NCBI GenBank assembly: GCA_017443465.1
Contig: JAFRXO010000003.1
Location: 1-44,437 of the forward strand
Reading direction: 5' to 3'
DNA length: 44,437 nucleotides
DNA from: Bacteroidales bacterium
GTDB lineage: Bacteria; Bacteroidota; Bacteroidia; Bacteroidales; UBA932
Position numbers and translations under genes: made by a program. Below the pieces are notes generated by a model. It saw nothing but the letters and a program-made list of their open reading frames with translations, was not told where the DNA came from and did not search any database. Positions 1 through 44,437 of the stretch are shown piece by piece (position 1 is the stretch's first letter; every line of letters begins with the position of its first letter).

Positions 1-54
1 CGTCAAAAACAACATGTCAATGAGTGGATAAACGAACGCAATCGCTAGCCAAAG

Positions 55-68
55 CCCTCAGCTGAGGG
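55..68. repeat. Perfect 14-nt palindrome upstream of the SusC gene
   Basis: CCCTCAGCTGAGGG reads the same on both strands. It lies about 105 nt upstream of the SusC-like start. It could be the stem of a terminator for a gene left of the window or an operator for a dimeric regulator. No T-run follows it, so the role is open. The rest of 1-174 shows no gene; TACTATTG at 141-148 is a one-mismatch match to the Bacteroidota -7 element TAnnTTTG, without a convincing -33 partner. Confidence 0.4.
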
Positions 69-174
69 ACTGATTCCGAAAGATTGTATCTGACGGAACG
101 GCTTCCACTCGAATTTATGAATTAATAGAACCTACCATAATACTATTGCTTAAAGTAACTAATTCATCTGTACT

Positions 175-3100
175 ATGTTAAAGAAACACTCCGTGTTAAT
201 GATGACAGCATTTGTTTTGCTGGCTTCATTCTTATGCACGGCTCCAAAATCCAAAGCATCAGTCCTGACACAGAATCCTGTGACAGTAACCGGTACGGTG
301 GTTGATGAAGCCGGCCCTGTGATTGGTGCGACTGTTATGGAACAGGGCACCTTGAACGGTACGATGACAGGATCTGACGGTACATTCTCGCTTCGAGTAA
401 GTTCACCTCAGTCAGTCATTGTTATCACCAGCATCGGATATGCCGACCAAGAATTCGCCGTAGGCGACAAACGCAATTTTGACGTTCACCTCGCTACCAC
501 AAGCACAACCCTTGACGAGGTCGTTGTCATCGGTTACGGAACCGTGCAGCGCAAGAACTTCACCGGTTCCGTATCTACATTGAAAGTCGCGGACACTCCT
601 GTGGCTCAGCTTCCGATGACCAACCCGATGACTGCCCTCAGGGGAACCACCACGGGTATCGAGGTCGGAGTAGAAGACGGAGCAGGAGCGACTCCTTCCC
701 TCCAGATCAGGGGGCAGAAATCCGTCAACGGCGACCAGACCCCGCTCATCGTCATGGACGGTGTCATATACTCAGGAGCCTATCGTGACATTGACCCGAA
801 CATCATCCAGTCAATCAGCGTACTGAAGGACGCCACGTCCCTGGCAGCTTACGGATCCCAGGCCGCCAACGGTGTCATCATGATAACCACGAAGAAAGGT
901 TCGACCGAGAAACCGGTCATCAACTTCAACACTTCAATAGCCCTTTCAAACATCGCCATGAAGCCGAAGCTTCTCAGCAACAAAGACTATATCCGCATGA
1001 CGAACCTGCTCAGCGGATATGCCGAGGACACTGACCCGCTCAGCTACTTCCACGAGTTTGCATACGAGATGTACAAGAACGGTACTCCCACGGATGCTTT
1101 TGACTACTCCACCCGTACCGGTGTACTTCAGAACTACTCGGCATCGGTTTCCGGAATCAAGGACAAGATCAACTACTTCCTTTCCGGAACCTACAACAAG
1201 CAAAAAGGCATCATCATAGGCGACGACTACAAACGTACCGTACTCAATGCCAAGATCCAGAGCGACATCACCGACTGGCTCCAGATAGGCGGCAAGATCA
1301 GCTATTCCGCAAACGACTACTCCGGTGCGACCGTGACAGACCTCAACCAGGCTCTCAAGGCCTCTCCATATGGAAAATACACCCGCGAAAACGGCGAACC
1401 GGAGAGATTCATCCTCGGGCAGGGATGGGATCAGGTAAACCCGCTTTGGGATGTACTCAGCGGCACCATCGATGACGAGGACAAGAAACAGACCGTTGAC
1501 ATGAGCGGCCACGTACTCATTAAGGTTCCATGGGTGGAAGGCCTCACCTACAGGATCAACGGTAGCTACAGGACACGCAACGACCGTATCAACCACTTCA
1601 CGCATGAAGGACATGAAGTCGACATGTACACAGATTCCGGTAACTCTGAGGAAAGGTATTCGGACGTTGAAATCGCAAAGCACCTTGCTGCGGCCAACGG
1701 CTACAGCCTTCGCCAGAACAGACTTTCCTGGGTAATGGATAACATCCTGAACTACACCCGCTCATTCGGAAACCATTTCGTCGATGCCACCCTCGTGTAC
1801 ACAAGGGACTACAATGATTTTGAATCCAGGAGGATGACCGGAAAAGATTTCTCCAGCCTCGGCAATTCCAATCTCGGCGCTTACGGCCTTAATTATGCCG
1901 AGACACAGAAGATCGAGACTCCGGAATACTGGAAACACACCGACATCGGTTACCTGGCCCGTTTGAACTATGCTTTCAGGGACACCTATCATCTTTCCCT
2001 GTCCTTCAGAAGGGACGGCTCATCTGTTTTCGGACAGGACCGCAAATGGGGTAACTTCCCCGCCGTCGGTCTCGCCTGGACAGTCAGCAACGAACCTTTC
2101 ATGCAGAATATCAATGACAAGCTTTCTTATCTGAAATTAAAAGTATCCTGGGGAAAGAACGGTAACCAGACCCTCTCTCCCTACCAGACCCTATCTACGA
2201 TCAGCCTCGGACAGCCGGGAAATCTCAGCTATCCATTTGATAACTCCTCTGCAGTCAACTGGGGCGAGGTCGTCAACAAAATCGGAAATCCCGATCTTGG
2301 ATGGGAAACCACGGAATCATTTAACTACGGATTCGAGCTTGGACTCCTTCATGACAGAATACGTCTCGAATATGATGGCTATTTCTCGAAGACCACAGAC
2401 CAGATTTTCGGCCGCAACATCCCGGTCATCATCAATGGTATCACCTCCGTAGATGCCACAATGGGGCAGGTGAACAACTGGGGTATGGAAATCAATCTTA
2501 CCACCCAGAACATCCGCACGCAGGAACTCAACTGGACCACCAAGCTCAGCTTCTATCTCAACCGCAACAAACTGGTGGATCTCTATGGAGACGGCAAGGA
2601 TGACGTCGCTTCGTCCCTCTTCCTCAAGAAATCACTCGGCGCCCTCTACGGCTATAAGGACATAGGGATCATCCAGGCAAAATACGATGCAAACGGCAAT
2701 CCTGTCTATGACGACAGCGGCAACCTCGTAGTTTGCGATGAAGACGCCGCTTATGCCGCTGCCAACGGTGCGAAACCAGGAGAAGTCAAGTTTGCCAACC
2801 TGGACGGAAGCGAGGACAACAAAATCACTGCATCAGACCGCACCATCCTCGGCTATAACAAGCCTAACTTCACCATGAGCCTCATGAACGACATCAGTTG
2901 GAAGAATTTCGATCTTTATTTCCTCTTTACCGGCACTTTCGGCGGAAGTGGTTATGGCAGATACTGGAACAAGTTCGCTTACCAGACTTACGACGGTTCA
3001 AACGCTGCAAACATGAGCCTCGACCACCCCTGGTGGACAGTTGAGAACGCAAGCAACACCTACCCGAAGATCAACTACAACAACGGCAACTACACTCCTG

Positions 3101-3330
3101 TACAGAGCTGGGCATTCGTCCGTCTTCAGGACCTTTCCCTCTCCTACCGCTTCAACCGCTCTCTCCTGGAGCAGTACAAGATTGCAGGTCTGAAAGTCTA
3201 TTTCTCCTGCCAGAACCTGTTCACCATCACCAACTGGGATGGCGGCGACCCGGAGAGGCGCCAGACACGCAACCACTTCGGTTATCCCCTCTCAAGAGTG
3301 TTCTCCTTTGGTGTAAACCTTACCTTCTAA
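175..3330 (+). CDS. SusC/RagA-family TonB-dependent outer membrane transporter
   Basis: This 1051-residue protein should form the outer-membrane barrel that imports oligosaccharides bound by the SusD partner next door, powered by TonB. It starts with a signal peptide (about residues 1-29). A carboxypeptidase-regulatory-like beta domain follows (about 38-105, with the typical VTGTVVDEAGPVIGATV pattern), then the SusC signature region and plug (LDEVVVIGYGTVQRKN, then IRGQKSVNG, PLIVMDGV, VLKDATSLAAYGSQAANGVI). The remainder is beta-barrel, ending in Phe (SFGVNLTF) as usual for outer membrane proteins. There is no STN domain, so no built-in link to an anti-sigma factor. Length is normal for the family. 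The SusD gene starts 12 nt downstream. It holds only one CATATG word, far fewer than most other genes here. Family call is secure; substrate is not known. Confidence 0.96.
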   Translation: MLKKHSVLMMTAFVLLASFLCTAPKSKASVLTQNPVTVTGTVVDEAGPVIGATVMEQGTLNGTMTGSDGTFSLRVSSPQSVIVITSIGYADQEFAVGDKRNFDVHLATTSTTLDEVVVIGYGTVQRKNFTGSVSTLKVADTPVAQLPMTNPMTALRGTTTGIEVGVEDGAGATPSLQIRGQKSVNGDQTPLIVMDGVIYSGAYRDIDPNIIQSISVLKDATSLAAYGSQAANGVIMITTKKGSTEKPVINFNTSIALSNIAMKPKLLSNKDYIRMTNLLSGYAEDTDPLSYFHEFAYEMYKNGTPTDAFDYSTRTGVLQNYSASVSGIKDKINYFLSGTYNKQKGIIIGDDYKRTVLNAKIQSDITDWLQIGGKISYSANDYSGATVTDLNQALKASPYGKYTRENGEPERFILGQGWDQVNPLWDVLSGTIDDEDKKQTVDMSGHVLIKVPWVEGLTYRINGSYRTRNDRINHFTHEGHEVDMYTDSGNSEERYSDVEIAKHLAAANGYSLRQNRLSWVMDNILNYTRSFGNHFVDATLVYTRDYNDFESRRMTGKDFSSLGNSNLGAYGLNYAETQKIETPEYWKHTDIGYLARLNYAFRDTYHLSLSFRRDGSSVFGQDRKWGNFPAVGLAWTVSNEPFMQNINDKLSYLKLKVSWGKNGNQTLSPYQTLSTISLGQPGNLSYPFDNSSAVNWGEVVNKIGNPDLGWETTESFNYGFELGLLHDRIRLEYDGYFSKTTDQIFGRNIPVIINGITSVDATMGQVNNWGMEINLTTQNIRTQELNWTTKLSFYLNRNKLVDLYGDGKDDVASSLFLKKSLGALYGYKDIGIIQAKYDANGNPVYDDSGNLVVCDEDAAYAAANGAKPGEVKFANLDGSEDNKITASDRTILGYNKPNFTMSLMNDISWKNFDLYFLFTGTFGGSGYGRYWNKFAYQTYDGSNAANMSLDHPWWTVENASNTYPKINYNNGNYTPVQSWAFVRLQDLSLSYRFNRSLLEQYKIAGLKVYFSCQNLFTITNWDGGDPERRQTRNHFGYPLSRVFSFGVNLTF

Positions 3331-3342
3331 ATCAGCAGAACC

Positions 3343-5130
3343 ATGAAAACATTTAGATACATATCATTCCTGGCCCTGTCCCTCTGCCTCCTCGGCACCT
3401 TTACCTCCTGTAAAGACGATGAGTTCCTTGAGGAGCATCCGAAGACCTTTTATGCGCCGGAAAACGCATTTGAAACGATGGACCAGGTAAATGCTTCCAT
3501 CACCACTCTTTACCGTCAAACCCGCCGTATAGTCCAGATTGACAAATTCCTTCTCGGGCTCGGCAGTGACGTAATGGACATCCCCTATTTCCGCTCAACC
3601 GGGAAAGGCTCAGGAGATTTCTCTTCCTGGTCTTCATCCTCGAACAATGCGGAAACTCCCTTCAACCGCTTGTACCAGCTTGCAAACTATGCAAACTTCG
3701 CGCTTGAAGGTGTCTCTTCCGAAAAGGTTTCGATGTCCAGCGACGAGAGGGCCGCACTCACTGCAGAAGTGAAGTTCTTCAGGGGATTCGCCTATCTTAC
3801 ACTCGGTGAGCTCTTCGGAGGTGTCCCGCTGGTTGACAAGTTTTACGAAGAACTGAAACTCGATTTTGAACGTTCCACACGTGAGGCTACCTATGAATTT
3901 GCCATAACTGACCTCAAAGCGGCTGCCGAAGGACTGCCCGACTATCCGAAGGAAGCTGGAAGGGTAGCAAAAGGTGCTGCTTATCACTATCTTACAGAGG
4001 CCTATATCTCTTTGGCGACGATCAAGAACAATGACAAGTCCGACCTGACCCTGGCCATAGACTATGCAACGAAGGCAATCGACCTGCACCCATTGATGAC
4101 CGAACGTTTCGGCACCAGGGCTGATGCGACGAGCAAGGATGTGCGTAATAAAGTCCCGGCTTACTATCCTGATGGGGATGTGTTCTTCGACCTTTTCCAG
4201 GAAGGAAACTTTGACTATTCCGAAGGCAACACTGAAGCTGTCTGGACTTTGCAGAACGATTATGAGGTTTACAAAAAGTATTCAGGAGACAACTATGTTG
4301 ACTGGCCGAGGAATTTCTCTTCCGTCGCAAGGGATGTCAGGTGGAATTCAGAGTATGCAACTGAGAAATCCACTGCCCCGTGGTCCACAAACATAGACCC
4401 CGAATTATACCCCGGAACCAATGTCTGCGCATATGTCGGAGGCCGTGGAATCGCCTCATATGCCCCAACAACATATGTCATCACTACGGTATGGGATGGA
4501 GATTATTTCAATGATATGCGTAACTCCCCGTGCAACATCCGCAGGAATTTCATATGTCTCGACACTCTTCATTACATGTATGGGAAGCCTGTCACCATTG
4601 AAATGCTCGAGCACGACAACCAGCGCATCACCGAATTCTTCCCTTGCTGGACCAAGATGGCTCCGATTGATGACTGGGGGTATGACGACCTCGAAGATGG
4701 CGGCAACCGTTCCAATATGTACTGTGACAGGTACATGGTTCGTTCTGCTGCGACAATCCTCCTCAGGGCAGAAGCCAAGTTCCGCTCCGGGGATGCAGGC
4801 GGCGCCGCTGACGACATCAACATGCTCCGCAACAGGGCAAAGTGCACTACTCTCGCAAAAGCCTCAGACATCACCATCCAGTACATCCTCGACGAAAGGG
4901 TACGTGAACTCTGGGGTGAAGAGCTCCGCTGGTGCACCCTTCTCAGGATGGGGCAGGACGGAATCAACAGCCTGAATGCTCACCAGATGTACATCGAACC
5001 TCAGACCTATTGGTACGAGTTCTTTAAACCGTCCCACGACAAAGTAACCGATTGGACTCTCTTCCCGATTCCGCAGAAGGTCATTGACGGTAATTCTGAC
5101 GCAAAGATTGAACAGAACCCGGGTTGGTAG
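3343..5130 (+). CDS. SusD/RagB-family glycan-binding lipoprotein
   Basis: This 595-residue surface lipoprotein should bind glycan and form the lid of the SusC-like transporter encoded immediately upstream. The signal peptide ends in a Bacteroidota lipobox (TFTSC, Cys23) followed by acidic residues (KDDE), the pattern linked to surface export. The N-terminal half carries the helical TPR-like region typical of SusD (LGELFGGVPLV, KGAAYHYLTEAYISLA). The C-terminus carries the family ending (LFPIPQKVIDGNSD, then QNPGW). Length is near the family norm. It is co-transcribed with the SusC gene and followed by a strong hairpin at 5161-5191. Ligand specificity cannot be read from sequence. Confidence 0.95.
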   Translation: MKTFRYISFLALSLCLLGTFTSCKDDEFLEEHPKTFYAPENAFETMDQVNASITTLYRQTRRIVQIDKFLLGLGSDVMDIPYFRSTGKGSGDFSSWSSSSNNAETPFNRLYQLANYANFALEGVSSEKVSMSSDERAALTAEVKFFRGFAYLTLGELFGGVPLVDKFYEELKLDFERSTREATYEFAITDLKAAAEGLPDYPKEAGRVAKGAAYHYLTEAYISLATIKNNDKSDLTLAIDYATKAIDLHPLMTERFGTRADATSKDVRNKVPAYYPDGDVFFDLFQEGNFDYSEGNTEAVWTLQNDYEVYKKYSGDNYVDWPRNFSSVARDVRWNSEYATEKSTAPWSTNIDPELYPGTNVCAYVGGRGIASYAPTTYVITTVWDGDYFNDMRNSPCNIRRNFICLDTLHYMYGKPVTIEMLEHDNQRITEFFPCWTKMAPIDDWGYDDLEDGGNRSNMYCDRYMVRSAATILLRAEAKFRSGDAGGAADDINMLRNRAKCTTLAKASDITIQYILDERVRELWGEELRWCTLLRMGQDGINSLNAHQMYIEPQTYWYEFFKPSHDKVTDWTLFPIPQKVIDGNSDAKIEQNPGW

Positions 5131-5160
5131 GACGGAATCCGATTTTTTATGACTAACTTT

Positions 5161-5191
5161 ATGGCCGGCGCATATTTACGCCGGCCATTTT
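5161..5191 (+). terminator. Rho-independent terminator/attenuator after the SusD gene
   Basis: A perfect 10-bp GC-rich stem (5161-5170 ATGGCCGGCG with 5179-5188 CGCCGGCCAT) encloses an 8-nt loop and runs into TTTT. It sits between the SusD gene and the GH78 gene in the same direction. It probably reduces read-through, so that transporter transcripts exceed enzyme transcripts. Confidence 0.85.
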
Positions 5192-5204
5192 AAAATCAGA
5201 CCAC

Positions 5205-7484
5205 ATGAAACACTTATTCCTTTGGCTTATTGTCTGCGCAGCATTTCTTCCGGGAGTCTCTCTCCTGGCTCAACAGAAACCGTCCGGCTTGAGGACCGAC
5301 CTTCTGGAACACACCGGATACGGGTTGGAAAATCCTGCAGGATATGTCCGCACAATCGATTTCGGCGGGCAGAAAGCCCTGATAACCTCCTCGAATCCGA
5401 CATTCAGCTGGATTGTTCCCGGAACGGCAAAAGACACCAGACAGGAGGCCTGGAGAGTCATTATAGCCGAGAATGAAAAAGACATCCTTGAAGGTAAAGG
5501 CAGCCTCTGGGACAGCGGCTGGAATGAGGACAGCCGCTCTACATCCCTCCGGTATGGCGGACCGGCTCTCAAGCCTTCGACTGCCTACTGGTGGAGCGTA
5601 AAGGTCAAGACCAACACCGAGGGTGAGAGCGCCTGGGCCAGGCCGAAAGCCTTCTTCACTGCCGAGACTCTGGACGATGGTGAGACTTCCAGCTATCCTA
5701 TTGTCCTGGACAGGGAGAAACCTGTGGATATCAAGGAACTGGCAGGCGGAATCCAGCAGGTGGATTTCGGCAGGACTACTTTCGGGCGTGTCGAACTGAC
5801 CCTCTTCTCGGACTGCGACCAGGACACTGTGATCGTCCATCTCGGAGAAAGGATGGGATCAGACGGAAGGGTCTGGCAGAAGCCTCCGAAATCAGTGTCA
5901 TCAGTACGCTACAGCCGCTACGTCGTGCCGCTCGTCAAGGGAAGGCACACATATGAAATCCAGATCAGGCCGGACAGGCGCAACACCCATGTCGCGGACC
6001 GCTTCCCCTCCGCCATCCTTATGCCTGATTACATCGGAGAAGTGACTCCGTTTCGCTGGTGCGAGGTTGAAGGATATGCCCATAAGCTCGCAAAGGACGA
6101 TGTAACAAGACTTTCCGCTCATTATCCCTTTGACGACGGCGCGGCCCGATTCACCTGCAGCGACGAGACGCTCAACCAGCTCTGGGACCTCTTCCACCAT
6201 TCCGTCAAGGCCACCTCTTTCCTCGGAGTATTCGTCGACGGGGACAGGGAAAGGATTCCATATGAATATGATTCTCTCATCGGACAGCTTTGCCACTACG
6301 GCAGCGACAGCGAGTATTCACTCATGAGGCGAACAATCGATGCCCTGTTCGATTTCCCAACATGGCCCACCGAATGGATCCTCTACGATGTGGTGCTGGC
6401 TTGGAATGACTATCTGTACTCAGGAGACAAGGGAATGCTGGAGAAGTATTACACCCGCATGAAAGCCCACGGGCTGGATGCCCTACGGCAGAAGAACGGG
6501 TTCATCTCCACCACTCTCGGCCAGAGTCCGGAATTCCTGGCCTCGATAGGCCGCAAGGAACCCATCAAAGACATAGTGGACTGGCCGCATTCCAGCATGC
6601 TGGGCCTCAAGCAAGGCGAAGGAGGAGAAGATGACGGATATGTTTACACAGACTATATCACAGTGGTCAACGCCTTGTACTACAAGGACATGATCCTCCT
6701 CGGAGAGATGGCCCGGGTCCTCGGGAAAGATGCTGAAGCCGCGAAATATGCCTCTGATGCCGCAGCCTTCAAGAAACTGTTCAACAAGACTCTCTTCAAC
6801 AAGAAACGCGGAGTCTATGTTGACGGAATCGGCACCGACCACTCATCCCTCCACGCCAATATGTTCCCGGTTTACTGCGGGCTCGTCGAGCCGAAGAATT
6901 TCCCGGGAGTAGCCAGGTTCATAGAATCCAGAGGCCTTAGGTGCAGCATCTTCGGGGCCCAGATACTGATGGATGCAATATATGACTCCGGACTGCAGGA
7001 TTATGGAATGAAGCTGATGACCAGCAAGGACCTCAGGAGCTGGTACAACACCATCCGCATAGGTTCAACGATTTCCATCGAGGCCTGGGATGATTCTTTC
7101 AAGCCGAATCAGGACTGGAACCATATCGCAGGTGCCGTCCCGGGAAACATCATACCCTTCAAGATGATGGGTATCTCACCTCTCGAACCGGGATTCTCAA
7201 AGGCCAGGGTCAAGCCCCAGACAGCCGGTCTGAAGCATGCGGAGATGGTCCTTCCGACTATAAAGGGACCTGTTTCCTTGGAAATCGATTCCTCCAACGG
7301 CTACAGGATGACCCTTGAGACTCCGGCGAACATGACCGCGGAAGTCTGGCTGCCGGTGCCCGGAAGCGGCAATTACACAGTGGAATGCGACGGAGAGGTG
7401 ATAAACGTCACCGCGCCGAAAGGCTCTTCCCATGCATATGTCGGCGAGTTCGGATCAGGAAAACGCACCTTCACAGTGAAATAA
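5205..7484 (+). CDS. GH78-type alpha-L-rhamnosidase-like secreted glycosidase
   Basis: This 759-residue secreted enzyme is predicted to release terminal alpha-L-rhamnose. A signal peptide (about 1-22) is followed by a fibronectin-like/beta domain (FSWIVPGTAKDTRQEAWRVI, then TAYWWSVKV) and further beta domains. An (alpha/alpha)6 barrel begins near residue 310 (FTCSDETLNQLWDLFHHSVKA). The acid-motif region reads DGDRERIPYEYDS (Asp345-Asp347-Glu349) rather than the classic DCPQRDERLGWTGD, a variant I recall in some Bacteroidota GH78 members. The candidate base is Glu626 in SIEAWDD, followed by DWNHIAGAVPGNII and the C-terminal PGFSKARVKP strand typical of GH78. It is 31 nt upstream of the lyase array, implying that rhamnose removal and uronate cleavage work together. 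A different alpha-glycosidase activity within the clan remains possible. Confidence 0.82.
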   Translation: MKHLFLWLIVCAAFLPGVSLLAQQKPSGLRTDLLEHTGYGLENPAGYVRTIDFGGQKALITSSNPTFSWIVPGTAKDTRQEAWRVIIAENEKDILEGKGSLWDSGWNEDSRSTSLRYGGPALKPSTAYWWSVKVKTNTEGESAWARPKAFFTAETLDDGETSSYPIVLDREKPVDIKELAGGIQQVDFGRTTFGRVELTLFSDCDQDTVIVHLGERMGSDGRVWQKPPKSVSSVRYSRYVVPLVKGRHTYEIQIRPDRRNTHVADRFPSAILMPDYIGEVTPFRWCEVEGYAHKLAKDDVTRLSAHYPFDDGAARFTCSDETLNQLWDLFHHSVKATSFLGVFVDGDRERIPYEYDSLIGQLCHYGSDSEYSLMRRTIDALFDFPTWPTEWILYDVVLAWNDYLYSGDKGMLEKYYTRMKAHGLDALRQKNGFISTTLGQSPEFLASIGRKEPIKDIVDWPHSSMLGLKQGEGGEDDGYVYTDYITVVNALYYKDMILLGEMARVLGKDAEAAKYASDAAAFKKLFNKTLFNKKRGVYVDGIGTDHSSLHANMFPVYCGLVEPKNFPGVARFIESRGLRCSIFGAQILMDAIYDSGLQDYGMKLMTSKDLRSWYNTIRIGSTISIEAWDDSFKPNQDWNHIAGAVPGNIIPFKMMGISPLEPGFSKARVKPQTAGLKHAEMVLPTIKGPVSLEIDSSNGYRMTLETPANMTAEVWLPVPGSGNYTVECDGEVINVTAPKGSSHAYVGEFGSGKRTFTVK

Positions 7485-7515
7485 CAGCGAAACCAATAAC
7501 CAATAACTACATCAT

Positions 7516-9504
7516 ATGAAAAAAATACTGCTCACAATCCTAGCCGTGTTCCTGCTCACCACAGGGACTATGTCTGCCTATGTGGAGCGCAACCTTCTCC
7601 GCAGCCAGGCGGACGAAGCCAAACTGAAGACGCTTCTGATTCCGGACCAGAAATGGGTTCCGTTCCCGGCCTACAGCGACAGGGCAGGATGGGACGCACT
7701 TCTGGGTGACTGGAAGGATGACCTGATAGCCCGGGGAGAAGATGCCCTCAACTATGAGTGGAGGGTCGTGACCGCAACCGATTACCTTACACATGACCGC
7801 GGAGGCTCACAGGGTGAAGCCGGAGCGAATTTGAACTCCAACGTCATGAAGATAGTCGATCTCTTCTTCGCTGAACTGGCAACCGGACAGGGAAAGTACA
7901 TCAACAAGATGGCAAACGGCGCGTTCACACTGTGTGAAACCTCCACCTGGGTCCTTTCGCATCACCTCTACCTGCAGAAGACCGCACACCATTTCCCCCA
8001 GTTATTTGACAACTGCATCGACCTCGTCTGCGGCGACGTAGGTTCCGTAATGGCATGGGTTTACTACTATTTCCACAATGAGTTCGACAAGATAGAGCCA
8101 GAGATAAGCCGCCGTCTCTACGAAGAACTTGACAAGCGTATAATGACCCCCTACCTCACCGAAACCCATTTCTGGTGGAAGGGAGACAGGTTCCATCCTG
8201 AAAAAGGCCGGACTTTCGACAAAAGTATAAAGGTCATGCTCGGAACCGGAAAGGAATTCGATCCGGAGAACGGTTATCTGAACAACTGGACCCCCTGGTG
8301 CAGCGTGAACTGCCTCCAGGTATTCGCTCTCTGCGAAAAGGACATGGACCGTTATGCGAAAGCCGCCTACATGTCCATGGAGTCGGTTGACAAATACATC
8401 AACAACCTCGAAGGGGACGGATGCTGTGACGAAGGGCCTTCCTACTGGTACCAGGGTCCTGCGAAGAACTTCGAGTATCTCCTGTTCCTCAACTGGGTCA
8501 CAGGCGGCAAGGTCAATGCACTGGACAACCCTATGATCAAGAGGATGGGAGAATACATCTCAAGTTCTGTCATAGGAAACGGCTGGGTTGTAAACTTCTC
8601 GGACGCGAGCGCCCGCGGCGGCGGGAACCCGCTCGTACTCTACAATTACGGGAAAGGAGTGAACAGCCCGCTCATGAAACATTATGCCGCATATGTAATG
8701 GACGGAAAACCTGTTGCCATTCCAAGGGACCGTTACATTATCAGGATGTTCTACTCACTCCTTGTCAAGGATGACCTCAAGAAGGAGACCCCGGAACTCG
8801 TGACGGAGCCCTACACCTGGTATCCCGAGACCCAGATGTGCTACATGAGGGAAAAAGACGGTTTCTTCGTTGCATCGAAGGGCGGCCACAACGCCCAGAG
8901 CCACAACCACAATGACATAGGATCGGTCTCTGTCTACTACAAGTCCATCCCGTTCCTCATCGATGCCGGAGTGGGAACTTACATTACGAAGACCTTCAGC
9001 CCGCAGCGTTATGAGATCTGGACCATGCAGTCCAATTACCACAACCTGCCCCTGATCAACGGAGTTGCCCAGAAGGATGGACGTCAGTACGAGAGCAAAC
9101 AGTCTGTGTTTGATCCTAAGACCATGACTTTCTCGGTAGATTTCGCAGGGACATATCCCGCAGAAGCCTGCGTAAACAGCATGCTCAGGAACGTTACCCT
9201 GAAAAGCGGGAAGGTTACCATAAAAGACAGTTACCTGCTCTCTCAGTCAAAGAAACCCACTGACTTCAACTGGCTGACATGGGGTAACGTCGACATCAAG
9301 ACCCCCGGCAAGGTAAAGATAACTGTCCAGGGCGAGACCGTAACCCTCAATTACGACGGAAAACGGCTTGAACCGATAATCGAGACCATAGTCCAGGACG
9401 ATCCTCCCCTGCAGAGAGTCTGGGGAGACCAGATCTACCGCGTCACCCTTCGCGAGCGCAAGGCTGCGACAAAGGGCACATATACATTCACCGTAACACG
9501 ATAG
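7516..9504 (+). CDS. Heparinase II/III-type polysaccharide lyase, array copy 1
   Basis: This is the first of four tandem paralogues of a secreted lyase (662 residues). Family members cleave uronic-acid polysaccharides by beta-elimination. It has a signal peptide (about 1-20, ending MSA), an N-terminal (alpha/alpha) toroid and a C-terminal beta-sandwich of the heparinase II/III type. Likely catalytic residues are Tyr310/Tyr312 in the EGPSYWYQG motif and the His cluster 458-465 in GGHNAQSHNHND, matching the Tyr/His pairs of this fold. Unlike the other copies it has about 22 extra residues at about 225-247 (nt 8190-8278) before the shared LNNWTPWCSVNC block. The C-terminus (TFTVTR) resembles copy 3. 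The start ATG is inside CATATG. PL family and substrate are unresolved; the neighbouring rhamnosidase suggests a rhamnose-uronate glycan. Confidence 0.85.
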   Translation: MKKILLTILAVFLLTTGTMSAYVERNLLRSQADEAKLKTLLIPDQKWVPFPAYSDRAGWDALLGDWKDDLIARGEDALNYEWRVVTATDYLTHDRGGSQGEAGANLNSNVMKIVDLFFAELATGQGKYINKMANGAFTLCETSTWVLSHHLYLQKTAHHFPQLFDNCIDLVCGDVGSVMAWVYYYFHNEFDKIEPEISRRLYEELDKRIMTPYLTETHFWWKGDRFHPEKGRTFDKSIKVMLGTGKEFDPENGYLNNWTPWCSVNCLQVFALCEKDMDRYAKAAYMSMESVDKYINNLEGDGCCDEGPSYWYQGPAKNFEYLLFLNWVTGGKVNALDNPMIKRMGEYISSSVIGNGWVVNFSDASARGGGNPLVLYNYGKGVNSPLMKHYAAYVMDGKPVAIPRDRYIIRMFYSLLVKDDLKKETPELVTEPYTWYPETQMCYMREKDGFFVASKGGHNAQSHNHNDIGSVSVYYKSIPFLIDAGVGTYITKTFSPQRYEIWTMQSNYHNLPLINGVAQKDGRQYESKQSVFDPKTMTFSVDFAGTYPAEACVNSMLRNVTLKSGKVTIKDSYLLSQSKKPTDFNWLTWGNVDIKTPGKVKITVQGETVTLNYDGKRLEPIIETIVQDDPPLQRVWGDQIYRVTLRERKAATKGTYTFTVTR

Positions 9505-9507
9505 CAT

Positions 9508-11445
9508 ATGAAAAAGATAATTCTGTCAGCAATAACGTTGTTCCTGCTCGCAGGAGCAGCTTCCGCCGCAGACTATGTCGAGCGCAACATGCTTCGCAAG
9601 CAGGCTCCTGACGTGGCTGCACTGAAGGCAATGCTGGTCCCGGACCAGAAATGGGTTCCTTTCCCCGCCTACAGCGACCGAGCCGGCTGGGACAAGGTGA
9701 TGGGATCCTGGAAAGACACCTTCATCGAAAGAGGTGAGGCGGCCCTTGACTACAAGTGGCAGGTTGTCAGCGCCGATGATTACCTTACACACAACCGCGG
9801 ACAGTCTCAGGGACAGGCTGACGCCCACATAGGCGCCAACATGATGTCGATTATCGACCTGTTCTTCGCTGAACTCGCTACCGGACAGGGCAGGTACATC
9901 GACCAGCTTATGAACGGGGCTTTCTATATGTGCGAAGTCACCTCATGGGTCCGTTCGCACCATCTGAACCGCCAGAAAGACGGTCGTTATTTCCCGGAAT
10001 CATATGACAATGCTATCGACCTGGTGGCCGGCGACGTCGGCGCCATCATGGCATGGGTTTACTACTATTTCCACGATGAGTTCGACAAGATAGAGCCGGA
10101 AATCAGCCGCCGAATCTACTATGAGCTGGACAAGAGGATCATGAAACCCTATCTCAATGATACGCACTACAGTTGGAAAGGAGACAAATTCGTTCCCGGC
10201 CAGAGCCATCTGAACAACTGGACTCCCTGGTGCAGTGTCAACTGCCTCCAGGTGTTCGCCCTCTGCGAAAAAGACATGGACCGCGTAGCAAAGGCGGCCT
10301 ATATGTCGATAGAGTCGGTCGACAAGTACCTCAACAATATCGAAGGTGACGGATGCTGCGACGAGGGACCTACCTACTGGTATCAGGGTCCTGCCAAGAA
10401 CTATGAGTACCTGGAATTCCTGAACTGGATTACCGGAGGAAAGATCAATGTGTTCAACGAGCCCATGATCAGGAGGATGGGTGAATACATCACCACATCC
10501 ACAATAGGAAACGGCTGGGTGGTCAATTTCTCCGACGCTTCCGCCAAGGGTGCGGACAACGCCCTGATAATATACAATTACGGAAAGGGTGTCAACAGCC
10601 CGCTGATGATGCATTACGCCGCATATGCCCTCAAAGGACAGCCGGCTCCTGTGATGCATGACAGGTTCATCATCCGAATGATGTACTCTCTCCAGATCAA
10701 GGAGGAGCTCGAAAAGGAGACCCCGGGACTGGTGTTCGAGCCATATACCTGGTATCCTGAGACCCAGATATGCTACATGAGGGAGAAAGACGGCTTCTTC
10801 GTTGCGACCAAGGGAGGCCACAATGCCCAGAGCCACAACCATAATGACATCGGTACGGTTTCTCTCTACTACAAGATGATCCCGTTCCTCATCGATGCGG
10901 GTGTCGGCACTTATATCACCAAGACTTTCAGTTCACAGCGCTATGAGATATGGAGCATGCAGGCAAACTATCACAACGTCCCGATGCTCAACGGGGTCGC
11001 TGAGAAGGAAGGCCGCCAGTACCAGAGCAAGCAGTCCACATTCGACCCGAAGACAATGACTTTCTCGGTGGACTTTGCCGGGACATTCCCTGCAGAGGCT
11101 GCTGCCAAGAGCATGGTCAGGACCGTCAACCTCAAGAACGGCAAAGTGACCGTCAAGGACAGCTATTCGCTTTCCGAGTCCAAGAAACCTGCGGATTTCA
11201 ACTGGCTGACATGGGGTGACGTAGACATCAAGACTCCGGGCAAGGTAAAAATCACCGTTCAGGGAGAGACCGTGACCCTTAACTACGATGCCAACAAACT
11301 GGAGCCGGTCATCGAGACCATAGTCCAGGACGATCCCCCGCTGCAGAGGGTCTGGGGAGACCAGGTCTACCGTGTAACCCTGCGTGAGCGCAAGGCTGCC
11401 ACAAAAGGCACTTATACGTTTACATTCACTCCCGAAGCTAAGTAG
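9508..11445 (+). CDS. Heparinase II/III-type polysaccharide lyase, array copy 2
   Basis: This 645-residue paralogue starts 3 nt after the stop of copy 1, with the start inside TAGCATATGAAAAAG. The signal peptide is about 1-20 (ends ASA). The toroid keeps the EGPTYWYQG motif (Tyr290/Tyr292) and the sandwich keeps GGHNAQSHNHND (His438 first). It is the most divergent copy in the N-terminal third (RKQAPDVAALKAMLVPDQ instead of RSQADEAKLKTLLIPDQ), while its last 200 residues are close to the others. Its tail (TFTFTPEAK) pairs with copy 4. It lacks the copy 1 insertion. The divergence may reflect a different chain-length or side-chain preference on the same glycan; that is inference. Confidence 0.85.
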   Translation: MKKIILSAITLFLLAGAASAADYVERNMLRKQAPDVAALKAMLVPDQKWVPFPAYSDRAGWDKVMGSWKDTFIERGEAALDYKWQVVSADDYLTHNRGQSQGQADAHIGANMMSIIDLFFAELATGQGRYIDQLMNGAFYMCEVTSWVRSHHLNRQKDGRYFPESYDNAIDLVAGDVGAIMAWVYYYFHDEFDKIEPEISRRIYYELDKRIMKPYLNDTHYSWKGDKFVPGQSHLNNWTPWCSVNCLQVFALCEKDMDRVAKAAYMSIESVDKYLNNIEGDGCCDEGPTYWYQGPAKNYEYLEFLNWITGGKINVFNEPMIRRMGEYITTSTIGNGWVVNFSDASAKGADNALIIYNYGKGVNSPLMMHYAAYALKGQPAPVMHDRFIIRMMYSLQIKEELEKETPGLVFEPYTWYPETQICYMREKDGFFVATKGGHNAQSHNHNDIGTVSLYYKMIPFLIDAGVGTYITKTFSSQRYEIWSMQANYHNVPMLNGVAEKEGRQYQSKQSTFDPKTMTFSVDFAGTFPAEAAAKSMVRTVNLKNGKVTVKDSYSLSESKKPADFNWLTWGDVDIKTPGKVKITVQGETVTLNYDANKLEPVIETIVQDDPPLQRVWGDQVYRVTLRERKAATKGTYTFTFTPEAK

Positions 11446-11448
11446 CAT

Positions 11449-13377
11449 ATGAAAAAGATAATCCTGTCAGCAATTACGTTGCTCCTTTTTGCAGGAGCAG
11501 CCTCCGCCGCAGACTACGTCGAGCGCAACATACTCCGCAGCCAGGCGGACGAAGCCAAACTGAAAACTCTCCTCATCCCGGACCAGAAATGGGTCCCGTT
11601 CCCTGCTTACGGCGACAGGGCCGGCTGGGATAAAGTCCTGGGTGAATGGAAGGATGAGTTTATCGCCCGCGGTGAGGATGCCCTTGATTACAAGTGGAAG
11701 GTGATCACCGCAACCGATTATCTCACGCATGACCGTGGAGGTTCACAGGGAGACGCGAACGCCAGCATGAGCTCAAATGTCATGAAGATCATCGACCTCT
11801 TCTTCGCTGAACTGGCGACAGGACAGGGCAAGTACATGGACCAGTTGATGAACGGCACATTCAACATGTGCGAAGCCACTTCCTGGGTTCTCTCGCATCA
11901 CCTTTATCTGCAGAAAAGCGGACATTATTTCCCCCAGTCATATGACAACGCCATCGACCTTGTCTGCGGGGACGTCGGGGCCGTAATGGCCTGGGTTTAC
12001 TACTATTTCCACAACGAATTCGACAAGATCGAGCCGGAAATCAGCCGCCGCCTCTACGAGGAGCTGGACAAACGTATCATGACTCCGTACCTGACCGAAA
12101 AACATTTCGGCTGGAAGGGAGACAACTTCAATACCGAGACCGGACACCTGAACAACTGGACGCCCTGGTGCAGCGTGAACTGCCTTGAGGTGTTCGCACT
12201 CTGCGAGAAGGACATGGACCGCTATGCAAAGGCAGCCTACATGTCCATGGAGTCCGTGGACAAGTACCTGAACAACATCGAGGGGGACGGATGCTGCGAT
12301 GAGGGTCCTTCTTATTGGTATCAGGGCCCGGCCAAGAACTATGAGTACCTCCTGTTCCTCAACTGGATCACCGGCGGCAAGGTTAACGGGCTCGACAACC
12401 CTATGATCAAGAGGATGGGAGAATACATCTCGAGCTCAGTCATAGGCAACGGCTGGGTAGTCAACTTTTCCGACGCCGGCGCCCGCGGTGGCGGGAATCC
12501 GCTGGTAATCTACAACTACGGCAAAGGAGTGAACAGTCCGCTGATGAAGCGTTATGCAGCATATGTCCTGGACGGTAAGGACATTACCGTTCCCCGGGAC
12601 CGTTTCATCATCCGAATGTTCTACTCCCTCCTCGTCAAGGATGACCTGAAGAAAGAGACCCCCGAGCTTGTCATGGAGCCTTACACATGGTATCCAGAGA
12701 CCCAGATATGCTACATGAGGGAAAAGGACGGATTCTTCGTCGCTTCGAAGGGCGGTCACAACGCACAGAGCCACAACCACAATGACATCGGCACCGTTTC
12801 TCTCTACTACAAGGCCATCCCGTTCCTCATCGACGCCGGAGTCGGCACCTACATCACCAAGACCTTCAGTTCGCAGCGCTATGAGATCTGGACCATGCAG
12901 TCGAACTACCACAATGTTCCCCTGATCAACGGCGTCGCGGAAAAAGAAGGACGCCAGTACCAGAGCAAGCAGTCCACGTTCAACCCGAAGACCATGACCT
13001 TCTCCGTGGACTTTGCCGGGACATATCCTGCAGAAGCCTGCGTCAACAGCATGCTCAGGAACGTCACCCTGAAGAACGGGGTCGTGACCATCAGGGACAG
13101 CTACTCGCTTTCCGAGTCAAAGAAGCCCACGGACTTCAACTGGCTGACATGGGGTGACGTCGACATCAAGACTCCGGGCAAGGTGAAGATCACCGTGCAA
13201 GGCGAGACTGTGACACTGAATTACGACGCCAAGAGACTGGAGCCGTCGATCGAGACCATAGTCCAGGACGATCCGCCGCTGCAGAAAGTCTGGGGCGACC
13301 AGATCTACCGCGTCACCCTGCGCGAGCGCAAGGCCGCAACGAAGGGAGCATATACATTCACCGTAACACCACGATAG
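11449..13377 (+). CDS. Heparinase II/III-type polysaccharide lyase, array copy 3
   Basis: This 642-residue paralogue follows copy 2 after the same 3-nt CAT spacer. The signal peptide (KKIILSAITLLLFAGAASA) is nearly the copy 2 signal, but the mature N-terminus (RSQADEAKLKTLLIPDQ) is the copy 1/4 type, so the gene looks mosaic. Catalytic motifs EGPSYWYQG and GGHNAQSHNHND are intact, as is the shared core (NGWVVNFSDAGARGGGNP). The end (TFTVTPR) differs from copy 1 by one inserted Pro codon. It should be secreted to the periplasm or cell surface and act with its siblings. Confidence 0.85.
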   Translation: MKKIILSAITLLLFAGAASAADYVERNILRSQADEAKLKTLLIPDQKWVPFPAYGDRAGWDKVLGEWKDEFIARGEDALDYKWKVITATDYLTHDRGGSQGDANASMSSNVMKIIDLFFAELATGQGKYMDQLMNGTFNMCEATSWVLSHHLYLQKSGHYFPQSYDNAIDLVCGDVGAVMAWVYYYFHNEFDKIEPEISRRLYEELDKRIMTPYLTEKHFGWKGDNFNTETGHLNNWTPWCSVNCLEVFALCEKDMDRYAKAAYMSMESVDKYLNNIEGDGCCDEGPSYWYQGPAKNYEYLLFLNWITGGKVNGLDNPMIKRMGEYISSSVIGNGWVVNFSDAGARGGGNPLVIYNYGKGVNSPLMKRYAAYVLDGKDITVPRDRFIIRMFYSLLVKDDLKKETPELVMEPYTWYPETQICYMREKDGFFVASKGGHNAQSHNHNDIGTVSLYYKAIPFLIDAGVGTYITKTFSSQRYEIWTMQSNYHNVPLINGVAEKEGRQYQSKQSTFNPKTMTFSVDFAGTYPAEACVNSMLRNVTLKNGVVTIRDSYSLSESKKPTDFNWLTWGDVDIKTPGKVKITVQGETVTLNYDAKRLEPSIETIVQDDPPLQKVWGDQIYRVTLRERKAATKGAYTFTVTPR

Positions 13378-13380
13378 CAT

Positions 13381-15315
13381 ATGAAAAAGATAATCATTTC
13401 GGCAATAATGCTGCTTCTCTTCGCAGGAGCAGCCTCCGCCGCAGACTACGTCAAGCGTAACATACTCCGTAGCCAGGCGGACGAAGCAAAACTGAAAACG
13501 CTCCTCATTCCGGACCAGAAGTGGGTCCCGTTCCCGGCTTATGGTGACCGTGCAGGCTGGGATAAGGTGTTCGGCGAATGGAAAGACGGCTTCATCGCAC
13601 GTGGCGATGCCGCCTTGGATTACGAGTGGAGGGTTGTCACCGCAACCGATTATCTCTCACATGACCGCGGAGGTTCCCAGGGAGAAGCGTGGGCGAACAT
13701 GTATTCCAACGTCATGACTCTCATCGATCTCTTCTTCGCAGAACTGGCGACGGGACAGGGCAAGTACATGGACCAACTGATGAACGGCACGTTCTATATG
13801 TGCGAAGTTACTTCCTGGGTCCTTTCGCATCACTTCTTCCTTCAGAAGAGCGGGCACTTCTTCCCTCAGTCATATGACAACGCCATCGATCTAAGAGCCG
13901 GAGACGTAGGGTCCGTAATGGCTTGGGTTTACTACTATTTCCACAACGAATTCGACAAGATCGAGCCGGAAATCAGCCGCCGCCTCTATGAAGAGCTGGA
14001 CAAACGTATAATGACCCCGTACCTGACCGAAAAGCATTTCGGCTGGAAGGGAGACAATTATGTGCCCGGAAGAGACCACCTCAACAACTGGACTCCCTGG
14101 TGCAGCGTGAACTGTCTCGAAGTGTTCGCACTCTGCGAGAAGGATATGGACCGCTATGCAAAGGCAGCCTATATGTCTATGGAGTCCGTTGACAAGTACC
14201 TGAACAACATCGAGGGGGACGGATGCTGTGATGAAGGCCCCACCTACTGGTATCAGGGTCCCGCCAAGAATTTCGAGTACCTCCTGTTCCTCAACTGGAT
14301 CACCGGCGGCAAGGTGAATGCGCTTGACAATCCCATGATAAAGAGGATGGGAGAATACATTTCGAGTTCAGTCATCGGCAACGGCTGGGTGGTCAACTTC
14401 TCCGATGCCAGTGCCCGTGGCGGCGGGAACCCGCTCGTAATCTACAACTACGGCAAAGGCGTCAACAGTCCGCTGATGAAGCATTATGCGGCATATGTCC
14501 TTAACGGCAAGCCTATTACACCTATAAGAGACCATTTTATCATCCGCATGTTCTATTCGTTCCTCGTCAAGGACGAACTCAAGGAAGAGACCCCCGAACT
14601 TGTCCAGGAGCCTTACACATGGTATCCTGAGACCCAGATATGCTACATGAGGGAGGATGACGGATTCTTCGTCGCTTCGAAGGGCGGCCACAACGACCAG
14701 AGCCACAACCACAATGACATCGGTTCGGTATCGCTCTACTACAAGGCCATCCCCTTCCTTATCGACGCCGGTGTCGGCACGTACATCACGAAGACCTTCA
14801 GTCCGCAGCGCTATGAGATCTGGACCATGCAGGGGAACTACCATAACATTCCGATGATCAACGGTATCCCGGAGAAAGAGGGCCGCAAGTACGAGAGCAA
14901 GCAATCTACCTTCAACCCGAAGACGATGACTTTCTCGGTGGATTTCGCCGGAACTTATCCTGCGGAGGCCTGTGTAAACAGCATGCTCAGGAATGTCACT
15001 CTGAAGAAGGGGGTTGTGACCGTCAAGGACAGCTACTCGCTCTCCCAGTCCAAGAAACCCACGGACTTCAACTGGCTCACCTGGGGTGATGTCGACATCA
15101 AGACCCCCGGCAAGGTCAAGATGACCGTCCAGGGCGAGACCGTAATCCTCAACTACGACGCCAAGAGGCTGGAGCCGTCAATAGAGACCATCGTCCAGGA
15201 CGATCCTCCTCTGAAGAGGGTCTGGGGAGACGAGATCTACCGTGTTACCCTGCGTGAGCGCAAAGCGGCTACCAAGGGGGCTTACACCTTCACCTTCGTT
15301 CCGGGAAGTAAATAA
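13381..15315 (+). CDS. Heparinase II/III-type polysaccharide lyase, array copy 4
   Basis: This last paralogue (644 residues) is most similar to copy 3 over the toroid (EKHFGWKGDN, then HLNNWTPWCSVNC). It has a signal peptide (ends ASA), EGPTYWYQG, and a His cluster with one change, GGHNDQSHNHND (Asp for Ala between Asn and Gln), next to the presumed active site. A nearby change (REDDGFF for REKDGFF) makes the entrance more acidic. The tail TFTFVPGSK pairs with copy 2. A hairpin at 15321-15344 closes the array before the convergent tsaB gene. Confidence 0.85.
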   Translation: MKKIIISAIMLLLFAGAASAADYVKRNILRSQADEAKLKTLLIPDQKWVPFPAYGDRAGWDKVFGEWKDGFIARGDAALDYEWRVVTATDYLSHDRGGSQGEAWANMYSNVMTLIDLFFAELATGQGKYMDQLMNGTFYMCEVTSWVLSHHFFLQKSGHFFPQSYDNAIDLRAGDVGSVMAWVYYYFHNEFDKIEPEISRRLYEELDKRIMTPYLTEKHFGWKGDNYVPGRDHLNNWTPWCSVNCLEVFALCEKDMDRYAKAAYMSMESVDKYLNNIEGDGCCDEGPTYWYQGPAKNFEYLLFLNWITGGKVNALDNPMIKRMGEYISSSVIGNGWVVNFSDASARGGGNPLVIYNYGKGVNSPLMKHYAAYVLNGKPITPIRDHFIIRMFYSFLVKDELKEETPELVQEPYTWYPETQICYMREDDGFFVASKGGHNDQSHNHNDIGSVSLYYKAIPFLIDAGVGTYITKTFSPQRYEIWTMQGNYHNIPMINGIPEKEGRKYESKQSTFNPKTMTFSVDFAGTYPAEACVNSMLRNVTLKKGVVTVKDSYSLSQSKKPTDFNWLTWGDVDIKTPGKVKMTVQGETVILNYDAKRLEPSIETIVQDDPPLKRVWGDEIYRVTLRERKAATKGAYTFTFVPGSK

Positions 15316-15320
15316 TTGAT

Positions 15321-15344
15321 TTCCGGAGACCGGACACTCCGGAA
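15321..15344. terminator. Candidate bidirectional terminator between the lyase array and tsaB
   Basis: TTCCGGAG (15321-15328) pairs perfectly with CTCCGGAA (15337-15344) around an 8-nt loop, in the 44-nt gap between converging genes. The flank on the tsaB side is AT-rich in the minus direction; no clear U-tract is seen in the plus direction. Confidence 0.5.
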
Positions 15345-15359
15345 AAGCGGATCAGCTAC

Positions 15360-16067
15360 TCAGACCAGAACGTTCTTAGTGCTGACCTTGGCGATGAACT
15401 GCTTGATGTACAGCGGCTCGAAATAAGCTACATCCTGGAATTTCCCTTCTTTGAAGGCTCTCTCGGCCGGGCGGAGCATCGCTGACGCCCTGGGACAGGC
15501 TTCGACGAAGAAGGCATTAGGATTGGACAGCACATCCTTGCATTTTAGGGCTCCGTCTCCTATGAAGAGGACGGGGCCTTCTTCGAGTTGCGGGGCGAAG
15601 CTCTCCGGAGTCACCACCTGGGGTTCGATTTCAGTTAGGCGCTCCCCTGCCGCGGAATAAACCGCCGCATATACTTCCATCCTCCTCGCATCTATCATCG
15701 GCACGATGTACCTGAATTCCCCTCCGGGGCATATGCCTGCTCCGGAGATAGCATCAATCCCCTGCTGGTAAAGTATTTCCATCGTATCGACCGCAAGGAG
15801 GGGAATCCCGGCGCCGAAGCATAAGCCCTTGGCGGTCGAGACTCCTACGCGGAGTCCGGTGTAGGAACCAGGCCCCATGCTCACACAGACAGCGTCGCAG
15901 TCCGAGACTTTCAGCCCTCTCTCATCCAGCATCTCTTTTACATATGGAGCCGTAAGCGATGCATGCTCACGGGTCCCTGTGCTCTCACGCACGGAAACAA
16001 TGACTCCGTCTTCGGCAATCGCTGCAGAGCACAGCGAAGTCGAAATCTCTATCAGGATGAACCTCAT
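15360..16067 (-). CDS. tsaB: tRNA N6-threonylcarbamoyladenosine biosynthesis protein TsaB
   Basis: This 235-residue cytoplasmic protein is the inactive ASKHA-fold partner of TsaD in making t6A37 on ANN-decoding tRNAs. The N-terminus (FILIEISTSLCSAAI) is the ASKHA first strand with an Ile for the usual Asp, and the diagnostic GPGSYTGLRVGVSTAKGL motif follows near residues 70-87. Length matches TsaB. Its start overlaps the stop of the CvpA-like gene by 4 nt, so the two are co-translated. Confidence 0.93.
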   Translation of the reverse strand: MRFILIEISTSLCSAAIAEDGVIVSVRESTGTREHASLTAPYVKEMLDERGLKVSDCDAVCVSMGPGSYTGLRVGVSTAKGLCFGAGIPLLAVDTMEILYQQGIDAISGAGICPGGEFRYIVPMIDARRMEVYAAVYSAAGERLTEIEPQVVTPESFAPQLEEGPVLFIGDGALKCKDVLSNPNAFFVEACPRASAMLRPAERAFKEGKFQDVAYFEPLYIKQFIAKVSTKNVLV

Positions 16068-16558
16068 GACTTGAACAACAGGGTTTTAAGGTATGGGAAT
16101 ATCAGCTGGGCCACATCGTGGAGCGGGGTGTAGAGAACTGACTTGGATAGGACTTCAGCGTCCACCAGTGAAAGCTTGCCGTTAATTGCATCGAAGAGCA
16201 GGATGGCCACGCCTATGGCCAGGGCTGCCTTGATGAAGGCCAGGACCACGCCGAGAAGCTTGTCCAGCCACCCGAGCATCACTACTTTCACAAGCTTTTC
16301 GACCAGGCTGCCAAGGAAATTGACGAGCAAGGTCACAGCCACCACGATAATGATGAAGGAAATAACCCAGAGAACCGTCTTGTTCACCTCCAGCAGGGGG
16401 CCGATCCAGGCGCTGACCGTATTAGTGAAAGTAAAGGCCATCCACACACTCAGGACCATGGCCACCAGGGAGAAAACCTGATGGATGAAACCCTTTGAAA
16501 GACCGCTTACAAGAGCCGGCACAAATGCTATCAGCAGGATGATGTCAACAGTGTTCAT
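16064..16558 (-). CDS. CvpA family inner membrane protein
   Basis: This 164-residue membrane protein has four hydrophobic segments (about 3-25, 28-50, 62-85 and 103-125) with the CvpA pattern (NTVDIILLIAFVPALVSGLSKGF at the start, then GWLDKLLGVVLAFIKAAL). CvpA proteins were named for colicin V production and are linked to envelope stress and bile tolerance; the molecular role is unclear. It is the first gene of a two-gene minus-strand operon with tsaB and diverges from ileS. Confidence 0.85.
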   Translation of the reverse strand: MNTVDIILLIAFVPALVSGLSKGFIHQVFSLVAMVLSVWMAFTFTNTVSAWIGPLLEVNKTVLWVISFIIIVVAVTLLVNFLGSLVEKLVKVVMLGWLDKLLGVVLAFIKAALAIGVAILLFDAINGKLSLVDAEVLSKSVLYTPLHDVAQLIFPYLKTLLFKS

Positions 16559-16559
16559 A

Positions 16560-16590
16560 TTGCATAAAACTGTCGGAATAGCTATCTTTG
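16560..16590 (+). promoter_or_regulatory. Bacteroidota-type promoter for ileS
   Basis: TTG at 16560-16562, a 20-nt spacer, then TATCTTTG at 16583-16590. This matches the -33/-7 architecture of Bacteroidota sigma-70-type promoters. It predicts a 5' leader of about 40 nt before the ileS ATG at 16636. Confidence 0.75.
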
Positions 16591-16635
16591 CACGCTATTC
16601 TGCGCACAAAATTAGCAATTTTTAAGTGATTGTAT

Positions 16636-19600
16636 ATGAAATTCAAAGAATATAAAGGTCTGGACCTCGTTGCAACGGGTGCTGAGGTGCTTGAGAGCTG
16701 GAAACGGAACCACACCTTCGGGAAATCGCTTGCCAAACGCGACGGAGCTCCCGAGTTCATATTCTTCGAAGGTCCTCCTTCGGCCAACGGCATGCCAGGC
16801 ATCCATCACGTCATGGCCAGGTCCATAAAAGACGCCATATGCCGCTATAAGACCCAGACTGGCTACAAGGTCAGCCGCAGGGCCGGATGGGACACCCACG
16901 GGCTGCCGGTAGAGATCAATGTCGAGAAACTGCTCGGGATCCACAAGGAAGACATCGGCACCACAATATCCGTAGAAGAGTACAACAAGACCTGCCGCAG
17001 GGAGGTCATGAAATACACCAAAGAGTGGGTGAACATGACCGAGAGGATCGGTTACTGGGTGGACATGGACGACCCCTATATCACCTACGACAACAGGTAC
17101 ATCGAAACCCTCTGGTGGCTCCTGAAGAAGATATATGACAAGGGCCTGCTCTACAAGGGATTCAGCATACAGCCATACTCTCCCTCCGACGGCACCGGCC
17201 TGAGCTCTCACGAACTCAACCAGCCCGGGTGCTACAAGGATGTGTCCGACACCACGGTTACCAGCCAGTTCCTGGTCATCAAGGACGCCAAGTCCCAGCC
17301 ACTTTACGGAACCGAGTCATTCCCGGTCTATTTCCTGGCCTGGACGACCACTCCCTGGACCCTTTCTTCGAATACGGCACTCTGCGTTGGACCGGATATA
17401 GATTATGTCCGGGTCCTCAGCTTCAATCCATACACCGGAAGCGAAGCCATATATGTCCTCGCGAAAGACCTTGTAAAGGAATGGTTCAATCCCAAGGCAG
17501 AGGGTCTGAATCTCACCGATTACAACAAGGGAGACAAACTGGTTCCATGGCAGCTCCTTGACGGAGTCTTCAAGGGCAGCGAACTTGCCGGTATCCACTA
17601 CAAGCAGCTTATCGACTGGTTCAGGCCCATCGAGGACGGTGCATTCCGCGTCATCACCGGAGATTATGTCACCACCGAAGAAGGAACCGGAGTGGTACAC
17701 ATAGCCCCGACTTTCGGAGCAGATGACAAGAAGGTTGGAGAAGCCAACGGCATACCGGCCCTCCAGTGCCTTGACCGCCAGGGACGCAGGCAGCCTCTCG
17801 TGGACCGCAGCGGCCGTTACTGGCGCATCGAGGATCTCGACCCGCAGTATGTAAAAGATTATATGTCAACGTCATATGAATCGGTCGCAGGACGCTATGT
17901 AAAGAACTCCTTCGACGACTCGATTCCGGCCGACGCCCCCACCCTCGACGTAGACATATGCATGCAGCTCAAGGCTGACGGACGCGCTTTCAAGATCGCG
18001 AAGCATGTCCACAGCTATCCCCACAGCTGGCGTACCGACAAGCCGGTCCTCTACTATCCCCTGGACGCCTGGTTCATCAAGACCACGGCAGTCAAGGACC
18101 AGATGGTAGCCCTTAACAAGACTATCAGGTGGAAACCGGAATCCACGGGAACCGGACGCTTCGGCCAGTGGCTGGAGAACATCCAGGACTGGAACCTGTC
18201 GCGCAGCCGCTTCTGGGGCACCCCGCTCCCAATCTGGCGCACCGAAGACGGCAAGGAGGAAATCTGCATAGGCTCGATCAAGGAACTCTACAACGAGATT
18301 GACAAAGCGGTCGCTGCAGGGATGATGAAGAGCAACCCGCTGCGTGACAAGGGCTTCGATCCTGAGGATATGTCCCATGAAAACTACGACAGGATCGATC
18401 TTCACCGCCCATATGTAGATGAAATCGTGCTCGTCTCCCCCACCGGGCAGAGGATGCAGAGGGAACCGGACCTCATCGACGTCTGGTTCGATTCCGGTTC
18501 GATGCCATATGCCCAGGAAGGCCTGAGGAACCTCGACTCCGCCAAATTCGGATGCACCGCGGACTTCATCGCCGAAGGAGTGGACCAGACACGCGGATGG
18601 TTCTACACCCTCCACGCGATCCACACCATGATCAGCGGCACTCCCGCATTCAAGTGCGTCATATCCAACGGACTCGTCCTCGACAAGGAAGGCAATAAGA
18701 TGTCCAAGCATCTCCACAATGCGGTGGATCCCTTCCTCGAACTCGACAAATTCGGCCCCGACACCCTGCGTTGGTATATGCTTACAAACGCCCAGCCGTG
18801 GGACAACCTGCGCTTCGACGAGAGCGGGGTTGACGAGGTACGCCGTAAATTCTTCGGCACGCTTTACAACACATATGCATTCTTCGCCCTTTACGCCAAT
18901 GTCGACAATTTCGACGTAAAGGCTCCGGAAGTACCTGTAGACCAGAGGCCTGAGATCGACCGCTGGCTGCTCTCGCTTCTCGAGACCCTGATTACGAAGG
19001 TAAGGGCTGCATATGAAGACTACGACATCACAACGGCAGGACGCCTGATCCAGGATTTCGTCTGCGACGACCTGTCCAACTGGTACGTCCGCCTGAACCG
19101 CAAACGCTACTGGGGCGGAGAGATGAACCAGGACAAGCTTTCGGCATACCAGACCCTTTACAAGGCCCTGGTTGATGTGGCGATCCTGGCTGCGCCGATT
19201 GCTCCGTTCTACATGGACCAGATCTACACGGACCTCGTGAAAGACGGAGAGGAAAGCGTCCACCTGGCGCTTATGCCCGAGCCGGATACCGCGCTCATCG
19301 ACCATGACCTCGAGGAGAGGATGAACTTGGCGCAGAAAGCCGTATCCATGGTTCTCGCCCTCCGCCGCAAGGTTGGTATCAAGGTCCGCCAGCCCCTGTC
19401 CAGGATGCTGGTCCCGGTCATCTCTGAAAATGTCCGCCGTCAGCTGGAGCAGGTCCGTCCGGTCATCCTGAGCGAAGTCAACGTGAAGGATATGGAGTTC
19501 ATCTCCGACACAACCGGAATCATCACCAAGAAGATCAAGCCCAACTTCAAGACCCTGGGCAAGGTCTATGGCAAGAACATGAAGGAACTCGCCGCGGCAT

Positions 19601-20085
19601 TTGCCGGTTTCTCCCAGGAGGAAATCACCCGCATCCAGAATGCTGCGACCCTTGGACAGCCATATGTCTTCGAGGCCCCGTTCGGGCAGGTGACCCTCAG
19701 TCCGGAAGACAGTTTCATCACCTCTGAAGACATGCCCGGATGGCTTGTCGCAAGCGAAGGAGCCCTTACCGCAGCTCTCGACATAACCATCACCGAAGAC
19801 CTTAAGAATGAGGGTGTTGCGAGGGAGCTGATCAACAGGATACAAAATATCAGAAAAGACAGTGGATTTGCACTTACAGATAAAGTAAAAGTTACTATAT
19901 TTGCAAACCAAATCTCTTATGATGAGATTTCATCTTCTCTGGCAAAGTTCGGGGATTACATTTGTTCCCAGACACTTGCCCTTGCAATAGGACTTGAAAG
20001 GACTGATGGTGCCGAGGCGGCAGGAGCAGTGCAGACGGAATGGGATGAAACGACCCTTGGACTCAAAGTAGAGAAGGCCGAATAA
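16636..20085 (+). CDS. ileS: Isoleucine-tRNA ligase
   Basis: This 1149-residue class I aminoacyl-tRNA synthetase charges tRNA-Ile. The HIGH-type motif appears as GIHHVMAR (about 56-63) after FFEGPPSANG. The editing domain contains TTTPWTLSSNTAL and GTGVVHIAPTFG, and the KMSKS-type loop is KMSKH (Lys688). The C-terminus has the anticodon-binding and extended domains of the long bacterial/eukaryote-like IleRS form seen in Bacteroidota. I chose the ATG at 16636; an in-frame TTG at 16630 is possible but unnecessary. The DksA/TraR gene follows after 13 nt. Confidence 0.97.
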   Translation: MKFKEYKGLDLVATGAEVLESWKRNHTFGKSLAKRDGAPEFIFFEGPPSANGMPGIHHVMARSIKDAICRYKTQTGYKVSRRAGWDTHGLPVEINVEKLLGIHKEDIGTTISVEEYNKTCRREVMKYTKEWVNMTERIGYWVDMDDPYITYDNRYIETLWWLLKKIYDKGLLYKGFSIQPYSPSDGTGLSSHELNQPGCYKDVSDTTVTSQFLVIKDAKSQPLYGTESFPVYFLAWTTTPWTLSSNTALCVGPDIDYVRVLSFNPYTGSEAIYVLAKDLVKEWFNPKAEGLNLTDYNKGDKLVPWQLLDGVFKGSELAGIHYKQLIDWFRPIEDGAFRVITGDYVTTEEGTGVVHIAPTFGADDKKVGEANGIPALQCLDRQGRRQPLVDRSGRYWRIEDLDPQYVKDYMSTSYESVAGRYVKNSFDDSIPADAPTLDVDICMQLKADGRAFKIAKHVHSYPHSWRTDKPVLYYPLDAWFIKTTAVKDQMVALNKTIRWKPESTGTGRFGQWLENIQDWNLSRSRFWGTPLPIWRTEDGKEEICIGSIKELYNEIDKAVAAGMMKSNPLRDKGFDPEDMSHENYDRIDLHRPYVDEIVLVSPTGQRMQREPDLIDVWFDSGSMPYAQEGLRNLDSAKFGCTADFIAEGVDQTRGWFYTLHAIHTMISGTPAFKCVISNGLVLDKEGNKMSKHLHNAVDPFLELDKFGPDTLRWYMLTNAQPWDNLRFDESGVDEVRRKFFGTLYNTYAFFALYANVDNFDVKAPEVPVDQRPEIDRWLLSLLETLITKVRAAYEDYDITTAGRLIQDFVCDDLSNWYVRLNRKRYWGGEMNQDKLSAYQTLYKALVDVAILAAPIAPFYMDQIYTDLVKDGEESVHLALMPEPDTALIDHDLEERMNLAQKAVSMVLALRRKVGIKVRQPLSRMLVPVISENVRRQLEQVRPVILSEVNVKDMEFISDTTGIITKKIKPNFKTLGKVYGKNMKELAAAFAGFSQEEITRIQNAATLGQPYVFEAPFGQVTLSPEDSFITSEDMPGWLVASEGALTAALDITITEDLKNEGVARELINRIQNIRKDSGFALTDKVKVTIFANQISYDEISSSLAKFGDYICSQTLALAIGLERTDGAEAAGAVQTEWDETTLGLKVEKAE

Positions 20086-20098
20086 AAAGACAAGAGCC

Positions 20099-20527
20099 AT
20101 GGCAGACGAGATTAACGACAAAATGGATGCTCCTCAGCTGAAGACCAGGTTCAGCGATGAGGAACTCGATGAATTCAAGGTCATCATCAAAGACATGCTC
20201 GAGAAGGCGCGCGCCGAATATGACACCCTCCGCAAGGTGGTAATGCATAACGGCAGCAATGACATCGAGGACACTACTCCGTCCTTCAAGACGGTTGAAG
20301 ACGACGGTGCCAACCAGCGTGCGAAAGAGGAAGCGAGCCAGCTCGCTCAGCGCCAGTACCAGTTCATCCAGAAACTGGAGGCGGCCCTGGGACGCATTGA
20401 GAACAAGACATATGGCATATGCCGTGTCACCGGGAAACTCATCCCGAAGGAAAGGCTCCGTCTCGTACCCCACGCAACCCTTTCTGTAGAAGGTAAGGAA
20501 CTTCTGGCCAAGAGAGGCAAAAGATGA
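20099..20527 (+). CDS. DksA/TraR-family transcription factor, single-Cys form
   Basis: This 142-residue protein has a coiled-coil hairpin (about 20-105) and a DksA/TraR C-terminal box, YGICRVTGKLIPKERLRLVPHATLS. The canonical four-Cys zinc finger is reduced to one Cys, as is usual for this Bacteroidota lineage. DksA-type proteins insert into the RNA polymerase secondary channel and adjust rRNA and stress promoters; whether this form does so is inference. It lies between ileS and lspA, a common Bacteroidota arrangement, and its stop overlaps the lspA start by 4 nt. Confidence 0.88.
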   Translation: MADEINDKMDAPQLKTRFSDEELDEFKVIIKDMLEKARAEYDTLRKVVMHNGSNDIEDTTPSFKTVEDDGANQRAKEEASQLAQRQYQFIQKLEAALGRIENKTYGICRVTGKLIPKERLRLVPHATLSVEGKELLAKRGKR

Positions 20528-21123
20528 AATCCTCCAGGGGTAGAAACATGATCATCCTCGGGATTATCCTGGTGGTGATCGACCAGATTATCAAGATTCT
20601 CGTCAAGACCAACATGGTTATTGGCGAGAATTTTTCTGTTTTCGGCGACTGGTTCCGCATCCTCTTCATTGAGAACGAGGGCATGGCCTTCGGGATGAAG
20701 TTCGGAGGCTTGACAGGGAAACTGCTGCTCTCCCTTTTCAGGGTTGCGCTCTTCACCTTCCTGTGCTGGTGGATCCGCCGTCTCGCTAAGCGGGAAGATG
20801 TCCCGACAGGAGTCCTCGCCGGACTTACCCTGATTACCGCCGGAGCATTCGGAAACATCATAGACAGTCTCTTCTACGGAGTCATCTTCTCCGCATCGAC
20901 CAGCACGACGGTAGCGGCGTTCGGGGGACATTATGCCCCGTTCCTGTTCGGTAAGGTGGTGGATATGTTTTACTTCCCGCTGTTTACCTGGCCGGACTGG
21001 GTCCCGCTGGTCGGCGGCCACATCTTCTTCGAGCCGGTGTTCAACTTCGCCGACAGCTGCGTTACCGTCGGCGCATTCTACCTGATCCTCTTCCAGTGGA
21101 AGTTCTTCATGAAGGAAGACTGA
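20524..21123 (+). CDS. lspA: Lipoprotein signal peptidase (signal peptidase II)
   Basis: This 199-residue inner-membrane aspartyl protease cleaves prolipoproteins before the lipidated Cys, needed for SusD-like proteins such as the one at 3343. Conserved motifs are ENEGMAFGM, GAFGNIIDSLFYG (first catalytic Asp) and FNFADSCVTVGAF (second catalytic Asp). Four membrane segments are visible, and the extra loop between the third and fourth accounts for the larger size typical of Bacteroidota LspA. Translation is coupled to the gene before it. Confidence 0.95.
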   Translation: MKSSRGRNMIILGIILVVIDQIIKILVKTNMVIGENFSVFGDWFRILFIENEGMAFGMKFGGLTGKLLLSLFRVALFTFLCWWIRRLAKREDVPTGVLAGLTLITAGAFGNIIDSLFYGVIFSASTSTTVAAFGGHYAPFLFGKVVDMFYFPLFTWPDWVPLVGGHIFFEPVFNFADSCVTVGAFYLILFQWKFFMKED

Positions 21124-21145
21124 GCGCCTCCTTCCAACGTCCTTC

Positions 21146-21188
21146 GCGACAGAATGGCTCCAGGGGGCCAAATTCTCATTCTGTGGAC
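21146..21188. repeat. Repeated stem-loop element, copy 1
   Basis: GCGACAGAATG (21146-21156) faces CATTCTGT (21177-21184), an 8-bp stem with a loop that includes GGCTCCAGGGGG. Two further copies lie at 27759 and 27831. Similarity to the copy at 27831 continues to about 21240 (GGACAG, then CTCTGGCCGCCGCTT), so this is one edge of a larger duplicated segment. Confidence 0.7.
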
Positions 21189-21307
21189 AGCCCACAAGCG
21201 AAATAGTACGCAAGCGGGATCTCTGGCCGCCGCTTCCCAGCCCTTCCCGGACCGGACTCGCCTCATGAGTCGACGGCAGGGCAGGCACTTCGCTTCGCCG
21301 GTTCGAC

Positions 21308-21378
21308 GAGCTGGCTCACGTCGATCTTGTTTTTCTAGCGCCAGGTCTCCAAGGCAGCCTTGTAAGGCGGGAGGATTT
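21308..21378 (-). pseudogene. Decayed 3' fragment of an Ntn-hydrolase gene
   Basis: This 71-nt stretch is about 90 percent identical, by eye, to 28010-28080 inside the intact Ntn-hydrolase gene. Read on the minus strand it encodes EILPPYKAALETWR, then an in-frame TAG (complement of 21335-21337) where the intact gene has Lys, then KNKIDVSQL. Similarity ends sharply near 21379, where the promoter of the oxidoreductase gene begins. Together with the repeat at 21146 it fills most of the 355-nt gap between lspA and the oxidoreductase gene. Confidence 0.85.
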
Positions 21379-21402
21379 CGTGTTTGTAAAAACATATCGC
21401 AT

Positions 21403-21433
21403 TTGAATGTGCCAATTATTATTCCTAGATTTG
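21403..21433 (+). promoter_or_regulatory. Bacteroidota-type promoter for the oxidoreductase/GH97 operon
   Basis: TTG at 21403-21405, a 20-nt spacer, and a perfect TAGATTTG at 21426-21433 give a leader of about 40 nt before the ATG at 21479. It starts just past the end of the Ntn-hydrolase fragment, so the cassette carries its own promoter. Confidence 0.75.
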
Positions 21434-21478
21434 TGAATAACTCTTTTATAGTCAAGGCATATACACACAAAACGACAT

Positions 21479-24400
21479 ATGGACAGAAGAGAGTTTATCA
21501 GCAAAGGACTGCTGTCGGCAGGTGGAGTCCTGATCGGGAAAGATATCACATGGGCAGATGCCATGAAAGAAATCCGGTCAGGTCTTCCTTATGCACAGGA
21601 TGTTGACGGATATGACCTGCTGGTGAATGGAGCCGGCCTGAACGGTTATTTCATTGCCATGGAAGCCGCCCGACAAGGGATGAAAGTCCTCGTGACAGAC
21701 AAAAGAACCTCTCCTGGATTTGATCTCGCAGCCAAAAGGACTTTATGGTTATCCACTGAAGGACTGGATAGTTGGGACAAAGAATTGCTGGACCTGTTTT
21801 TCCCGGCCGGAGAGCGGGCGGAAGCCGGGCGTCCCGGGCTTGAAGCCCCTCGACACAGCCGACAGGGAAATGAGCTTCTCATATTTGCCGGAAGTCTGAA
21901 GAAAGGCATGATGAGATCGCTGCTGGCGAATAAAATAGACGTACTGATGATGACAGACGTTTGCGGAATCCTGACTGATGCGGGGAAAAAAGTCAGCGGA
22001 GCCATCCTGGCAATGAAGCAAGGTCTGTTTTCCGTTTCCTGCAAATGCTTTGTAGATGCCACGGACCAACTGCTATTTACCCGTGGTCTTTTGGATATCC
22101 CCTATAGATTTGCTGAAGCAGGGTACGTATTCGAATTGGACGGCATCTCTGACCAGGCTCCACGACAGTTATCCATGCCGGATACAGGCCTGATAGGTGA
22201 CATCTTGACTACTCACCCGGGAAAGAAAGATAAGGACCACTATTTCGCTGAATACCATTTCAAGCCTAAGGGTCAAAGCCTAAGCGAGGTTGAACAAGAA
22301 GCACGGATCCTCCTGATGGCGGTGGGCAAAAAGATCCGTCAGACTGACAAATCCTTTGCCCACGCACGGATCAGGCACGCTGCTTTGGAGTGTTCTGTCC
22401 AGGTGGAGCACGATCTCAATGAAAAGGAGATCCCATTTACAAATTATCATTGCATCCACTCATCCCTAACACCGGCGAGTTGCAGGATCATATCCCAAAT
22501 GCTGGTTCGCGCAAAAGAATCTGTCGCTCAGTTGAGCAGAGCGTTATCCATTCAGCATGGGCCCGATGCATTGGTCTTTTACGACGGGAAATGCACCCCG
22601 TTCCGAAAGGAATCCGCACCTCTCAGGGAAACGGGATTCGGGACATCACTTACCCCGTATCCGGCACAGAATCTCTCCTTGCCGGTCCAGTCGGCGAAAC
22701 TCGCCATCGCTGGTGCCGGAACCGCCGGAGTCATGGCTGCTTTGTCTGCTTGTCAACGAGGTGTACACCCCGTCGTCATAGAGTATTTCAATGACTTGGG
22801 AGGGACCAAAACACAAGCTGGAGTCAGTGGTTATTACAAGGGCTATCAGGAGCATCGTCTGATTCAAGAACAGAATGCTGACCTGAAAGCCTTCGAAGAA
22901 CAGTATCATACTGTGACTGCATTGTCGCGCAGTCTTTTCTACCTTGCTTCCCTGTTGCCTTTCGGACCGCTCATCCTCCGTGGGGCCATCATCTGCGGAA
23001 CAAAGGTCCGGGGAAACAAGCTGGACGGCATTCTCGTCAGCGTCGACGGCCGGCTCCTCGAAATTGATCCGGAACTGAGTATCGATGCGACTGGTGAAGG
23101 GACCCTCGCTTCCTTCGCTGGGGAAGAATACCGTATTGGAGACTCCAGGATGGGCATTACCCAGAACTTCAGCCAGTGGGACATCCCGTTCAGGCCTAAG
23201 ATCAAGAATTACAACAGGGATTACGATATAATCAACGCCACGGAAATTCTCGAGACCCAGCGGGGACTGTACCTTGCGCATTATGAGTCTCACTTCTATG
23301 ATTTCTATCCGATGCAAGCCATACGCGAATCCCGGAGGATTGAATGTGAACGGATGCTGGATATGCGCGACATCGCAAGGGAAGAAGTTCCCTACGATCT
23401 CATCGCCCAGGCGAAGAGTGATTATGATCCGCACCATTTCTCAAACACGGAGTTGTCACGCTGTGGTTTTATCCTGCCCCACTTTGACAACGGCGCATTG
23501 ATTAATATCCCTTACCGGGCCTTGATCCCCAAGCACCTTGATGGGCTTTTGATGTCAGGAAAAGCGATCGGTCTGACATATATGGCCTTGCAATTCACCC
23601 GGATGTCAGCTGATGTCACGGTACTGGGATATGTGACCGGACTGGCAGCGTCTGACATCCTTGAACGGAAATGCAAGGCGCGGGAATATGATGTCAGTAA
23701 GTTGCAACAGTATCTGTTTTCGAGAGATTACCTGCCTAAGGTCACGAAGCCGGAAAAAATAACGGCTCCAGAAACGGTTATTGCCGGTTTGCCTGACGAT
23801 GATCGGTATTTATGGTTATTGTGCTGTGCATTTGACCGCGAGGAGGTGCTCCCTTATTTAACGGATGCCTGCAAAGAAAAGGTTTCTCTTCCTTTGGCAA
23901 AGGCCCTGGCCTGGTTCGGCTCGCCCTTGGGAGAGCCCTGTTTGACGGAGGAGTTGACAGTAAGATATAGGAAAGAGCTTCTCGAAGGACATCCTTCCGA
24001 TTATTTTGAAGTGTATGATGGGACTATCAACTATTGGCAGGTTAACTCGATTATTGCACTGTTGGGGCTTTCAGGGAAAGGAACGGCACGGGCCCAGGTC
24101 CGCCGGATCCTGGACGAAACGCATGCCGGCGGCGATATCGTCGTCGCTCAGGATCCATACAATGCAGACCGCATTGACCTGAGGTTGATTCCGTATTACA
24201 ACCGGATCATCAACCTTGTCTTCTACATCGAGCGGAATCCAGATCCCTCTTTCATACCCGGATTGGAAAGCTTGATGGACGACCCATTCATCACCGGACA
24301 TTTGACCAGGGATTATAATAAAGCCCGGCATAACCTCTATCCGTCACACCTGGAAATCCTGATTTCTGCAGCAGCCGGACGATGCACTTCCCGTCTGGGC

Positions 24401-24577
24401 CTGGAGAGACTGGCGGATTATCTTGACGACCTTCATTCTGACTTTCGCCGTTTTGCACATCAGGAATTAGTCGCGATCCTGAAAGCAGACGAAGGCTATG
24501 ATAAATCTGCATGGCAATCGCGTATCAGGCAAGGCAGTCTGTCCCCTTGCCCGCTTGTAAAACAAATTGAGTTCTAA
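21479..24577 (+). CDS. Tat-type FAD-dependent oxidoreductase with two FAD-binding segments
   Basis: This is a 1032-residue protein with a probable twin-arginine signal (MDRREFISKGLLSAGGVLI), suggesting folded export with bound cofactor. Two dinucleotide-binding motifs are visible: GAGLNG (51-56, in YDLLVNGAGLNGYFIAMEAA) and GAGTAG (412-417), followed by LGGTKTQAGVSGYYKGY as in the FAD_oxidored (PF12831-like) family. The C-terminal 270 residues are mostly helical with no recognised motif. No Cys cluster for an iron-sulphur centre is apparent. The GH97 gene follows after 4 nt, so a role in oxidising a sugar or glycoside released or recognised by that enzyme is plausible but unproven. The gene contains CATATG only at its start, unlike most neighbours. 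Confidence 0.75.
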   Translation: MDRREFISKGLLSAGGVLIGKDITWADAMKEIRSGLPYAQDVDGYDLLVNGAGLNGYFIAMEAARQGMKVLVTDKRTSPGFDLAAKRTLWLSTEGLDSWDKELLDLFFPAGERAEAGRPGLEAPRHSRQGNELLIFAGSLKKGMMRSLLANKIDVLMMTDVCGILTDAGKKVSGAILAMKQGLFSVSCKCFVDATDQLLFTRGLLDIPYRFAEAGYVFELDGISDQAPRQLSMPDTGLIGDILTTHPGKKDKDHYFAEYHFKPKGQSLSEVEQEARILLMAVGKKIRQTDKSFAHARIRHAALECSVQVEHDLNEKEIPFTNYHCIHSSLTPASCRIISQMLVRAKESVAQLSRALSIQHGPDALVFYDGKCTPFRKESAPLRETGFGTSLTPYPAQNLSLPVQSAKLAIAGAGTAGVMAALSACQRGVHPVVIEYFNDLGGTKTQAGVSGYYKGYQEHRLIQEQNADLKAFEEQYHTVTALSRSLFYLASLLPFGPLILRGAIICGTKVRGNKLDGILVSVDGRLLEIDPELSIDATGEGTLASFAGEEYRIGDSRMGITQNFSQWDIPFRPKIKNYNRDYDIINATEILETQRGLYLAHYESHFYDFYPMQAIRESRRIECERMLDMRDIAREEVPYDLIAQAKSDYDPHHFSNTELSRCGFILPHFDNGALINIPYRALIPKHLDGLLMSGKAIGLTYMALQFTRMSADVTVLGYVTGLAASDILERKCKAREYDVSKLQQYLFSRDYLPKVTKPEKITAPETVIAGLPDDDRYLWLLCCAFDREEVLPYLTDACKEKVSLPLAKALAWFGSPLGEPCLTEELTVRYRKELLEGHPSDYFEVYDGTINYWQVNSIIALLGLSGKGTARAQVRRILDETHAGGDIVVAQDPYNADRIDLRLIPYYNRIINLVFYIERNPDPSFIPGLESLMDDPFITGHLTRDYNKARHNLYPSHLEILISAAAGRCTSRLGLERLADYLDDLHSDFRRFAHQELVAILKADEGYDKSAWQSRIRQGSLSPCPLVKQIEF

Positions 24578-24581
24578 AGAT

Positions 24582-26603
24582 ATGGCAACACTGAAGCTAT
24601 TGATTATCATATTGGCGTTCTTGCCCGGCATCCGGAATGCGGATTGCCAGACTTGCACCCTGGATTCCCCAGACGGGCAAATCTTCCTCGAAGTCAAAGT
24701 AACGGACAAGGTAGAATACAGTGTCCTCCATAAGGGCCATATCATCCTCGAAGACTCTCCTGTCAGCCTTACGCTGTCGGATGGCACACTGTTAGGATGT
24801 GCTCCGCGGCTGAAAAAACGAGACATCCGCCGCATCCGTTCTTCATTCCCGGCCTTCGCATATAAAAAAGCTGTCGTCCCAGACGAATACAATGCCCTTG
24901 AACTCCTTTTCAAAGGGGATTATGCTCTGGAATTCCGCATTTACAATGACGGAATCGCCTACCGCTTCAAGACAACAAGAAAAGACCCCTTCACGGTCAA
25001 GTCGGAAGAAGCGACCTTCCATTTCCCGGAAAAGACACAAGCATATGTCGCATATGTCCGTGAGAATGGTTACCACAAGGACAACAGCACCAATAACGGC
25101 ACGTTTGAAGAACAGTTTTTCAAGTCTTTTGTCAACACATATACTCATATTGCCTTGGGCGACTGGAACCCAAAGCGACTGGCATTCATGCCTTTGCTGG
25201 CAGAGGTCCCTAGCGGGGAGCTGGTTTGTCTGACCGAATCCGACCTGCTGGATTACCCGGGCATGTATCTCAACGGAGACGGTAAGTGCGCAACCCTGCA
25301 AGGAGTTTTCGCTCCTTATCCCAAATCCGTTCGCCGAGGAGGCTCCAATGACCACCAGGAGGTTGTCACTCAGCGCGAAGATTTCCTGGCCCGATGCAGT
25401 GGGAAAACAGACTTTCCCTGGCGCGTCCTGGTCATCACGGAAGATGAGCGGCAGTTGATTGAGACGGATATGGTGTACCGCCTGGCCAGTCCCTCGAAGA
25501 TCGATGATTTGTCCTGGATCCGTCCCGGAAAGGCAGCATGGGAATGGTGGAGCGACAATTCCCTTTCCGGCGTGGATTTTCAGGCCGGAATCAACACTCA
25601 GACGTATCTGTATTTCATTGATTTTGCTGCCAAGGAGCACCTCGAATATATCCTTATCGATGCCGGTTGGTATGGGGAAGGTGGCATCTTCGATATCATT
25701 CCCGGACTCAACTTGGAGGAGGTTGTCCGCTATGGCCAGGAACGAGGCATAGGGGTTATTCTCTGGACCGCATTCTATCCATTCATGGTCCAGATGGAGG
25801 ACGCATGCCGTAAATACTCGGAAATGGGGATCAAGGGATTCAAGATCGACTTCATGGACCGTGATGACCAAGCTATGGTTGCTTTCCATCGCCGGGCAGC
25901 GGAGACTACGGCACGATACCACTTAGTCATTGATTTCCATGGGACTTACAAGCCCACCGGCTTGAATCGGACATATCCGAATGTATTGAATTTCGAAGCT
26001 GTACAAGGTCTGGAGCATATGAAATGGGCCGCTCCTTCCGTGAATCAAGTCGGCTACGATGTAACAATGCCTTTCATCCGAATGCTGGCCGGTCCCATTG
26101 ACTACACCCAAGGTGCGATGCGGAATGCCAGCAAAAAGAACTATCGCCCGATTTACTCTCAGCCGATGAGTCAGGGTACCAGATGCCGTCAAATGGCCGA
26201 ATATGTCATTTTTGATTCTCCGCTCAGCATGCTCTGTGACAGCCCCTCTATGTATCTCAAAGAGCAAGAATGCACTGCCTTTATTGCCGACATCCCGACA
26301 TATTGGGACCAGACTATCGCACTCCCCTGTAAAATAGGTAGTTACGTAACAATCGCCCGAAAGGAAGGGGACGCCTGGTATGTGGCATCTTTGAACGATT
26401 GGACTCCCCGCACCCTCGAGATAGACCTGTCCTTCCTGAAAGGAGAAGCGTTGCAGGTTGACATTTTCAGGGACGGAATGAATGCTTCTCTCGTAGCCGA
26501 GGACTATATCCACGATGTCGTAGATCTTTCCAACGACAGGAAAATCAATATCCCGATGGCTTCCGGCGGCGGCTTTATCATGAAAATTACAAAGAAACTT
26601 TAA
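24582..26603 (+). CDS. GH97 family glycosidase, retaining alpha-galactosidase-like subtype
   Basis: This 673-residue secreted enzyme has a signal peptide (about 1-22), an N-terminal beta-sandwich typical of GH97 (DSPDGQIFLEVKV, then YNDGIAYRF) and a TIM barrel (WEWWSD, then YILIDAGWYGEGG). Asp423 in GFKIDFMDRDDQ is the expected nucleophile of the retaining GH97 branch, known for alpha-galactosidase activity; the inverting SusB branch uses Glu bases instead. Glu472 in LNFEAVQGLEHMKW is the candidate acid/base. The end is a beta domain (SGGGFIMKITKKL). I took the ATG at 24582; an in-frame TTG at 24567 overlaps the upstream stop and lacks signal-peptide character. It forms an operon with the oxidoreductase. 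Confidence 0.9.
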   Translation: MATLKLLIIILAFLPGIRNADCQTCTLDSPDGQIFLEVKVTDKVEYSVLHKGHIILEDSPVSLTLSDGTLLGCAPRLKKRDIRRIRSSFPAFAYKKAVVPDEYNALELLFKGDYALEFRIYNDGIAYRFKTTRKDPFTVKSEEATFHFPEKTQAYVAYVRENGYHKDNSTNNGTFEEQFFKSFVNTYTHIALGDWNPKRLAFMPLLAEVPSGELVCLTESDLLDYPGMYLNGDGKCATLQGVFAPYPKSVRRGGSNDHQEVVTQREDFLARCSGKTDFPWRVLVITEDERQLIETDMVYRLASPSKIDDLSWIRPGKAAWEWWSDNSLSGVDFQAGINTQTYLYFIDFAAKEHLEYILIDAGWYGEGGIFDIIPGLNLEEVVRYGQERGIGVILWTAFYPFMVQMEDACRKYSEMGIKGFKIDFMDRDDQAMVAFHRRAAETTARYHLVIDFHGTYKPTGLNRTYPNVLNFEAVQGLEHMKWAAPSVNQVGYDVTMPFIRMLAGPIDYTQGAMRNASKKNYRPIYSQPMSQGTRCRQMAEYVIFDSPLSMLCDSPSMYLKEQECTAFIADIPTYWDQTIALPCKIGSYVTIARKEGDAWYVASLNDWTPRTLEIDLSFLKGEALQVDIFRDGMNASLVAEDYIHDVVDLSNDRKINIPMASGGGFIMKITKKL

Positions 26604-26622
26604 CAACCGAACCAAGTCGTTC

Positions 26623-26661
26623 TCATTTCCACCGGCGGTGGGACCAGAGGTAATTGGCGAG
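26623..26661 (-). pseudogene. C-terminal remnant of a lipid A acyltransferase-like gene
   Basis: Read on the minus strand this encodes ANYLWSHRRWK followed by TGA. It matches the last residues (ANYLWSHRRWK) of the intact acyltransferase gene, whose stop is at 29215, with about 90 percent nucleotide identity over 38 nt by eye. Similarity fades beyond 26663. It begins 20 nt after the GH97 stop. Confidence 0.8.
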
Positions 26662-26695
26662 GGAACATCCGCAGAGAGTAGCTACTGAGACCCCA

Positions 26696-26779
26696 TCGCG
26701 CACGGTTTTGCCTGTTTTTGTGCTCGACTGAGACCTTAGGATCCTCCTCGAGCACGTTTTAACGTTTTTTCGTGCGCGA
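26696..26779. repeat. Nested inverted repeat between the GH97 gene and the orphan gene
   Basis: The outer arms TCGCGCACG (26696-26704) and CGTGCGCGA (26771-26779) are perfectly complementary. Inside them GTGCTCGA (26720-26727) pairs with TCGAGCAC (26748-26755). The spacers on the two sides are both T-rich (GTTTTGCCTGTTTTT and GTTTTAACGTTTTTT), so the element is not simply mirrored. It could be a terminator-like structure or the remnant ends of a small mobile element. Confidence 0.6.
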
Positions 26780-26800
26780 CGGGGAACCTTTGAACTCGTA

Positions 26801-26831
26801 TTGATTATTTCAAATTCATTTTTTAGCTTTA
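26801..26831 (+). promoter_or_regulatory. Candidate promoter for the orphan gene
   Basis: TTG at 26801-26803, a 20-nt spacer, then TAGCTTTA at 26824-26831 (one mismatch to TAnnTTTG). It predicts a start of transcription about 15-20 nt before the ATG at 26856, which supports the longer start of that gene. Confidence 0.5.
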
Positions 26832-26855
26832 CGGAGAAACTGATTTTACACTCTT

Positions 26856-27677
26856 ATGCTCCGCTCCCTCAAAATCCTATTTCTTATCCATTTATTCTTC
26901 CTGCCACTGACCTGCCTGGCCGGGAGCCCTGGGCCGACCCGGCAGGAACTGCTGCAGAGAAGAGACTCGATAAAGCGGTCGAGGCTGACTGCGATTCAAA
27001 AAGGAATCGACAAAGAGAAGGGCACGGGGCCATCGCATCTCATGCCGGTTTTTATAATGATTATCATATTGTCCCCTGTATTGTTTGTTCAGTGCAACTT
27101 TGGCCGGAACAATCAAGATGGTGAATCTCATGACGTCCAATCTCGCAATGAGGACTTGATGGGGGTCTCAGATAGCATTTTACGCACTGTTCCGATAATC
27201 CCGGATTTGTTTTTCTCTGATGAAAAAAATATCATTGCAATTAAAGGGGTGGAGTTGTCTTCCGACATAGTCGAAGATCTGTTGAAAATGGACATCGGAA
27301 TTGTCTTCCCACGAGGGATCAAAATCAGTCCTTACGATATAAAAACCATATATGCCCCGCGATTTAAAATGTCAATTATTGGGAGATGGGAGCTTCTGGA
27401 AGGTATTGATTCTTTCCTTTTAAAGTGCGAGGACATAAAAGAAAAGGGAATATTTATTTGTCTTATGACAGTAAGAGAAAGCGTAATTAAGGATGCTTGT
27501 GATATTGCGATTACGCAAAATGACTCTGCTCTATACGGCGATCAAGATTTAAAAGGACCAACACTCGCAGAGAAAAAGAACAATGACGTAATCATTTATT
27601 CTTTTAATGCTCACAACGAAAGACAGGATATCAGAAAAATCTGGCTAGCACAAGACGGGATAATTTGTGCGTCCTAA
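26856..27677 (+). CDS. AT-rich orphan gene, predicted membrane or lipoprotein of unknown function
   Basis: This 273-residue protein was not recognised. It has an N-terminal hydrophobic segment (about 3-22), a short basic, Gln/Arg-rich stretch (about 28-58), a second hydrophobic segment (FIMIIILSPVLFVQC, about 65-80) ending at a Cys that could serve as a lipobox, and a soluble C-terminal domain of about 190 residues with no clear motif. If translation starts at the Met near residue 63 (nt 27042), the product would look like an ordinary lipoprotein; the 5' part could then be the relic of another gene fused in frame. Codon use is AT-rich and it has no CATATG, in contrast to its neighbours, which suggests foreign origin. 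Confidence 0.6.
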   Translation: MLRSLKILFLIHLFFLPLTCLAGSPGPTRQELLQRRDSIKRSRLTAIQKGIDKEKGTGPSHLMPVFIMIIILSPVLFVQCNFGRNNQDGESHDVQSRNEDLMGVSDSILRTVPIIPDLFFSDEKNIIAIKGVELSSDIVEDLLKMDIGIVFPRGIKISPYDIKTIYAPRFKMSIIGRWELLEGIDSFLLKCEDIKEKGIFICLMTVRESVIKDACDIAITQNDSALYGDQDLKGPTLAEKKNNDVIIYSFNAHNERQDIRKIWLAQDGIICAS

Positions 27678-27758
27678 ATATTTGGAATACGATTGTCGGA
27701 GAATGAGCACTTTAACTTTTATTAGTTTCTGGAATCCGGCTAATATCCCCTGTCCTTT

Positions 27759-27800
27759 GCGACAAAATGGCTCCAGGGGGTCAAATTCTCATTCTGTCGC
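27759..27800. repeat. Repeated stem-loop element, copy 2
   Basis: GCGACAAAATG (27759-27769) pairs with CATTCTGTCGC (27790-27800), one mismatch in 11 bp, around a 20-nt loop containing GCTCCAGGGGG. This is the most regular of the three copies. It lies between converging genes, so it could also end transcription, though no T-run follows. Confidence 0.75.
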
Positions 27801-27830
27801 AATTCTTCGGAGCTGCAGGGACATTTCCGT

Positions 27831-27872
27831 GCGACAGAATGGCTCTGGCACCCAAAATCCTCATCCTGTGGA
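27831..27872. repeat. Repeated stem-loop element, copy 3
   Basis: GCGACAGAATG (27831-27841) faces CATCCTGTG (27862-27870), a degenerate stem. The sequence from 27831 to about 27926 matches 21146-21240, marking the second edge of the duplicated segment. The remainder of 27678-27943 contains no gene. Confidence 0.7.
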
Positions 27873-27943
27873 CAGACCAACAAACGAAATCGTACGAAAG
27901 CGTAAACTCTGGCCGCCGCTTCTCGGACCGGTGCGGGAAGTAG

Positions 27944-29197
27944 CTACAGATTAAATTCCTCCTTATAGAATGCAGCGAGGGCAGCGTCGGCGGCGGCGTT
28001 AAGTTCGGTGAGCTGGCTCACGTCAACTTTGTTTTTCTTGCGCCAGGTCTCCAGGGCAGCCTTGTAAGGCGGGAGGATCTCAGCTTCCTTTGCGAGGACC
28101 TTCTGCATGATACCGTTGCCCTGAAGATTGAAGAGAAGCTCCCAGTTGAAATATCGCTCGCGATTCTCCTTGGAATTGTCGAGGTCGTAGGTATAGACGG
28201 TCTTGAGCAGGTTGCAGGCGTTGCGGCTCATGGGAGAATGACGGGTTTCATCCGGAGCGAGCATCCTGGGAAGCCCCTTCTCTCCTCCCTTGACCCAAAC
28301 GGGAACGCAAACTGATGCAGCGGGGTATCCGATAATGGTCCACATCGTCGTAAGTTCGGGTTTCTCATTGTCTTTCACTCCCTGGAATACCATGCTGCTG
28401 CGGGAAGTGATGCGGGTGATGAAGTCTTCGTCCGCATACCAGCCCCGTGTCCTGGGCTTGTTGAAGTCGCCGCTTTTCAGGTCAATCCCCATCAGGGGGT
28501 TCGAGAAGGATCTGGCGAGGTTCTCAAGTATGAAATCCACATTGACGGTGCGGTCGGCAATCGCCCTCCGTATCTGGCGCTCCGCCTCCATATAGCGAAT
28601 CTGTCCCTTCCCCTCTTCAGAGGGACGGGTAGAGACAGAGTAGTTGCTTCGGACAAGGAATCCTTCAGGCGCAACCCCAGGATCATTTACATCATATTTT
28701 TTGTAGCCATAGTTATGGCATTCGAAATATGCGCAGTTGCCCTTGGCATCGATTACGCCCAGATTGGTGACCAGCCCCGTAGGATGCGGCAAGGAAGCGA
28801 GGAGCGCCTCGAATTCCGCCATATCCCTGCAGTTTGAAAGGGCTTCGAACTGGATCAGTCCGTTTCCCGAACTTGCCTTATCTTCAGCGGGACGGATGTC
28901 AACATTATACGACAGCGTGTTCATGATGCACAGGCCCTGTGAGTTGACGCCGCCCCAAACAGCTTTCGGCTTGGTGATATCGGCGTTTACTATCCCGACG
29001 AAATCATATTTCTTCCCTTTGATGAACATCATCATGTTCTGACCCGGATCACCGGAATCACGGTTCTTCCACATAATGGGGCGCCCGTCCTCGGTAATCC
29101 TGCCAGAAATAATGACACTGGTGCATGCATGGGCAACAATCGCGTCCGACAGGAGGAAGAGGAAAAGCGCTAGAGCAGCCTTGAGTAATCTTGACAT
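27944..29197 (-). CDS. Secreted Ntn-hydrolase, C45/C69-like linear amide hydrolase
   Basis: This 417-residue protein has a signal peptide (about 1-24) directly followed by Cys25 (HACTSVIISG), the expected N-terminal nucleophile exposed by cleavage. Downstream motifs PIMWKNRDSG and VWGGVNSQGLCIMNT are typical of the Ntn-hydrolases that cleave linear amides (penicillin acylase/choloylglycine hydrolase relatives, peptidase families C45, C59 and C69). The true substrate may be a peptide, an acyl-amino acid or another amide. An in-frame upstream Met at 29335 would add 46 arginine/proline-rich residues antisense-like to the neighbouring gene, so I chose 29197. It is the last gene of the operon with the acyltransferase and flavodiiron genes. 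A broken copy of its 3' end lies at 21308. Confidence 0.75.
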   Translation of the reverse strand: MSRLLKAALALFLFLLSDAIVAHACTSVIISGRITEDGRPIMWKNRDSGDPGQNMMMFIKGKKYDFVGIVNADITKPKAVWGGVNSQGLCIMNTLSYNVDIRPAEDKASSGNGLIQFEALSNCRDMAEFEALLASLPHPTGLVTNLGVIDAKGNCAYFECHNYGYKKYDVNDPGVAPEGFLVRSNYSVSTRPSEEGKGQIRYMEAERQIRRAIADRTVNVDFILENLARSFSNPLMGIDLKSGDFNKPRTRGWYADEDFITRITSRSSMVFQGVKDNEKPELTTMWTIIGYPAASVCVPVWVKGGEKGLPRMLAPDETRHSPMSRNACNLLKTVYTYDLDNSKENRERYFNWELLFNLQGNGIMQKVLAKEAEILPPYKAALETWRKKNKVDVSQLTELNAAADAALAAFYKEEFNL

Positions 29198-29214
29198 AGA
29201 GGAAGAATATGGTT

Positions 29215-30126
29215 TTATTTCCAACGGCGGTGGGACCAGAGGTAGTTGGCCGGGGTCTTGCGGATGTCGGCTTCGAGGAGGGAGTAGTAGCGCTCGAGCA
29301 TCTCTTCTTCGCTCATCTGGCGGCCGTCGTCGCATATGGGAGTAAGGCGCATCTCATACCGGCCGCGCTCAAGGCGGTCAAAGCATATGTACATGACTCC
29401 CAGGCCGTACCTGTGAGCCAGGGCAACTGCTCCCGCCATGGCCTCTGTCTCCTGGTTCATGAAGCTCCCGATCTTGCGTCCAGTTGAATTCTTGTACGGG
29501 TGCTGGTCGTTGTCGAAAATGAAAACCAGGGGGTCGTTCTTGTGGGCCAGCGCGAAACGAAGCACGTTTTTCGACTCTACATAATGGCGGAAATCCTTCA
29601 GCGGATAACTGCGGTTGTCCCTCACGAAATGATCCCAGAAATCACTGAAGAGCCTCTTGTACACCACGCATATGTTCGCTTCCCCAAACGGAAGTTCCTC
29701 AGGAGGAATCTCATAGCTGTACTGGAGGAAGCCCCCGAGGGTCTCGAAATTCCCGAAATGGGAATTGAGAAGGATCACGTGCGGATTGGCCTTGTAGATC
29801 CGGACCAGTTCTTCCATACCGCGAGCCTCGCACATATGGCTGTCACGCAGGCGCGAAGTCCCCGGTTCACACCCTCCGAACCACATCGCCTCGGCGAAGA
29901 TCTCGCCCATATGATTGTAATAGTCGTGGGCCAGCTTGGTGATAGCCTTGTACTTCAGCTCGGGAAAACTCCTGGAAAGATTGGTTATGATGATGTCCCT
30001 GCGGTAACGCACCACATTTTCGGCGAGCCAGGCGAAAGCCGACCCCATGGCATAATGGAAGCCCAGGGGGAGCTTCTGGAAAGGCTTTATCAGAGCCTTG
30101 AATATTTTGTAGCCCGTCTCAGCCAT
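29215..30126 (-). CDS. LpxL/HtrB-like lysophospholipid/lipid A acyltransferase
   Basis: This 303-residue, probably inner-membrane-associated enzyme should transfer an acyl chain to lipid A or a similar lipid. The HX4E catalytic motif is His123-Phe-Gly-Asn-Phe-Glu128 in LLNSHFGNFETLGG. Other family features are VVYKRLFSDFWDHF, the conserved basic DNDQHPYKNSTGRKIGSFM region, and the C-terminal NYLWSHRRWK. I started at Met 30126 (MAETGYKIFKALIKPF), 7 nt after the flavodiiron stop; the 29-residue longer reading overlaps that gene. The Ntn-hydrolase starts 17 nt downstream. Confidence 0.88.
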   Translation of the reverse strand: MAETGYKIFKALIKPFQKLPLGFHYAMGSAFAWLAENVVRYRRDIIITNLSRSFPELKYKAITKLAHDYYNHMGEIFAEAMWFGGCEPGTSRLRDSHMCEARGMEELVRIYKANPHVILLNSHFGNFETLGGFLQYSYEIPPEELPFGEANICVVYKRLFSDFWDHFVRDNRSYPLKDFRHYVESKNVLRFALAHKNDPLVFIFDNDQHPYKNSTGRKIGSFMNQETEAMAGAVALAHRYGLGVMYICFDRLERGRYEMRLTPICDDGRQMSEEEMLERYYSLLEADIRKTPANYLWSHRRWK

Positions 30127-30133
30127 AACAGTA

Positions 30134-31339
30134 TCAGCCGTTTGCCAGCAGGTCGGCGAAAGCCGCAGCGTCGAACTTCGAAGGATCGTATCCGCTCTTG
30201 AAGCCGTATCCATCGCAGAGAACCTCGAGACCCGCTTCAGCGGCCAGCGAGTTCAAGACCTTGTTTCCTCCGCCCACCCAGGTATATGACCCGAATGAAG
30301 CGAACCTGCGTCCCTTCACCCCGCGCAGGGCAACCCCGTGCATGAAATCGCGAACTGCCGGGAAAATGTCAGTGTTATAGGTAGGCGAGCCGACTGCCAG
30401 GGTGTCATAGCGGAAAGTCCCTGCATATGCAAACGAAGGCCCCTGCTCGGCCACCAGGTCATGCATCTCGTTCGGGATTCCACGGGCGGTGAGCGCCTCG
30501 GAAAGGGCCTGGGCCGCGGCTGCGGTATTGCCGTACATGGATCCATAGACTATATTCACCCCGTGGTCGGCATCGTAGCGGCTCATACGGTCGTAAAGCG
30601 AAACAACCTGCGGGATCCGCTCCTCCCAGACCGGTCCATGGGTCGGGCATATGCGCTTGATTTCCAGACCCGAAAGCTTGCGGAGGGCCGCCTGGACGGG
30701 TGCTCCGTACTTCCCTACTATGTCGGCATAATAGCGCTGCATCTCTCCCTTGAAAGCCTCAAAGGCATTCTCAAAAGAAGATGAAGCCTTGTAAAGACTT
30801 GACTGATAATCCCTGATGTCACCGCAGACGGCGCCGAAACAGCCGAATGCATCTCCCGAGAACACCGTCTTTTCGTCCTCAAGCCAGGTCACCATGGTCT
30901 CGGGCCAGTGGACCATCGGAACCATATGGAAACTCAGGCTGCAATGTCCCAGAGGAAGGGTGTCGCCTTCCTTGACGAGGATGATGTCAGTGTCGATCCC
31001 GCTGAATTCCTTGATCATTGCGGCAGCCTTCGCATTGGTGACTATCCGGATGTCAGGCCACTTCTCCCTCACGGGAACCATTAGGGCTGAATGGTCAGGT
31101 TCCATATGATTCACTATCAGGTAATCGACCTTCCTGTCCCCTATCTCGGCTTTGATGTTGAAGAAGAATTCATCGGCAAATCCGGCGGCCGCGGTGTCTA
31201 TCAGGGCGACCTTGTCATCGACCACAAGATAGGAATTGTAGGATACCCCGTGAGGAAGCGGCCACTGCCCCTCGAACACTCTGCCACGCAGGTCGTTAAC
31301 ACCCACGTAACTTATTCTGTCATTGATTTTGGAATGCAT
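30134..31339 (-). CDS. A-type flavodiiron protein (FprA-like oxygen/NO reductase)
   Basis: This 401-residue cytoplasmic enzyme has an N-terminal metallo-beta-lactamase-like diiron domain and a C-terminal flavodoxin domain. The diiron ligands are visible as His78-Glu80-Asp82-His83 in NHMEPDHSALMV, with GDAFG and CPTHGPVW supplying others. The FMN-binding segment reads VYGSMYGNTAAAAQAL. Such proteins reduce oxygen to water or NO to nitrous oxide in anaerobes, protecting against air or nitrosative stress. It is first in the minus-strand operon and has a -7 element at 31373-31380. Confidence 0.95.
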   Translation of the reverse strand: MHSKINDRISYVGVNDLRGRVFEGQWPLPHGVSYNSYLVVDDKVALIDTAAAGFADEFFFNIKAEIGDRKVDYLIVNHMEPDHSALMVPVREKWPDIRIVTNAKAAAMIKEFSGIDTDIILVKEGDTLPLGHCSLSFHMVPMVHWPETMVTWLEDEKTVFSGDAFGCFGAVCGDIRDYQSSLYKASSSFENAFEAFKGEMQRYYADIVGKYGAPVQAALRKLSGLEIKRICPTHGPVWEERIPQVVSLYDRMSRYDADHGVNIVYGSMYGNTAAAAQALSEALTARGIPNEMHDLVAEQGPSFAYAGTFRYDTLAVGSPTYNTDIFPAVRDFMHGVALRGVKGRRFASFGSYTWVGGGNKVLNSLAAEAGLEVLCDGYGFKSGYDPSKFDAAAFADLLANG

Positions 31340-31372
31340 GGTTTCTTTTCGGAACTTTTCAGTACACGGTCA

Positions 31373-31380
31373 CAAATATA
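31373..31380 (-). promoter_or_regulatory. -7 element for the flavodiiron operon
   Basis: On the minus strand this reads TATATTTG, a perfect TAnnTTTG, about 34 nt upstream of the ATG at 31339. No clear -33 TTG is seen at the usual distance. Confidence 0.5.
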
Positions 31381-31394
31381 CGAATTATTATAAC

Positions 31395-31402
31395 TAAATT
31401 TG
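31395..31402 (+). promoter_or_regulatory. -7 element for the first GH2 gene
   Basis: TAAATTTG is a perfect TAnnTTTG, 17 nt upstream of the ATG at 31420. It faces the flavodiiron promoter, with the two -7 elements only 14 nt apart, so RNA polymerase binding at one would hinder the other. Confidence 0.5.
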
Positions 31403-31407
31403 CATGA

Positions 31408-34587
<3,180 letters not shown>

Positions 34588-34592
34588 ACACC

Positions 34593-35702
34593 ATGGCAAC
34601 TGAAAATTCAGGAAGGGTAACCTCTATCGACACCCTCAGGGGATTCGACATGTTCTTCATAATGGGACTCGCAGGTCTCATTACGAGCATATGCGCCCTG
34701 TTCCCGGATGGGGACAAGAGCTGGCTCGCGACCCAGATGACCCATGTTTCATGGGATGGTCTGAGGCACCACGATACCATCTTCCCCCTCTTCCTTTTCA
34801 TCACCGGACTCTCATTCCCCTTCTCCTATGCGAAGAGCGAATCAAAGGGGATGACCAGGGCCCAGATAACCAAAAAGGCAATCATCAGGGGACTTGTGCT
34901 GTTTTTCTTCGGCCTGGTGTACAACGGATTCTTCAACTTGAAGTTCAGTTCCCTTCGCTGGATGAGCGTACTTGGAAGGATCGGACTGTCGTGGATGATC
35001 GCAGCCCTGCTATACATCTACTGCAAACGGAACACCCGCATATGGATCTGCGTCGCCATCCTGATAGGATACTGGCTTCTGAACGCCTTCGTCATGGCCC
35101 CGGATGCACCCGCAGGTGTCAGCCCGTTCAGCAAGGAAGGCAACTGGTGCGTATGGCTAGACCGCATGCTCATGAAAGGGCATATGTATAATGAAATATA
35201 TGAGCCTGAGGGCATCCTGGGGCATCTCACGGGCGCCGTGACGGCAATGCTGGGAATCTTTACCGGAGAGTATATCCGCGAAGGACAGGCAACAGGCAGC
35301 AAGAAGACCCTGGTTATGCTCGGTGCAGCCGCAGCTATGCTTGCGGTCGGACTCCTCTGGAGCCTGGTCTACCCGATCAACAAGGCCCTCTGGTCCAGCA
35401 CCTTCGTCCTGGTAGTTGGAGCTTACTCTCTCGCCATGTTCGCCATCTTCTATTGGATCGTGGATGTCAAGGGATGGAAAAAGTGGACCCCGATATTCAC
35501 GGTGGTCGGAATGAACTCCATCACCATCTACATGGTACAGAGGATAGTTGACATGAGGGGAATCAACCGGTTCTTCTTCAGGGGACTGTCCGAGCTGCTC
35601 CCGCAACAGTGGGGATCCGTGCTCATCAGCGCGACTTTCGTCCTCGTCTGCTGGCTGCTGCTTTATTTCCTTTACAAGAAGAAGATTTTCTTAAAAGTCT
35701 GA
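34593..35702 (+). CDS. DUF5009/HGSNAT-like multipass membrane acyltransferase
   Basis: This 369-residue protein has about ten hydrophobic helices. The start (RVTSIDTLRGFDMFFIMG) and HHDTIFPLFLFITGLSFPFS match the family related to heparan-alpha-glucosaminide N-acetyltransferase and NagX. In human HGSNAT this fold moves an acetyl group from acetyl-CoA across a membrane to glucosamine. Here it could acetylate a sugar during glycan use; that is inference from the family and from its operon with a GH2 enzyme. Its 3' end overlaps the converging minus-strand gene by 77 nt. Confidence 0.85.
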   Translation: MATENSGRVTSIDTLRGFDMFFIMGLAGLITSICALFPDGDKSWLATQMTHVSWDGLRHHDTIFPLFLFITGLSFPFSYAKSESKGMTRAQITKKAIIRGLVLFFFGLVYNGFFNLKFSSLRWMSVLGRIGLSWMIAALLYIYCKRNTRIWICVAILIGYWLLNAFVMAPDAPAGVSPFSKEGNWCVWLDRMLMKGHMYNEIYEPEGILGHLTGAVTAMLGIFTGEYIREGQATGSKKTLVMLGAAAAMLAVGLLWSLVYPINKALWSSTFVLVVGAYSLAMFAIFYWIVDVKGWKKWTPIFTVVGMNSITIYMVQRIVDMRGINRFFFRGLSELLPQQWGSVLISATFVLVCWLLLYFLYKKKIFLKV

Positions 35703-36399
35703 GCCTGGCCAGGAGCGCCCTCTTGTCTTTGTAGAGGTGCTCCTTGTCCAGAGAACCCACGACAGCCCGCAGAGGCATATTCCTGAAACGAGGAGACCTG
35801 CCCCCCAGTCCTACCCTTCCGGCGAAGACCAGGGGGGTCTTTTCGCGTGGATCGAGCTGGGTAGCCATCTGGGTAGCGAAGAGGTCACCGCTGAGGACCG
35901 AAGCCGATTCCAGATCGAAAAGTACGCTCCTCTCTTCCACGCTCCGGTAAAACGCCTCCGTCTGGTCCTCCGGAACTTTCAGGGATGAAAGAATATGCCT
36001 GAGCACGTTGTTTGGGCCGAAACAGGCTACTCCGTCACTGAAGACGGCGCTCCGGATGAGGACGCTGTAATAATAATCGTCCGTATCTGAAAGGACTATG
36101 GAGGCGCAAGCCCTCAGGCCGCGGTTGTACGGAGAGTCCGCGCTGCGTCCGGAACGGTGTATGAAAAAATGCCCGAACCTGTTCTGCTGCAACGGATTGA
36201 GGTGCACGTAAGGATCCTCGAAAAGGTCCTTTCTCCAATAATAGCTTTCGAGCTCGAGGGGGTATATGGTCAGACCGTATGACTTGATGGCATAACGGAG
36301 GAGAAGTTCGGCGGTAGCCCCCTGAAGGGCTGATACTACCTCGTCATCATCCCTGGCAACATCCAGCCATGCAAGTATCTCGAAAAGATCATCTGACAT
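35626..36399 (-). CDS. Uncharacterised protein, weak 3-methyladenine DNA glycosylase-like signature
   Basis: This 257-residue protein is not confidently recognised. The segment YYYSVLIRSAVFSDGVACFGPNNVLRHIL resembles the VLIRALEP/GPGKL stretch of AAG/MPG-type DNA glycosylases in spacing, hinting at a distant relative, but the usual TEAY active-site motif is not evident. The C-terminus is rich in Lys, Arg and Ser (ending SRRGRKSR), compatible with nucleic-acid binding. I chose Met 36399, 8 nt downstream of a perfect -7 element; a start at 36420 would overlap that promoter. The last 77 nt run antisense to the end of the DUF5009-like gene. Confidence 0.45.
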   Translation of the reverse strand: MSDDLFEILAWLDVARDDDEVVSALQGATAELLLRYAIKSYGLTIYPLELESYYWRKDLFEDPYVHLNPLQQNRFGHFFIHRSGRSADSPYNRGLRACASIVLSDTDDYYYSVLIRSAVFSDGVACFGPNNVLRHILSSLKVPEDQTEAFYRSVEERSVLFDLESASVLSGDLFATQMATQLDPREKTPLVFAGRVGLGGRSPRFRNMPLRAVVGSLDKEHLYKDKRALLARLRLLRKSSSCKGNKAAASRRGRKSR

Positions 36400-36406
36400 A
36401 ACGTTA

Positions 36407-36414
36407 CAAAGATA
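36407..36414 (-). promoter_or_regulatory. -7 element close to the start codon (minus-strand gene)
   Basis: The minus strand reads TATCTTTG, a perfect TAnnTTTG, and the ATG begins 8 nt further on. Transcription would begin within a few bases of the start codon, giving a leaderless or near-leaderless mRNA. Confidence 0.5.
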
Positions 36415-36439
36415 CGGCAAATATTCCGTTTTCTTTCGC

Positions 36440-36447
36440 TATTTTTG
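36440..36447 (+). promoter_or_regulatory. -7 element close to the start codon (HD gene)
   Basis: TATTTTTG matches TAnnTTTG and ends 2 nt before the ATG at 36450 and 5 nt before the ATG at 36453. The true start is therefore probably 36453 with a leaderless message, unless another promoter is used. Confidence 0.5.
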
Positions 36448-36449
36448 TA

Positions 36450-37103
36450 ATGATGGACATCACTCAGGATCTCAGGCACTATATTGAAAGCGAGGTTATT
36501 CCCCGCTATGCCGGTTTTGACGCCGGGCACAGGGAAGACCATGCGAGGTCGGTCATAGGAAATGCACTCGCCCTGGCGGAGCATTATGACGTCGATCCGG
36601 ACATGGTTTACGCCGCCGCGGCCTTCCACGATACCGGCCTGCGATACGGCCGGGAAAGCCACGAACTCAATTCCGGAAAGATAATACGTGAAGATCCCTG
36701 CCTCCCCAGGTGGTTCACCCGGGAGCAGATAGAGACAATAGCCCAGGCGGCGGAAGACCACAGGGCCTCTTCGAAGCACGCTCCCAGGAGCATATACGGG
36801 AGGATAATCGCCGAGGCCGACAGGCTGATTGACGGATCCATAATAATCCGGAGGGCAATACAGTACGGACTGGCCAATTACCCCGGGCTGGACAAGGAAG
36901 GACATTACAGGCGGTTACTGGAACATATGGCCGAGAAATACGCCGAAGGCGGGTATCTCAAGCTATGGATTCCCGAATCTCCGAATGCAACTCGTCTTGC
37001 AGCCTTCCAAAAGATGCTGAAGGACCCGATCCTCACCCGCGAAGCTTTCGAAAAGGAATGGGCTTCAATCGGTTCGAATAACAACACTGAAAAACATGAA
37101 TAG
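36450..37103 (+). CDS. HD-domain metal-dependent phosphohydrolase
   Basis: This 217-residue (or 216 from the second ATG) cytoplasmic protein carries the HD signature: His31 in REDHARSVI, His60-Asp61 in AAAFHDTGL, the HR pair in AEDHRASSKHAP and Asp in AEADRLID. HD proteins cleave phosphoester bonds of nucleotides or related small molecules; the substrate is not evident. It begins the run of genes that continues to the window end, and its stop overlaps the aminopeptidase start by 8 nt. Confidence 0.85.
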   Translation: MMDITQDLRHYIESEVIPRYAGFDAGHREDHARSVIGNALALAEHYDVDPDMVYAAAAFHDTGLRYGRESHELNSGKIIREDPCLPRWFTREQIETIAQAAEDHRASSKHAPRSIYGRIIAEADRLIDGSIIIRRAIQYGLANYPGLDKEGHYRRLLEHMAEKYAEGGYLKLWIPESPNATRLAAFQKMLKDPILTREAFEKEWASIGSNNNTEKHE

Positions 37104-38517
37104 AAGAATGACAATGGCCGCGGTGGCTTTGATGCTGTCACTGGCCGCATGGGGACAGAAATCCACTGACAACCGGATCGGGAAAACGGCTCCAGGCGGA
37201 GGAATATCCGAAAGCGTCCTTGCCGAAATCCGGAAGGGCTGGGCAGACACCCCCTCGGACAAGGCTCTCCGCAATGCCCTCGCAGGAACATCCATAGCCA
37301 CTCTCTCCGCCAATTCGGAGGCCGCTGCAATGATTGACACCCATTTCTCCGACGTAGTCGCCACAAAGGGGATCACCAACCAGAAATCTTCAGGAAGATG
37401 CTGGCTCTTCAGCGGACTGAACGTCTTGAGGGCCAGGATGATAAAGAAATACGACCTGGGCAGTTTCACTTTCTCCCAGAACTATCTGTTCTTCTGGGAC
37501 CAGCTGGAGAAGGCCAATCTCTTCCTCCAGGGAGTGATCGACACCAAGGACCTTAGCTTCGATGACAGGAAAGTCGACTGGCTTTTCAGCAACCCGATCA
37601 GCGACGGCGGCCAGTTCACCGGGGTTTCCAACCTGGTCACGAAATACGGCCTGGTCCCCTCCGACGCCATGCCTGAGACCTTCAGCAGCAACAACACCTC
37701 AGCCATGGCCTCCAGGATCAAGACTGCGCTCAGGGAAGACGGACTGAGGCTCCGCGAAGCATATGCTTCGAAAAAAGGCGACCTGCAGCAGATGAAGGTC
37801 GAGATGCTCAAGGAAATCTATCATATGCTTGTCCTCTGCCTCGGAACTCCTCCGGAGAAATTCACGTGGACCCGCTACGACTCCAAGGACAACTTCGTCT
37901 CCTCAAAGGAGTACACCCCGAAAGCCTTCTATGAAGAATTCGTCGGAGGCGACCTTGAAGGCGGCTACGTCATGCTGATGAACGACCCTACCAGGGAGTA
38001 CTACAAGGCATATGAAATCGAATACGACCGCCATGTCTATGACGGAGACAACTGGCTCTATGTCAACGTACCCGTAGAGAGGATCAAGGAGATCGCCATA
38101 GCTTCCATCAAAGACGACACCGCCATGTATTTCTCCTGCGACGTAGGGAAGTTCCTCAACCGCACCACCGGAGTGGCCGACCTGAAGAATTTCGATTACG
38201 ACTCCCTGATGGGAACGGAGTCCGGAATGGACAAGAGAGAGCGCATCATCACCCACGACAGCGGCTCAACCCACGCCATCACCCTGATCGGAGTTGACCT
38301 CAAGGAAGGGAAGCCCGTGAAATGGCTTGCCGAAAACAGTTGGGGAATCGATTCCGGCTATAATGGCAAGCTCATTATGACCGACGAATGGTTCGACGAG
38401 TACATGTTCCGCCTCGTCGCCGAGAAGAAATACATCCCCTCCGACATCCTGAAAGTCCTTAACTCCAAGCCGGAACTGCTCCCGGCATGGGATCCTATGT
38501 TTGAACCCGAAGACTGA
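37096..38517 (+). CDS. pepC: Aminopeptidase C / bleomycin hydrolase-like C1 cysteine peptidase
   Basis: This 473-residue papain-fold enzyme has the catalytic triad Cys102 (NQKSSGRCWLFSGLN), His393 (GSTHAITLIGV) and Asn414 (WLAENSWG). Family members remove N-terminal amino acids from peptides, usually as a hexamer in the cytoplasm. This one has an apparent signal peptide (about 1-20, ending AAWGQK), so it is probably periplasmic, as in other Bacteroidota. It is 5 nt upstream of the second GH2 gene. Confidence 0.93.
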   Translation: MNRRMTMAAVALMLSLAAWGQKSTDNRIGKTAPGGGISESVLAEIRKGWADTPSDKALRNALAGTSIATLSANSEAAAMIDTHFSDVVATKGITNQKSSGRCWLFSGLNVLRARMIKKYDLGSFTFSQNYLFFWDQLEKANLFLQGVIDTKDLSFDDRKVDWLFSNPISDGGQFTGVSNLVTKYGLVPSDAMPETFSSNNTSAMASRIKTALREDGLRLREAYASKKGDLQQMKVEMLKEIYHMLVLCLGTPPEKFTWTRYDSKDNFVSSKEYTPKAFYEEFVGGDLEGGYVMLMNDPTREYYKAYEIEYDRHVYDGDNWLYVNVPVERIKEIAIASIKDDTAMYFSCDVGKFLNRTTGVADLKNFDYDSLMGTESGMDKRERIITHDSGSTHAITLIGVDLKEGKPVKWLAENSWGIDSGYNGKLIMTDEWFDEYMFRLVAEKKYIPSDILKVLNSKPELLPAWDPMFEPED

Positions 38518-38522
38518 AGCAT

Positions 38523-41500
38523 ATGATACTGTCATTTTTACCCCTCGTCGCGGTACTCGCAACGAACCCGGCTCCATCCCTGTCCCCTTCCCTGCCATGG
38601 TGGAGGGACATGTCCGTAACCAGCCTCAACGCCCAGACCCGGAGGGTGGAAAGCATATGGTATCCCACAGAAGAAGAGGCCCTTTCCACTCCGTTCGAAA
38701 AGAGCCCGAACTATCTGGACCTCAACGGAATATGGGATTTCGCATACTTTGATTCCCAGGAGATGCTTCCCGACGCACTGCGCAATTGCCCGGAGATCGA
38801 CGGAATAATGAGCGTCCAGGAAATCACCGAAGCCCAGAATCAGATAAAATGGGGGGACATAACGGTACCTGGGAACTGGGAGCACCAGGGCCACGGAGTG
38901 GCCATCTATGTCAACCATCCATATGAATTCGCCCCGGAGAACCCGCAGCCTCCGCTGATTCCCGACCAGACTCCTGTCGGAATATATCGCAGGAAATTCC
39001 AGGTGCCGGAATCGTGGGGCTCCAGGGAGATTTACCTGAACATATGCGGTGCGAAGTCCGGAGTCTATGTCTATGTCAACGGACAGGTAGCCGGTTATTC
39101 CGAAGATTCAAAGGACCTCGCCCGGTACGACATCACTTCATTCCTCAAGCCCGGAGAAAATGAACTCCTCCTGAAAATCTACCGCTGGAGCTCAGGCTCC
39201 TACCTCGAATGCCAGGACTTCTGGCGCATCAGCGGCATAGAGAGGGATGTCTATCTCTCTTCGGAGAGCACCGAGAGGGATTTCAACTTCTCAATAACCG
39301 CAACGCTGGATGACAGGCTCACCACCGGACTGTTCAGCATCAAGACCGAAGGCAGTGGAGATTTCTCCTACAAGCTCCTCGACAAGGACGGGTCGGTTGT
39401 AGCCACGAGCGCTTCAGGGAAAAGCGCACGGATCCCCAATCCAAGGCTCTGGACCGCCGAGACCCCTGAGCTCTACACCCTCCTGATAAAGGTTGACGGG
39501 GAGTACACCCGCTTCAACGTAGGTTTCAGGCACTTCGAAATAGCGAAAAACATTTTCCTGGTCAACGGGAAACCAGTCAAGTTCAAGGGAGTGAACATGC
39601 ATGAGCACAACGAGTTCACAGGTCACTACAACACCCGCGAAGACATCCTCAGGCAGCTCCTGCTGATGAAGGAATTCAACATCAACGCCATCCGCACCTG
39701 CCACTATCCCCAACCCCGCGCCTTCTACGAACTGTGCGACAGCCTGGGCTTCTACGTCTATGACGAGGCGAACATCGAATCGCACGGAATGGGCTACAAC
39801 CTCGACAGGACCCTCGGAAACAAGAAGGAATGGTACGCCAAGCACCTGGACAGGGTGATGAACATGTACTGCCGTACGGCCTCCTACCCCTGTGTGACGA
39901 TACTCTCCCTCGGGAACGAAGCCGGGAATGGAGTGAATTTCTACAATGTCTATAAGGTACTCAAGCAGTTTGAGACCTTCGGCCAGAACCGCCCGGTCTG
40001 CTACGAAAGGGCCATCCGGGAGTGGAACACCGACATGTTCGTCCCCCAGTATCCCAGCGCAACGTGGTTCCATAAGATGGGAGAGACCGACAAGGACAAA
40101 CCCGTAGTTCCTTCAGAATACTCCCACGCTATGGGCAACTCCAACGGATCGCTCGACCTCCAGTGGGACGAAATCTACGCATATGAGAACCTCCAGGGAG
40201 GATTCATCTGGGACTGGATAGACCAGGGACTGGCCGAGACTGACTCCAAAGGCCGCAAATATTGGACATATGGCGGTGACTACGGTCCGGAAGGCACCCC
40301 CTCCGGGCAGAATTTCCTCTGCAACGGAATAGTGAACCCGGATCTGAACCCACATCCCGGAGCCTGGGAGGTAAAACATGTCTACCAGGACTTCAAAGTC
40401 AGTTCACAGGATCCTGCATCAGGACTGTTCTCCCTGATGAACAGGTTCTATTTCAAGGATATGTCGGCATATGAACTCCGCTATGAGCTCACCGCGGACG
40501 GGAAAGTCGTGGCCGAAGGGAATCTTCCGGACGTCAAGCCACAGGCCCAGCAGAGCCAGGATTTCAGCGTCCAGTTGGCAATGGACGACCCTTCTAAGAC
40601 TTGGTGCATCAACTTCTATGTCAGCACCGACGGGAGCGATGTGGCCTACGACCAGTTCATCCTCCATGAAGGAGACCCGATAGCCATTCCCGAGGTGAGC
40701 GGACGCATAAAGCTCATCGACAGGAAGGACTCCTACCTGGTAAAGGGAAGCAGGCTGAGATTCTCCGTCGACAAGGCAACAGGAGCCGTTACAAGGTACC
40801 GCAGCAGAGGCAAGGAACTGATACAGAAAGATTTCGGCCTCAAGCCCAACTTCTGGAGAGGTCCCGTGGACAACGACTGGGGAAACAAGTTCCCGGTTCG
40901 CGCCGCCCAGTGGAAGGACGCCGGCTCCTCTGCAACCGTTTCTGCCGAAGCCACCGAGGAAAAAGTACTGTTCACTGTGGCATATGAACTCCCCGACAGC
41001 GCATCGCTTACCCTTTCATATGAAGTGCTTTCGAACGGAGCGGTAAAGGTCAGCGGCGACTTCAAAGGTGGAGTGAAGCACATCGAGCTTCCGCGACTCG
41101 GACTCCGCACCAGGCTTCCGGCCTCCAGGGAACAGTTCACCTATTTCGGACGCGGCCCGCAGGAGAACTACATCGACCGCAAGAGCGGAGCAATGCTCGG
41201 ACTCTACCAGTCCACCGCCACACAGGAGTATTACCCATATGTCAGGCCGCAGGAAAGCGGGCATCACACCGACTGCAGGTGGCTCAGCATCGGAGGGATG
41301 ACAATCACTGGCGGGGTTCCCTTCGAGTTCAACGCCCTGAGGGTCTCAGTCGAACAGCTCGACCCGAGGGATGAAGCAGGAGAGAGGATCTACGGCCATG
41401 CCAACGACATCACCCCCCAGAACTTCACCGAACTCTGCCTGGACTGCGGGATGACCGGAGTGGGCGGTTACGACAGCTGGGGCGCACGTCCCGAGCCATC

Positions 41501-41579
41501 ACGGACGCTCTGGGCAGACCAGGACTACAGCTTCAGCTTCGCCATCATTCCAGACAAGATCCTGGACAACCAAGAATAA
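38523..41579 (+). CDS. GH2 family beta-galactosidase (LacZ type), second gene
   Basis: This 1018-residue enzyme has a probable signal peptide, an N-terminal jelly-roll (NYLDLNGIWDFAY, then VPGNWEHQGHGVAIYVN), a TIM barrel (FKGVNMHEHNEFTGHYN, then NAIRTCHYPQPRAFYELCD) and a small-chain domain (YFGRGPQENYIDRKSGAMLG). Acid/base is Glu466 in SLGNEAGNG and nucleophile Glu532 in PSEYSHAMGNSNG. It is closer to classical LacZ than the gene at 31420. It is likely to remove beta-linked galactose, in the same operon as the GH51 and GH3 genes. The start is inside CATATG. Confidence 0.94.
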   Translation: MILSFLPLVAVLATNPAPSLSPSLPWWRDMSVTSLNAQTRRVESIWYPTEEEALSTPFEKSPNYLDLNGIWDFAYFDSQEMLPDALRNCPEIDGIMSVQEITEAQNQIKWGDITVPGNWEHQGHGVAIYVNHPYEFAPENPQPPLIPDQTPVGIYRRKFQVPESWGSREIYLNICGAKSGVYVYVNGQVAGYSEDSKDLARYDITSFLKPGENELLLKIYRWSSGSYLECQDFWRISGIERDVYLSSESTERDFNFSITATLDDRLTTGLFSIKTEGSGDFSYKLLDKDGSVVATSASGKSARIPNPRLWTAETPELYTLLIKVDGEYTRFNVGFRHFEIAKNIFLVNGKPVKFKGVNMHEHNEFTGHYNTREDILRQLLLMKEFNINAIRTCHYPQPRAFYELCDSLGFYVYDEANIESHGMGYNLDRTLGNKKEWYAKHLDRVMNMYCRTASYPCVTILSLGNEAGNGVNFYNVYKVLKQFETFGQNRPVCYERAIREWNTDMFVPQYPSATWFHKMGETDKDKPVVPSEYSHAMGNSNGSLDLQWDEIYAYENLQGGFIWDWIDQGLAETDSKGRKYWTYGGDYGPEGTPSGQNFLCNGIVNPDLNPHPGAWEVKHVYQDFKVSSQDPASGLFSLMNRFYFKDMSAYELRYELTADGKVVAEGNLPDVKPQAQQSQDFSVQLAMDDPSKTWCINFYVSTDGSDVAYDQFILHEGDPIAIPEVSGRIKLIDRKDSYLVKGSRLRFSVDKATGAVTRYRSRGKELIQKDFGLKPNFWRGPVDNDWGNKFPVRAAQWKDAGSSATVSAEATEEKVLFTVAYELPDSASLTLSYEVLSNGAVKVSGDFKGGVKHIELPRLGLRTRLPASREQFTYFGRGPQENYIDRKSGAMLGLYQSTATQEYYPYVRPQESGHHTDCRWLSIGGMTITGGVPFEFNALRVSVEQLDPRDEAGERIYGHANDITPQNFTELCLDCGMTGVGGYDSWGARPEPSRTLWADQDYSFSFAIIPDKILDNQE

Positions 41580-41591
41580 CACTATAACGAA

Positions 41592-43148
41592 ATGAAAAGA
41601 ATCTTCGCAGCTATCCTGCTCCTGGCAACCGCCGTTTCCGCTTCGGCGCAGGACAAGTCGAGTGTAAAGGTCGGAGCTCCTGAGGGAGACCAGGTCATCC
41701 CCAGGGAAATCTACGGCCAGTTCGCCGAGCATCTCGGAAGCGGCATCTACGGAGGCATATGGGTAGGACCGGAGTCTCCTATTCCCAACATCAATGGCTA
41801 CCGCACCGATGTACTGGAAGCTCTCAAGGCCATCAAAGTCCCCCTTGTTAGGTGGCCGGGAGGATGCTTCGCGGACGACTATCACTGGCGTAACGGTATC
41901 GGCCCGAGGGAAAAAAGGCCTTCCATCACAAACAACAACTGGGGAGGAACCGTTGAAGACAACTCATTCGGCACCCACGAGTTCCTGGATTTCTGCGAAC
42001 TGCTCGGCTGCGAGCCTTACATCAGCGGCAACGTGGGCAGCGGATCCGTAGAGGAACTTGCCGACTGGATTGAATACATGACTGCTGCCAGCGACACTCC
42101 GATGTCCCGCCTGCGCCGGCAGAACGGCCGCGACAAGCCCTGGAAAGTCAAATACATAGGCATAGGCAATGAGGCCTGGGGCTGCGGCGGGAACATGCGT
42201 CCAGAGTATTACTCAGACCTCCTGCGCCGCTATGCCACCTACTGCCATGATTTTGACGGGAACAAGCTCTTTATCATTGCCAGCGGGGCCAGCGACTATG
42301 ACTACAACTGGACCGATGTGATCCTGAAGAACCGCAAAGGGAAGATGGACGGAATCTCTCTCCATTATTACTCTGTCGACAACTGGGGCAACAAGGGTTC
42401 AGCCACGGATTTCACCAAGGACGACTGGTACTGGGTCCTCGGGAAGAGCACAGAAGTGGAGGAAGTCATAAAGAACCACATCGCCCTGATGGACAAATAC
42501 GATCCGAGAAAGAGGATCGCCCTCTGCCTGGACGAATGGGGAACCTGGTGGAATGTGGAACCCGGGACAAACCCCGGCCACCTGTTCCAGCAGAGTACCA
42601 TGCGTGACGCGATGGTGGCCTCAACCACTCTGGACATATGCCACAAATACTCCGACAGGCTGAAGATGACAAACATCGCCCAGATGGTGAACGTCCTCCA
42701 GGCCATGGTCCTCACCCAGGGCGAGAAAATGCTCCTGACCCCGACCTACTACGTCTATAAGATGTACACAGTCCATCAGGGTGCCACCTTCCTGCCGGTG
42801 GAAGTAAGCACTGCCACCAAGGAGGTGCGCGGAGGACGGGGCAAGGCCACCAGGACGATCCCCCTGCTCAGCGCTACGGCTTCGCGCGACGGAGCGGGAC
42901 GAGTGCATGTCTCCCTGTCTAACCTGGATGCTGACAACGTCCACGAAGTCACCGTGGACCTGGAAGCAGTCTCGAAATCTTCCAAGGCGGTCGGAGAGAT
43001 TCTCGCGTCGAAGAACATCACCGACCACAATGAATTCGGAAAAGCGGAAGTTGTCAAGACCGTACCGTTCAAGGACTTCCGGATCAAGGGAGGACAGCTC
43101 ACGGTAAAGATGCCCGCAGCTTCCATAGTCACGATTGAACTCCAATAA
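41592..43148 (+). CDS. GH51 alpha-L-arabinofuranosidase
   Basis: This 518-residue secreted enzyme (signal peptide about 1-19, ending SASAQ) should release alpha-L-arabinofuranose from arabinan, arabinoxylan or arabinogalactan. The TIM barrel shows VRWPGGCFADDYHWRNGIGP, the acid/base Glu194 in IGIGNEAWGCGG and the nucleophile Glu315 in LCLDEWGTWW. A C-terminal beta domain follows. It sits 12 nt after the GH2 gene and 11 nt before the GH3 gene. Confidence 0.95.
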   Translation: MKRIFAAILLLATAVSASAQDKSSVKVGAPEGDQVIPREIYGQFAEHLGSGIYGGIWVGPESPIPNINGYRTDVLEALKAIKVPLVRWPGGCFADDYHWRNGIGPREKRPSITNNNWGGTVEDNSFGTHEFLDFCELLGCEPYISGNVGSGSVEELADWIEYMTAASDTPMSRLRRQNGRDKPWKVKYIGIGNEAWGCGGNMRPEYYSDLLRRYATYCHDFDGNKLFIIASGASDYDYNWTDVILKNRKGKMDGISLHYYSVDNWGNKGSATDFTKDDWYWVLGKSTEVEEVIKNHIALMDKYDPRKRIALCLDEWGTWWNVEPGTNPGHLFQQSTMRDAMVASTTLDICHKYSDRLKMTNIAQMVNVLQAMVLTQGEKMLLTPTYYVYKMYTVHQGATFLPVEVSTATKEVRGGRGKATRTIPLLSATASRDGAGRVHVSLSNLDADNVHEVTVDLEAVSKSSKAVGEILASKNITDHNEFGKAEVVKTVPFKDFRIKGGQLTVKMPAASIVTIELQ

Positions 43149-43159
43149 AACCTGAACAT

Positions 43160-44437
43160 ATGAAAAAAACAGCCATCCTGCTCTTCGCTTTGGCACTGAT
43201 CGCAGGCAAAGCCCAGGCAAAGGAAGAACTGCTTCCCTATCAGGACAAATCCCTGCCTGCTGAAACCAGGGCCGCAGATCTCGTGAGCCGTCTTACGATT
43301 GAAGAAAAAACCTCTCTCATGATGCACCCCTCCGCGGCCGTTCCGCGCCTGGGAATCAAAGCCTACAACTGGTGGAGCGAAGCCCTTCACGGTGTCGCGC
43401 GCAATGGTTCTGCTACGGTCTTCCCGCAGCCCATCGGAATGGCGGCATCTTTCGACGAAGACCTCGTCCTCCAGGTTTTCACCGCTGTCAGCGATGAGGC
43501 CAGGGTAAAGCACCGCTTGGCAAGGCAGCAAGGTGATGTCAAGATCTACCAGGGACTGACCTTCTGGACCCCGAACATCAACATTTTCCGCGATCCCCGC
43601 TGGGGCCGCGGCATGGAGACATATGGTGAAGATCCTTTCCTGACCGCAAAGTTGGGAAGCGCCGTGGTCCACGGACTCCAGGGGTCGGACGATTCTCCTG
43701 TCCGCAAACTGCATGCATGCGCAAAACACTATGCAGTACATTCCGGCCCGGAATCCATCCGCCATTCCTTCGACGCACAGGTGTCAGAACGCGACCTGCG
43801 TGAAACCTATCTCCCGGCTTTCAAGGAACTCGTAGTAAAAGCAGGAGTGGAAGAGGTAATGACTGCATATAACCGTTTCCGCGGCGAACCATGCGGAGCC
43901 AGTTCCTATCTTATCGATACCATCCTCAGAGGTGAGTGGGGTTACAAGGGAATCATCACCTCAGACTGCTGGGCAGTTTCCGATTTCTATGTACAGGGAA
44001 GGCACGGATTTTCTCCTGATGCCGCCTCTGCCGCTGCGGCTGCAGTACATGCAGGAGTCGACACCGAATGCGGAGAAACCTACAGGCACATTCCCGAAGC
44101 AGTGGAAAGAGGACTGCTGGATGTCACGGACATCGACAGGAACCTGATCCGCCTGATAGCTGACCGCTACCGCCTTGGAGAGATGGATGGGATAGACCCC
44201 TGGGAAAATCTTCCTGAAAACATAGTGGAAGGAGCTGAGCACAAGGCTCTTTCGCGCAAGATGGCAGAAGAGTCGATTGTCCTTCTCCAGAACAATGGGA
44301 TCCTTCCCCTTAAAGAAGGACAGAAGGTAGCCCTGGTCGGTCCGAATGCCGATGACAAGAATATGCAATGGGGCAACTACAATCCCATACCCAATTCTAC
44401 CGTAACCCTCAAGGATGCACTCCAGGAGAGGGTCCCC
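43160..44437 (+). CDS. GH3 family beta-glycosidase, beta-xylosidase-like (partial, runs off the window)
   Basis: The first 426 residues are present and the reading frame stays open to the window end. A signal peptide (about 1-20) is followed by the GH3 N-terminal barrel (YNWWSEALHGVARNG, then TFWTPNINIFRDPRWGRG). The nucleophile is Asp269 in GIITSDCWAVSDF, and the start of the second domain is visible (ESIVLLQNNGILPLKEG). The ALHG and NIFRDPRWGRG features resemble the GH3 beta-xylosidases of about 850 residues. With GH2 and GH51 it fits arabinose/xylose/galactose side-chain breakdown. Confidence 0.93.
   Translation, partial: MKKTAILLFALALIAGKAQAKEELLPYQDKSLPAETRAADLVSRLTIEEKTSLMMHPSAAVPRLGIKAYNWWSEALHGVARNGSATVFPQPIGMAASFDEDLVLQVFTAVSDEARVKHRLARQQGDVKIYQGLTFWTPNINIFRDPRWGRGMETYGEDPFLTAKLGSAVVHGLQGSDDSPVRKLHACAKHYAVHSGPESIRHSFDAQVSERDLRETYLPAFKELVVKAGVEEVMTAYNRFRGEPCGASSYLIDTILRGEWGYKGIITSDCWAVSDFYVQGRHGFSPDAASAAAAAVHAGVDTECGETYRHIPEAVERGLLDVTDIDRNLIRLIADRYRLGEMDGIDPWENLPENIVEGAEHKALSRKMAEESIVLLQNNGILPLKEGQKVALVGPNADDKNMQWGNYNPIPNSTVTLKDALQERVP

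Follow-up and report, generated by a model that had tools for sequence, protein, structure and literature searches.

In a gut-type Bacteroidales genome and its sister species, the hexamer CATATG is far more frequent than codon usage predicts, both at start codons and in all three reading frames, with flanking-base effects that are symmetric and with no dependence on neighboring words. We interpret CATATG, with slightly less than even confidence, as a highly iterated palindrome (HIP) that is kept dense by a fixation bias acting on the duplex word (S ~3), likely through a symmetric CATATG reader that carries out biased conversion.

CATATG in the window and among related genomes

The window, which is the whole 44,437-nucleotide stretch that was analyzed, contains 71 CATATG words (Table 1), in agreement with the initial annotation, which had reported about 70 where about 10 were predicted. 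Dinucleotide shuffles of the window gave 8.5 ± 2.8 (largest 15 in 100 shuffles), expected counts were 9.2 (order 0) and 18.2 (order 2), and the most frequent other palindrome of the same composition, TCATGA, occurs 22 times. The accompanying statement that CATATA occurs only about a dozen times was too low, as CATATA and its complement TATATG together number 30. Simple codon bias had been discounted, and our data support this: 25 genes of the window hold 63 words, compared to 12.1 ± 3.1 (maximum 22 in 500) in a shuffle of synonymous codons, the form used here in place of the codon-pair-preserving shuffle that had been proposed. As annotated, the word occurs in all three frames, with 8 His-Met, 37 xCA-TAT-G (frame 1) and 18 xxC-ATA-TG (frame 2) words inside these genes, and in minus-strand ORFs, which contain nine. 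Outside the 63, six words are at start codons, and those at 43157 and 43620 are in neither group. Of the start codons listed in the initial annotation, seven in number, six agree with the gene set (7516, 9508, 11449, 13381, 21479 and 38523).

Table 1. Features of the window that bear on CATATG use
Feature	Coordinates	Strand	Details
CATATG words (71)	1367..43625	.	1367, 4430, 4457, 4472, 4551, 5950, 6259, 7435, 7513, 8690, 9505, 10001, 10622, 11446, 11939, 12560, 13378, 13871, 14492, 15730, 15941, 16836, 17873, 17955, 18410, 18506, 18872, 19010, 19661, 20409, 20416, 21476, 25042, 25051, 26016, 29333, 29384, 29669, 29833, 29908, 30424, 30648, 30923, 31103, 32012, 32072, 32865, 33254, 33354, 34218, 34688, 35039, 35181, 36924, 37760, 37822, 38009, 38520, 38654, 38920, 39041, 40180, 40267, 40468, 40981, 41017, 41236, 41756, 42635, 43157, 43620
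SusC/RagA gene	175..3330	+	Word-poor: 1/6 permitted contexts used
Start-codon word	7513..7518	+	Holds start of gene at 7516; similar at 9505, 11446, 13378, 21476, 38520
Three adjacent paralogues	9508..15315	+	Genes at 9508, 11449, 13381; words at matching positions
ileS (isoleucine--tRNA ligase)	16630..20085	+	TIGR00392, E 3e-289; eight words inside
LpxL-like acyltransferase and flavorubredoxin-like genes	29215..31339	-	Both under curated cut-offs; nine words 29333-31103

Because nine words share positions across the three neighboring paralogues (10001/11939/13871, 10622/12560/14492 and the start-codon words), the count of 71 includes words that are not independent. Only one word lies in the initial 4.4 kb of the window, which is mainly the SusC gene, and this gene is possibly a recent arrival. 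In ileS, the source genome (G000) and its sister species (G510) encode Asp-Ile-Cys at 17955, where 24 of 28 relatives encode Asp-Leu-Cys, and Thr-Tyr-Ala at 18872, where all 28 encode Thr-Tyr-Ser (loci L082-L110; one of the 29, L103, has a stop in frame and was left out). Both differences complete CATATG. The protein sequence too has shifted toward CATATG, a caution that a DNA word can set codon usage and even amino-acid pairs.

G000, an assembly of 81 unordered contigs, contains 4230 words in 2.645 Mb (1599 per Mb), a density at least 12 times that of relatives' loci. By visual inspection of the count tables, only G000 and G510, 2 of the 511 genomes of the family, exceed 1000 per Mb, ruling out a genus-wide trait; the nearest sampled relatives outside this pair, with an IleRS at most 77% identical, lack the dense word. 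Base composition, codon bias and chance are ruled out by the expected counts and codon shuffles, and two separate assemblies agree. Stretches dropped as N were 9 of 60 in G000 (L117, L121, L123, L124, L266, L267, L272, L279, L281) and 9 of 50 in G510 (L135, L138, L207, L211, L217, L219, L222, L227, L228). Among the titles and abstract openings listed from an open-licence collection of papers, we found no report of CATATG over-representation in any bacterial genome.

Four genomes with intermediate counts (G302, G206, G319 and G508) have 0.46-0.70 words per kb, near the order-2 expectation and above order 0 (80 words compared to 31.7 in G302, 11 compared to 3.9 in G206); L291, a partly N stretch of G385, was left out of these counts. 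G302 has a mild excess in frame 1 (57 of 121 contexts, 22.4 expected) and none in frame 2 (9 of 65, 6.7 expected). In G206, the word fills 4 of 21 frame-1 contexts (0.8 expected) and CAT all five His-Met contexts, with control contexts raised too (7 of 42, 1.8 expected). A weak form of the word pressure is possible in these genomes. No other over-represented palindrome comparable to CATATG was found in 110 loci of other genomes, where the top z was 6.4 for TTTCGAAA (L142, a G302 stretch).

Codon contexts, flanks and spacing

Across 530 ORFs of G000, 1190 words were observed, compared to 227 after synonymous codon shuffles, and in G000 and its sister roughly three in four of the protein-permitted places carry CATATG. 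For His-Met, frame 1 and frame 2, respectively, the word was used in 169 of 178, 704 of 944 and 310 of 449 permitted contexts in G000, compared to 39 of 72, 75 of 1005 and 18 of 452 in relatives. The corresponding log-odds shifts were 2.9, 3.5 and 2.7 in G000, 1.9, 3.3 and 2.7 in G510, and 0.3, 0.1 and -1.0 in relatives. (Permitted-context use, the 530-ORF shuffle and the 125/148 comparison below derive from a smaller first sample.) Called ORF starts lay inside the word in 92 of 698 cases in the G000 sample, compared to 11 of 806 in relatives.

Word use drops toward both ends of genes, over the initial 40 and the final 20 codons, and convergent intergenic DNA is almost without words (2 in 9.9 kb). 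In the 54-base interval before starts, the density is 1.25 words per kb, compared to 0.05 in relatives, and just inside genes it is 2.16. Genes were over-dispersed, with chi2/df of 1.3 (≥4 contexts) and 1.6 (≥6 contexts); seven word-poor stretches (L119, L271, L274, L283, L203, L269, L285) were omitted from this test and the neighbor-distance test only.

Use of the word varied with the preceding base (G.82, A.78, T.75, C.60) and the following base (C.84, T.82, A.77, G.55). Since these preferences are mirror-symmetric, DNA, not mRNA, is read, and an mRNA or translation signal is ruled out; a longer motif is also ruled out, as the flanks show no consensus. One-letter variants beyond synonymous reach of the word were at most about 1.3-fold over the relatives' level, with the largest near-word excesses at CATATA (1.39 compared to 1.05) and CATAGG (1.20 compared to 0.96). 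Word use was.73-.82 at any neighbor distance up to 800 bp and lower, not higher, beyond; spacings look exponential, and the only periodic signal besides the codon period was a weak helical one at 10.1 bp. The lack of an effect of neighboring words argues against a spacing function, which we consider ruled out.

Symmetric flank preferences, together with the scarcity of words between convergent genes and their lower use at gene ends, could also reflect weak natural selection for thousands of individually small sites bound by a protein that acts along the whole chromosome, in a nucleoid or segregation role or in protection from nucleases like that given by Chi, the site that stops AddAB/RecBCD. 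We give this account roughly one chance in three. Nucleoid proteins are usually less strict in sequence reading than what is seen here, the spacing is random with no influence of neighbors to 800 bp, the 10.1-bp signal is weak, and the bases upstream of starts are not avoided. A nucleoid or segregation protein is a possible agent, but the words show neither a preferred spacing nor a neighbor effect. The same scarcity between convergent genes and at gene ends argues against conversion that is uniform.

Gain and loss between the sister species

Alignments of the sisters cover 67-73 kb. The sisters are 88% identical, and 125 of 148 CATATG words are kept, compared to 46% for other palindromes. In frame 1, NCA-TAT was lost in 8.4% and gained in 25.5% of cases before G, compared to 45.5% and 5.1% before other bases. 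In frame 2, xxC-ATA was lost in 5.6% and gained in 18.2% before TG, compared to 53.6% and 8.2% otherwise. The resulting rate ratios for frames 1 and 2 were 0.145 and 0.075 for loss and 5.6 and 2.35 for gain, and lie about the 0.157 and 3.2 predicted by S = 3. Slower loss and faster gain are what a fixation bias near S = 3 predicts, and because both rates are shifted, a process that only drives gain or only protects against loss is ruled out. The word is conserved between the sisters, and the pressure is on the DNA word and is not a codon bias, as the initial annotation had suggested.

The effect was not seen everywhere. At His-Met sites with the same amino acids in both sisters, words were not conserved in excess: 15 of 18 were kept, compared to 151 of 198 for CAT codons at other places (p = 0.77). 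Likewise, frame-2 gain considered alone was not significant (1 of 10 compared to 54 of 716; p = 0.55). Words found in one species numbered 11 in G000 and 6 in G510 (p = 0.33), or 13 and 6 with His-Met (p = 0.17), consistent with two species at steady state. Sites that differ between the sisters are mostly one or two bases apart. Comparison of one-off and two-off states gave mixed results and is blind to mechanism at steady state.

In our preferred account, the agent would be a protein of the lineage that reads CATATG strictly and symmetrically, as a dimer. This putative reader is most likely a repair or recombination enzyme, and mismatches between word and non-word would be resolved toward the strand with CATATG. 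We consider biased conversion marginally more probable than binding-site selection; the two are indistinguishable here because both fixation biases look alike in these data. The rates fit S = 3, near the 2Nes of about 4 given for Neisseria uptake sequences (Treangen et al., PMC2397512), and Elhai deems selection the simplest account of HIP1 persistence (PMC4390886), both of which favor binding-site selection. More guardedly than for the conversion account, we suggest that a methylation-independent, word-specific drive in this two-species Bacteroidales clade may have rewritten ~4000 sites and some amino acids, with a fixation advantage of ~3 at permitted sites and an enzyme or DNA-binding protein as its putative agent; the word would then be a HIP-like watermark of the genome that involves no methyltransferase.

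Methyltransferases and known iterated words

The initial annotation had likened CATATG to HIP1 and proposed that the DNA word is subject to selection or biased repair, and our data support both. The methyltransferase proposed with them is not supported, as four of the six families searched lacked matches in G000 and G510: PF01555 and PF00145 (E ≤ 1e-6) and PF02384 and PF02086 (E ≤ 1e-3). Each of the four did match control genomes and, in all, between 3 and 12 of the 20 genomes that were searched. PF07669 gave two sub-cutoff matches in each of G000 and G510, and two of these four (those in fetched stretches) scored best against TrmN, a tRNA methylase. The PF05063 profile had 0 matches in control genomes and is uninformative for G000 and G510. 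A scan for methylase motifs gave three candidates among 733 G000 ORFs, one of them RsmD-like (an rRNA methylase), and none among 340 G510 ORFs.

Vsr-type very-short-patch repair operates where a C5 methylase is present and restores only T:G mismatches at one position. CATATG differs in that PF00145 has no match in either genome and losses are suppressed in frame 1 (synonymous sites A and T) and frame 2 (C and A). A C5-methylation process is ruled out by the absent PF00145 match and, weakly, by the substitutions in lost words, 3 of 42 of which are C-to-T or G-to-A at positions mostly held by protein.

NdeI-type restriction-modification systems read CATATG, and restriction leads to site avoidance; palindrome and strict reading are shared, yet CATATG is in large excess here. 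It is improbable, given the profile and motif searches, that a HIP-type word with a cognate DNA methyltransferase was missed because the enzyme is of an unusual family or lies in an assembly gap. Cyanobacterial HIPs are nonetheless linked to cognate methylases in the account of Elhai (2015, PMC4390886), and such a miss would be helped by the dropped G000 stretches, the uninformative PF05063 profile and the completeness of the two word-rich genomes (96% and 79%). 

HIP1 was reported in 1995, and the role of HIP-like words has been open since, partly because the cyanobacterial word is widespread and methylase-tied. For CATATG, which among the 511 genomes searched is confined to two sister species and for which no methylase was recognized, the pressure is measurable per site, and the gene content and polymorphism of the clade could reveal the agent directly. 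Like HIP1 (GCGATCGC) and alternate HIPs, CATATG (1599 per Mb) is a short palindrome spread through coding DNA by point substitution in three frames, with unshared flanks, and is not a mobile repeat. HIPs are described as coding-wide, at 500-2500 per Mb, scarce in presumed recent arrivals and variable among related genomes (PMC4390886, PMC3025956), traits that CATATG shares, and as generally accompanied by a cognate methyltransferase, with exceptions for HIP1 (PMC4390886). Unlike the GC-rich HIPs of cyanobacteria, CATATG is AT-rich, has six letters, occurs in a Bacteroidales lineage and has no cognate methyltransferase in the families searched. In the methylation-directed mismatch repair model set out by Elhai, a second word at a distance of up to about 1 kb relaxes the pressure (PMC4390886); CATATG use, in contrast, stays at.73-.82 whatever the neighbor distance up to 800 bp.

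By analogy with DNA uptake or transfer words (DUS/USS), CATATG-bearing donor DNA might be preferentially taken up and recombined, giving a molecular drive. To our knowledge, known uptake words are all longer than six letters, and we consider this account the least likely of those weighed here. It would fit the conservation of the word beyond that of its surroundings, an S close to that of Neisseria DUS, and a foreign source of word-poor contigs and genes. As reported for the Neisseriaceae, DUS have 10 letters, are far more conserved than their surroundings and are mostly intergenic (PMC2397512), unlike the six-letter, palindromic and mostly coding CATATG. The one-letter variants of CATATG are not clearly graded in frequency in the way that Bakkali describes for uptake words (PMC1939737).

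Separately, the word-poor contigs and genes of these genomes are possibly of foreign origin, and CATATG may serve to date horizontal arrivals and to flag mis-binned contigs.

CATATG excess in two sister species

CATATG occurs 71 times in the window, against 8.5 ± 2.8 (maximum 15) in 100 dinucleotide-preserving shuffles, and 4230 times (1599 per Mb) across the genome containing it, G000 (2,645,555 bases in 81 contigs, 96% complete), bearing out the excess described in the initial annotation. In a 344-kb sample of G000 (21 stretches, four of them N), 593 copies compared with 149 under an order-2 model, the top score among all hexamers. The control palindrome GTATAC has 79 copies in G000; because GTATAC is itself avoided, the ratio of the two words overstates the effect.

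The pressure acts on the word and not on codons, and the earlier view that this is not simple codon bias holds. Synonymous codon shuffling gave 227 copies where 1190 were observed in 530 ORFs of G000, 124 where 623 were observed in 319 ORFs of the sister species' genome, G510, and 12.1 where 63 were observed in the window's 25 genes. Where amino acids permit the word, it was used in 169/178 His-Met (CAT-ATG), 704/944 [SPTA]-Tyr-[VADEG] (frame 1, xCA-TAT-G) and 310/449 X-Ile-[CW] (frame 2, xxC-ATA-TG) contexts in G000, in 91/105, 361/515 and 166/244 in G510, and in 39/72, 75/1005 and 18/452 in relatives. Protein sequence itself is affected: the observed-to-expected ratio of the His-Met pair is 1.5 and 1.7 for the two species, compared with 0.46 for relatives (p = 1e-22 and 3e-19), and 2 of 8 words in IleRS depend on amino acids unlike those of nearly all 28 relatives. 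The reverse pair, Met-His, did not differ from relatives in G000 (p = 0.27) and was somewhat raised in G510 (1.11 versus 0.77; p = 0.004).

We counted the word in 119 family and 400 genus genomes (511 distinct; tables read by eye). Only G000 and G510 (about 1600) exceeded 1000 per Mb. Among the genomes searched, the pressure is confined to these two related species, whose IleRS proteins are 95% identical across the 804 residues present in G510 (77% for the closest other relatives sampled from the genus). The third-densest genome, G302, has about 724 per Mb and a lower GC content; a sample of it held 80 words, with 76.8 expected at order 2 and 31.7 at order 0. Relatives' loci carry 114-148 per Mb, under the order-2 expectation (130 versus 328 and 21 versus 68 in L001-L049 and L082-L110). 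Since the background in relatives is avoidance, the excess in the G000/G510 clade is a reversal. The genus is probably Candidatus Cryptobacteroides, judging from the named records closest to the IleRS, which come from genomes of Candidatus Cryptobacteroides and of uncultured Bacteroidales.

Features of the window
Feature	Positions	Observation
SusC gene	175-3330	word in 1/6 permitted contexts
Four tandem genes	7516-15315	642-662 aa, mutually similar
Tandem gene (one of the four scanned)	9508-11445	no match to any NCBIfam model (E <= 1e-5)

Word gain and loss between the sisters

Conservation of the word in related genomes, raised in the initial annotation, was evident in 67.5 kb of G000/G510 alignment (87.8% identity): 125/148 G000 words were retained as words in G510, compared with 401/871 for the other 63 palindromes (p = 4e-19) and 50% for words of the same composition. 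Where amino acids were identical in both species, 75/82 frame-1 and 35/38 frame-2 words were kept, far above the same codons elsewhere. For His-Met, the difference was not significant (15/18 words versus 151/198 CAT codons elsewhere).

In the strongest control, the two codons were identical and only the neighboring letters, which make or break the word, varied. NCA-TAT before G was present in both species at 71 places, in one only at 8 and 5, and in neither at 19 (before non-G: 6, 5 and 5, 94). For xxC-ATA before TG, the counts were 34, 3 and 1, and 9 (not before TG: 51, 64 and 54, 662). Thus, the loss of words was slowed 7- to 13-fold and their gain sped up 2.4- to 5.6-fold, although the frame-2 gain was not significant taken alone. 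Word creation alone would not slow losses, and shielding of existing words alone would not speed up gains; neither fits. A fixation bias of S = 3 (scaled strength per site) predicts losses 6.4-fold slower and gains 3.2-fold faster. The bias is at the level of the word, symmetric, about S = 3 and independent of neighboring words, and is consistent with a steady state in the sister species. Of the forces named initially, selection or biased repair on the DNA word, both fit these rates.

Search for an agent

Highly iterated palindromes usually have a DNA methylase partner, but the CATATG genomes gave none in four of the families searched: PF01555 and PF00145 (E <= 1e-6) and PF02384 and PF02086 (E <= 1e-3) had no match in G000 or G510, while control genomes and other genus members did match. 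For PF07669, each genome yielded two hits below the cutoff, and of these four the two lying in retrieved stretches were TrmN-like; PF05063 matched no genome, controls included, and is uninformative. The methyltransferase suggested at first thus found no support. Absence of the four families is unremarkable in itself, as it is shared by 6/20 genus genomes (G000 and G510 among them); DNA methylase scarcity may be common in this genus. The missing families remove the usual partner, though an enzyme could have been missed in assembly gaps, withheld contigs or families outside the search. No candidate agent appeared in the portion read, which came to about 35% of G000 and one fifth of G510.

GTATAC is strongly avoided in G000 (13 versus 128 after codon shuffling of the 530 ORFs) and also in G510 (10 versus 70, 319 ORFs), with 0 copies in the window. 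A restriction system could have left this mark, despite the lack of a methylase match.

Reading of the word and its weak spots

Frame-1 word use varied with the preceding base (G.82, A.78, T.75, C.60) and the following base (C.84, T.82, A.77, G.55), and the two preferences are mutual complements. Codon choice could in part explain the first effect but not the second. This symmetry speaks for reading of duplex DNA or both strands and against mRNA.

Inter-word spacings look exponential, and a context's chance of carrying the word was.73-.82 with the next word anywhere within 800 bp, indicating that sites are independent of each other. Past 800 bp, use fell to.59 and.39, as foreign stretches would give. 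Functions that need a site in each interval, among them the saturating repair model presented in Elhai 2015 (PMC4390886), are thus unsupported. One-letter variants are depleted wherever a synonymous change yields the word, and the remaining variants stand at 0.85-1.3 times the relatives' level. The reader would be a strict dimeric protein. We lean toward biased conversion, as sites act independently and the word is read strictly.

Gene ends, however, favor weak selection, which fits the same rates, or at least a constraint. In the two species together, DNA between convergent genes held 2 words over 9.9 kb, whereas the remaining intergenic DNA carries about 1 per kb (p = 0.003). Word use was lower at both ends of genes, at.56 over the final 20 codons and.60 over the first 40, where misplaced starts may be the cause; the word lies over 92/698 called starts in G000 and 11/806 in relatives. 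Four short G000 contigs (L283, L119, L271 and L274) are almost without words. As genes for carbamoyl-phosphate synthase and CTP synthase lie on L283, word-poor contigs are likely to include mis-binned as well as recently arrived DNA.

CATATG may also be a DNA uptake word, because its values resemble those that Treangen et al. (PMC2397512) derive for the uptake sequences of Neisseria, which show 97% identity where the background shows 85% and have a 2Nes of about 4.
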